From NCBI GenBank assembly GCA_023091665.1, contig JALJCQ010000011.1, positions 1 through 64,000 of the forward strand: DNA of 64,000 bases, given 5' to 3'. The notes under the pieces were generated by a model. It was not told where the DNA came from, did not search any database, and saw nothing but the letters and a program-made list of their open reading frames with translations. Shown in pieces: positions 1-64,000 of this stretch; the first letter of the stretch is position 1; each line of letters starts with the position of its first letter. The translations under genes and the position numbers were made by a program. Source of the stretch: Pythium myriotylum. Taxonomy: Eukaryota; Oomycota; Peronosporomycetes; Pythiales; Pythiaceae.

Positions 1-2116
1 TCCGCTGTGTGAACACTGTGAACGCGAGTGTCCGGAACGCCAAGCACCAAGATTACCACCGCGAATGCGGCACAGCGTGGACAACGTGTGCAATATGTGT
101 CTTTGTCCTGGGAGAAGTACAAGCGTACATTCATCTGCACTCACGAGTTGAAGAAAGGGTCTCGATCAAATCCAGGTGAGTGGCCGATGTGCTACTTGTG
201 TGGCATCAACTGTCCGCTCCACCTGGTAGCCACCGTCAAGTTCGTAAAAAGTAAGTGGGGTGCTTCACCTCGATCCGAAGTACTTGTTCCACAACCACGT
301 TCTCAGTGACGAGGTGATGGCGAGCTACGCCGAAAGTCGCGGCATTGAAGATCCAACGAATCGAACCAAGGCTGACGCAATGATCGAACACGGACGCACT
401 GTAAAGACAGTCCGCGCCGAGATGCTGTCTTGAGGGGGGGATGTTGTGCTTAAGGACGTGGAGCATATGATGAACATGTACATGCTCATTCTCCAGGTCT
501 ATGAAACTTCCGTGTGAGCATGTTATCGCGTACCGCAAATATAAGAAAACGGCATAATCTATTCCATGGAAGCTGTGGGCGACAGTTACGTACGACTGCA
601 CTTACGGTTCTGACTGCGGTTGGCAAAGGGTGCCCAGGCAGGATCCATTCGGAACCCATTTGTTGTCGTTAATATTGACTTCCCATTCATGCATTCGTTC
701 TTTGCGTACTGCTGTGTGATAACAGGTGGCTTGGTGGTATCGAAGGAGAGCGATTACCGGGGTCACCATGCTTCAAATACAGCGCGAATCAGCCCATGGA
801 TAATGCAGAAGCAGTGACGGGGAAGTTGACCCGGGAAGACAAATACAGAGGAGCTGCAGAGGGCAACAGAAGCGCTTTGCTCAGAGTGACAGCGATATCG
901 GGTGACGACGGGTTTCGTCACTTCAAGGAATTTGTCCTCCAGCAGTGGCGAAATCTGCGGCAGCGATAGCTAGTCGAGCCACCTGTCGAGACATCGACTT
1001 TGCTCTCGGATGGCCATGATGACGACGACATGCTCATTGATAGTGACCACATGACACAGGTAGGAATGCCTCAAAATGCCTCAAGCAATAGTCTGTTCTC
1101 GAAGAGTTCGGAGACATACCGAGGTTCTCGGTGATGAAAAACCCATTACTTAGCCACACTTCATTCTACCTGCTCCTCGAGGGGCTATTGGAGAAGTGCT
1201 TCGCGCGCCTCCCGGCTCACACACATCGGACAATCCAATCATAGTGTAATTCCAGTCGTCACAGTCACAGGCGAACGTGAAAAGACTTCGACTCGTTGGC
1301 AAATGGGCAGCAAGCGCGAGTGATGTCGGCGTCGAGTGCGTGGCAATCAAAGACTGGCACATTCTCGCGTCCCTAGATCGAGGCAATTGGCAGACTATCC
1401 AACTTGAAGCGTGACTTGGATCAAGGCATGCGTTTTCTGCGCGTGGCTACGTGACGATGCACCACAGCATACGTTCAATGGCCGTCCACAAGAGATCGCT
1501 AACGATGAGACCAAGTTTATGGCAAAGATTCCAGGGTACGCGAACAATTATGTGTTTGGGTGCTTTTATCCACTTCGCACTACAGTTTCGCCGAGCGACG
1601 ACACGATCTCGGCTCTTTGTGATCGGCTATGCGAAAAGATCAGCAGTGTCAAGTATGTTGGTGTTGTTGAGCTCAATCCATGACGTAAGCGTGGCAAGAA
1701 GGTAACCTTATCGGACCACAAGAAGACTCGCCTGGCAACTGCAGCAGAGACCACCGACACCAAGGTGATTGTAATGCCCGTAAACTTAACGAAATTTCAT
1801 TGGACACTCATTTTGGTCAAGCTAGAAGACCGAGAAGTCCTAGTCTACGACTCAAAAGAGAACAGCAGCGCCCAACAACACACTCGAAGACGTCGGATAC
1901 GAAGTCCAAGCGTTGATGTACGAGGCACGCAATAAATCTTTTCGCATGACGCTGGATGGTCCTCGACAATTTGACGGCGACAACTGCGGCGTGTTCGTGT
2001 GCCTCAAGATCGCACATACACTGGACAACACGACGCCAACGACACGAGCACCACTGGGCCCATCGAATTTCGCTTCCGGATATTCATATTTGTGCGATGT
2101 GGGCAAGGTAGTGTAG
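1..2116 (+). mobile_element. Decayed Mutator-like element with Ulp1-type protease domain
   Basis: Plus-strand coding traces in shifting frames. Positions 28-430 read as a FAR1/FLYWCH-like DNA-binding segment: Cys/His residues, then after a frame change a HNH-x-LSDE motif and a DPTNRTKADAMIEHG stretch typical of MULE N-termini. Around 800-970 is a trace like LLRVTAISGDDGFRHFKEF. Positions 1411-2116 carry a cysteine protease of the Ulp1 (C48) type: VIMPVNLTKFHWTLI supplies the His, a LVYDSKE segment the Asp, and FDGDNCGVFVC the Gln/Asn-Cys part. Several stops and frame changes separate these pieces and the transposase core is not recognisable. MULEs carrying Ulp1-like proteases are known in plants and oomycetes. 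The left end lies outside the window and no terminal inverted repeats were found. I infer a dead copy. Confidence 0.6.
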
Positions 2117-2306
2117 TCCAGACGTAGCTGAAGCATATCTGCTGAAACACACTTCGATTTAAAGTCTTGCAACACTGTAGCACAGAACGGAACGGCCGTG
2201 TGTATCGGACGCTAGCCCACCCGATTGCATGACTTACGATCATGAATGACAGGCTTTCCCATAAATTCGCAACTGGACACCACATGGAAATTCAAAAGGA
2301 TTCTGA

Positions 2307-2330
2307 GGGGGGGGGGGGGGGGGGGGGGGG
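2307..2330 (+). repeat. G24 homopolymer
   Basis: An uninterrupted run of 24 guanines on the plus strand. It may be a real mononucleotide tract or an assembly/sequencing artefact. It lies just beyond the decayed MULE. Confidence 0.9.
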
Positions 2331-2762
2331 TCGAATGGGTACTAGTACTGTCCTTTCCTAATCCATTCCAGAATTTTTAAAAATGTGACCCAACCCAAAA
2401 GGGATGCTATGGTCGGAGTTCTACAAATCTGAACTTTCAGATTGGGGTGGCGTCGATATGTTTTCGAAGGTTCTCTGTGTTCACACCGAGTACAACAAGA
2501 ATACCCGTGGATGACTCGGTACATTAGATTTTCAAAAGTCGCACCAGCGGGGGTGTACCGCTCTCCTCCGAGGGCGCCCGCCGCGCTTCTTTGTGGTCAT
2601 GTTGCTTGCAGTCTTCTGGGTTTGGGAACGAGACGCTTGAAGGAAAACATCACGATAGAGAGGTAACTTCACAATCGTTTTCAAATGGCTATAAATTAAA
2701 AATATGGAACACTAGGGTAGCCAAACCCATGGAACGAGCCGAAAATATTATTTCAGGCGTTC

Positions 2763-2800
2763 CGTGGGGTTTGACTATTATCGTGGGGTTTGACTATTAT
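2763..2800 (+). repeat. 19-bp tandem duplication
   Basis: The unit CGTGGGGTTTGACTATTAT occurs twice back to back, without mismatch. Confidence 0.9.
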
Positions 2801-3210
2801 CTGAGTTGTGTTTGGATCTGCGAGCTCCCCGACGACTTTGAAATTTTTTACGGGGTACTATTTTAACAAGCGATCCTCGAGTCAAGTAGCCCTGGTTTGG
2901 GAGATAGAGTTTTTTTTTTTTTTTACGAAATCCGCAACAAAATTTTTAACCATAAAACTAGATACGTGTGTAGTTCGTTTTACTGGCGTTCTGATGCGCC
3001 TTTTGTCTACCGTAATTCGAATCTGGAGGGGAGCAATGGTCTAATAGGCTCTAATCAACCTGTAAAAGAGACATCATTTAAGAAGTACAGTTTGTTCGCG
3101 CTCTAAGCCGGACCCCTAATTTATCGAAGCAGCGGTCAAATAGAATTTCAGAGTATTTGCAAGAAAAGTACAGCTAATGCTTTAGGAGTTCTTTGGGCTT
3201 CTGATTCATA

Positions 3211-3449
3211 CACCCCGGGCCAAAAAAATAGATACGGCCATAAATCGGGGTGTATCTCCGCTTCTACGGGGAGTTCGTGGACGATTCTTTACTATGTGGT
3301 GTGTTTTTTACGGTTTATAAAGGGTTGGTGACGCGGAGTCGATATTCTCAGTTCGATGGGCTCTCATAGACAAAACCCTGTTTTGGGGTGGTGCCAAAAT
3401 GATGCGCACAGAAATGCATATTTTATTCAAGTATATAAGAGTGATGGTC
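3211..3449 (+). repeat. Left terminal inverted repeat of the Tc1/mariner element
   Basis: Inverted match to 4526-4767. It begins CACCCCGGGCC and the match ends at GTGATGGTC. Differences from the right copy are small indels in T/C/A runs and a few substitutions. Confidence 0.93.
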
Positions 3450-3456
3450 ACATCAA

Positions 3457-4450
3457 TCAATATGGGATCTTGTCACCGCGCTGATCGTGGACCTCCATGC
3501 AGCGGCTCGGCATCGAAGCGACCAGGTTGCTCAATGTTGTCTGGCCGATCTCGTCCCAGGCAACCCGAATCGCGTCCTCGAGCTCGTCAACGGTCTCAAA
3601 CTGGTGCTTGCCGTCGTCGTACACTTTCCTCGCGAGAATAGACCACAGGTTCTCGATCGGGTTGAGATTCGGAGACCTCGCTGGCCAGTCGAGCAGCGCG
3701 ATGTCGTACTCTTCCATGAACGCCCTGGTCTCGTGCGACGTGTGGATACTTGCGTTGTCCTGTAGGAACAGGAAATCGGTGCCGTAGTGGAGGTAAGCAA
3801 AGGGCAGCAGGTACTCAGACAGCGTGTAGATGTAGTCGCTCGACTTCTGCTTGTCGACAAGAAACGCAATCTCCCCCTTCGAACTGAAACACCCCCAGAC
3901 CATCACAGAGCTGCCTCCCGCCTGCCGATTCACATACCGCTTCGGCGGCTTGCGCATATCGCGCCAGTAAAACTTGAACCCGTCTGGCCCGTCCAGATGA
4001 AACTTCTCCTCGTCGGAGAAGACCACGCCTTCCCAGGCGATGACGACGTGCTTTTCGGCCCAAGCGCGTCGCACAGCCTTGTGCTGAGGCGTCAAGTTGA
4101 GCGTGCGGTCCATTTCTTGATACACGAGATGGTCGAGGCTCGAGGACGTGCCTCACGGTTCGAAGAGAGGCTTCTGTGTCCACTTTGGCCTTGATCTGAC
4201 GGGCAGTATAGTCACCGGTTATAGCAAGGCGGACAATGCGACGAACCTCACGGTCTGTCAGCTTTGGCGGCCGTCCTCGAGGCTTTGGTGGCGACTCGGA
4301 CGGCTCGGTAGTGGCGCTCTAGATCACGCGCCGGACCGCATCCTTCGTGCGACCGACACGTCGCGCGATCTCAGAGATCGACACCTCGGCCTCGTGGAGA
4401 CCAAGGATACGCCCTCGTTCTCGCTCTGCGAGCGCTGGTCCTCTTCCCAT
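3457..4450 (-). pseudogene. Tc1/mariner DD34E transposase, broken
   Basis: The likely start is the ATG at 4450 (MGRGPALAERERG...). The N-terminal helix-turn-helix (ERGRILGLHEAEVSISEIA) runs into an in-frame TAG at about 4319-4321. Beyond it the same frame continues with a Pro/Arg-rich linker (PPKPRGRPPKLTDREVRR) and a second helix-turn-helix up to about 4140. There the frame shifts by one base relative to the catalytic part. The catalytic domain (3457-4125) is intact: first Asp in VFSDEEKFHLDG, second Asp in FLFLQDNASIHTS, Glu in NPIENLW, with 34 residues between the second Asp and the Glu, i.e. DD34E of the Tc1 type. One nonsense mutation and one frameshift mean no full-length transposase from this copy. 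Confidence 0.88.
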
Positions 4451-4525
4451 CGGCAAATGAAGCGCATAGCGCGCCTCCAAAGCGGCCACACGAGTCGGGG
4501 TTTTCAAGAACCATCCACGTGTTCC

Positions 4526-4767
4526 GACCATCACTCTTATATACTTGAATAAAATATGCATTTCTGTGCGCATCATTTTGGCACCACCCCAAAACAGGTT
4601 TTGTCTATGAGAGCCCATCGAAGGACTGAGAATTTCGACTCCGCGTCACCAACCCTTTATAAACCGTAAAAAAACACACCACATAGTAAAGAATCGTCCA
4701 CGAACTCCCCGTAGAAGCGGAGATACACCCCGATTTATGGCCGTATCTATTTTTTTGGCCCGGGGTG
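4526..4767 (-). repeat. Right terminal inverted repeat of the Tc1/mariner element
   Basis: Inverted match to 3211-3449. It ends GGCCCGGGGTG directly before the TA at 4768-4769. Confidence 0.93.
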
Positions 4768-4769
4768 TA

Positions 4770-5100
4770 CGAAGACGGTATCTTCTCCATACAAAATATG
4801 ACAGGATCCGCACGGGTTTGGCCATACTGACTCCACACATTTCTGCGCGATCATGCTCCCCACGCATATCGACTGTGAAATATCCCCTTTTCAAAATTCG
4901 TCTTCTTCGAAGAGCTGGCTCCGGACTGCACAAGTCTGTTGGTCTCATCCACTTGGACCGTGCGTCAGTACATCCACCCATCTCCATATCATCTCCCTGC
5001 GGGAAAGAAATATGGATTACGAGATTGGGTAGGCTGGGAGTGCACGCTGAAGGCGTCTCGATGGCGGTAGAGTACACATTTGAGGCCCTGTAAGAGGAGC
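4770..5100. other. Interval right of the Tc1 element, nothing recognised
   Basis: Unique-looking sequence with short overlapping frames on both strands and no recognisable protein motif, RNA gene or repeat. It includes the right flank of the Tc1 insertion. Confidence 0.4.
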
Positions 5101-5148
5101 AAAATCAAGTAGTGCCAACCATGTTGAAATGTGGCTGGGGTACCCAGC

Positions 5149-5750
5149 TTATGGTAGAAGCGTTGAATGGCGAAAAACCTGCGCTTTTAGATATACCTGG
5201 TGGAGCGCGTGGTCGCCCGTCAAGAGGAGCACGCGGCACGCGCGCAGGTGCCAGAGCGACCGCGCCGGGACGAACGCGAGCAAGAACGCGAAGGAGACCA
5301 CGACAAAGACGCCGGTCAGGAGTGAGGCGAGCAGGCCGCGGGCGACGCCAACGAGCTGAAGGCTTGTTGTGCTCATCGCCCCATGCACGACCGCGCGAAG
5401 ACGCTGACTGTCTAGGTCGCGCTCGGTTCGGTCGAGATCGCGCCCGCCGTGCCACTGGCCATCCTCCAATACAGAGCTTCGCCCACCAGCGCCTTGAAGA
5501 CAATCGTCTCGTGGGTGTGCCCCGTCGTCGTCGTCGTGCTGACCACCGCGCCGCGAGCGAAGACGCGATCGACGCCCGACCCGAGGACAACGAACGCGCC
5601 GTCCGAGTTCTGCACATGTGTGTTCGCCTCGCTGCGAGTTGGAAAGTGAGAGGCAGCCGTCGACCGCCACGCTTGAGCCCACGGCAGAGAGCCACGATGA
5701 GCCGTGGCAGCCATCTCGCGCGTGCCGGATACTAGCGACCATGCGAGCTC
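5149..5750 (-). pseudogene. Possible gene fragment with a membrane segment
   Basis: GC-rich segment, open in several frames. Two minus-strand stretches look protein-like. One at about 5650-5425 begins SEANTHVQNSDGAFVVLGSG and includes ARGAVVSTTTTTGHTHETI before a TAG. The other, at about 5375-5185 in another frame, has a strongly hydrophobic helix (LLASLLTGVFVVVSFAFLLA) followed by basic residues, then a possible splice donor (CAG/GTATAT). Joining them needs a frameshift or an intron of only about 44 nt. I do not recognise the family. It could be a truncated membrane protein gene or a chance open region in GC-rich DNA. Confidence 0.25.
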
Positions 5751-5959
5751 AGTCCAGCAAACCCTTGCCAGTAGGTGCATCACGCTCAGCGGATATGGCC
5801 AAAGGCCCGTTGTGACTGCTTTGTTCAAGCTCGTTTTTCCTGCCAAAAGATTCCCCACGACCCCCTCCTCTGCTTCACGCCGGCAGCCGCACAGGTCCTC
5901 TGCCACATCGCCATAACAGCAGAACACATCACACTGCCAGCGAACTCGGTACAATAAAT

Positions 5960-6528
5960 CGACGTGGTCTGCTGAGACTCACACTGCCAACCACCACCCC
6001 ACTCCACCACGAGCCCAGCCAGCCCTTGCCCTTCTCGTCGACTCGATTGGGTTCGCGCCGACTGGTTCGCCAGCCGGCTCACGCTCGCGATCGGCAATCC
6101 ACCCCATAAGCACGACATTTTCACGGAGACGACGACCGTGAACACAGAACTTGGCTCTCGAAAGTAGCAATCGCACGGATCTCCCCGCCTCGCCTCGCAC
6201 ACAGCCGCATGGGACATCTGCCACCGCGTTCTGCAATGCTCGCTGACGAGGAATGGGCCAGCAAAAAGCCACGCGTGAAATGAAAGCCCGAGCCCTCGGG
6301 CCGGAACACCACGCTCCCGCTCTTCCTGCTCCTACACACCACATCGACAAGCTGAGCAACCAACCAACCAACCGGTCAATCCAGTCATTCGCAGCCAAAA
6401 TCTACCAACTTTTCACTGTCCACGCACCCACTTGATACGCGCCCAGCCGAACGGCCGATATAGAGACCGAGTCGCGAGCTGCATTCCCACCACGGTCTCC
6501 GTTATCCCCGCCCCACCCATCTCCTCGC
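5960..6528. other. Intergenic, nothing recognised
   Basis: Moderately GC-rich, with short Pro/Arg/Ser-rich frames on both strands that have the look of shadow frames. No domain, RNA gene or repeat was identified. Confidence 0.35.
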
Positions 6529-6990
6529 CATGCTACGCAGCTGGATCTCTGCATTGAAACACGGTAAGCCACCGTGAGCACGCCTGCTTGCTTGCCAGCT
6601 CCTGGTTCTTCTAGTCTAGGCTCGAGTGAGAGCCTAGGGCCTAGGTCGCACTTACCGCTCCATGTTGCCGTGGCTTCCACTTCAACCTCGAAGGATCTGC
6701 TCGCGGTCACCATCCCGACGACTCTCGTGAAGCGGCCACGACAGTACGCTCGCGCAGATTGGACCAGCAACGAGGTCGAGCTCCAGCGCAACATTTCCAC
6801 CCAGCTGGACCGGCTACCTGCTCATACGGCGACGCAAGTGGCCATGGACACCTCCAAAACCGGCCATTCCGCGGTCATCGCCACCATATCCGCGAGCATT
6901 TCGACAAGGATAAGGAGTCCCAGGCCGCCAAACTTCGCCGGGTCTATCAATAGAACCAACAAGAGTCCGTTCAGACATTGGGAGATATGA
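6529..6990 (+). CDS. Possible small spliced gene, unknown product
   Basis: An ATG at 6529 opens MLRSWISALKHG and meets a good donor (GGTAAGCC) after about 35 nt, giving a basic amphipathic start like a mitochondrial presequence. Downstream, 6750-6950 contains protein-like stretches in two frames: DWTSNEVELQRNISTQLDRLP in one, and HIREHFDKDKESQAAKLRRVYQ ending at a TAG (about 6951-6953) in the other. A small LYR-type mitochondrial protein is conceivable from size and charge, but no LYR motif is visible and I could not build a consistent exon join. It may be a real gene with a missed exon or a decayed one. Confidence 0.25.
6616..6637. repeat. Short hairpin, CTAGGCTC/GAGCCTAG arms
   Basis: Inverted repeat with 8-bp arms and a 6-nt loop (GAGTGA). 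The arm sequence recurs in the hairpin at 12871-12898. Confidence 0.6.
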
Positions 6991-7312
6991 ACCAGTAGAA
7001 ATGTATTCCACTCACATGACATGGAATCGTGCCGAGGCATGACCCAACATGAAAAATGGAGGTCTCGAGCTTGAGAAGCGACCACACATCGGAATTCACC
7101 GCGGGAAAAAGCAGAAACTCGCTCTCCATCTCGATGGAGCAAAGTTCGTGTTGATATCTGAGTTAATATCAATCGCTTCATCATCATCAGTCATCACTTT
7201 CTCAACCCAACGTTGGGTCCCCTTGCCACTATCTTCGACAGATGAATATTTCAAGTAGGAGGGTACAGCGATTGCTTGACCTTCACAACTTTTTGTGTTT
7301 CCTCCATTGGCA

Positions 7313-7803
7313 TCACATCAGTGTTTGGGGGCATTTCACTTCACCACACATATTGCGATAGTTCAGACGTTCAATACCTGTTCGGCCAGTAGCAAACTGA
7401 AGCTGTGCAGGTGTTGCGTTCGGTGAGATTCCAAGAGCTTGAAAAGCCGTTAGGTCCTGGAAATATCGTGATACGCATGACGCTCTTTGACTCTCAATAT
7501 TGGCCTTCTCTGACATATACGAGGTGTTCTTTTTTCCTCCACCGTTCGCGCAACCAGCTCCAATTTCTTGTGTCAAGTGAGGAGATCTTGTTGAAGTTCG
7601 TTCTTCAACGCTTTCGAGCGGACATCAAGGAGGGCGTCTTCGCTTTTCTTGCGACTGTTGAGTTGCTGCAGACAAACATGCTCAGTATTCGAAGTTAAAA
7701 TTAAGTCGCCCAATTGAGTCGTTTCAATAACAGAAGTAGATGCCGGACTGGAGTACTTGTCAGTGGGAACGTCGTAACGCATCGTTGTTTTGGAGCTCCA
7801 CAC
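7313..7803 (-). pseudogene. Degenerate coding trace, possible Myb/SANT-type transposon gene tail
   Basis: Minus-strand reading from 7803 gives about 75 residues including VIETTQLGDLILTSNTEHVC and a charged helical end, ALLDVRSKALKNELQQDLL, then a stop. The next frame continues KKLELVARTVEEKR. Charged helix tails of this kind are common in Myb/SANT-like proteins of PIF/Harbinger-type elements, but no DNA-binding motif is visible here. Frame changes indicate decay. The identification is tentative. Confidence 0.25.
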
Positions 7804-9787
7804 TGCTAGTTGAAATGCTGCAAATAGACTTTAATTAAAGCTTGTTGTTGGGCTCGACTGTGCTTCTCCACTGTCTCCCACGATCTCTCCGTCACTACTG
7901 TAAGCTACTTCTAACTGAACTCGAAGCCAAAGTGGTTGACGTGCTGGGTACCCCAGCCGCTAATCTTATTTTGCGACAGCACACCATCCTCTTGGTCCAC
8001 TCAATCAATCAGATACTTTCCACGATTCTGCCTCGACAAGATCATTCTCAGCATTATCTGTTCTCTGTCGCGTCCCATAACCCACCGTAGACTACCCCCA
8101 CATCATTCTCCATTTTCGCACCAGCACCACAACCGAGCTCCGGGTCGACTGCACGCTTCCTGATGACCGACTCTCGTGTTCGAGCTCTCCGAATCGGTCA
8201 ATGACCCCTTACTCCCCCAGGGAGGAATCTTTGCTCATTGATTGGTTCGGAGAGTCCGAGCGAGACGATGGTAAGATGGTATGCGGCTCTACACACTCCT
8301 CCAACGTTAGTGATACGAAGGAATCAGATGCGAGCGGCTCCGCCAGCACGGATAAGGTGCACGCAGAGCCGCTGCGTCAGATTTACGGCAACCGCTCGGT
8401 CTATCGATTAGACTCGTGCGCGTCAGGGGCTCAGTCCCCCAGTTCGACTCGAGCGCGTTAAGGCCAATCGAGCGAGCCTCCTGCTCGACCACCACGGTGA
8501 ACGCAGCTAGCGATTTTAGACATCTCTAGTGGCGTAGCTATTAGTGAAAGATGATGCAAAGAGACTGTGGTACTTTGGTTGCATTATCTTGACGAACTAT
8601 TAGATAGAGGAATGCCAAATATCACGCAATTTCATGACGTCTCATTCTCATCGCAACCGCTGCCAACAATACGTTATGTCTAACCTACTCTCGCGAATAG
8701 TAAGTCCTACTTTTTCTCGCATAAACGTACTAATCACACACATCGAATCCTACGATTTCTCGCATAATCGTTCTCGTGGCCATTTCCGTGACAACAGACC
8801 CCCTCTTGCTAGGGTACCCAGGGGGCACAATTTCCTTTATGTTCGCATACCCTACACTCAATCGAGAGTAAAACTACATACCCCTCTAATGCATCACATC
8901 TAGTCGCCAAAAATCAATACAAAACGACCCTGACAGTTGAAGAAAGTACCGTACTTTCGAAAAATCCTGTATAATCGGATTATAACCCCTCTAAACATTT
9001 ATTCAAAAACCTTCTAACAGCAATAGAGTTGTGAAAATCGTGTCTGAGAAGAGAATTCATTTAAGTAACTTTCATATAGTTGCAACGCATAAAATAATAC
9101 ATTATCAGATTTATCAGATTGAATCTATAAGCCTTTGTTGGGCTGTATGTACTCCTACGGAGCACTCCCAGGATAACAGGCTCATAGAGAGTTGACACCG
9201 GCTTAGAGCACGAACAAACTGTACCTAAGCACACCTTGTTAAGTTCGAATTAGTTGTCTTCAAAATTGTATGGATAACTCTCAGAATCTATATTGGTTAT
9301 TTTCATGATGAGGGCTAGGGGGAACGGTCCGTACATTCAAATTGATTGGTCAAAAACTACTCCGAATCCTGATGAGATAAGACCGGATTTGGACTCAGCG
9401 TGAAAATATGCATAAGGTAGTGTTTTCAGCTCGGAGAAAGGATGCTTTCCGGATTTCGTAGGTTTGAGCCTAACCCCGAAAAACAGCGTTTATCTCCTAC
9501 TTGACTCGTGGATTTTTTTTGTTAAAAATTGAAGTTTTACGCTTCGAAGTGTACAGAAAGCAGGAGTTGGACTGTAAATCCAGTTGCAGGCGCAGCTGTC
9601 AAACGAGATATGAGTAATCCCTTGTATGAGTTTGTTATCATTGCTTTTACTCCATGATTTGACGTGGATACTGAATTAGAGACATAGAGATGGACCTTGC
9701 AAGTGTCAAGGCTCCACCTGTCGAACGAGGCTGACGCCATGTGAGCGAAGACACACATCAGTTGGTTCTTCGCACGCTTGAACCGCG
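7804..9787. other. Gene-free, partly AT-rich intergenic region
   Basis: About 2 kb without a convincing gene. The frame at 8201-8461 (86 codons, acidic/Ser-rich) lacks any recognisable feature. Positions 8900-9540 are AT-rich with many stops in all frames. This region holds the upstream side of the receptor-kinase gene. Confidence 0.45.
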
Positions 9788-12693
9788 ATGCGAGGCTTCG
9801 TGGCGCTGTGGTTCGCGGCAGTGGTTGGAGCCACACCATGCCAGAAGACTGGAGCTGAACCACCGTTCGTTGTGACGCTCATGGCTTCGAAGGACACGCC
9901 GAAGACCGAGGCCTGGGTCGTGTCTCCGGACTGTTCAGTTCAGGTGGTCAAGCTGGAACTGAAGGAAAACTCGGGAACCAACTCCATGGCTAAAACCCTC
10001 TCATGCTACACAACGGTGGAGCGCATCGATAGTATCCCGTCTGATACCGAACGAATGTAGGAATAGTAGTTTAATTCGAAAGGAGCATTACAAACTGACG
10101 AAAGCATCTTGTCCAGCAATGCAAACGGCGCCAAGCTAACAAGCGGGGCGGATCTGACGGCCGCTACGGGTTTGAACACGGTGTACGTTATGCATATTAA
10201 TGGTTTGGCTGGGTCGAACTTTCGCTAATTGGTGTCGTAGGCAATTTGTATACAACTCACTTTCGAGAGTGGACAATATCAAGTTTCCTAGTGCACTCTC
10301 TCGCATGTGCGGATCGTTTTTGACACTAACAATGTTCAGTTGACCGAAAACTGACATCGATGGGCCTGTAGAATTATCACAGAGAATAGTGTCTCGTCCC
10401 TCAAGAACGTCCAGTTGCCGACAGCGCTAAAGTCGCTGTGAGTGTTCGAGTTGTTCGGAATGACTGACAATAATTGGTCTCGCTAACTTGCTTTCACAGC
10501 GACATGTCTGACAATCAGCTTACCGCAATCGATTTCTCAATTCCCAATGGTCTAGTGGAATTGCAAGTGAAATTTGATTCTGTGGCGTACACGGTTCTAC
10601 AATCTCACTCAAACTTATGTTCATTAACAGAAGCCTAAGCTCTAACCCAATCACGAAGTTGGAAGGGTTGGTGCTTCCAGATTCGCTAACGTCATTGTAA
10701 GTCTCCCTCAAGTAGCTCGAAACGAAATTGGTTTCTGAGATGATAATCCTAGGGGCCTAAACTCGAACGCTATTCGCGTTATCAAAGGCGTTAACCTCCC
10801 AAGAGCGCTACAAACATTGTAGGTGACAAGTTTCGGGGGAATTCAGCATTCAGACTTGTGAACAGTGAAAATGTTTAGAGGACTGGACTCTCAAGTTAGC
10901 AACTTTGAAATTCGCGAATCCGACGTGGCTGTGCTTTCGAGGTTAACAGGAATGACGGGCGCAAGCATTCAGTCCTCGTGCGACCCTCCAGCTCAATCGC
11001 GAACTGTCGGAGGCATGATAGTTTGTGTGATCAGTGGTAAGACAGACTGAGACGCAAAAGCCTTGGTTAAACGGGTAACCAAGTGCGTTTGGTCTTGCAT
11101 AAACTAGACACGCTTTTCAACCAGTTGTATCGAGGAGGAAGCTCAAGTGGAGTCACGAAAACCCCTACTACGGTAACTAATGCACCAGCACCCGACACTG
11201 GATCGTCGGGGGGATCAAATGAGCCGACCAATGCACCGACGAAGAAGCCCTCAAACACCTCGTTTAGTGTACCAGATAGTGACTCGAGTGGCTCTGCAGC
11301 TCCACCAACACTTTCCGCATCAAGTAGAAATGGTCAAGATGAGAAGGCAGGCTCTTTTCAGTCCCGAGGAAGTGAGATGGGTAGCAGTGGGTCTGTTGAA
11401 TCGGAGTCACCAGAAGCGAGACGTGGTGGGCGTGATGCCTCTCCCGACTTTGGTTCCAGTGCAGTCGGAACCACGACGTCAAGCACCCACTCCAAGAGCT
11501 CACTGCTTTTGATTGTACTCATCGTTGGAGGCGTGGTTCTTGTAGTGATTGCAGTGATTCTGTTTCGTGTGTTTGTCACTTCGAAACGTTTCAAGGGTGT
11601 GGGACGAGATAGCTTCGGAAAGAACGAATATGCAGTATTGTCCGATACTCCTAACACGTCGTCAGCTGGAACTGCGGGTACCCAAACTGAGCGCCGTGTT
11701 CCAAATCACGTGCTTGGGGGCGACGTCATCACAGATGAAACACTTCTTCCATTCCACATCGACGCGAGCAACATTCGGATGGGGAATATTATCGCCAGAG
11801 GAGGCTTTGGGATTATTTATCACGGTTTGTACATCGATCGAGATGTTGCAATTAAACAATTAGCACCTGAGTGCTGGCGAGATGAGAGCATGCGAGCAAA
11901 TTTTGTCAGCGAAATCCGCATGAGCTCTCGCTTGGACCATCCAAGAATCGTCGAATTTGTAGGTATCACGTGGAACAAGCGCCAAGAAGTTGCTGTCATT
12001 CTCGAGTATATGAAAGGTGGGGATCTCCACCAACATCTCTGCAGTCAAGCCGTTCCATCTGCATTCGACTGGTCACATTCTTGGGGGACCACACCCAAGC
12101 TGAAACCCAAGACCGCAATCGCCCAGGACGTGGCTGAAGCAATAACGTACTTGCACTCGTTCAACAGTCCGATTCTTCACCGCGATTTGAAGGCCAGGAA
12201 CGTGCTCGTGGATCGTCATGGGAACGCGAAGCTGAGCGATTTTGGAATCAGTCGCGAGATGGCGTTCGATGAGACTATGACCGGAGAGATAGGGACTGCG
12301 GCATGGATTGCCCCTGAAGTGCTCCGTGGTGAGCGCTACTCAGAGAAAGCCGATATCTACTCATTTGGGGTCTTGCTTGTCGAGATGGAGTTATGTCGCC
12401 ATCCATTTGATACACTTATTGGAGATTCAGTGGAAAGTAGCGTTGGGAAGCATGGAGCATCGACAGACACTAAGGGGACGAAGCGAACAGGCGCAATGAA
12501 GAAAGCTCAGGTAATTGTGTCTGTCAGTACGGGCGAGTGGCGTCCTCGTATGTCTGCCAACTCTCCCCACAACATTCAAGTACTTGCCGATGCTTGCTTG
12601 GAGTTTGAGCCTGAAACTCGTCCATCCGCAATGGAGCTTTTCTACAAACTGCGCCAGATGAGCAGACCTCCAGTAGTTGACGAAACCCCATAA
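9788..12693 (+). CDS. LRR receptor-like protein kinase (TKL type), nine exons
   Basis: Exons 9788-10056, 10105-10182, 10241-10306, 10372-10437, 10500-10562, 10631-10696, 10753-10818, 10879-11036 and 11108-12693 give 805 residues. A signal peptide (MRGFVALWFAAVVGATP) opens exon 1. Exons 2-7, 63-78 nt each and all bounded by phase-2 introns, each encode one leucine-rich repeat (e.g. LSLSSNPITKLEGLVLPDSL). Exon 8 holds the LRR cap with Cys. Exon 9 has a Ser/Thr/Pro-rich stalk, a membrane helix (SLLLIVLIVGGVVLVVIAVI) and the kinase: ARGGFGIIYHG loop, VAIK, HRDLKARN, DFG and IAPEVLRGERYSEKADIYSF. Catalytic residues are present. The first Gly of the P-loop is Ala. The intron at 10563-10630 appears to start with GC. 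The ligand is unknown; it is presumably a plasma-membrane receptor. Confidence 0.88.
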
Positions 12694-13044
12694 TATACGT
12701 CGTTTTTTCACAGGGACAGACTAGTCAAGCTCGCACATGATTGATATGCGTTGGCGTGCGACTCGACGCGATGCGGCCCGCACAGCCGTCTTGGTGCTCG
12801 AAATCGCTCTAGTTCCGCGGCAAAATCTGATTGCAGCCGTTGACGCTGTGATGACCCTAGCATTTTAATGCTAGGCTCCATTTTTAAATGGAGCCTAGGT
12901 GGTGAACGTTGGTCTGTTAATGAAGAAACAACCACTTCCTGCAGTTTTGTACTTCTTCGTAGTGGTGCGTGATGACAAAGCAGTGGTAGAACTAAGCTTT
13001 AGAGGTGGTAGGGAGAAATCCTGACAACTCCATCCCAGAGTTCA
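12694..13044. other. Interval 3' of the kinase gene with paired hairpins
   Basis: No gene is seen. The main structure is a double palindrome at 12856-12898 (separate entry). Otherwise the sequence is unremarkable. Confidence 0.4.
12856..12898. repeat. Two overlapping perfect hairpins
   Basis: Hairpin one (12856-12875) has 9-bp arms CCTAGCATT/AATGCTAGG around TT. Hairpin two (12871-12898) has 13-bp arms CTAGGCTCCATTT/AAATGGAGCCTAG around TT. They share CTAGG, so only one can form at a time. They lie about 165 bp after the kinase stop codon and could influence transcript 3'-end formation, or be a remnant of a small mobile repeat. Confidence 0.7.
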
Positions 13045-13717
13045 ATCTCGTTTGTCGTCTGCAAGAAAAAGGCCCAAGTCATATCAAATGATCACATTAG
13101 GTTCCCCCAAGGAGCAAGCAAGCAATTCTTCGACGAGGTCATGCAATGTGGTTTGCGTGCTTACCACGCGACCCTTGAGCATTTGAACTACCAAGTAAGT
13201 CGCGTTCGCATAACACGCCGCATTCTTTTTAACATCTCAGAGGTAGTGGTTCCCATGATCTGATCGGACTGCACCATAAATTTCTGTGGACTTTGTGCTC
13301 ATCGTGACTTTTTGACTCGGAGTTCAATATATGTGCCGGTCAATATCATGATTCCACACTGCTTTGGCGATTTCAAACGCTGACACCACCTCGTCTAACT
13401 TGCCTTAGCTTGGGCCACGTGAAACGCGGCAACGCGTCTGTGACTTATCGGGAGAGCAACAAAAACAAATTTTGTCATTTATTGTTACTGTACAAGTCAA
13501 GAGGGCATAAAACTCCTGGTGATTGCATGTCCACGACGAAACGCTCAAAGATCCTTCTTGTACATATCAATTGCATGACGTGTGCAAATGCTCAGGCGAT
13601 CTCACGAATTTTCTCAACAACACTAGAAGGAGCTCCTCTTGCAAGGTTAAGTTCGCGAGCGACGACTACCGGAAGTGGCAACATTTTGCTTCTCATATAC
13701 CCAAGGAGATGATATGA
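13045..13717 (+). pseudogene. Decayed coding trace of unknown function
   Basis: Positions 13045-13194 read as SFVVCKKKAQVISNDHIRF and on to EHLNYQ, followed by a consensus donor (CAA/GTAAGT). After an acceptor at about 13409 a compatible frame reads LGPRETRQRVCDLSGEQQKQ, then two in-frame stops (TAA, TGA), then LHVHDETLKDPSCTYQLHDV and KFASDDYRKWQHFASHI, ending at the TGA near 13717. The stretches look like real protein, with Cys-rich and charged segments, but the stops and the lack of a clear start suggest a broken gene or one with an unrecognised intron. No family is recognised. Confidence 0.3.
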
Positions 13718-13803
13718 TGACTGAGCGTAAAACGTTTTCCCCATATTTCTAGATAATTGCTGTACGTATTTTTGGTTGGGTTCATTAAAAGCTCGTCCTA
13801 AAG

Positions 13804-15594
13804 TTATCTCTCGAAATGTCCGTCAAAGCCAACAAAACCCGCCATCAGAAAAGCGTGAAAGAAGTTTTTCTTCTCGATCTTCGAGCACCAATTCCAAGCA
13901 CTGGTAAGTCGACCGTCGATGCACGAGCCGGCATCAAAGAAATTGTCGGCACCGCTTCCGTCGAACCCATGTTTGAAGAAATCGCACAAAATAAGCTTCT
14001 GGAGTTCAATTGAGCCTCCAAAGTCTGCAATAAACGCCTTTGTGTCGTTGTTGTCCGCCATGACATTGATTTCGTCGAGCGTGTTCACGATAGGGCTCAG
14101 GATACGCGAGATCTGGGTGTATTTGTCGATGAACATGAGCGCATTCGGTACGTTGTGATCACCAAGGTGGATGACTGACGAGCCCACCCAGCGCGGACGC
14201 ATCTGTTGGGTCTCCTGAAGCACTCGATGAGCCAGCGTTGAGGTCTTTGGAGCGTACTGAACCCGATTTAGCCCCTGCCCCGTATCACGCAGACGATACG
14301 ATGACCCAAGCAATAGATCGTCTTCGACCGCCCACCACAACCGTAGCATCGACGTCGTGAAGTTCTGCCACAAAAGGAGTGATTGGAGGACATACTCATA
14401 CTGGCTAGAGTGGCTATGGCTGAGGCGAGCACCATTCTTCCCAGCTCGAATCTCTAAACTGAACTGTGCTTCGGGTTTCTCTGGGTGAAAAAACTTCTGC
14501 AAGTACTCGATCATACGCAAAATGGGTGTGCGATTGGAGACAAGGTAACTCTGACTGTCGTCAATGGAGGCCAGCACAAGACGAATCTCGTCTGCAGAAA
14601 GCGAGGCTGACGCGTAGTCACGGACAAGCTCATCAATGGCGCGCTGCTTCTCCTTTCGAGCTGTGTCTAGATTGCCCTTTCTCGGATCGAACGCGGACAC
14701 CGCAGTTAGACAGCGACGGTCCTGGAGCAGATTGAGAGCATGACGCTTCATCAGGAAGCTCTTGACCGTGCGGATGGGCCGCACACACGAGAAGCCCATG
14801 TAACTCTGGATCTCGCGCATGTTGGCGTCCTGGAGCATGTAGATCATCTTTCCATAGTTGTTTCGCATGCGTTCTATTGCACATAGCGAGATTTAGTCCC
14901 AGACTTGTAGTAAAAGCGAAGAAACCAACATACCAGGGTTCATGATCTTGTAGCGGCGGCCAATCTCGAAGACCTGACGGAAAAAGTCGGCGTTCTCCTC
15001 GAACTTCGAGTTGTGCACGAGTCGCTTCCCCTTACGGAAGTCCGTTGCCACCATCATTCCCGAAAGCGTGCTGAACACCTCACTCAACTCCTGGATCACG
15101 CGCTTGACCGGGGAGCGGTATGAGAGCACATCTACTTTGTCCGTGTACTCGCTCACATTGAGCGACGCATCTAACAGGTTGAAAAGCGCCCGTTCATCCT
15201 CGCTCAGGCGCAGCGGGATGTAAGCAGCATCGCGAAGCAAAGGGGAGTCCGTGTCTTCGCCTGTCGGCATCTCGTCGTCTTCGTCCTCGCTCTCCTCGAC
15301 ACTCTCCTGGTCGTTCTCCGTCGTGTCCATCTCGTCGTCGTCGTCCTCGTTCTTCTCGGTCCCGCGAACGCCATTCTCGCCAGTGGCGGTGGGTTCCTGC
15401 GGTGCTTCCTGGACAGTTGCTGGCGCCGGAGGCGGCTGCGTCGGCGCGAGGCTCGTGGTCTTGTGCTTGAGCCGTGTGCCTGCGCGGTGCTGGGCCTGGA
15501 AGCAGAGCTCGCAGTAGAGGTCTCGGCAGTCGTCGCAGCGCAGCGCGGCGTCCGTGTCCTCGCACTCGACGCACATGGGCGGCGGCGGCTCCAT
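13804..15594 (-). CDS. B-box zinc finger protein, two exons
   Basis: Exon 1 is complement 14934-15594 and exon 2 complement 13804-14873, with a 60-nt GT-AG intron (14874-14933); the protein is 576 residues. The N-terminus has a B-box zinc-binding pattern: MCVEC, then CDDC, C, C, H and H within residues 7-45. A long acidic linker follows (EKNEDDDDEMDTTENDQE, then SEDEDDEM). The remaining ~450 residues are mixed alpha/beta without a domain I can name, and no RING or SPRY was seen. B-boxes mediate protein-protein contacts, and B-box-only proteins of this form occur in protists with unknown roles. The start ATG is preceded by GCCACC. The gene is divergent from the PP2A scaffold gene across 379 bp. 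Confidence 0.82.
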
Positions 15595-15973
15595 GGTGGC
15601 CGCGAGTGACGTGGTGCCCGCCGGTCAGATCGGTTTTGCCGAGTTTGTTGCACTGGTGCGACAAATCGGGCGATTGTGACACCAGCCACGATTCCTTCGG
15701 TTTTGTGACGTACACGGGCCGGGTAGATGGGTTCTGGGACCCGCGTGAGATGGGTTCAGCCCTCTTAAAAACTGTCTTCTTCCCCCAGGCCCGCGGCGCG
15801 ACGTCAGGTCACCGCGGAAGCCAGGAGGAAGCAAGGAAGGAAAGAAGAGAGCCATGGGTGCGTAGTCGGTCTGTTCTCCCCTCCCCTCCCCCTCGGCGCC
15901 CCCTTCCCCTTCCCCTCGGCCAGGAGAAGAGGAGGGCGCCGCGAGGGCCGAGCCGAGCGAAATCGAGAGGCTG
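15595..15973. promoter_or_regulatory. Shared 379-bp divergent promoter region (B-box gene / PP2A-A)
   Basis: The only sequence between the minus-strand B-box start codon and the plus-strand PP2A-A start codon, so both promoters must lie here or overlap the genes. It contains a C/T-rich block around 15870-15920 (plus strand CTCCCCTCCCCCTCGGC). No TATA box and no clear copy of the oomycete initiator were found. Confidence 0.5.
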
Positions 15974-18173
15974 ATGGCTATGCGCGCAGCGGATGACGAG
16001 GTGCAGCCGATCGCGCTCCTGACGGAGGAGATCAAGAGCGACGAAGTGGAAACCAGGATCAAGGCCATGCGCCGCCTCAAGACGGTCGCGCAGGCGCTTG
16101 GCGTCGAGCGCACGCGCACCGAGCTCGTGCCGTTCCTGCGGGGTACGACTTGTGCCGGACGCGGCTGCTTGGCGACATCGTAGGCAGACTAAACTGAACT
16201 CATGATACAGAGGCAACCGAGGACGAGGACGAAGTCTTGGTCGCGCTCGCCGAAGAGCTCGGAGGGTTCGTGGACCTCGTCGGTGGCCCGCAGCACGCCG
16301 CCGTACTCGTGGAGCCGCTTGAGGTGCTCGCTGCAGTTGAAGAGACTGTCGTGCGCGACCGGGTACGTGCGCCGCGGCCATTTCCCGCTGCAATGTTGCA
16401 TTCCTTACTCGTTCTTCTCCATTAGGCTGTCGATTCCCTGCTCAAAATTGTGGCGGTGCTGCCATCAGCCGGCGAAACGTTTGCGCCGCTCATGAAGCGC
16501 CTCGCCGAGGGCGATTGGTTTACGTCTCGAGTGTCGGCTTGCTCGCTTTTCCACGCCGTGTACCCGAAGATCACAGATGCTGGCCGTCGCAAGGAACTCC
16601 GCGAGTAAATGGTGCCTGTTGCTTTGTGTGACGGAGTCGATTGTGATGGACTGCATGTCTCTGTAGCTCGTTCCAGCTTCTCAGTAACGATGATACCCCA
16701 ATGGTGCGCCGCGCAGCAGCCTCTAACATTGGCGTACGTTGCTATGCAATTGTGGATTCGCCTGGAAAACGGTCTGCTGACCATGTTCGCGTGCGATAAC
16801 CTAGAAATTCGCCGCCACAGTAGAGAAGGACCAACTGGGCTCGCTCATTCTGCCGCTCTTCAAAGCTCTCACGGCAGATGACCAGGATAGCGTACGCTTG
16901 CTTGCCATTGAGAACTCAGCTGCAATCGCCAAACTCTTGACGCCGGACGAGAACACTCAAAACGTGCTTCCGATCGTGCGCTCGTCTGTGGAAGACCGTT
17001 CGTGGCGTGTGCGATTCAGTATCGCCAAGGATTTCTATCCGGTGCGTCTGAAGCTTAAGATAACTGCTTTATCCTCTGACTCCTCCTTGATTCTTGCGTA
17101 GCTCTCGGAGGCGATGGGCCAACAAATCACGGAGTCTGAGCTGGTGGGCTGCTTTTCGAACCTGCTCCAGGACAGCGAGGCCGAAGTCCGTGCTGCATCC
17201 GCGAAGAACATCGCCGGCTACATCAAGATTGTGAAGAATGAGGTTTTCTCAAACGACATTCTTCCGCTCTTGTCGACGCTCGCGCAGGACACTGCTCCGA
17301 CTGTGCGGGCTGCTGTTTCGATTGCGTGCATGGAGCTAGCACCAGGTCTTGGCGAAGCGGCTTCGAAGACGACGCTCTCTCCGCTTCTCTTGCTGTTCCT
17401 TCGTGACGAGGTTGTTGACGTACGTCTCAACATCCTCAAGCGGTTGAACTTGCTTGCTCCATGGATGCAGTCTTTCGAGAGTGTGTTGCTGCCTGCTATC
17501 GCGGACTTGGCGCGCGATCTTCAATGGCGCGTACGCGAGGCCGTTATAATGTCTATCCCTGCCATCGCAGGTAGCCTGGTACGTGTGTTGCTGGCTTGAC
17601 TCATCTGCCGGATCAAGAGAGCTTATCTTTGCACGTCCAGGGCAACTCGTACTTCCAGGAGCACCTTCTTGAAATCTACATCACGGCCTTCAAGGACATG
17701 GTGAGCGAAGTGCGCTCAAGTGCTACAAAGATTCTTCCGGATCTCTTGGCGAGCGTCGGAAGTGATACCATCTTGCAGAACGTTATGCCAGCGTTGACCC
17801 AGATATTCGACAAGTCGACAATCTACCAGGAGCGTGTGAACGTCCTGCATGCTCTGAAGCAGCTTGCCTCCGAGAAGGCATCCAACGAGTTGCTCAGCGC
17901 GATGATTGTGCTTGCCGTCCGAGGCGCGCGTGACAAGATCCCGAATGTCAAGTTCGTGGCGTCGATCACACTCGAACAGTTATGTAAATACGCTGACACG
18001 GGGGTCGTTGCGAGTCAAGTCCGGTAGGTCGAATTTGCAGCGCGTGGTGGTGTACCCATCTTTTGGCTTACGTTCTTGTCATTTGCAGACCGTGCCTGAC
18101 GGACCTCGCGAACGACTCGGATAGTGATGTCAAGTACTATGCGAGCGTGGCGTTGGACGCCGTGCAGGCCTAG
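15974..18173 (+). CDS. PPP2R1: PP2A scaffolding subunit A (PR65), eight exons
   Basis: Exons 15974-16142, 16211-16362, 16426-16604, 16667-16733, 16805-17041, 17102-17578, 17641-18023 and 18089-18173 give 582 residues, close to the usual ~589. The whole protein is HEAT repeats. Family-typical stretches include [62 protein letters not shown] and [17 protein letters not shown] at the C-terminus. The A subunit is the rigid scaffold that joins the PP2A catalytic C subunit to regulatory B subunits in cytoplasm and nucleus. No repeat is missing, so it should be functional. It converges with pdx2, whose stop is 166 bp downstream. Confidence 0.95.
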
Positions 18174-18339
18174 AGCCGTTTCACTAGAGTATAGTCATGC
18201 GTCGCCACGACGGTTTGTGCCTTCCTGTCGCTCTCCAGCGCGAGACGGACTCCGTCCTGTTCTGCTCCACCCTTGGGACGCTGGGTTTTAGTATGAACAC
18301 AACAGAAAGAGAGTCTATTTGGATACCACACGCGTGCGT

Positions 18340-19141
18340 CTACTGCAGTGCCGGGACTACGATTCTCTCCACGAAATAGCGGTGCCAGCGGTCGTCCGCC
18401 GTGAGCTCTGGGTGGAAGGCCGTCACAAGGATGTTCTCCTGCCGTGTTGACAAACCGAGTGTTGGTCAAGTGACATTCATTCTCCTTCACCCAACACTCA
18501 CCTTGCGAGCGGCGATGATGACGTCGGTCGGGTCCGAGCCATCGGCGGGCTGCGCGCAGTGCATGCGCGAGAGCACGTCGATGGACTCGCCGACCGATAT
18601 GATGGCGGGCGCGCGGATGAAGACGGCGTTGTACGGCGCGTCGTTGAAACCTGGCGGGCCCTCCACGTCCATCTCGAAGCTGCGCACCTGCGAGCCGAAG
18701 AAATTGCGCGACACCTGCACGTCCATGCCGCCCACGAGCGTCTGGCCACCCTGTCGTGCCAAAATGCATAAATTCATGGTGCGGTCTGAGGACGATCGGA
18801 GCGTCAAGACGAACCTCCTCAGCATGCTTGGCCGACTGCGCGAGCATGATCATGCCGGCGCAGGTGCCCCAAATGGGCCGCTTGGCCGCGACCCACTCGC
18901 GCAGAGGCTCGAGTAGTCCCCAGCGCGTGGCCACTTTGCCGATGGTCGTCGATTCGCCACCAGGCAGCACGAGCGCGTGCGCGCCCTCCATCTCCTTGGG
19001 CAGGCGCACAGCGTAGGCGAGCACGCGCAGCGGCAGCCCGTCGGCGCCCGCGACCGCGAGGTTGTTGAGCATGTCGATGTGCTCCTGGAAGGCGCCCTGC
19101 AGCGCCAGTACGCCCACGTTGACCACTCTCGCGTCGCTCAT
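18340..19141 (-). CDS. PDX2: Pyridoxal 5'-phosphate synthase glutaminase subunit PDX2, three exons
   Basis: Exons complement 18815-19141, 18502-18750 and 18340-18438 (introns 64 and 63 nt) encode 224 residues. This class I glutamine amidotransferase releases ammonia from glutamine for the PDX1 synthase, making the vitamin B6 cofactor PLP. Visible motifs: [13 protein letters not shown] at the N-terminus, LPGGESTT, the nucleophile Cys in [21 protein letters not shown] after intron 1, and the His-Glu pair in TAFHPEL in the last exon. The triad is complete. PDX1 is not in this window. Upstream lies a cluster of TGGGCCA motifs. Confidence 0.95.
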
Positions 19142-19183
19142 ATTCCCGAATGGCCAGAGCGACAGCTTCAACACCGGCGCAAG

Positions 19184-19349
19184 TGGCCCACGTGGGCCAT
19201 CGATCGCGGCGACCGATGGGTGGTTCGAATGTGGACGAACGGCGAACAGCACCGCAACGGGGTCTCCCATTGGTTGAATACCCGAAGGTGTATGCGTTAT
19301 GTGGGCCACCGCACGGAATGGGCCACGCGAGATGGCTACACTTGGGCCA
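19184..19349. promoter_or_regulatory. TGGGCCA motif cluster with a 16-bp palindrome
   Basis: The perfect palindrome TGGCCCACGTGGGCCA (19184-19199), with a CACGTG core, starts 43 nt upstream of the PDX2 ATG. TGGGCCA recurs at 19302-19308, 19319-19325 and 19343-19349. Counting both palindrome arms there are five copies in 166 bp. The similarity to plant TGGGCC site II elements and to CACGTG-binding bHLH sites suggests a promoter role for PDX2, but this is inference. Confidence 0.5.
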
Positions 19350-19904
19350 CCCTTCACAGTATCGCCGATATAGCGTGAGTGCCTATAAACAAATTGCTTT
19401 ATAAACGAATTGCATTGATTTTGATTTATATCTGTTAAAAACGATATTTGACAATTGGTAACACGTATCCTGTATATACAGATTAGATTCGCTTTACGTC
19501 CAAACCGGGGAGAAATTTCACGGGGCGGCTTGGGATGGATCTTGATGGAAATGGCTGCAACGTCTCGTTGGGATTTCCAGATCACTTTCGGTGTCGCATT
19601 CGGTCACACTGTGGTGCTGATATTGCCACTGCTATATAAGTATCTTCACAAGCAATTCGTGACTCAATGGCGGTGGATGGATCGGCTCGCCCTACTCTCT
19701 CTCTTAGGATTCCGCCGAGGGCATTTCAAAGAGAAAAGTCAGACTGTAGAGATTCTCATGCCATCGCCACGAGACTTCACCGCAGCGGTGCTTCAATCCA
19801 CGTTACACGTACCTTGGGAGGCAGAGAAGGTTCATGTCGTACTTTGAAGGATCGATCCAGTGCTACCAACCTCAATCTCAAGCCCTCCTTCAACGCCCTG
19901 CACC
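19350..19904. other. Intergenic between PDX2 and the WD40 gene
   Basis: Contains the upstream side of the WD40 gene. An open frame at 19455-19847 (130 codons) has a hydrophobic stretch ([18 protein letters not shown]), but no support as a gene. AT-rich around 19380-19450. Confidence 0.35.
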
Positions 19905-21639
19905 ATGGCGTCCGAGGCTCACCTCCGCGCGCAGTACGAGGTGCGTCTTCCCACGGCGCCGCTGAGCAGCTCCACCGCTGGGTCTAATGGATCGCAGGCC
20001 GTGCTCAAGGAGAACAAGCTGCTCAAGCACAGCGTCGAGAAGCTCGAGAGCGAGAACCGCGACCTCAAGCGCTCGGTCTACGAGCTCACGCTCAAGTACG
20101 CAGTGCCGCCTGCCGCCTGACTCGCTGAACTGACGACTCGCTCGATAGGCTCGACTCGGTACAGAACGCTGTCGGCAGCAGCAGCGGCCGCCACACGCCG
20201 CTCGAGCCCTTCCAGGTGAACGACCTGCTCACGACCACCAAGTCGCCCGTGGATGACGGCGGCGACTTTGTCCACGCCGGAGGACTCAAACTCGACGAGT
20301 ACGAGGACGACGGGCGTGTGCTATTCCAGAAGTCGGAGCTACGCGCCCACGCCGGCGCCGTATACACAGCCAAGTTCTCGCCATGCGGCCGCCTGCTCGC
20401 ATCCGGCTCGCTTGACACCAAGGTGCTACTGTGGGACGTTACCACAAAGTTCAACCAGCAGCAGCTCGCATCACTGGCACAGCACAGCCAGCTCGTGATT
20501 GATGTGAGCTGGTCCAATGATAGCGCCACGCTTGTGTCGGCGTCGTACGATCACACGGTGAAGCTCTGGGATGTGGAGAAGAGCCAGCTCCTCAACAGCA
20601 CCGAAGTACCGGGTCTCGTGCAGTGCGTGTCCTTCAATATGGCTGGTGAGTAGTACCAGCGCAAAGCGAGACGAACTAGTGAGACGTCCACAGTTAACGC
20701 AAGGTTTGTCTCTCGTAGACAATAACCAGTACTTTCTGGGCACAAGCAAGAGCTGCATGCATATGGTTGATCCGCGCACAGAGGCGTATCGCACCTGGCA
20801 GAACGATGCAATGGTGAACACTCTCTATGTCTCTCCAGACGGACAATATGTTATTTCCGGCGACAGCAAAGGCATGATTAAGACCTGGGACGTGCGCATG
20901 GACTCATGCATCGATGATATCACCAAGGAGAACGACCCGGGACATCACGCAATCTCTCACCTCCACGTGTCTCCACCAGTCGATGGCCGCAGCGGTGACG
21001 AAGACGGCCGGTTCCTTGCTGCGAACAGCTACGACAATATTTTGCGTGTCTACGACCGCCGCTCCAAACTCATCAGCAGCTCCATTGGCCACGACCAGAT
21101 GCAGCTCTCTTTTTCGGTGACAGGTAATGTCTTACAGGTGAAAATTACGAGACTTAGTTCCACAGGTTTATGAGTTGTACATTTCAGGCCACAAGAACAA
21201 GAATTGGCCTGTTAAGAGTTCATTCTTCCGTGGTGACGGGTACAAGTACAAGCTCATGCTGCCTGCGAATAGGCAGACTCAGCGCAAGTTAACTGACGGG
21301 GACGGAGAGGACTACCAGGAGACGTGAGTGAGCTTTCCCTCTTGTGATGAGTTATCAGGATTTTAAGCCTCGGATGCTCGTAGAGATGTCGGCCAAGAGA
21401 CATTACTCCTCGCTACGGGAAGTGCTGACAACAAGATCTATCTCCACGACGTGAGCCTTAAGAGAGCGAACGCACGGCCTTCGCCGTACTTGATTCAGAA
21501 AATCGATGCCCACAGCGATCGTGTTTACTGCGTCGACTTCCACCCGACGGAGCCCATCCTGGCTTCGGCTTCAGCCGACTTCTCCGTCAAGATCTGGCTA
21601 CCACGCGCGCCAACGAGACTTCCAAAAAGCAAAGCGTGA
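19905..21639 (+). CDS. Coiled-coil WD40-repeat protein, five exons
   Basis: Exons 19905-20095, 20149-20645, 20719-21123, 21188-21323 and 21384-21639 give 494 residues. The N-terminus (residues ~30-70) is a predicted coiled coil (ENKLLKHSVEKLESENRDLK). WD40 repeats follow: AHAGAVYTAKFSPCGRLLAS to VLLWDV, SWSNDSATLVSASYD to VKLWDV, a DPRTEAYRTW repeat, SPDGQYVISGDSKGMIKTWD, a degenerate repeat with YDNILRVYD, and a last repeat ending VYCVDFHPTEPILASASADF. About seven blades can be placed, enough for one propeller. I cannot assign the family securely; coiled-coil/WD40 scaffolds of cilia, autophagy and chromatin complexes are all possible. It ends 43 bp from the convergent giant gene. Confidence 0.85.
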
Positions 21640-21681
21640 ATTATCGAGAGAATTTCTATTCCAGCGTATCATGCATTGAGT

Positions 21682-24600
21682 CTACGTTGCAAGCAGCACG
21701 CGCTTCCGTCGCTTCTTCTCATTGGCCTTTGCCTCCAGGTCTTCTTGCTCCTTCACACTGATTTTACGTCCAGCCTTGTCCATCCACCCGGTCGCTCGCG
21801 ACTGCCAAGTCTTCTCCCGTGCACGTAGCACGTTCATTGCCTCCTTGCGGATGCTTAGCACCCGGTGCTGGGCAAGCGCCTTCCGGCTCTGAATCGCGCT
21901 CTCGGCCAACGACAACTTGCGATCAAACGCGTCTCGCTTCTGTTTCTCCTTCTCTTCGGCTAGACGGGTTAGCTTGTCGATCTCAGCTACGCGTTCATCC
22001 TCCATGTTTGCTAGGTACGAGCGATGCTCGTTGATAAGAGTGGGTGTCAGCGTGCCGTCTTCTCGGGCCTGTCGCTGCATTTCCACAAACTCAACTTCTT
22101 TCTGCTTACGTATCTCCAGCAACTCAGTCTCCCGCGCCTCTATTCGCTGCTTGGCGTCAGCCTTTTCCTTCACCATGATCTGCTCAAACGCCTGCACTTC
22201 GACGGCTGTGGCATCGCGCTTCTCACGCTCGAATATTTCAATGTCGCGTTCTACTTGGTGCACCTTCTGCTTCATTTCCTCATCGTACTTGATCTGCTCC
22301 TCCTCCAGCTCTTTCGCTTCTTCCATGAGTTTGACTCCATCCAGCCGCAAATCTTTGCCAAAGAACCAGTCGTCTACCTCTTGGATCTTCGCGCACATAC
22401 CATCGAGCTTTGCGCGCAGCTCCTGTGCAAGGTCCCGGAACAGAGCGTATCGCGTATCTCTAGCTTGCCAGATCCACTTGAGGGCGATCGCCCGTGATGC
22501 CTCGTTTAGTTGTAGCTTCCAGTGCACGGACGGGTCCTCCTCGTCAGAATCAACGTGGTCTTTCTTGCCCTTCCGTGCCTTTTTCGCTCGCATCTTCTTG
22601 GCGTACACCTCCATCTCTTGGCGCGCGCGATCACGCGGGAATATGCCGCCCAGTCGCTTGCGTGCTGCGATTAGCCACTTGCTCAGCACGCGCCCTTCGA
22701 TCGATTGGCGAGCCACGACCACAGGCTCAAACTGGACGTCGTCTTCCTCATCCGAGGAGAACTCGTCACCTCGTAGCTTGCCTCTCAGCGCCGCAGGTTG
22801 CTTGACGATGCGCGCAAGTCGTTTTTGCTCCAGTGCCGAGAGACAGACGTTGCAGACGGTGAGGTATTTGGCATGTTTGCGGAAGTAAGCCTTCCAGAGG
22901 TCTGCATCTAGCTCAACCTCGCCGTACTCACCTTCGAAGCCGGAGATAAGTCGATCGATTGCGATATGGTCCTGTGCATTGCCCTCGGGGTTTGCGAGAT
23001 CCACGTGCATCGTGTAGCCTCCTTCCTCGCTCTTCTGGCAAATCTCACACGATGACTGCTTGTTGTTGGCGATAATCCCTGCCACGAGCTTGGCAAAAGT
23101 GCGCCGCTTCCGCGCGCGCGCGAGCCAGTACAACGCGAGGTCTTTCGATGCACCGTCAACTGGTACATTCGACCAGTTGCGCCGCATCTTCTCCAGCCCG
23201 TCCTCCTCATCGGATGAAATATCTGAGCGGTCTCCTTGAAGCCTCCTCCCTTCGCCCATATTTATGAGCTCGTGGTAAATGTCACGAACGTATTCCGTAT
23301 TGGGACGGCCATCGTTGCCGATGGCTTGTAGCGTGCGAGGTGTGAAGAGCTCAACAAGGTGCTGAAGTACCCACGGTCGGTTGCGCTCCATAAAGCGATG
23401 GCGGAACCGCTCTGAGTTAAGCGCTTGCAACTCAAGTCGCTCTCGCTCAAGGTCTTTCTGCCGTCCAGCCCCCAAGGCAAGCTTGGCGGCAAGCTCCTCA
23501 TCTAGAGTTCCGTCGAGTTTAGTCTGCTTCCAGACGCCAAGTCGATCTCCAAGACGGATACACGCAAGCTCAAGTCCTCGTGCGAACAATGAAACGATGA
23601 CCACTATCAGCATCGTGAGCACGTCACCGAACGGCGAGTACTGGTATCGCAAGCAGACAGTGGTGCCAAACATCATGAAGAGCATCCCAAATGCATAGAA
23701 CGAAACGAGAAAGTAGAACTGTGAGCTGAAGCACATCATGTCGATCGCTTGGAACGCTGGATGAATGCTTTCATCACGCGGACCTTGTTCCATTTGCCAC
23801 CGCTGATCACGTGTCGCGAATCGGTGCTTCTGGTACGAAATGTACTCATATATCTTCCAGCCATGGACGAGCTCAAGAGTGTTCAGTTGGAAAACTCCCA
23901 TAATGAAATTGCTGGGGATGATGAATAGAGCGTACAGAGAGTAGTAGAGCAAGTCTGTGCGCTTCACTCCATAAAGCTCAGGCATTCTTGTGTCAGCGCT
24001 GAAGACGACCTGAAAAAGCAATACAAGTGGGGCAAGAATTAGCTCTGTGAAGACGATGCTGTAGCCGGCGACCCCTTCAAGTACTGACTCGACACCAGCA
24101 ACTTGATTGTCAATCTTCTCACAAACTCGGCGCCACTCAGCCTCCTCATTGGCTTTCTGTTCGCGTGTGCGGCGCCGGCGCTTCTGTAACTTCCGCTTTA
24201 GCATCATTCGCCATTTTGGATACAAACCCCATAGATGGCGAAGTAGAGGGGCGAAGTAGAGTCTTTCCATGATGACAAGACTGAGGTTCACAAAATAGAA
24301 GAACGTGAAGCCGATGAAATCAGCCGAACCCATGGCAATCATGCTCTCAGTTGCCGAGAGGACGACTACGAAAGGGATTACCAACATCTTTTCGTGGAGC
24401 ACTGTCTCGATCACAAGCTCAACGATATTGCGGACCACCTTGAAGAGCAGAAGGAAGGCGTAGATGTTGGCCGTGAACATAGACGAGTAAGAAAATTCCC
24501 AAATAACGATGAGCATAGCCATGAAGCCTCCGGTGGTGAGCAGTAGATTGGCTCGTTTCCAACGACGTGGATCCCAGAACTCGTTCTCTTCCGGCTCTTC

Positions 24601-27600
24601 CTTTTCTTCATTCATTTCGACTTCGTAAGGGTCTTTTGGCGCAGCAGACATCTCTTTGTAAGCATTATCTTCGTACTGCTGGTCCATCGCCTCAGGAATC
24701 ATCAACTTGGCCCCGAGGGCGAGCATGTATCCACCTGTAACAAGCATACTCACGCCAATACGACCCTTCTTGTACTTCGTTACCCGTGTGTTGTCGAGGG
24801 ATGTTTGATCCAGCCAGTCCCCGGCGAGGCCTTCGAACGAGACTGAATTCGGGTCTGACAGTGGTGCTTTCGACGAGAACAGGTACCACCAAGAGTAGAT
24901 AAACACACAGATAATGGCGACTGGAATGGACGTCAGGAAGATTCCAGTGCACGGCGGGATCGCAATATTCCTAAGAAGGATCTTCATGCGAAATTTGGGG
25001 GGCTTCTTCATCTTTGTAAACAGGCGATTGATAATGTATATGATCATCTATTGCGCGGATGCAAAGGTTAGCGAAGTCATCCAAACAGAGCGCCTCATTA
25101 GCATGGCCACGTACCCCGAGCGTGATACTCAGCAACCCAACAAGCATGACGAAGCCCAGATAAACGTCTACAGTAAACTGGAACTGGTTCATCAACTCGA
25201 ACCACGTTAGAGGGATCCACGATATCTGCAGTTGGTACGCTGTTGAGGCAATTTGGTCTGTTGCCTTGCTGATTGCACATGGCAAGATGCCCTTCTTTGC
25301 CATTTTTGCAATGATGTCGGTCGAGCGTGAGATCGTGCACAGCCGACCGAAGTCAAGCGATGCCTCAACCAGTCTCTTTCTTCCCGGCCCTATCTGATAG
25401 TAGCTCAAATTCAGATACATCTCCTGAGGAACTGCTAATTGTAGCCCACCATTCCCAACAACTAAGAACATTTGGGCTCTGTCAGTTCGTTGATGCGACG
25501 AAATGCGATGGTAGGGAATACTTACCTTCCACCGCCACAATACTATCGGAGCCGATGAAGCCTTGAAATGTATCGGATTGACCCCAATGTGAGCCACTAC
25601 TTGGTTGAGCGACAAAATCATCCGGGCTGATCGGGTCTCTTGTCATGTAGAATAGCGTCGTACCGGCTTTGGTTTCATACCAGCGAGACTTTTCAGCTCC
25701 ACCCTCAAGATTCTCTTCGTACTTGCACTCAAGTGCTATCCCACGCTCGTGAGTCTCGACCAAGGGGGGCTTTCCACCTGACTGTAGCACTTCGTTTGTG
25801 TATTGGATAACGCATTTATCAGCGTTTGGTACCAATTTCTTCTTCCACGGGTATTGATTTACTTCAACTGTCTCGTCATAGGTCACAAACTCACAGTCTG
25901 GGTGTGATTCGAGAAGCTTTGAGATCCAGATATGTGAGTCGTAGCCTCGACATGACGAAAAAAACGGCAGATACGGTAGAGCAATGAAACTCGTGCCATT
26001 CAGCTTTTGGTCCCACCACGAATCGGATCGCTGTACAGAAGCCAATGGGTCTGGAACTTGGTACAAGCCAAAATAATCTGTCGGAGCGTGTACTTCGTTA
26101 CTCGCAGTGTCAATATCACTAGTATTCGAGGAAGGATTGGACACGAGCACACCGATCGCGTTTTGCTGAGAATTGCGGATGAATCCTCTTTTAGCAGGTA
26201 GTCTCGGATCTCCGACCATGATGTCGGAGATTCGGTCGATAAAAAGTCTGTCTTCTACATTACTTTCGTACGTCAGCGTGCCAAGGACTCGCTGAAGAGA
26301 CTCAGGTAAATTGAGCGGTAGCATGATTGAGTCGTATGAATCCTTCTCAATGAACGCAAAGAATGCATTGTGTGAAGGTGTAAGAGGGGTATAGTCGGCG
26401 CGAGACGGTGTAAAGACTGTAAAATCAAATCGGTCTTCCGTAAAACTCTGACGAAAATCCCGAACATATAAGCCGTGCAATAATTCCACTGTTATTGTCA
26501 ACTCGGTTCGCTCCAGGGCAGACAAACTGAATTGCAGGTATCCGTGCTTGTTGTCGGGAAATCCAAGATCCAGAGATGTACTATCCTCAAAATAGAATGG
26601 CATCTCCTTGCGCTCACACGAACAACAGCCTGGGTACGGTGTGTCTGTAGTCGAATTGTCAGCATTCACTTTTGGAATCGCTCTACGGTCACAGTAAAAT
26701 GGCATGGGGTCACAAATGCTCGTGTCGTTTCCATTCTCGTCCAAACACTTAGTATACAGCTGATCACCAAACGTTGTGTCTCCGTCGGGATATGTGCATA
26801 TCGGTGGAATAGATTTGAGATTGCAGCGGTAGCGAGGCGGACATGGCTTGCAATCCGCATATACAGAAATTTGGTAGTGGTCCTTGTACGTGATGTTGCG
26901 CGAAATGCCAGTGGTGTTGATTGTGACTACAGCAACTTCTAGTGGTTCAAGAACCACTGTCCCGATACCAACACCGGTTCCTGATAAATCTGCATAGTCT
27001 GAGCCGTTGAGGAGCCTAGAATGGGTGAGGGGGATCGGGGTCAACCGTTCTAGAACCTCCGAACCTGTTTTCACACAATCATAAATATCGTTTGACCCTA
27101 CGACGCTTGATGTGCCGTTTGGACATTTGTACAAATTAGCACAAGCGCACGTGTCGAGACGGATGAGCTCCTCTTCGTTGTCGTCCACGAAACCGACCAG
27201 CGACGGTGTTTCTTCTCCAAATGAGTCAATCAGCTGAAGCGCATGGTTCAAGTCAAAGAGATATGGGTCCACACTGAGTCGCGAGGACGGTATATCACTC
27301 ACTTGTCCAGCATACTCTGCAGTTATCAGCGCCTTCAGTTCAGCGTAGCTTTTCAACGTTGACTCGCTTGTCCAGCCTGTTCGAAACGTCAAGCCGCCAC
27401 GCGCAATCTCAGCTGCTAAATCTATTGTTGCCTTCGACCCCGTTGTCTGTTTGAAAAGACATTGCTTCTTGCTATTGGTTGCTACTGGCCATCCAAACAG
27501 AGTAGGATTGTATACCACTGGTTTCGGGTGTGACGGCATGACCGTGCATTTCCACAACTGGTACACACGACGAACTGTCCTTGCTTGAGTCTGGCAATCA

Positions 27601-30600
27601 CACTCGTCACGGCGAATGGCGAGATCGACCATGCGCCACCGATGATCTCGCGCACACTTGACGTCATTCTCAGTTGCTCGATTCACGACGACACGGTGAT
27701 TTTTCCGAGTTCGTAAGTTGAAGATTGTAAGGAGGTCGTCGTCAATTCCGTTGAAACAACGCATGTCATGTGCAGAGACTACGCGAACATCGCCCTCCCC
27801 GATGTACTTTGTGTGCGTAAGGTCGTAGAATGGATCGGCTTCAACGGCAGAGAGCCTTCGCCGCAAGGCATCATTCGCAGACGCTCCAATGTACGGATTC
27901 ATCGTTCCTGTCGGACAGAAGTATCCAACTGGACAAGTATTTCTCGTCTTTTGTGACTCTGCCGTGCCTTCAAGACAGTACTGCGATGCTGGACACAAAT
28001 GACGCAATTGACCTTGTGGAGCTTCGATGCTCAGATCTGGTGTGGTTCCGGCTGAGCAAACGTATCCTCCCGGACAAAGATGTGCCGTAGCAGTCTGAGC
28101 AGTCGTCTCTTGGTCGCAAACAAATCCTTCTGGGCACGGTTGCGCCTGGGCGACGGTCTCGAGCGATATAGATGCCGATGAAACAGTTTCCGGTGCGGCA
28201 CAGATGATGTCAGCCTCACACGTGCCGGGGAACCATTGGTCAAGGTGGAAGAAGCCCTTGGTACAATTTCGAGCTACATCGTACATCTGAGAGACGGGAA
28301 CGTTGATAACGAGTGAGCCACGCTGGAACATATTGGGCACGGGGAGCTGGTTGATATCACCGTAGCCTTGGTGTGGCGTACCAGTCGCAATCTCGTATAA
28401 GGCACCGTGAAAGTCCGCAATACGCTGGTACAACACTGAGCCAAATGGCTGGTGGTTCTCGTAGCAGCGCCCGCCGTCTCTCGACGGCAGAAAATGAGGA
28501 CCTCGACCATATTCATCTATCCACGGCTCCAAGAGCACCCCGTAGAAATATGCTGAGCCCTTGATGAGACACTCAGTGTATGATAACGACTCTGCAAGCG
28601 GGGTGTATGCCGTTGGCAAGTCGTCCTTAGTGCACGGATGTGTGATACCGTCGATCGGGCAAACAGTACCGGGAGCACATAGCGTGCATTCTTCCACTCC
28701 TCGAAGTTCCCAGTTCTTGGACCAGGTTCCCTGAGGACACGCCAGACACGAAACTCCATCTGCTTGTAAATTGCTGCGATAAGATCCAGGCCCACAGACT
28801 GTAGCCACTGCGGTCCCGTCATTTTCACAGCTCGTGCCAGGTGGACATGGAATACACTCTGTGGACTCGATGGTCGGGGCGTAATACCCTGGGGCACACT
28901 GGGCTGCAGAAACCGTGCCTTCGACCTCTGCAAAGCGTCCTGGATCTGTAGGGATTGGAGCTGCAGTACCTTCCGGGCAGGTGAATCCAGGAGGACACAA
29001 GCCTGAGCCCTTTGGAGAAAATGAGCCAAGCTCGCAATAGAAGCCAGCGGTACAATTCTGTGCATATCGGTAGTCGCCTGGGCGCACGTCATCGGCAATG
29101 ACACCTTTCAAGCAGTAAGTGCCGGGTTTGCATGGATACGGACGAAGCCGCGTGTCGTTTCGGAAGGGATCCACCGTCCCAGTACCTTCATGGCAGTAAA
29201 ATCCAGCTGGACAGAGGCTATTCGGTGATGACAATCCTTCTTTGCTACACACATAACCCGGGGGACAAAACGCAGGCATCAATCGGTTAAATCCTGGGCA
29301 TATGTAGCTCACTGGGCAAGGAGTACACTTCTGCTGGCCGACCATGCCATTGTATGAACCTGGTGGGCACGCCAGGGGGGCTACCAGGCCACTGCGTGGG
29401 CAGTAGCTGCCGGCAGGGCATGGAATACGAATGCCAAACGGACAGTAAAATCCAATTGCGCAGTCTCCGAAGCCCATAGGATTTACACTCCCTTCAGGAC
29501 AGTACATGCTTTCAAAGCACGGCTGCGGTTGCGAGAAATTCTTCATCATGACCGCTTGTCCTGCTGTACCCGGGTGGCAGTATGTTCCGGGTGGACACGG
29601 TACTGGCCGTCGAAGAGCAAAGCTGGTCGAGGAATAGTCGAAAGTCTCATCGTTGGCATGCATTTGATTAGCGTCCCCAAAGCGCACGCACGAGTCATCC
29701 AAGCAAAATCGTCCCCTAATCGGAGCGAAAATTGCATCTGGACTCAACGGCAGCTGCCGAAGTTCACTCCAGAATCGATTCGGCTTACCACTGAGCTGCA
29801 GGCCAAAATCAGTTGTCTCGTTGTTCCAACAACCACTCTTGCGTCCCCCAACACCAACAAAATTAGTTGGAAGCCTTCGTTCGCGTCGTCGGAGAGTCGT
29901 CGGGGACTGAGTCTCCACAGCTGATGTCCGAACAAGACTTGTCTTGGCCTGTGGAGAACAGGTTGTCGACGCTGTCGCGGTACCTTCTAAACAAAAATGG
30001 CCCTCCGGACACGGCTGGTCGACCTCTTCAATACCAGTGACATCACACACAAAACCTGGAGGGCAAAGGCGTGGTACATGAAGTCCGTCATGGGGGCAAT
30101 GATATCCGACCGGACAACGATAACAGGCTGATTGGCGCTTCTGCGGCTGATAGGTTCCTCGTGGGCACAGCGTGAAGTTCCGATTTCCAGTACCTGGGCA
30201 GAACGCCCCACGAGGACATTCGAGACTGCGTCCTTGCAAGTGCTCCGGGCAGTAAGATCCCATCGGGCAAGGTCCCAGAAACTCGAAGGTGAGATGGCTT
30301 GAAGTGAAGTCTTTTCCATTATTGGAGACCTCGACAATTGCATTCGAAGCCACATGCGATCGTGACGAGTGCGCTTGAGAGTCTTGGTAGCTATTCGAGT
30401 TCGTCACCATACAAAGCATTAGCTGTGGACTGATAAACGTGGCGCGAAAAATGTCGAGACCAACGCGACAGGATAATGATGTAGTGTTGATGAAGGCTGT
30501 GCCGTGCAGAAAAAGAGGGATCAAACCTACATCGTAAGCTTTGACGGGGAACAGCGCAACTAGTTCAGGGTCCTGATAGTAGAGGTAGTTCACCCCCGAC

Positions 30601-33600
30601 AGCGTGAATTCTTGCTGATTGTTTGACACTTCAACGGCCACCAGTCGTGTCAAGTACTGTGGGTAGTCGTGGGAATCTGGAAAGAGGTATACGCTTCCAC
30701 CGCGGCGTGCTGGATCTGGATATGTGTTTCGGTATTCAGACAATGGGGCAGGAGCCAGTCCCCCACTGTACTTTGACACGGGCGGTGACCGACACCTTAA
30801 TCGAGTCGGATCGATATACTCGGCGGGCGTGACGATGAAGCCAAATCGACAAGACAAAAGCGACGAATTGACGTACCCGTATCCTTCCACTGTTACCACT
30901 GTTCCCGCACTGTTTGCAGGACCGAACATGGGATCAATTCGCGTCACTGTCTGCTCTGAGTAGTAGATGAACGGATATCCTGTATCTGTGTAGTCCTGGT
31001 TGTTCGAAGTCACCTCAAGCGGAACGATGCCGGCGCGATACGGCGGAGCCATGCAAAGAATCTCGCTGAATGACTTCCATGTTCCAACGACGATGACTCC
31101 ACCAAAGCGACAACGAATCGTATCAGTCAGACGAAAGGGCCCCCCCGATAAGACAACAGAAAAGTTGCCGAGGGTTGGTCCTAGTGAAGGAAAGACGCTG
31201 TCAATCACCAGCTCCGAGTCATACGAAAATATCACTTGATTTGCGGTGAACAGTTCAGGGGATGCATCGCTGCCGTGGTTGGATACCTCAAGAACTATAT
31301 CCCCCGTAATGTTTCCGCTTGGTGACACACATGTGAGGTGGGTGGTATTGATATACGTAGCTGCAGCAAGGACGGAGGATGCAAAGAGGCAACGTAGAGA
31401 TGAAGAATTGCGGAAATTCGCCCCACGCACTGTCACTTCCGTGCCTCCACGTAGCGGGCCGTGCGAAGGCGAGAGCGCGAACACATCAGGCGTCGGCGTG
31501 TACTGGAAAATGACACCACTCGAAGAGAAATCTTGACCATTGGTTGATACTTCCACGGCAACTTTACTACCGCTAACGCCAACTCCGTGTTGCAAACGTG
31601 CAATAGTTGAAGAAACCCGACTCCCATTTAACCGACTAGAGTCAACTTGGATCAAACCAGTGTTGCCGAACTCGACAGGGAACGTAAATCTCCACACATA
31701 TTTCCAGTTCGGAATGCTGAGTCCTTGTGTTACGATCACGGTTGCCAGTTCCGGGATAAGGGATATCTCATTAGAGATTAGAGCAGCTGATGCAGTGACA
31801 GGGATGGCACTTGTGACAGCAGGTGTGCACAAGCCGCCCAACGTGAGTTCAGTACATGCTTGGCCTGACTGTAGCGTGAAGGTTCCTGTCAAAGGCGCCG
31901 TGGACGACTTGTATTGTTGGATGTTCACGACAACACCAGGGGGTTGGGATCCAACAAATTGGATTGAAAGCAGCGGTAGTACCGCTGCAGTTTGCTCCGC
32001 GAACAGTACCATCCAGGTAAATCCAACCCCAATGGCAGAATCATACTGCTCTACTTGAACCGCGCCCATCGCTGCAAACCCACCTAACAACGACTGAAGA
32101 TCACTTGCACTCATATCAGTATAGCCCATGACAGCACTAGCAGCACCATTCCACATGACTTGGAAAGCAGCTCGCGTGATTATCAGAGGGAAATATACAG
32201 AAACTGACTGAATCTCGTTGAAACTTCGAGCTCTTACCAGATTCACCATTACGGAAGGATTGGGCCCAACCAGCCGAGAAGGAGCCGTAACAACAATAGA
32301 GGAAGGAGCTTGCACTGCAGCTGCGAGACTACGGAATGTAATATCCCACGTGATGTGATTTTGAGAAATCCACGTGACTTCGACGTCGACATCCTTCACG
32401 GTGCTGAGATCATTCAGTGCTGCGGCAATTGTGTTAGCACTAGACTCCAGGGGTAGGCTACCAGTTGTCTGTCCCAGAAACGAGAGCTGCACAGCACCAG
32501 AGAGCCGAGAGGTCTCGATGGACACGATGTTCACGTTCACACTCACATTCGTCCCAGTGAGAGTGTCTCTGAAGGTGGGCACCAGCATTTCGGAGGGGTC
32601 TCGGAGACCGAGGGGAAAGGTCACATACCATGTCATCGCTCCCGCCTCATCGGGACGCGCACGTGAGACTGTGAGAGTGTCCGAATCGGGAATTGACTTG
32701 AGGTACCGCAAGGTGGTTTCCATGTCCTCTGCCGATACATTCCACATCATGGGAGGTGTCTGAACACCAGCGTACGTGAGAGTAAACGATCCGTCGAGGT
32801 GCTTTGTCCCATCTTGAACGGTCGTAGCTTTGGTCTTAAGTCCAACCCCAGTGAATCCAGGCTCAATTTCGATTGCCAAGAGTGGGGTATCTTCGACTGC
32901 TGTGGAGAAAGTGACACGCAGTTGCAGTCCATGAGCATCCAAATTATTCTTGCGGGTCACAGATGCAATCGACGGCAACACTCTTAGAGCATTAAGGATG
33001 TCGCCCTCCTCTGCATCCACCGCAAACGGCTCAGATCCAAGGTCACTTGAACTGTTTAGGCGAACTTGACCGATAATTTGATTGCCTGCCTGTTGCTCGG
33101 TCACAATAACCTGTGCAGCTTGACCACGGAGACCACTGGGATCGCTTGCAAGCAGTTTTGTGTTTCCATCTGAGCTCGCGAATGTAACATTCCAGATGCT
33201 ACCACCGTTTGCGTTCGTCCCAACTGTTGTCACCGTCACGTTAGCAATGGAAGAGAGACTGTTCAAAGCTTGCTCTATGTCAGTGGTTGATGCACTGACA
33301 TCTAGTGTAGGCGTCGACTCATTTGCATATTTGAGACGAAATGAGCCGCTCAGACTGATGCCAGTGCCTTTAACCATCTCAGTGATCGTCTGCTGCGGAC
33401 CGCAGTCAAGTTTGGGCAAATCACCAGCCCATTCGAGGAAGGTGACAACCCACGGGCCACCATCCTTACCGCTCACGATAACCCCACCCATTCCGGACTC
33501 AGCAGTGTTATATAGAGCATCTTGAACTGCTGCTGCACTTGCATCGAATGCAATAGTCCTAGAAAACCGCGGATTTAGTGTACATACAAAAGTCCCACTA

Positions 33601-36600
33601 GTCTGGGCTGTCACGATTTGTTGCTGCTCACTTTTCGCCCCGATGGATGTCAAAGAGACAGACGCCTGCCCGAATCCTCCTGCAAGTTGACTCGTCACTG
33701 AAGAAATATTCCGCATCCGCCCCGGTAGTCCTGGGAGCCTAACCACCCAAACGAATACATTGTTAAGTGTGGGACCTATTCGTGTGACGTCGACACCTGC
33801 CCCAACGCCGGGCACAGCTTGTATTGCCGTTTGCATGCGCTTTTCATCAGCATCATATACAATTGGCTCTGTTAGAATGCCATCGATACTGAGTTGAAAT
33901 GACCCATACAAAGGCGAGCCCTGGCCCTTGGTAATCTCCATCACCCGGACCTGCAAGTCAAATGTTCCTGAATCCATTAGAGTGGCGTTGCGAATCACAA
34001 GCATTGGGACATCACCCGCGCGTTTGTCAAAGCTGATCTGCCAGAAACATGAGCCTGTGTTGTCACGTTCGACACGAGTCACCGAAACGGTTCCAGCATT
34101 CGGCAAAGCTTCGAGAGCGGATTTCAACTGTTCCGGGCTCGCATAAGAGGGGAGCAGAACCGTCTCACGACCTTCCAACTCGAGAGCAAACGAACCACCG
34201 ATGTACGACCTCGCATACATCTCAACAACCTGAACTTCGGCCACAATCGGTTCGATTGAGGTTTCGATGGAGTATGTTTCGCCACCGAATGCTTGATTCG
34301 TCACTTCGACTTGTTGAATCTCAGGTATAGCGCTCCCATAGATACGGAACTCCTGTATCTCAGGTTGAAGAGCTGTGGCGGACATAGTAACTTGCTGTAC
34401 TGTATGAAAGAGCGGATCTGCCGATAGAGATATCCGCTGAATTTCTGGAACAAACGGAGAATTTGAAATGACCAATTCCTGCACTTCGGGTAGTTGTTGG
34501 AGCTTTGGGACTGTGCAGTACGCAGCCACGTCAGAAAAAGTATTGGCATCCACGACAACATCTCCAAATCTACACATGAGTTTGTTGCTCTTCCGACTGA
34601 TGAAATTCCCGCCATAGATCTCCACGATATTCCCGCCCTCGATATCTCCACTGTAAGGGGATATGTGTGAAATAAATGCCGGAGCTTCATAACTGTATGA
34701 CTCATTGAAAGATGTGTAATCGATTCCGTTGGATGAGATTTGAACCGAAACATCAATTGGTTTCGTCACAGGTGGTGCTCGACAGGAAATATGTGTTGTG
34801 TTGACTTGCTCTGCCACGATCAATTGTTTCCCAAAGCGACAGGTGTAGAGGCTGCTCGTATCAAATGCCGTGGGTCCACTAATCGTAACAAGTGTCCCGC
34901 CGAGCGTGAATCCGTTAAGGGGTACTAGCTGAAACTGAGTCGACATATCCATGCGATACTCAAACCAACCAGCGAAAATATCGAAGTCCACACCGTTTTG
35001 GCTGGCGTCAACTCTGACAACTCCTGCGGAACTTGATTCAGGTGATAAGCAGATAAACAACGTCAAAGATTGCTGAGGCTTCACGGCCTCGACGACATTT
35101 TCTCCAAAGCGACATAGTGGAAGGCGCCCTGCCGGTATCGGTGATGAAAGCGCAATCGTGACCGGTGTCATTCCACTGACCGGGCCATTTGTAGGCTGGA
35201 TTGACACAACTTCCGTCGCAATATGATACGTGAAGCTCGCTGAAGATGTCGAAAAATCAGCACCTCCGTTTGTACTCAGTCTTAGTAGCACATCTGTTCC
35301 CTGCCCTCGATCAATCACTTCACTAAAAGCGGCAACACCAGTTCCTGTTAGTGCGACTGGTTTTTGAACCTGAAGCATTGTGAGTTCGTTCGAGCTCATC
35401 GCGGTTGAAAACGTTGCCAGCCATCGATATCCAGAAAATAAATTGACTGGAGTAACGCTGGACAAAGAGGCGGAAGATATAATCGCTCCAAGTTCCATCT
35501 TTAGCTGATTCGCTGTCAGTGAGGTTGGATCTAGTGATGAAGTTACCTTCGCCCCAACCGCAAGTTTGAACGTGCCACCGAAGGAAGCGAAGTTCCCGTC
35601 TCTCACTGTTGTGACATGCGTTTGCACACCAGGTCCACTTACTTTTGTTGCATTCACGGCGAGTTGAGGAACATCACCAAAGGTATCCGCAAATTTCACC
35701 TCAACTATTCTAATGAACTGAGTCGATGAGTTAGTTACTTGAACGGCAGCTGTCTCGGGGAGTCCGAGATTCCGCAACTCTTGTTGAACGCTCAAAGCTA
35801 GTGTACTTGAAGTCACTGGAATTTCTTTTGTTGTCTTCGACAGAAATGTGAGCGTGAAATTTCCACCAAGGCCAGCACCAAGTGACGTCTTATCAGTGAT
35901 AGAAACGCCTGATGTCCCTGTCAATGACGAACTCGCCACGAAAAGTTTGCTGGCTGTGACATCAAACATCGCGAAGGAAATATTCCATAGGATCTCTGTG
36001 GGCGAGGTATACTTCATCGACTCGACAGGTCGAAGATTGAGAGGAGATTGACTTAGAACTGATTTAATCCCGTCTGCCGAAGAGTTGAAGGGGATTCCTG
36101 TGGTCAGAGCAGTTCCCGAGGACGTGCCAATGCCCAAGACGAAAGACCCTGCAAGCGCGAGCGACCCGGCCGAAACACGAACAACTGATGGCGATATCGG
36201 AGAAAGAGATTGAAGGTTGGATGCTGTGAGTGTAAGCATTGGTCGAGTTGTCGTAATTGCTTCTTCAAAAGTGATCTGCCACACAAAGCCATAGCCTCCC
36301 CCCGGTGCTGTAGTTCTTGATGTGGCAACAACACCAACACCAGGCAGTGCGCTAATTGCCTCCGTCAGACTGGCCGCTGAAATGTCCCAGCTGAGAGGGC
36401 CTGACGGCATTCCAAGATACGTTAGCGAGAAGTACCCAGAGATAACTTGAGCAGCGGCGATCGCAACTTGCTGGACTTCACGGATGGGGTTTGCTATAGG
36501 AATCCGCAGCAACACCGAGGGATTTACCAAACCGGTTTGCTCGATTTGCACACGCTGCAACTCGCTGTAGATTGGTGTACTGGGACCGTCGCTGACAGTT

Positions 36601-39600
36601 GTCACTGTAACGGAAGCATCGTCACTGAAAAGCATCAATGCGTCACCGTGCAGTTGGTTTATGTTGCCGCATTCGCGACTGAACGTGATAGACCACGCAT
36701 ATCCATCTTGAGCGTCTGGCCCTAACCTTGAGACAGATTCGATGGATATACTCGGTAGCTCGCTCACAATCTCGAGGACCGAGTCACCCGCTTCACCTGA
36801 GGCTGGCGCATTCCACGGAATTGGACGGGTCACCGAGCGTCCAGATCTCAATGTGAAGAAACCACGCAGAGTCGAGCCTGGTGCAGTTGAGGTTGTTACC
36901 ACTTGCACTTCGTTCTGAAGAGAACTCATGTTAACTGTTACTGCGACGATCGATGGACGTAAGACTTGTGGTGGGCTCTTGCATTGAACTGAGTTGGACG
37001 AAACAGACGTGGCTCGAATGCCTTCAAAGTCATCTCCAAAACTACAGTGCGTTGGGGGAAAGTCCTTAGCCCATTCTCCTGTCACAGTCACAGTTGTCCC
37101 TCCGTGGAGAGGCCCCGTCGCTGGGCTAATAGACAAGACCTTGATTGACCGAGAGTAAACGAAGCTCTTCTTCGTGCTAATGAAGTCACCACCATTGTTT
37201 GAGACTTCAATCTCAGCTATCGCTGAGATGTGATATGCCCAATCTAAACCGGAATGATTGAAAGCTTCTGTTAGATTTGGTGCGACGCATCCGATTCGCT
37301 GGAATGATATGAATTTAGCTTTCAGCACTGTAACCAGTGGTTTCTCTCGTTGTGGCAATGTTATGGTAAAGCGGCAAGAGAGAGTAGGGGCGTCAACAAA
37401 GCCTTGGCCAGCAATAATGACTTCAGTCCCTTCGAAGTTCGCGGTTTGGTCTGGGTTCATCCCGTCAATGGTAATCTTTGGATATAAAAACTCCAACTTT
37501 GCTAATGCTGTTGAAACGAGTGTAGGCGGATTTTCTGAATGCGTGATCAAACCTGAAGCTCTACTTGGGTCTTCTTGACCGTTTTGTCGTTTGTTCGGCT
37601 CGACTTTGAGGAGCTCAGTGTACGAAAATAACAGCTGCTGACTATCTGGTGTTTGGCTTGCAGGAGATGGGTCTTTATCGAGTTCATCTAGGCGCTTGAC
37701 ACTGACGATAACAGCATCGTACGACTCGAACCCCAGCAACTTCGGTGGACTAGTGCATTCCAGCTTGGTTTGCGAGATAACTCGTGCAAGTACGGGTACC
37801 ACCCCAAATACGCAGTAAACTGCTTCTCCATTAGGAAAACCTTCTCCCATCACATTTAAAACCGTCCCTCCGGCATTTGGCCCAGATACTGGATCAATTT
37901 TGTATGCGGTCATGACCTCATCGTACGTTATCAAAATAGGAGAATCACTGGTACCAGCGTCCACACCATTCAAAAGAACTGTCAGACGAACCTGTTTGCC
38001 AAAATCGGAAGCAGGGAGGTCACATTCGATCCAATCCCTGGATATCAAATCCGCTTGAACGAGAGAGCTTTCGCCTATAAGGCAACTCAGGTTACTATAG
38101 AGCCAATTCATCGAGTCTGAGCTTCGAACTCGTATTCTAGATGGTTGTCGAAGAGTCACCACTTTGGGTTCAATCGTGTTGAATTGTGCTCTCATCGCAG
38201 GAAGAACAGTGAGGTTGACATCGTCACTAACAAACTCTTGCCCATTGTTTGAAATCGCCACAGATACACGATACTGGTTGTTGCTGATGGGGAATTGGCA
38301 GTAGCAAGCAATCAACTCGGTTGAGATGAATGTCGCGGGGTGAGTACTCCTATCGATCTTGCAGCTCAAGAGCGATGAATCACGAAAGTTTTTACCGTTC
38401 ACGAAGATAACAGACTCCACACCGCTTAATACGGTACTGGGGCGAAAAAAGTCGATTTGAAGTTGATCTACGTAGTCGAAGTGTATGCTGCTCTCTCGCT
38501 CATTAACCAAAGTGCTCTCGTGCTTGGATCTGGTATCACTTGCTTGCACGACTAGAAAAGGCACCTTGACCGAGGAAGCTGATGGTGGTGACATGCAGTG
38601 ACCGAAAGTCGAGTTGAGGATTCTCAAAGGCGATGACTTTGGTCCGAACATACACACCAGACCGTCATCTACGAAGTTCGACCCGCTCACAGCGACGTCC
38701 GACCCACCCTCCAAAGAGCCAAGGGGCGGCTCGATGCGGTCAATAATCAAATCATCTCGGTACTGAATTCGGACTCCATCGTCAATGAAGACTTCCCCAT
38801 CGAGTGAGAGTCCCAACGAATACCAACCGACTGGAAGTATCGGTGCCTCACAGCCGACGAATTCCTGAGATAAGTAGGCAGCTCGAGACATACTAGTCGA
38901 TCCCACCCGACAGAATATACTATCTGCAAAGCCTTCATCCATATTTTCGACCGCAATAGTTAGCTGGGTGGGGGTAGCCACATCTTCATCCTGCCTCCAT
39001 ATGACCGTTGGGGTAACCGAGCGGAGTAAAATACGCGGACGGTAAACGAAGACAACACTCTCGCTGAACTCGACCTGACCCTCCATTGCCACCGATACAG
39101 CGACGGGCCCACCAGATGCCTCTATGGCGTGGGACGGGACCCTACATTGTGCAATTCGACTGGACAAAACTTGTGCTAATACTGTCACTTCCTGGGAATT
39201 ACTAAGTAGAAGGGAGATGGGGGACATCAAATGCACGGTAAATTTGACTGTCATGCGAGACGGAAAGTTATCACCGTGCAGGGTGATGACTGTGCCTTCT
39301 GAAGACGACCCAGACATAGGGGAGAGAGCTTTCAGATGCGGGACGATACCATATGTAAAGGTGACATCGACCATGCTCTGAATGGAATGCTTTATATCAT
39401 CGAAACTTGCAGCTCTCCAGAAAACTCTGAATTTCACGATGGTTTCTTCTTGAACACGGGGACTGACGCACTGAATGAGGTTTAGTTGGAGAACCACAGC
39501 TGGTGATTCGATATCGCCGAAACTACAAACGAACTGTATATCCTGACTCGGCTCCGTCAACACAGTTGGTAAATTCAATTTGACTGACACGGTTGATCCT

Positions 39601-42600
39601 CCCTCAATTCGCCCCCAAGTTGGCGAAACATTCTCGATAACAGGTGTGAATATCATTTCAGCATTTGGTGCACCAACTTCGTGGAAGTTTTGGCCGTTAA
39701 ACGTTACGCCCAGGCCGATTGAACCGACTACATGCTGATTGCGAGAAGTTCCTGTGAATGAGCACAGAATAGCTGAGTCATTAACGAATCGTGCAGCTAC
39801 ACCAAGACTGTTTCCTGCATCGTGACCGAGACGGCACTGAATGACGCTGGTGTTGAAGAAACCGCTACCTTCCACCAAAACGTTCCAGGGACTTGTCACT
39901 TGAGCAGTGAATACCACAGATACGCGGTGAACTTCGGGTACCATATAAAGTTCGTACTGAAGAGAATTGGAATAGATCGATTCGCCGACAAGCAGTCGAA
40001 CATTTAATGTGGTTCGGTTGTTGCTCTTTGTGATGCATGGCACGACACACTGGACGGACAGCGTTGTTGATAGTGTCGGGAAAGCGATCAAGTCATCGCC
40101 AAAGATACATCGAATTGCCATATTGGCTGCAATACTGGTAGTGTCCAGACGGACCACTGTCTCTGCACAGTATGGACCACTTGGAGGGTGAACGCCCAGC
40201 AACTCTGGAGGAGTTATAACAGCTAGCGGGCGTTCCAGAGGGAGTCGGCTCTTACCATCAATTTCGACAGTCAAAGTCACACTCGTTGAACCTGGCGGAG
40301 TAGGGGGTGAAATGCAATACAGATGAGTTGCGCCAACTTCGTCGATGGAATTGCGGTCAATGAATGCAGCCGAAATCCGATGACGACCCTTATCGTCAGT
40401 GAATCGGCACTCCGTTGTAGTGTTCGGATCGAGTTGTGTCGTGAGAATATGTACGCGGCTTCCCCCAAGCGAGTTGATCTCATTCGCAAACACCTCAATG
40501 ATTTGATGAGGCTCTTCGTAGTAGATCGTCAAGCCACTTCTCGTGAAATCCACACCATTTAGAGAAATGTCGACAACGACAAAGCCTGGCTCGCCTGGTG
40601 GAGATTGGCACGATATTACCCCATCCTTCACAGTGCTACCCTGGAGAATGATTAAGCCGAATTTACACCACACCCAGCTGCCAGGCGCAATATTGTTCAC
40701 AGAGAGAAAAACCGGCTCACCCCCTCTGGTTTTAATCATACTTGGCTGAACGTGCGTTAGGATTGGTTCAGCATAATAATTGAAAGGGAGGCTTCGAGAA
40801 GTAATTTTGCTCGTGGTTAGTCGGAGTTGAACTGTAGTTGGACCCACCGTTTGCGCTCTTGGCACGACACAAACAAGTGCAGACGCATTCACTCGACGTG
40901 CGTTAACTTCAACACCGCCAAATATGCACAGAATGTCTGAACCAGGAAGGACTGGAAAGGAGCCCGAGGCATATAAAAACGTGCCCCCATTTACGCTTGT
41001 CGATATGGGCTGGATGTGATCGAGTATTGGTGCGCTCACGATATCAACTTCATTCCTGTCAACTCCATAGTAGTGGACACCGTCGAAAGTGATCTCAACT
41101 GCCTTCATGGATCTTTGTGAAGATTCTTCTGATAAGACCACGTTCATCTCGTGGGAAGGGTCGTGGGGCTGAACTGTGCACCTAACTTCTTGCCTATTGA
41201 TGAAGGTCGCTCGGAACTTCGAACCTTGAAACTGACAAGCTAGCATCGACGAGGCCGTGAAACCAGATCCGTAGATCCTGAAATCTGTAGCCTCACCAAC
41301 GACTGCCATTCTTGGAAGAATCGAAGTCACTTCGACAGCTTCCAGCGCAACCACATCGATGACATTCTGACGAATCGAAGTCACGACGTGCCCGTTCCAG
41401 ATCACGGTTAATGGATACAGTCCGATCGGAATTGCTGGTGGAAGTACGCAGAGTAATCGTTCAGCGGATACCACGGTCGCTACGACCTCGATGCTATCCC
41501 CGAGACGACACAACAGTGGACTATTAAGCAAGAACCCCGTGCCGGTAACCGTTACAAAAGTTCGACTTGAGAGATGAACTGACTCGGGGGAGACGTCCAC
41601 AACTATGGGTGGCACGATAAATGTGATCTCTACGGAGTTATCCGAATAAGGCAAATCTTCAGTCCATATGCTTAGCTTCGCTGAAGTAGGCGATGATATA
41701 CGGGGCGTGCTGCAGGTTATTCTTCCCAACATTGAGTCAACGTTTGCGGGAGACACTACGTAGAGATTGTCCGCGAGCGCAAACTTGCACAAAAAATTAA
41801 GTGGCGGGTCTTCAAATATTACACCGTCAACACGGGCTTGGATGACCATACCACCACTTACTGAAACTGCCCGTGGAACCACATGAATAATGCGGCGAGA
41901 GCTGAAGTAATGGTAAAATGCGTTACCGTCGAGATGGTCTTCGCTATTTAATGAGAAACGCACTTCTTCTGACGTGTTCGGAGATCTTGCTGGAGTATAG
42001 CATACCCATTCAGTTGATGAGAATATCTTGGCTCTCACGAGCTGACTACCAAAGCGACAACACGGCAAAGAAGTGGACAGCACCTGATGTGGTACTTCCC
42101 CTGAGAGCTTGATCACCACAGGCATCTCGCCAGTAGCAGGCCCAGCAAGTGGAGATATCGACTGGATAGATATTGACGGAAGAAATTCGAAGTCAATTTC
42201 GGAACCCAGGGCTGACTCAGCCATTGTACCAACGATTCTGAGTTTCACTGAACCAGGTTGCTTTTGTGGGGTTCGACACTCGATCGCTCCCATGTTTGCT
42301 ATAGTGGCGTGTGTACGAACTTTCGACACGCCACTTCCAAACTCGCAAAAGTACATCCCACCCAGTGGAACAGTTCCCTGCGTCTTAATCTGAATCTTTG
42401 AACCACCAACAGCAAAATCCCACGTCGGCTCGACTGCAACTATAGTGAGGGGTACCTGGGCAATCAGGTGCAGAGCGCGAGATACTCCAAAGTCTGAGTG
42501 CACGCGTAAGGGGATATATCCAGAGGCTCTGGTCACAGTAGAGGGAATCTGGCACGACACTTGTCGCTCGTTGAGCCATGACGCAGGGACTCTGTCGTTA

Positions 42601-45600
42601 TCTCCCCACTCACATTCCACCATATAGATTTCTGGAGTCGAGACCGACTCGCGAAAACCGATAGTGGCCGTTAGAATGGTATTAGTCCCAACGGGGATTC
42701 GGGAGGGTCTGATGTACTCCGGTTCCAATGGCGGCAACACAACCAGAGTGACGCTAGTGTTCGAATCAAAGTGTTCTCCATCGTACGCGACAAAAATTGC
42801 ATACTCACCAGGGTGAAGGTACCCACTCAGTGTCGCCTCACACTCCATTTCTCTAGGAGAGATTGCTCTAGCAGTTCCGACTAAGTCTCCGACTCGGCAG
42901 AGGGAGGACTCAGAAACGAAAAAATTGGCCCCTTGGATGCGTAATGACCCATCAAACTGGCTTGTTATAGAGTTCGGGATCAATCGAGCGACAACCGGAC
43001 TCGGAAGGTACTCGAACTGGACGGACGATCCCGCCGTCTTGCCAAAGCGATACATAACACTCATCGCCACCACACCGGGGGACGCGACAGGCGGTGCTTG
43101 GCACGAAACTGATGAGATGTTGATTGGAACGGCTTGAACCGTCATTGAATCGTTGAATGAGCAGACTAACTCCTCGTCAAACGCATTGACTCCGGTTATT
43201 GCGACAGTTAATTTAGTGCCGCCGGTGATAAGTCCGCGAAGATTCGTTGCTCTCACGATGGATATTTTCTCGCGGACATGAAGAGGAAGGGACCCCAACG
43301 TTTTATCTGAGAACAACACCTCAACCTTGAACTTGCCCACCCAGTCGATAGGAGCGATGTCGAATCCAACTACGATAGATCTCTCCTCGGCAATGCGAAG
43401 GATTCTACCAAACGCAGTACGGATCTGATAGCCTTCATCACCAATTATACGTGTCTTAAAGTTGGTCAGATGGGAAGCTGAGAGATTTCTCACGAACACT
43501 TGCAAGACGAAATCTTGATCTATTGTCACTACTTGTGGTTCGAAACGAGCGTCTCCAAGTTCAGGTAGATACTCCCAGACAAGAGAAGTGCCACCAACTA
43601 TTTGATAGCTCACCCAGGTTGACGCGACATTATCGTCAACAACAGAGCCGACAAATAATTCCACACGAATATTCCCAGAGTAATCCGTGAGCCTTGGCAC
43701 GACGCAAGCAATGGTACTACCCGAGAGCCAAGTTGAGGCAACCTTTCGTGTTCCAAAACTGCACCACGAAGGGATCGCCTCATGAAAACCACGTCCAGTG
43801 ATGGTGATGATATTTTGTCGAGAAATTTGTCCGAATAAAGGGTAGGCGCTAATCACTTCCGGGAGCGGAAGAAACTCGATTTGGAGTGGATGGATTTCTT
43901 CGAGAACATTAACTTTGTTGGACGAAACAGATACTGACATTCGCTTTGGGTAATCGACGTCAGGTATGCTACAGCTCAGCGCTGTACGTGAGAGGACAGT
44001 AGCGTCAGCAAGAAAACTGTCACCCAGTATACATTGAAGAGTGTCGAAGGCTGTAAATCCATCGCCCCTGAGGATCACTCTTCTGAGTGCCCCCACATAC
44101 GCAACTTGCGGAATAATAGAACGGAGCCTTGGTGGTGCTGAAACTTCAAGGGCAATGCCTGGGCTGACTGGTTGACCATCTTTGAGTACGTCGAGAATCT
44201 GAAAGTGAAATTGGGGCTGAGAAATAGCTGGAACAGCACAAGTTACTCTGTTCGTGACCTGCGTGCGCTGTGCCAATACATCATTTTTCCCAAACCGACA
44301 AACCAAATCGTCATCACCGAGATCGAACGAGCCAATTAGCAGCACTTCACTCGTAAAGCCCAACGTTACCCGTGAAGGAATCACTTGGTGGATATTCCGA
44401 TCCTGCAATGGTCTCGATCTAGGATTAGCTTCAAGAATCGACCCTCGATCGTTGCAATGTAGCTGCAGAAGTAGGTCAACATAAGAGCGTGATTCTGGCC
44501 GGGCACAATCCACACTGCTATATGTACGCGCAGTGCTAGGGAGAGCGATATCGCCGAAATTACAAGACAACTGGGAGCAAAACTCGGCCGATAGCTTCGT
44601 AGTTGCTGATATCGCGACGGTTTGATCGTGGCGAAAGAAACTGGAAGAAAGCATGTTGGGCGGACCGCCTTCCACATTTAATTTGAGCTCCGAATTCACG
44701 AAGTCGACACCATTCACTGAGAATGCAAAGCCTGCGGAGCCGGGCTGAGAGACGTTGGCGTTGCAAACGACGAGGTTCTCAGACACCCAAGTAGCACGAG
44801 AGAGCGGCATTGTGTCACCAAAGCGGCAATACAGTGTTGATGATCTAGGAAAATCAGATCCTGTCAGCTTGATTAGTTGCGACCGCCCAGCTGTTACAAC
44901 TCCTGGATTGATTTGACGAACATTAGTATCTTGAGCAAACAGAATCGGAGGCGACTCAAGGTAATGCTGGCCATTGATCGTGATCTCAGTTCGTAGAAGC
45001 CCTGGTCGAGAGAATGATGGAACGAGGCATTCCATCACTGTTGAAGATAGCGAAGTTGCCTGAACTATTCCTCCTCCGATCTGACACCCAACATGATCTG
45101 GCGTCTCTCCACTTGAAGTAGCGCGGTATCCCTCAATGTTGAAACGGAGGCTACCTCCGTTTGCCAAGAGTAATTGGGGTTCGACGGTCACGACTCGAGC
45201 TGGGAGATAGAATTGGACGCTGCTGCTTTTCCCATCACTATCTTGGCCGTTGGATGAAAGTCGAACGGAGATGTTTTGGATAGTCGATTTTATCTCCCAC
45301 CCGGTTGGGTCAACGACACATATCGCCTCTGTACCGTTTAGGATGGTTGCAGGAACTCGATTATCCCCGAAGATACACAAGGCGTACTCAGAGACAACGA
45401 AGTTCGATCCGGACAAAACGACGACGCTAATTTCATCCATCGGCAGAAGAGAAGGGGTCACGTAGTGAAGTCTAGCTATGTCGACGTACTGGAATACAGC
45501 AGATGCCAAGCAAAGAGAAATCAAACCGTCAAACTGCAAGGAAACATTCGCTGTGCGAGGCATATAGCTCATATACTCTGGCATGGCACATCGGAACGAA

Positions 45601-48600
45601 TCTGCGGAGGTTTGGACTGCTGGTACTTGTCTCGAACCTCCGACAATACACCAAGTCCTATAACCAATCGGGAAATGATTACCCTTGAGCGTTACAACTG
45701 TTCCTCCATTAATCGATCCAAACGAGGGTGTGATGCTTGTGACTTCGAACAGTCGATGTCCAGCGATCGTTAATCTCACTATTTCCTCGTCGATAGTTCC
45801 GTTTGCAACGGAAACAGACATGATACCGCGGTCATTCTTGGTGATGTTTGCAAATTGACACTCTATGGCTGAGCCGTCGTCGCTAGAGACGAGTGTCGCG
45901 TTCGAAGCCTGCATGCATACTCCGTCGCAGTTGCAATGTTGGCACCTAAGAGGTATCTTGACTAACTCTGCTCGTCTTCGATTTGATTCAAGTCTCGCAA
46001 TCATGACACCTTCAGCAGGCTTCACTGTAGACGACAACTCCCATCTATCTTCAAGCAGAATCTCGAGTGCTGGTGCGGCAATACTAAGAAGAGCCGATCC
46101 AGTTGGCCCGACATCAATAAGAGAGACTGTAGTGGCCACCGCAGATAAATGCGTAGGAACCAGACATGACCCGATTGAATCCGACAGTGCTGTGAACTGA
46201 GTCAATTGCTGTCCGATAACACATCGAACATTCCTCGACGCATATTCGAAATGTAGTCCTGTCACATGTATCTCCCCACGAGCCCTCGACAGTGAGACAT
46301 AGCGAGGCTGGATGTCAAGTATGATCGGACGGGGGATAACCTCGAAGTTTGCTTCTTCAGTTGAGTAGTCTTGCAGATTATTCGTTACTCGCACAGTTAT
46401 AGCTCTAGGTAGCAATAGCTGTACCGAGAGACAACGAATTCGAACCGGAGAAATAAATTGAGCATTCGCAAACTCGGACTGGCCAATTCGACAACGAAGG
46501 CTAGAAATCGGTATAAATCCTGTGCCGACAACTTCAATATCAACGTGGGCCCCGCTCCATCCGGTCGAGGGCTGAAGGGAATACACCTTGGGTGGTTGAA
46601 TATACGAAAAGGTTAGCGGGGTTCCCGTAACAACGCCACCCGCATCAATGGAAAAGTTCACAGTGATAGGCGCGATTGAAGTCGGACGGGTAATGTTTTG
46701 TGGGGGCGTGGGGCATGTTAGCTGTGACGCAGACAAAACTGCAGCCTCGGAGACCACACCACCAAACAAGCAGCGGTATGTCATTGAATCAAATGGACCT
46801 CCCGTAACAAATATCCGTGTTCCACCTTCAAGCGGACCATTCATCGGTATTATCGCTGTCACTGCCAAACTGCTTGGAAAACACACATTGACGCTATCAC
46901 CGTCGGCAGGAACTCTCTGTCCTCCCATGGAAAGGTAAATATTAGTACAGCCACCTCTAGCGCTGAGATGGGCTGCCGAGCAAATCAATGATGTAGTATT
47001 AAAAACCACCGCTTGTTCTTTTACACCATCATCAAAGTGACACCACAAATCGGAAGAGTCAGTAAATCCTTGACCTTCGAAAGCAATATGGTTGATGATT
47101 TCGCCTCTTTGACCAGTGATCGAATGTATGATCGCTTTCCCAGCGCGCGGAAGAGGCACAACACTAATTCGGTGTATGGAACGAGAACACTGCACATCGG
47201 ATACACACATCCGAAGTTGAGTCTCTCCTGGTGAAAGGGCTGGGATCAAGCACGTCGCACTCAACGGACTGTTTATGCGTGCACGAACCCGTGCGGAGTG
47301 GAAGTGACAGTAGACTGGATCATCTGTGGGGAAGTCGTAACCATCCACACGAACAGAAATGCCTCCAATCTCTGGTATGGTTGACGGTGTCACCGCCATT
47401 ATCGTTGGTCTAGGAATGATCCTGATATTTGACTTATACAACTGGTCTTGGTTTGATGCATCAACAACGATCAATGACACAGGCACAATCATGGAGCGGT
47501 TCGTCAGCACTTGTGGGATGACGCAATTCATCGATGTAGTGTCGATGAAATCGGCAATCACGTCGATTGAAGTTTCAAAGACTAAGAATCGACAAGCGAT
47601 CGAGGTCAGATTAGGGTTGAAATTGGACCCTGATAAACCTAAATGGTACATTTCATCGTCCGAGCTAAACAGCACAGAAGGTTTAACATCAGTCACAGAT
47701 GGCGAGGCGACAAAGGTGAATAAGAGTTCGTCTTCGCTGAAGTCGATGCCGTTATTCGCAAGCTGAACAGCGACGGTGCCAACTTGCTGAGGAGACACTC
47801 GACAGACAACAACAGAAGAATTGATGAACGTCTCAATAGGTGATATAATTCTGCCGAAACGACATCGAGCTTCAGTCGAGTTGATAAACCCGCTCCCGTA
47901 CACAACAACCGAGGTCGATTTGGTGTCTAAACCTGATATTCTGGACAGGTGACTAAGCATAGGTCGTACTAGATTCCATCTGAGTTCGCCGACTATTCAA
48001 GAAAAATCAGAGGCAAGCCTTACCAGCGATAGTTAAGAGAAGGGAAGAAGCGAAGTGGTCAAGTCCATCAAGGCGAAGATGCAAGCGTGCAGAGCCTGGC
48101 ACCATTGCGGGTGCTATGCACAGAACGGTGGTGTTACTGATCATCACCGAAAGCTGTGTCACGACGTCAAAAAGATTGTTTGTTCTGCGAAAGACACATT
48201 CCACGCGATCGACGGAGATATCGTACTCTCCGACAACGAGCAAAGGAGTGCCACCATCCTGGGACGAGATACCAGGGATAACATGACGAAGACTTGGCTC
48301 ATCTAGGAATGAAGATGTTGGCATGAGAATCCACAATCCAAGAATGCGCACGATCTGTACTACGCACCTAGGTAATGGAACACATACGGGGCAATATCTG
48401 ATTCAACAATCGCACCAGTATCCTCGGAAAAATCCAGTCGAACTCTCGATTCGACGTCGCTCCTTGGTGGCACTTGGCACTGAACATGAGTCGAAGAGAG
48501 GAATTTGGCTTGGACCTCAGTGTTGCCCACCCGGCACAGCAACTGCGACCCAACCAAGAACCCTTCTCCTGCTATCGAGATCGTCGTCGTATCGGACGCC

Positions 48601-51600
48601 CACCCGTGAAGCGGCCATACCCTAGATATTGTAATCCGAGCAGTGTATTCGAAAGAGATAGTTCGAGGAAGCAAATGCCCACTGTGTATAGATGTGCACG
48701 ACACGTCGACAGTATGTATGCCAGATGTTGAACGCGGAGATCGGGTTTGCAAGGTAGTCGCATTGATTCGATGAGCAGACACACGACTGGTACCGAAGCT
48801 ACATTCGTAAAACGGCTCATCAAAATCAACACCGATGATGTAGATGGACGAGTTGCCATTTGCTGAGCCCCTGGGAGGGATGAGCGAGAATACGCGGGCT
48901 GATGACAAAAGCTTCAGCTCGACTGAGTTGGTCTCTAGATTGGAACTGCCATGGGTGCGGAGCCGAACTGTGCTGTACCCTACTGTATTGGCTGGAATGT
49001 TACACTCGACCTCGCTCGACTTTATAGATGTTGCCACTGTTGTGCTATCGTCGCCAAAAACGCAAACGTACGCTTCTGAAGGAATCAACGATTTCCCGTA
49101 CAATCGAACTACGCGGACCTTGTCCAAACCTTCCGAGACGTTGAGGTGGGTGATGTTGAATTCATCCAGTACAAAGAGTGTTGCGGATGAGTTATCTGAG
49201 TCAAGGTTCCAAGTCAAATTATCCAGCTTCAGTCCAACATTGACCACTCCGATGCCTATTGACGCCGTCGTTAGTGAGCACACAGCATCCTGGCCGGATG
49301 AATTCACAGAGGCATGGACTACACTTTTGCCGTAGACGCCGTCGAAATGACAGTATGTGGAACCGACGACAAAGTTGCGCCCTTGAAAGGTTACGTTGGT
49401 GGGTTCTTGAGAGAGAAGTAGTAGCCTTGGGTACACAGAAGCAACTTGAACAAGGTTGATAACTTGGAGTGGGAAACTTGAAGAAGACCAGTGAATGAAG
49501 TTATTGGAGACACGGACGACCACTGAGTCTGATTTAGCAGTCATTGTTGGTAAACTACAGATTGCAGTGGAAGCGGAGAGCACGGTTGCATCTATTGCAA
49601 TGGCGTCGCCGAACAAACATGAGAAGTTTAAGTGTGATAAAAAGCCGCTTCCATACACCATAACCTTGTTCTGACGTCCAATTTGGACGATTGTTGGATT
49701 GAGGCGGGTAATAGCTGGTTCATTATACAATTCAATACGGGATGACCCTAAATCTTCCAGTGTTCTGATGTCACGCAAAACCACAAGATTTGCCGAGAAA
49801 TGGCCCGCTAGTTTACATCGGATGCACCTCTCAGCGTATGGCGTCCCTGGTTCCAAGCCAAGTACATCGTCTCCGCTTTTGTACAAACATGCGTATCGCA
49901 CTGGATCCTGATAAATATCACCCGAGCATATTGTAAAGGCACTCTCGCTGGCACGTGGAGCGTTTGCTGGTATGACTTGGAGAGATTGAGGAGCCGGTGC
50001 AACTGCTGCGATATCCAAACCAGAGTCGTAGAACTCACTGCCGTCGATTCCCACGAACAACGCGAGCTGCTTTCCAGTAAATTCAATTGGCAAGACAACG
50101 CCATGACACATCAGTGTATGTGCTTGTGCAATACAGTCACATCGAAACTCGTCGCCAATTCGAACGGTATAGACAGATAGGTTTGAGAACAAACCTCCGA
50201 CAATAAGAACTGTTGCGTTCATTCCAGTGTGAAGTCGAGATGGTAGAATTTGAGTGAAGATAACAGGATCTATAGTCGTAACATTCAGGCTCGTGTCGAT
50301 TTGCCGATTATCGTCAATTTTGACCTGAATCCGTACAGCACGATCATTATCAGACGAAATAGTTATCATCGAACAAGTCATGGTGGTGGAGTTAATCACA
50401 AAAGCTTTAGCAACAGTTTGGTTGTAACAGCACGACATTGGCAACGGAATCATGCCCGGCAATATGAAATTTGACCCCGTGATGGTTACGTTGGCTGCAT
50501 TTGAGCTGAGTGGGAGTTGTTTTGGCTCAACATTGAGAAAAGTTGGGTCACGGTAGACATTCACATAGCCAGCATTAGTCCAATGCATCCCGCCATTCAT
50601 ACTCACCCGTAGCAATGTTGTCTGCACATGCGTTGGAGGCTCAGAGAATCCGCATGTGATTGTGTATTTTGAATCAACAATACCGGTGGCGGCAGTATCA
50701 CCAAGATTGCACATAACTGGCGTCATTGGAATGAAGCCCGATCCATGGATGGTGAGTGTAGGGGCAGTACTGCTCGAAACAAATCGCGGTCTGACGTTCG
50801 TCACGAGAATGGCATTGTGCACGGTGAATCCCCCGCCAATAAACTCGGAGAAGTCGTTATCATTAAAGGATACACCGATAGGAAGGACTAGAGGCTCATC
50901 GGGCAACAACATGGAGTCACAAAGGACCGTTCTCGGGTCAATGAGTGTCCCACGTCGCAATGTAGTTCCAATCCGACAGGTAATTCTTGCAACTGAGGAG
51001 AAGTATCCTCCCTTGATACTCAGCTGAAGTGTGGAGTTGATCGGAGCATTTGACGGAACCACTTCAGTGATGACAGGCGGCGCATAGTAGCGAAAACGCA
51101 ACTGGGGCCTTGAGAAGTTGATCCCATTTAGAGAAACAGCTACAAAAACATCTCGATCAGACACACTCCCGATCAGAGAAGGTGTAGAGCAGCTGACTGA
51201 GTCTCGGGATAAAATACTCCCGGGAACAATCATGCCTCCAAACTGACAAAGTATCGAACTGCCGATACTGACCGTGTCAAAAACACCGCTGATGCGAACG
51301 AGAGTTTCGCCGGTTGCAGGGCCGCATGAAGGGGATATAGCGTGGAGGATCGGCTCCTCGTAGACAATATATCGACTTCCGTATTCTTTGAAGTCGTCCG
51401 ACAGATCTTGGCCATTATTCGACACACGAATCGTGTACGTGCCGGTTTTTAATTGATTTGGAGGAGAGCATCTTAATACTCCTCCTCGGTTGTCAGCTAG
51501 ATATGTAGCTGGTGACTGCCAGCTTCCAGTTTCCATTTCAAACACACATGAAGGAGAACCTCTTGCAAAGTTTTCGAAGTTGCTGCCCAACACAGTTAAA

Positions 51601-54600
51601 GTCACAAGATGACCAACCGGCGAATACCGAGGAATGACCTCCGCGACACTCATGGGAAGTTCAACACGGAAGGTCACAGGGTTAGAAGGTGTTTCAACGT
51701 CGTCGATCAATATTGTCAATTCGACAGCACCCGGGTTATCGAAAAGGGGAGTCGTGCAGCGAAGAGAGCTTCGAGATACAAACGCAGCTGAAACCACTTG
51801 ACCACCAAAACGACACCAGTAATTGAAATCTGGCGAGTAGTTGGATCCAATAATTGCTACGATCGTCCCACCTCTAGTCGGTCCGTTTGGTGGTGCCGGG
51901 TATAGAACAACGGGGAAGCCTTGAAACGTAACGGGAGGGGAGTTCGAGAAATCGTGACCATTCACGGAGATGCCGATCAACATGCTGTACAATTTGCCGA
52001 GATCGCTTCTCCGATTTTTTACAACGCACCGCAGCCTTGCTGAAGAGATGAATGTAGCAGGAACAAATTCTTCTTCTGTTCGAACGCTGAGAGCCGACAC
52101 ATTTAGAAAACCACTCCCGAATACGTCGAGCGTGATGTTGTCATTCTGCATTGATTCGGAAAACTGAGAGGGAGACAAGCGGTGAACTTGTGGGCGTTCA
52201 ACAACTCTTAACTGAGCAACGACAACGTAGTTGGCTCCATTGGGAGACACCAGAAGTGATAAGATTCTTGGATTCGCAGGCGTTGATGACGGCATGAAAG
52301 GCACCCGACATCGCACCTCACCCGATACTGTGAGAAATGGCTCCACTGTTGTCACTTTTTCAACTTCATTCGAGACAAACATGCACAAAGGTCTGTCTGC
52401 CCGATCTTGACCAAAGCTTGGGCTGAGCAAGACAAGTTCGGAGCCTGTGTGCACAAGCTGATTCTTGATGTTTACCATTTTCACTTGATAAGGTGCGGAC
52501 ACAGTAATAGTCGCAAAATTACTCGCTACTCCTGCATTTCGTTGCAGAGAGAATTCTTGAATGCCCTGGAAAGATGATGGGAGTCTAAAACGGCAGCGCA
52601 CTTGAGTTGAAGTAACGTAGTCTGCTACGCAAACCGCATTTTCTCCAACAAAGCACGTATACACGCCGCGCTCGAAGTTCCAGCCGTACACATTTAGAAT
52701 CAGATCGTCCTCTGATGGCACCTCTGTTGGGGAGATTCTTGTAATAGCTGGTCGGGTTCCCATGTGATGTTCAATTTGAAGCGACTTTGTCTGGCGAAAA
52801 TCAACCACTTGCGCAGACTCCGGTTGAAGGGATGCGAGCGAAACCGCGTAACGTGCTCGTAGGGGATTCTCGCTGGAAACAGCTGTAACCAATCCTTCAG
52901 CCATGATGTTCAGGTCTTCAGTTCGAGCACTTCCTTGAATGATAACTGAATCACCTTGAGATGTCAATCCATCGCTGTCTTGGCGGAAAGTCGTCACAGA
53001 TGCACTTGATGACGTGGGAGGAAGCGTTACAGTTGGCGATCGAACTCCATCGATCTCAATCTGGTACGACGTAGATGAACGATCTTCATCTTCGTCTGGA
53101 TCCGAAAATCGAAAACCCTCAATTCGGAACGATGATCGGTCCTCAGTTGCGAAATGAGGAAACACGTCAATTGTGTTGAGATGGATATGAACTACCGCGT
53201 CACTTGATTGTATACCTGAAGTAGCACCACACCGTGCTGTAAACACAAACGACGTTTCTTGTCTTGTATTTGATGCCGATGGAGCCGAGTAGAACACATA
53301 CCCAGTCGACAAGACTGCCGAGGTGTCGATTAGAGTTGATACAACCCATCTGCTAGTAGCTTGCAGTGGCGATGCACCTTGCTGCTGCCGCTCTGCACGA
53401 AAAAGGGCCCCCACAGATGGACCTTGATGAACTTTGAGCACGACGTCACACCCAATCGGATTTAAAACTCGGAGTTCAATCAGCTTTGAGTCTCCACTCG
53501 ACATAACAATCCAGTTGCCAACGTCAGCTGCAGAAACTGCGATGAACCCGTTGCTTCCACGAATTGCACTAGGATCTTTAGGATAAACGACAACATTCAG
53601 TTCAGCGTCGCTTGGAGTCGCTGTCGCTTCACTCGATATTATCAAAGATGAGAATGCACAACTGTCGAATGTCCACAAACCGACCACACTATCTTCCAAT
53701 CCTGTGAGTTTCGTAGTCGAAACGCGATACAGTTCATCGATAGTGTCAAATGTTTTACGCCAGAGTGAGATTTCATCAATTTGCCCCAAGAACGGAACAG
53801 GTGCAATCCCGAATCCATTCTGACACGGTCCGATTCCAATCTCCTCCAGTAGTATAAAGGGTCCCATTGTCGAACGTGCCAAGTCCACCGATAAGAGCTC
53901 GTTCACGTACATGCGGAAGTGAGTTTGTCCCCACACGAACGCGACGCGGTGCCATTGATCGAGCCGGATAGTTGCTCGAGGGAAGAGCCAGTCTTTTGAA
54001 CCGTCAGAATTGGAGAAGAAAGGCATCGATTGCCTAACGCGGATGAACCAGACGGCACGACTATCATCAAGGCTCAGCCATACTGTAGTGATCCTGTCGT
54101 CATTCTCACGGAACTGACACAAGCATACGGTCCCATCTGTAGCAGATACTCCATCGCCGTCCAGCTTGACCCACATGAATAAACTCCCATTCCGACTAAG
54201 ATCACTAGGCACCAGCGCTGTGAATCTCGCTTGCTCCATGGGACTAATCAGCTCCATAGCGTATCCAGCAGCACCAGCAGCGACGAGAGGTGGCAAAGGA
54301 GCACTCCTGCTGAGCCGAAGATAGTCCAACTCACTCTCTGAGAGGGCATAGTCGAAGAAGAACACACTCTTGATGGACCCATCGATGCCACTCCGAGATT
54401 GATCGGATGACCCAATAAGTGCAGTTGACTGCAAGAGGAGACTGATTTCCGACCCGCCATCGAGATCCACCATCTCAGTGCCTACATAGAGTCGCGTCTG
54501 TATGGCATTGGCCATTTCTTCAAACACTCCGGCCACAAACACCCACTCGCCGCTCGGCACGGACTTCTTCAGCACGGTCATGTTCGCTACCACCCACTGC

Positions 54601-55070
54601 CCCGCGTCAACGCAGACAGACCGACCAGGTGGAAACCCGTTTTGGGATAAAACACACCCGCGTTGGTGCTCAGCCCCGTCGAACTGGACCCACGCGCCCA
54701 TAGTCAGCGCTGGGAACTGGCGTCGGTGGATCGGCAGCGGGAGCTTGACTCCCGCCATCGAGTTCAAACGAAGCCCGGTCTCATCGTTGCTATCTGCAGC
54801 AAACACATTATGGTCCTTTCCATGCTGCATGAACCCCGCGGCGAATCCGCTCGGCGCGTAGTCGAGTCGGTCGCCGGCGAGCGGGTAGTACGCGACGAGG
54901 TGGCGCGGCCGCAGGGCGAGGATCGGATCCCATTGCGGCACTTTCACGGCGGCTCCTGAGACGAGACGCACACCGAACGACAGAGCGAGAAGCGCGCAGA
55001 ATGACCGCGCGGTCACGGCCGCGTGGTGCCGGCCGCCGCGCGCGTTCGAGGGGCTTCCGATCCGCGGCAT
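21682..55070 (-). CDS. Giant IPT/TIG-repeat multi-pass membrane protein, five exons, ~11,050 residues
   Basis: Exons (complement) 48368-55070, 48024-48302, 25526-47968, 25115-25476 and 21682-25047, with introns of 65, 55, 49 and 67 nt; all joins keep frame. Order: signal peptide (CALLALSFGVRLVSGA); two LamG-like domains (~54900-53640); about sixty IPT/TIG domains, marked by repeated cRFG and GSGF motifs (~52740-30300); two blocks of a second ~95-residue repeat (36900-35240 and 34490-31560); a Cys-rich region of GxYCPxG units (30280-27950); a long ectodomain end; about ten hydrophobic segments (25160-23560); and a cytoplasmic tail with three SDEED motifs, two CxxC pairs and a long coiled coil ending RRKRVLLAT. 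IPT plus LamG ectodomains are typical of adhesion or coat proteins such as fibrocystin-like ones, but this multi-pass C-terminus differs. The role is unknown; cell-surface adhesion is inferred. Confidence 0.87.
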
Positions 55071-55340
55071 GGGAGCATTTTCTTCTTTCCTTTGCGCGCG
55101 TCGTTTTGAAGGTTTGGTTGATCCAGTTGGGGCGGATGTACCGATCCGATGGTACGCTGTACCTTCGACGCGGTACTGGCTGGTTCTCGTCCGAACGTCG
55201 GATTCGACGGCAATCCGGGTCGGGTCTCGGTGGCTCCAGCCCGCGGGCCAGATTGAACTTGGGGGGATACGGAAGCAGCTTCCATTCGCGTGGCTGCGTG
55301 TCCGTCGCGTCAGAATCGATTCGGGCCTCCCGTCGCCGCC
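55071..55340. promoter_or_regulatory. Shared 270-bp divergent promoter region (giant gene / PCCB)
   Basis: The only sequence between the start codons of the 33-kb minus-strand gene and the plus-strand PCCB gene. No TATA box or clear initiator match was seen. The two promoters must be compact and may be co-regulated. Confidence 0.5.
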
Positions 55341-55708
55341 ATGGTCCGCGCCTTCGCTCTCGCCAAGCGCGCCAACGCGAGTCTGCTCGCGCACTCGCGC
55401 TGGTTCAGCGCCGCCGCGACCGTCACGCCCGCCGCGCGCAAGCTCGCGTTCCAGAAAGAGCTAGACGTGGCGCGCAAGCAAGCCATCGAGGGCGGCGGCC
55501 TCAAGCGCCAGGCCAAGCAGCACGAGAAGGGCAAGCTCACGGCGCGCGAGCGCGTCGAGCTCCTGCTCGACCCCGGCACGTTCCGCGAGTACGACATGCT
55601 CAAGACCCACCGGTGCTCCGACTTTGGCATGGACAAGCAGCACATCCCGGGCGACGGCGTGATCACGGGCCGCGGGCTCATCAACGGCCGCCTCACGTTC
55701 GTCTTCAG

Positions 55709-55743
<35 letters not shown>

Positions 55744-57139
55744 AGACCTACGCCGAGAAGATTGTCAAGATCATGAAGAAAGCCATGCAGCTCGGCGTGC
55801 CCGTGATCGGCCTCAACGACTCGGGCGGAGCTCGTATCCAAGAAGGCGTGGCCTCGCTGGCAGGCTACGCCGATATCTTCCAGCTCAACGTGCTCGCCTC
55901 GGGTGTCGTGCCGCAGCTCACCATGGTGATGGGCCCGTGCGCTGGTGGCGCTGTTTACTCGCCCGCGATGACCGACTTCATCTTCATGTCGCGCGATTCG
56001 TCCTACATGTTTGTGACGGGTCCAGATGTCGTCAAGACCGTGACGAACGAAGAGGTGACTCAGGAAGAGCTCGGTGGTGCTGGCACGCACACCAAGACCT
56101 CGGGTGTCGCTCACTGTGCCTTCGATAACGATGTTGAAGCCATTCGCGAGATGCGTCGCTTCTTCGACTTCTTGCCGCTGAACAACACCGGTACGATCTT
56201 GCAAACACCATTGGATTAGATTGTCATATTGACTAGACTCTTTTTGTTCACAGAGAAGCCGCCAGTCCGCAAGTCTGACGATGACCGCTACCGTCCGGTG
56301 CCGACGCTCGAGAGTATTGTTCCGCCGGATCCGAACGTGCCGTACAACATGAAGGACATCATCCACCAACTCGTCGACTCGTACGATTTCTTCGAGGTCA
56401 TGCCGGACTACGCCAAGAACATGATCATCGGCTTCGGCCGCATGGAAGGCCGTCCAGTGGGCATCGTCGCGAACCAGCCGATGGAACTGGCCGGCTGCTT
56501 GGACATCAACTCGTCCATTAAGGCTGCTCGCTTTGTCCGCTTCTGCGATGCTTTCAACATCCCGATCGTCACGCTCGTGGACGTGCCAGGCTTCCTTCCG
56601 GGTGTGGACCAGGAGTACGGAGGTATCATCCGCCACGGCGCCAAGCTTCTCTACGCGTACGCCGAGGCGACCGTGCCCAAGATCACGATCATCACGCGCA
56701 AGGCTTACGGCGGTGCCTACGACGTCATGAGCTCCAAGCACCTGCGCGGCGACATCAACTACGCGTACGTTGCGCTCCTTCTTTTGGTCCTATTGCCTTT
56801 CTTTCTCACAGCGTCGGTTCTGCAGGTGGCCTTCGGCCGAGATCGCCGTGATGGGCGCCAAGGGCGCCGTCGAGATCATCTTCCGTGGCCAGAACGTGGA
56901 GGAGAACACGGCCGACTACGAGCGCAAGTTCGCTAACCCGATGGTGCGTTTCTAGTGGGAATTTCTAGTTCGGTATGGATAGAGCTAACTGCTTTGCGTA
57001 GGTGGCGGCCCAGCGCGGCTTCGTGGACGACATTATCGAGCCGACCAAGACTCGACTCCACATCTGCGAGGACCTCGACGTGCTTGAGACCAAGAAGCTC
57101 TCGAACCCGTGGAAGAAGCACGGCAACATTCCTCTGTAA
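55341..57139 (+). CDS. PCCB: Propionyl-CoA carboxylase beta chain, mitochondrial, four exons
   Basis: Exons 55341-56190, 56254-56764, 56826-56943 and 57002-57139 give 538 residues, matching the usual ~540. Residues 1-35 are a basic, Ser/Ala-rich mitochondrial presequence ([20 protein letters not shown]). The carboxyltransferase fold is complete: [79 protein letters not shown], and an intact C-terminus ([11 protein letters not shown]). It transfers CO2 from carboxybiotin on the alpha chain to propionyl-CoA, making methylmalonyl-CoA in Val/Ile/Met/Thr and odd-chain fat catabolism. The alpha chain is not in the window. The ATG at 55341 in CGCCGCCATGG is chosen because the presequence follows directly. 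Confidence 0.95.
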
Positions 57140-57423
57140 GAGCACTCTCATGCCTCTAGAAGGGCTAGAAACCCTTCGAAACTTTGTGATCCCGTGAAAA
57201 TGAAGCGCTGATCCTCCAGCGACGTTCTGTTCTGCGCACCTTTGACAATTGATATGAATCCTCTCAGTGGGACCCTCCCCGTGTTGGTGATGAGCCATCC
57301 CACACACGAGACCGATTTTGACTTGAAGATTGTATATGAACCCTACCCCTTCTTCCCCTTCATTCGTCGACAGTCGGGAGGTCATGCTCTCAATAGTGGC
57401 CTCCTGACCTCTCCTGGTGAAGA

Positions 57424-57439
57424 GCTCATTCCGCGATCC
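57424..57439 (+). promoter_or_regulatory. Oomycete-type initiator (Inr) match
   Basis: GCTCATTCCGCGATCC lies 38 nt upstream of the aspartyl aminopeptidase ATG at 57462. It begins with the GCTCATT core of the initiator reported for Phytophthora promoters and is at a distance typical of short 5' UTRs. The 3' half of the consensus is only partly matched. Confidence 0.55.
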
Positions 57440-57461
57440 ATCTCCTCCTCCCGTAGCCACC

Positions 57462-58927
57462 ATGGTGCTCTCTCTCTCGCGCACGACGCCGCAGACCGTC
57501 TCCGGTGCGTGGGCCGCCGCCGTCGGACAAACGTCTCACCATGCGCTGACGCTCCCTCTCTCTCTCTCTCTTCATTCGCAGCCTTTCTCAACTTCATCAA
57601 CAAGAGCCCGTCGCCCTTCCACGCCGTGCACGAGGTCGTGCAGCAACTCACGGCCGCCGGCTTCAAGCAGCTCAAGGAAGAAGACAGCTGGAAGGGCGCG
57701 GTCACCGCTGGTGGCAAGTACTTCGTCACGCGCAACCAGTCGGCCATCATCGCCTTCGCCGTCGGCGGCAAGTACCAGAAGGGCAACGGCTTCCACATCA
57801 TCGGCGCCCACACCGACAGCCCGTGCCTCAAGGTCAAGCCGATCTCGAACCTCGAGTCGAACGGGTGGCTCCAGGTCGGCGTGGAGACCTATGGCGGCGG
57901 CCTCTTCCACACGTGGTTCGACCGCGACCTCGGCGTCGCGGGCCGCGTGATCGTGCGCGAGAGCGACTCGAGCTTCCGCTCGCGTCTGGTGCTCATCAAC
58001 AAACCGATCATGCGCATCCCGACGCTGGCGATCCACCTGGACCGCGAGGTCAGCACGGCCTTCTCGTTCAACAAGGAGACCCACCTGCGTCCGGTCATCG
58101 CCACGGCTGCGCGCGCCCAGCTCGAGGCCACGACCGAGAAGAAGGAGGGAGCGCCCAAGCTCAAGCACCACTCGGTGCTGCTCCAGCTTCTCGCCAAGGA
58201 GCTCAGCGTCACGGTGGACCAGATTGCCGACTTTGAGCTCTGCCTCTTTGACACGCAGGGCGCCAACGTTGGCGGCGCGCTTGATGAGTTCATCTTCTCG
58301 CCGCGTCTCGACAACCTGTGCTGCTCGTGGCTCTCGACGCAGTCGCTCCTTCAGTCGCTACCTACTCTTGACGACGACGAGAACGTTCGTGTTGTCGCGC
58401 TTTTCGACAACGAAGAGGTCGGCTCAGACTCGCGCATGGGCGCGGGCTCCAACTTCTTGGAGAGCGTCGCCACGCGCATTGCCGAGGGCGAGCTTACGGC
58501 TGCGGCGGCTCGCAAGAGCTTCCTCGTCTCAGCCGATATGGCTCACGGTGTGCACCCGAACTACTCGGAGAAGCATGAGGTGAACCACCGCCCGCAGCTC
58601 CACGCTGGCCCGGTGATCAAGTACAACGCCAACGAGCGTTATGCGACCACGGGCGAGTCGGCTTTCCTCATGAAGGAGCTTGCTAACCGCCACAACATCA
58701 ACATCCAGGAGTTCGTCGTGCGCCAGGACACGCCGTGTGGCTCGACCATTGGCCCGATCCTCGCGACCAGCACGGGCATCCGCACGCTCGACGTTGGCCT
58801 CGCGCAGCTGAGCATGCACTCGATCCGCGAGCAGTGCGGCACCGAGGACCTGGAGCAGACGCTCGCGTGGTTCACGGCCTTCTTCTCTGAGTTCTCGGCG
58901 CTCGACAAGTGCCTGAAGACGGACTAA
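57462..58927 (+). CDS. DNPEP: Aspartyl aminopeptidase (M18 family), two exons
   Basis: Exons 57462-57504 and 57582-58927 give 462 residues. The short first exon MVLSLSRTTPQTVS joins FLNFINKSPSPFHAV, the normal N-terminus of the family. The dinuclear zinc site is intact: His/Asp in GAHTDSPCL, Glu pair in LFDNEEVGSDS, Asp in SADMAHGVHPNY and His in QLSMHSIREQCG. The enzyme removes N-terminal Asp/Glu from peptides, usually in cytosol or vacuole as a dodecamer. The 77-nt intron is rich in TC near its 3' end. The long open reading upstream of 57462 is continuous by chance; the ATG at 57462 is preferred because of the Inr and the family N-terminus. Confidence 0.95.
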
Positions 58928-59076
58928 GTTGAGAGACTCGTAGTGTAGCTGTCACCGAGAGGCTGTTCCGTGCATTGGGTTTGTATGAAGGGGGTTCCAT
59001 CCTCACGGTCAGGTCCGTTCGAAGAATACTACATCATTCCTCAAACCGCAGTGTTTGTGTCGATCATTTATGAACA

Positions 59077-61936
59077 TTAGATCTCGCCAGTTAAAGTACG
59101 CGGTCGATGCTGTCTCATGAGAAACAGAAACGCTTGCATCCACAAATCTCTCGTGGCCTCCGAGTCCGCCTCGAGGTCAAGCCGTCGGTCTTCGGCGACG
59201 ACGGACAAGCACCTGGAGAGCGATTTTTCTGGAAAGAGAGGCGTTAGCACCGCCCTGCCCACGACATCGTTAATGGAGCTTACCGTCCGACAAGTGTTTC
59301 ATAAACGCATAGCGCGTACGATTCGAGTTCCCAGGGAGTACTGCCATGAGGCTCGCTACAGAGATACCCTCCTTGCTCAGACTGTGTTTTTTATTGATCG
59401 GTCGCCAGAAGACTCCATCGAACTCCTTGGAGCACCAAACAAATCGTCGGTGTGGGTTCCCCCACTGGCCGTACTTCTTGAACACGCCGCCTTTCAGCAA
59501 AATGCTTTCATACAGAGCCTTCTCGTCGGTTGGATGAAGGTTAAGCCCACCGTTCAAATGTGATCTCGATGGCCTCGACACTAACGACTCGGGGGCTAGC
59601 TGACGTGTGTCGAACGCCTGTCCTGCGTCATTATCAGATGTCGTGTCTACCGACGCGGGCATCGTTTCGACGGAATTTCCTCTCGAAGATATCAATGGTG
59701 GTTGAACCTCGGCTATGGTATTGTCTGGGGAACTATCTCGATCGGAGTCAACGGAAGTCGGACTAGCTGGTACAACGACGCCTTCCTTTGGTGGATCATC
59801 ACCCATGGGTTTGAGAGAATTGGACGCGATTGCATTCCGAACAAAGGCGTTACGGACGAGGCGATCCAGTGCTTCTCGCCCTCGCCCCGCACCACCGGGA
59901 ACGAGCCGCTCGTCAAACATCGCGGCTGACGATGGCAGTCGTCTCGAGGGACTAAGTGGAAGCTCTGCCTTCTTCGCTGCCGCTGAGTTCGTCAGTCCCA
60001 TACTCGAGACTCCTTTCTCAGCTTCCACCGCGAATGTAGTGGTGCCTACCAAATAATCAGGAGAACCCTCATACCTCCACATATCAAGGAACCTGTTGTT
60101 GAATGCAACCGAGCCAGAGTAAAAACGACCCGAATGGATGGACGCTGAGCCGTGATTGTGCATGATTCCAAGCACCCGTGACCGCGTTAGTCCCCGACTA
60201 AGGTGATGGAAAACGGCCTTGGTCGACTGAAGCACCCTGACGTTCTTCGTCTTGGCAAATGAAACGAGCCCGAGTCGACCCAAAGCGTCCAAGAATGCAG
60301 ATACACTCATACAAAGACGCCCTACCTGGGCTACTGATGGCATGTACAGGACAACTCCTTCTGCAGATGTTGCTAGTTTCTGGAAAGCAGAAGTAACAAC
60401 TGTCACACTCGATGAAGACGAGCATGAGAGCGCCTCACAATTCGCATCTGAAGATGAATCAATCGAGACAGGCGAGAGTGGTGGGTCGCGAGAGGCAGAA
60501 TCTTTAGTTGGGATCATGCCCAACACCTCGTGGATTGGAGAGCTGGAGCATGACGCCACGAAGACTTGTGCCGCCTCAACACTGGAAATCTGGAGGTTCG
60601 CAAATGCGAAGTCGTTCACGAAGCGCTGGTAGTCGGCGTAGGTCATGTGGAACTCTTTGACACCAGTCAATGCGTTAAGCTGATGGCCTTTTGCGTAGAA
60701 CGCGTAGATATCGAGAAGGGAGTCCAAAAACTTGGAGATGAACGCTGCAACCTCGTGCATTCGCAGCTGCTGCGTTTGGCATTCCCATACATGAGTTGGC
60801 CAGCGAGATGCGAGGGGGAGGATGTGATCAGCCACGAGCCTCTGAAACAGATCGTCTTCTTCCTGAGTGTCAGGTCCTCGCTGGAGATACCGACTGGTTG
60901 TCTTGCGGTGACGAGCGACTGCGACCTTCACGAGCGCGTTCAGGAATTCGTCGTAGTTCATTTTTCCGGAGGCGTTGGGCTTGCCTTTCGTTTCGGATGT
61001 GTAGATGATGTTAGCAATCGCGGGCGTTACATTGGTTCCTAGAATTCGGGCATCACGTAGTAGCTTGGTAAACTGATGGGCTCTGATGCACTCAAGCTCT
61101 AGACTGTCCCCGTTGATGCAGTAGAATGTGAAGACGCGCCACAACTCTTCCGCGGGATTATCTACGTCCACTGTCGGCATTGCCGTTGTTGCTCGGACAC
61201 GACTCCTGCTTGTAGGGAGACTTCTTGCAGTTGTCACGGACGATTCTCCAGATGATCTCCGCCGCGATGGCATTAGACAACTTGTCTTGGCCCCACTGTG
61301 CTGCGTCGCTTTTGAGGAGATCGTGGATCCCCCCTTGCTCTCGAGGATAATTTTGCGTTGACGGATCTCGTCGACGTCCATGACAGACAGGATCCTAGCC
61401 TGTTCAGGCCACAAACAGCCATCGCTATCCACCAGTGCCACTTGAGCAGGAGGTAAGTTCCAGTATCGAGCAGCGTCGCGACGAAGCTGTTGAAAAGTGT
61501 ACTCCTCAGATATCCAGACCGAAAACTCTTCCCCTGATGCTGTCCACACTGATATCTTCTCGGTGGTGCTATTCCCCATGGTGGGCGAAACTCCGTCAGA
61601 CGACCAAAGTACACTTCCTTTTCGGTTTGATGATTGAGGGCTCGTCACCGATGGAGGCAGTCTCCTGCACTCGCGAATCTTCACGCAAGGATAGAAATGG
61701 AGAATGCGCTGCGAGCTCTCCTGTTTCGCACTTACGGGGACACCATCGTCCAGAATGAACTGGAAGTCGCATGGTGCGCTCTCAACATTCTCCCAGATTA
61801 GAGCTCTTGCTTCCATCAATGTCATGGCCTCGTGGATTTCAATAAACCCGATGATCCCTTTGCGCTCAAGCGCCACGCGGATGACGTCGGTTGCGTGGCG
61901 CTTGTGTGTCCCGACAAACGACTCGGGCGACAGCAT
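59077..61936 (-). CDS. Ubiquitin-like / p25-alpha / PH domain protein, two exons
   Basis: Exons complement 59284-61936 and 59077-59228 (55-nt intron) give 934 residues. Residues ~10-80 and ~130-210 look like beta-grasp (ubiquitin-like) folds, e.g. EKISVWTASGEEFSVWISEE. Residues ~270-350 are a p25-alpha/TPPP domain: FTFYCINGDSLELECIRAHQ, then FTKLLRDARI and GKMNYDEFLNALVKVA. The middle is Ser-rich low complexity. The C-terminus is a PH domain split by the intron: GGVFKKYGQWGNPHRRFVWC in exon 1, and LDLEADSEATRDLWMQAFLF in exon 2, with the conserved Trp. TPPP proteins bind microtubules and are common in flagellated eukaryotes. A link between microtubules and membrane lipid is inferred. Confidence 0.85.
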
Positions 61937-62234
61937 TCTTCGTCGCGTGGTCCTGCCCAAGGCACCAGGGCCAACGCGTCAGAGTTCGGTTTGGCTGTCA
62001 ATAAGGGGCTATTCAACTCCTAAAAATATGAGGAAAGATCAATCAGCATCTGCAAAAATAATGATATGAAGAGTGGCAAGGAGACACGCCGAGCGATCGG
62101 TACAAATGCTGCTATTACGAGAAAATACGTCAGTCCAGCAGGCGGGCGAATAGATACACGCTTCCTCCTTTTCTAGCGCCTCCCCAGAATCACTGCATTG
62201 TCGTTGCAGCAGCGTCGGCACCCCAACAGACCGT

Positions 62235-63579
62235 CTAGTTGTCCTTGCTCGTGTACAACACAAGTTCCTGATCCTCCGGCAGCGGCTCGAAGTAGGCCTT
62301 CACCATCTCGGGCGTGATCTGGGACAATTCGGTGTATTGCCACTTGGGGTTGCGGTCCTTGTCGACGAGCACCGAGCGTACACCTTCGGCAAAGTCTGGG
62401 CCGGCAGTCAAGCGAGACGAGAGGCGGTACTCCATCTGGAAGCACTCGGCGCAGTTCTTGACGGCGCCTTGGCGCATCTGCTCAAGCGTGACCTTGAGCG
62501 CGAGCGGGGCCATCTTCTTGAGCGTAGCGAGGGTCTTCTTCGACCAGTCCGTGTTCAGCGCCTATGGTGGAAGCAACAATTAAAATCGAGTTTAGCAAAC
62601 ATTACCCGTTGGAGATGGCTGGAAGGGAGCGTACCTCAAGACGCTTGAAGATACCCTCGACGGTGTCGTCCTCGTTCGTGGCGCCAAAGACGCTCTCCAC
62701 GGTCTCGTAGTACGCAGGGTCGATCTCGGCGAAGGCCTCGTCGGTCTCGAGCTCCGAGATGGCCTCGTGGATGATCTCGTCGCGCTCTTCTTGTGGGACG
62801 TGGTCGGCAAACTCGAGCCCCGTGAGGTGGTGGATGAGCGTGTCGTACTCGTCCGACTTCAAGTAGTGGGTCGCGAGTCCAAACGCGATGACCTCCTTGC
62901 CCTGGAGACGGTCGCCCGTGAGCGCGAGGTACGTGCCGATGCCCTGTCCAGTGAGCGCGCGCGACTTGGGGACGTCGGCCTCGTAGTTTTCACCTTCGGT
63001 GATCTTGCGTCCGAGGCGCGGGAGCAGGTAGGAGGCGCCGACGTCCGGGATGAAGCCGAGCGCGGTCTCGGGCATGGCGAAGAGCGTCTTCTCGGTGGCG
63101 ACGACGAACTTGCCGTGCATGGAGAGGCCGACGCCGCCGCCCATGGTGACCCCGTTGAGGAACGAGATGATGGGCTTTTCGGTCGTCGCGAGCATGTAGT
63201 TGAGTCGGTACTCGTGTCGGAAAAAGTCGACGGCGAGCGAGTGCGTGGCCGGGTCCTTGGCGTGGTCGGCGAGCGCGCGCACGTCGCCGCCGGCGCAGAA
63301 GGCCTTGTCTCCGACGCCCGAGAAGACGACGGCGTTGACCGTGCGGTTGGCCTCGATCTTCTGGAGGCGCTTGGTCAGGTGGTGGACCATGGGCAGCGTG
63401 AGCGCGTTGAGCTTGCTCGGGCGGTTCCACTGGACCGTGCGCACGCCCGCGTCCTGTCCGTAGATGATGTCGGGGAAGTCGTCGCGCGGCGAGGCCTTGG
63501 CGGCCGAGGAGAAGGCGGCGGCCGGGCGCGTCTGGCGCTGGAGCAGGCGCAGGCGGAAGACCGCCTTGGAGAGCGTCAT
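62235..63579 (-). CDS. HIBCH: 3-hydroxyisobutyryl-CoA hydrolase, mitochondrial, two exons
   Basis: Exons complement 62635-63579 and 62235-62561 (73-nt intron) give 423 residues. The N-terminal ~35 residues are a basic presequence (MTLSKAVFRLRLLQRQTR). Crotonase-fold motifs of the HIBCH branch follow: FSGVGDKAFCAGGDVRAL, ISFLNGVTMGGGVGLSMHG, FAMPETALGFIPDVGASYLL, with the Glu/Asp pair of the active site present. The C-terminal ECH_2 extension (TLEQMRQGAVKNCAECF, then DFAEGVRSVLVDKDRNPKW) separates it from ordinary enoyl-CoA hydratases. It hydrolyses 3-hydroxyisobutyryl-CoA in mitochondrial valine breakdown, upstream of propionyl-CoA. It starts 171 bp after the AGC kinase end, same strand. Confidence 0.94.
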
Positions 63580-63750
63580 GGCGAAGGGGAGTCTGGGGAT
63601 ATGGCGGGTGCGGTCAGGTCCACTCACCCGGGCGCGAGGCGATCCTTCGGGCGCGGGGATTGGCGGAAAGAGACAGATTCAACATGGTCGTTTTAGCCAA
63701 TGGGCAGTCAAACGCCCGCGCCACGGCAAGATGGATATGGTACTATTATA

Positions 63751-64000
63751 TTAGAAGCCGATGAAGAAGTCGTCGCCGCGGCCGTCGAAGGGCTTGTCCT
63801 TGGCGCGGTTGCCGATCTCGCCCTCGAAGAGCGAGATGTCGTACGAGCCGGCGATCGGAGGGATGTACGGCGGCTCGAGCGCGCGCGCGTAGAGCTTGTC
63901 CCACTCGACGCGGCCGAACCACGCGTGCTGCCGCAGGTCCTGGTCGCCGTTGATGCCGACGCCGATGCGCTTGGCCGGGTCGCCCTGCAGCAGGCGCTTG
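63751..64000 (-). CDS. AGC-family protein kinase, C-terminal end (partial)
   Basis: Only the last 82 codons are inside the window; the rest lies beyond 64000. Reading from the edge: KRLLQGDPAKRIGVGINGDQ, then LRQHAWFGRVEWDKLYARAL, EPPYIPPIAGSYDISLFE and the end DFFIGF. The DPAKRIG segment is the last helix of a kinase domain. HxWF-x-x-V-x-W and PPIxG are the AGC C-tail. The terminal FxxF resembles the truncated hydrophobic motif of PKA-type kinases that docks PDK1. PKA or PKG-like is most likely; the subfamily cannot be settled without the catalytic core. Confidence 0.85.
   Translation of the reverse strand, partial: KRLLQGDPAKRIGVGINGDQDLRQHAWFGRVEWDKLYARALEPPYIPPIAGSYDISLFEGEIGNRAKDKPFDGRGDDFFIGF

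Follow-up and report, generated by a model that had tools for sequence, protein, structure and literature searches.

Introduction

Giant receptors that combine immunoglobulin (Ig)-like repeats with many transmembrane (TM) helices are already known from polycystin-1, in which a giant modular ectodomain with Ig-like repeats is joined to 11 TM helices, and which also contains PKD repeats and GAIN/REJ, PLAT and PKD_channel domains. Fibrocystin and PKHD1L1 are proteins of about 4,000 aa with a single TM helix and G8 and PbH1 domains. As regards the membrane domain, TMEM16 proteins have a ten-helix core with cytoplasmic ends and a calcium site formed by paired acidic residues in helices 6-8, and OSCA/TMEM63 proteins have eleven helices, with the N-terminus outside and the C-terminus inside, and no giant ectodomain; in hair cells a cadherin tip link acts as an extracellular filament that pulls on TMC, a channel of the TMEM16 superfamily.

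The gene considered here, from Pythium myriotylum, shares with polycystin-1 a giant ectodomain of Ig-like repeats and 11 (predicted) TM helices, and with fibrocystin/PKHD1L1 the character of a large surface protein with many IPT/TIG domains. When exons 1, 3 and 5 were scanned against Pfam, there was no PKD, REJ, GAIN, PLAT or PKD_channel domain and no match to G8 or PbH1, and 11 TM helices are predicted as against the one of fibrocystin/PKHD1L1. A profile relation to polycystins was also tried and was rejected, there being no match to the PKD-channel proteins of the same genome. The first-pass annotation could assign this architecture to no described family, and our searches likewise found none; nor was a description of this combination of IPT domains and multiple TM helices found in the open-access literature, searched by title and start of abstract.

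Gene model and genomic setting

The window, i.e. the whole 64,000-nucleotide stretch that was analysed, covers the opening 64 kb of contig C11 in a genome of 58.7 Mb, and contains at 21682..55070 (minus strand) one intact giant gene, whose domain layout, conservation and paralogues are described here. From the first in-frame ATG at 55070 the spliced coding sequence of 33,102 nt encodes 11,033 aa plus the stop, with no internal stop and a predicted mass of 1,202,190 Da, in agreement with the coordinates, strand and scale (33.4 kb, ~1.2 MDa, four introns) given in the first-pass annotation. The five coding exons (55070-48368, 48302-48024, 47932-25526, 25461-25115 and 25047-21682) are separated by GT..AG introns of 65 nt (intron 1, 48367-48303), 91 nt (intron 2, 48023-47933), 64 nt (intron 3, 25525-25462) and 67 nt (intron 4, 25114-25048). 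Six-frame reading of the minus strand gives open stretches of 2,366, 7,504 and 1,121 codons, with the two small exons, 2 and 4 (93 and 115 aa), also joined in; the Pfam scans took exons 1, 3 and 5. With the C-terminal 2,669 residues of exon 3 as query, 285 proteins were retrieved, with giants of 4-8 thousand residues among the best 120, where the three top relatives show 57-59% identity across 99% of the 2,669 aa; this identity, together with the long open stretches, indicates that the gene is not a chance frame.

It could still be supposed that the multi-TM part is a separate downstream gene, or that the array is an expansion produced in assembly. Several databases do predict the last exon as a protein of its own (P0121-P0125 among others), and the last exon used as query retrieved 43 proteins of 616-1,962 aa, which are the length limits of that search. 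Four of these predictions come from source contigs equal in size to those of giant entries (P0009/P0121, 23021; P0002/P0123, 36697; P0001/P0124, 35332; P0003/P0125, 38658), as exon-wise gene calling would give, and we read the separate predictions in this way. In 120-aa windows around the exon joins, alignments run through joins 1, 2, 3 and 4 in 83, 67, 81 and 107 of 187 retrieved proteins, respectively; these matches are specific at joins 3 and 4 only, as joins 1 and 2 sit in repeated (IPT) sequence, and at joins 3 and 4, outside the repeats, the alignments contain 0-8 gap letters in the seven relatives checked. The prediction of a single giant gene is borne out so far by its homologues, in that 75 of the best 120 of the 285 proteins have a match to the final 1,400 aa in the same open frame, 65 reaching the TM part and ten stopping at the preceding exon. 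The same holds for a single transcript unit, since P0016, according to its source a Trinity transcript ORF, runs from four IPTs to the C-terminus in a single frame. Accordingly, we regard two genes or an artefact as hardly credible.

Other genes identified by Pfam in the window encode a protein kinase (11083-12693, plus strand), a DUF2009 non-canonical E2 (13807-14868, minus), an SNO glutamine amidotransferase (18173-19585, minus), an M18 aminopeptidase (57242-58927, plus) and a p25-alpha domain protein (59273-61960, minus). Two plus-strand open frames lie antisense to the giant gene, one (21917-22888) overlapping its last exon and the other (55001-56128; 375 aa, no Pfam match) its first; both are probably shadow frames.

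The extracellular chain

The order of domains proposed at first pass (signal peptide, LamG, IPT, second repeat, Cys-rich region, multiple TM helices, coiled coil) is the order that we find. A predicted signal peptide region (aa 1-42; 54945..55070, minus strand, as for all features of the gene below) has its hydropathy peak at aa 24-42, and is followed, likewise in exon 1, by two LamG/concanavalin-like stretches (aa ~60-475; 53646..54893), recognised by Pfam as LamG_3 (PF13385, E 2.6e-16), of which the better spans aa 119-247; their outer limits were set by eye.

The main IPT/TIG array (aa 774-5996; 36927..52751), defined by Pfam and a local profile, is succeeded by five copies of a ~91-aa repeat (aa 6013-6529; 35328..36878), three further IPT/TIG domains (aa 6569-6818; 34461..35210), nine more copies of the repeat (aa 6904-7771; 31602..34205) and the last four IPT/TIG domains (aa 7809-8177; 30384..31490), diatom orthologues retaining a small set of IPTs; the latter two IPT groups were located with the local profile. 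Between aa 774 and 8177 the iterated in-sample TIG profile counts 60 domains, 57 of them at domain E<1e-3, in keeping with the expected ~60. TIG (PF01833) is found in exons 1 and 3, and the three pieces with matches score 231.8, 550 and 98.7 bits, as against a curated cut-off of 20.9; Pfam alone gives 29 individually passing stretches (26 at E 0.01, as 6 and 20, and a further 3 at 0.05), so that the figure of 57-60 rests on the local profile. Mean pairwise identity amongst the 57 IPTs is 23% (maximum 45%) and the sole DNA tandem array inside the gene is 25 bp long, which together indicate that the IPT array is old, its copies having diverged further than an artefact or a recent expansion would allow.

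The second repeat noted at first pass corresponds to the 14 copies of ~91 aa, which were delineated with an iterated profile and match no family in Pfam scans. An in-sample profile finds this repeat in all 18 relatives pooled, from sources that include oomycetes, diatoms and brown algae, at 2 to 31 copies each.

Within aa 774-8177 there are 74 N-glycosylation sequons, and array length varies between lineages. Both observations, and the LamG stretches near the N-terminus, are consistent with a giant adhesin or glycocalyx protein, in which the functional part would be the IPT/LamG chain (adhesion, spacing, coat), with the 11-TM domain as no more than a strong anchor lacking transport activity; we consider this possible, though rather doubtful, for reasons that lie in the membrane part.

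Stalk, membrane domain and cytoplasmic tail

The IPTs are followed by a Cys-rich region with CPxGxxC (Ephrin_rec_like-type) motifs and a further Cys-containing part (aa ~8214-9640; 25995..30275); the Ephrin_rec_like score after the IPTs is 21.1 bits, under the Pfam cut-off of 23.1. Two metazoan giants, P0107 (Hemitrygon) and P0109 (Lingula), match the CPxGxxC part repeatedly and the membrane part never, and were set aside as relatives. A conserved membrane-proximal ectodomain (aa 9642-9897; 25160..25991) crosses introns 3 and 4, and aa 9641-9900 are matched by 111 of the 187 retrieved proteins.

The 11-TM domain (aa 9897-10412; 23548..25162) begins with TM1, which crosses intron 4, and continues with TM2-TM11 in exon 5. 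Where about ten hydrophobic segments had been reported, hydropathy of this sequence alone, at a mean of 1.6, gives nine in the C-terminal part, whilst alignment-averaged hydropathy at 1.2 gives ten helices in exon 5, to which TM1 over the exon 4/5 join adds an eleventh. Six further hydropathy peaks above 1.6 in the extracellular part were taken for beta-strand cores. If the N-terminus is outside, a 626-aa tail and the two loops richest in basic residues would lie inside, as would one acidic loop, judging from hydropathy only; the multi-pass anchor and large cytoplasmic part of the first-pass annotation are thus recovered.

The predicted cytoplasmic tail contains a conserved CxxC...CxxC pair, a putative metal site (aa 10579-10647; 22843..23049), whose cysteines are conserved in 32/37, 32/37, 32/39 and 34/40 alignment rows, and ends in a long-helix or coiled-coil segment (aa 10809-11032; 21688..22359). 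The AlphaFold model places here helices of 100 and 119 residues (exon-5 residues 898-997 and 1002-1120), in accord with the coiled coil proposed at first pass. No Pfam family was found in the last exon.

Fold of the membrane domain

AlphaFold modelling of exon-5 residues 1-510 gave a pLDDT of 84.6 and a pTM of 0.87, and this TM model aligns over nearly its whole length, in VIA-align, to nhTMEM16, mouse TMEM16F and Ist2. With the whole-exon model the matches were coiled-coil ones throughout, except for the nhTMEM16 row. OSCA and TMC chains are absent from the list for the TM model, an absence that excludes neither family, and the 11 hydrophobic segments may, judging by hydropathy only, also fit the N-out/C-in topology of OSCA/TMEM63 (PF02714), under which most basic loops and one acidic loop fall inside. 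That the 11-helix part consists of one extra N-terminal helix and ten helices arranged as in TMEM16/OSCA is, on these predictions, moderately supported.

The domain nevertheless differs from TMEM16 (anoctamin, PF04547) in the extra N-terminal helix, in an ectodomain of ~9,900 aa, in the lack of any sequence or profile match and perhaps in the calcium site, no acidic cluster being visible there, i.e. no acidic pair of at least 75% conservation inside the helices that putatively correspond to 6-8. From OSCA/TMEM63 it is set apart by the giant ectodomain and, again, by the absence of a profile match: none of 41 alignment members matched PF04547, PF02714 or PF07810 at E<=0.1. Profile-profile comparison with 10 anoctamin and 4 OSCA-like frames of the same genome gave probabilities of 0.1% and 0.2%, respectively, as against 65% for the anoctamin-OSCA control, and the TMC profile matched nothing in this genome nor in control sequences. 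Foldseek against the PDB and against viral models returned nothing at E<=0.001, and a sequence search of the PDB matched nothing but the tail, to apolipoprotein and other proteins that are mostly coiled coil (best E 0.01).

The lack of a significant Foldseek or profile link to any channel favours the reading of the protein as an anchored adhesin. A passive anchor, however, need not resemble a channel or scramblase fold, and need not keep the 11-TM domain, the ectodomain and the CxxC tail across oomycetes, diatoms and brown algae.

Two frames on contig C29 were encountered in the same genome: C29:169693-170271 (L040; 1,285 aa) matches the OSCA profile PF02714 at 3.2e-7 and, below the cut-off, anoctamin PF04547 at 6.1e-4, and C29:199265-199912 (L041; 1,384 aa) has a weak PF02714 score; they are possibly a bridge between the two families.

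Relatives and paralogues

The family is not specific to oomycetes, but spans stramenopiles. Amongst the best 120 of the 285 proteins are named oomycetes (Phytophthora, Lagenidium, Aphanomyces, Achlya, Pythium), brown algae (Ectocarpus, Choristocarpus, Hapterophycus) and diatoms (Leptocylindrus, Thalassiosira, Cyclotella), as well as Heterosigma and Triparma; by the C-terminus, the closest named relatives among the matches listed are Lagenidium giganteum and Phytophthora species, as expected of an oomycete. The diatom member P0062, as query, gave 30 rows including itself, with Ochromonas danica and a CCRYP-prefixed model among them, but P0040 and P0016, both known relatives, were not recovered. 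The local profile counts 4-7 IPTs in named diatom orthologues, and Pfam counts 4 in each of two that were scanned, from which it appears that the IPT tether varies while the C-terminal module stays the same.

The ectodomain and TM domain occur together, by a coverage rule, in 92 of the 187 proteins, and a FastTree phylogeny of these and two genes of this genome (94 tips, midpoint root) contains a clade of 50 tips with the present gene (support 0.476) and one of 44 tips with its paralogue C11:2028165-2054868 (support 0.998). Named oomycetes and diatoms occur in both, the only named diatom of the second being Cyclotella atomus; since each clade holds both groups, the duplication most likely predates the oomycete-ochrophyte split. 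Judged from these comparisons, the gene belongs to an old family of giant, predicted cell-surface proteins in stramenopiles, with a second paralogue clade.

The paralogue (L011-L014, minus strand) comprises a 7,959-aa stretch and 823 aa upstream, with 59+2 IPTs by the local profile, and shares the C-terminal TM module, with 29% identity. Elsewhere in the genome, C4:2811098-2827999 and beyond (L016, L017; minus strand) is a 6,396-aa frame with Pfam IPT matches and a C-terminal multi-TM part, which looks TRP-like by eye and does not match the TM profile of the giant family, and IPT-bearing frames of about 4,000 aa lie at C13:2254254-2266259, C4:1869344-1881934 and C16:448118-460000.

Life stage

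With the two animals set aside, the named matches are stramenopiles that we take to have flagellated stages, and this genome has two IFT46 loci, i.e. cilia genes are present. No named row among the matches listed, most of which are nameless, belongs to a pennate diatom, Nannochloropsis, Peronospora or Hyaloperonospora; the same is true of Plasmopara, P. sojae and T. pseudonana, which are presumably flagellated. We do not rely on this distribution as a flagellum profile, because most rows are nameless, the best 120 of 285 were considered, the P0062 search left out known relatives, and members may escape notice through the length limits of the searches and through exon-wise gene models.

The top-10 Pfam domains listed for the zoospore proteome of Phytophthora cinnamomi include TIG, and those for mycelia or the secretome do not (PMC8360494). 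This list is the only datum on stage and an indirect one, and the suggestion of a cyst-coat adhesin made at first pass finds no support. The main text of a P. parasitica zoospore membrane proteome study mentions no IPT/plexin domains, and describes mastigoneme proteins (PnMas1 and relatives) as having a signal peptide and 3-4 EGF-like domains but lacking any TM helix (PMC12223298).

Mastigoneme proteins, which are secreted Cys-rich proteins of zoospore flagella, bear some resemblance to the present protein, and their lack of TM helices leaves the membrane link of the hairs unassigned. The giant protein might accordingly be a structural part of the flagellar surface, e.g. that link in the tripartite tubular hairs, with the coiled coil holding the axoneme, a proposal with which the zoospore list and the apparently flagellated matches, the two animals matching the Cys repeat only, would agree. 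We judge it improbable. The matches are a poor guide to absence from non-flagellated groups, as the P0062 search also missed P0040 and P0016 and no row is named Thalassiosira pseudonana. Pfam finds no EGF-like domain here, and 11 TM helices are predicted as against none in mastigoneme proteins.

Amongst other reports, PF01833 is listed as differing in Plasmopara secretomes, with the direction coded by colour, and was left aside (PMC7217449), and a virus-invaded P. parasitica contig is described as carrying several IPT/TIG protein copies of probable oomycete origin with guessed nuclear roles (PMC8204020). PMC10662313 concerns a plant CAMTA; PMC12221091, PMC3471859 (TIGR and a journal DOI only), PMC6742357 and PMC5322657 contained nothing relevant on TIG/IPT.

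Proposed function

We tentatively propose, as well possible though short of probable, that the protein is an extracellular tether on a TMEM16/OSCA-like membrane domain, in which pull or binding gates a channel or scramblase, probably in the motile stage. The chain (LamG near the tip, IPTs, ~91-aa repeats and Cys-rich stalk) would bind or catch an outside surface, matrix or flow; the pull or binding would pass through the membrane-proximal ectodomain and open or regulate the membrane domain, acting as a channel or lipid scramblase; and the coiled coil would link the protein with the cytoskeleton or with itself. The motile, flagellated stage is the probable setting. Channel or scramblase activity, mechanosensing, and the stage and place of action are what we infer from the architecture, and the protein may thus be a built-in force or contact sensor. 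The signalling capacity that the first-pass annotation allowed for thereby gains a concrete candidate in the TMEM16-like fold predicted for the TM domain from VIA-align. The analogy with TMC and its cadherin tip link is functional only, tether and channel being separate proteins there and one chain here.

An IPT domain is roughly 3.5-4 nm long, so that 57-60 of them would extend over ~200 nm. A fuller version of the proposal, in which a mechanically gated channel or scramblase of the TMEM16/OSCA fold has its own tether reaching some 200 nm, conserved since before the oomycete/ochrophyte split, with tether length tuned by lineage and the membrane module fixed, is rather unlikely.

Significance

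What is new here is the joining of an IPT tether to a module that seems TMEM16-like, common to stramenopiles. Even without a channel, this is a family of surface proteins, above 1 MDa in this genome, that is shared by several major stramenopile groups and in which neither the membrane part nor the ~91-aa repeat matches Pfam. Should fold and function both prove true, the protein would be a one-piece gated tether, with force sensor, cable and cytoplasmic link in a single chain, and would add to the TMEM16/OSCA fold a new and remote branch, invisible to sequence methods; it would also provide zoospore and gamete biology with a candidate sensor of flow, touch and settlement for diatoms, brown algae and water moulds.
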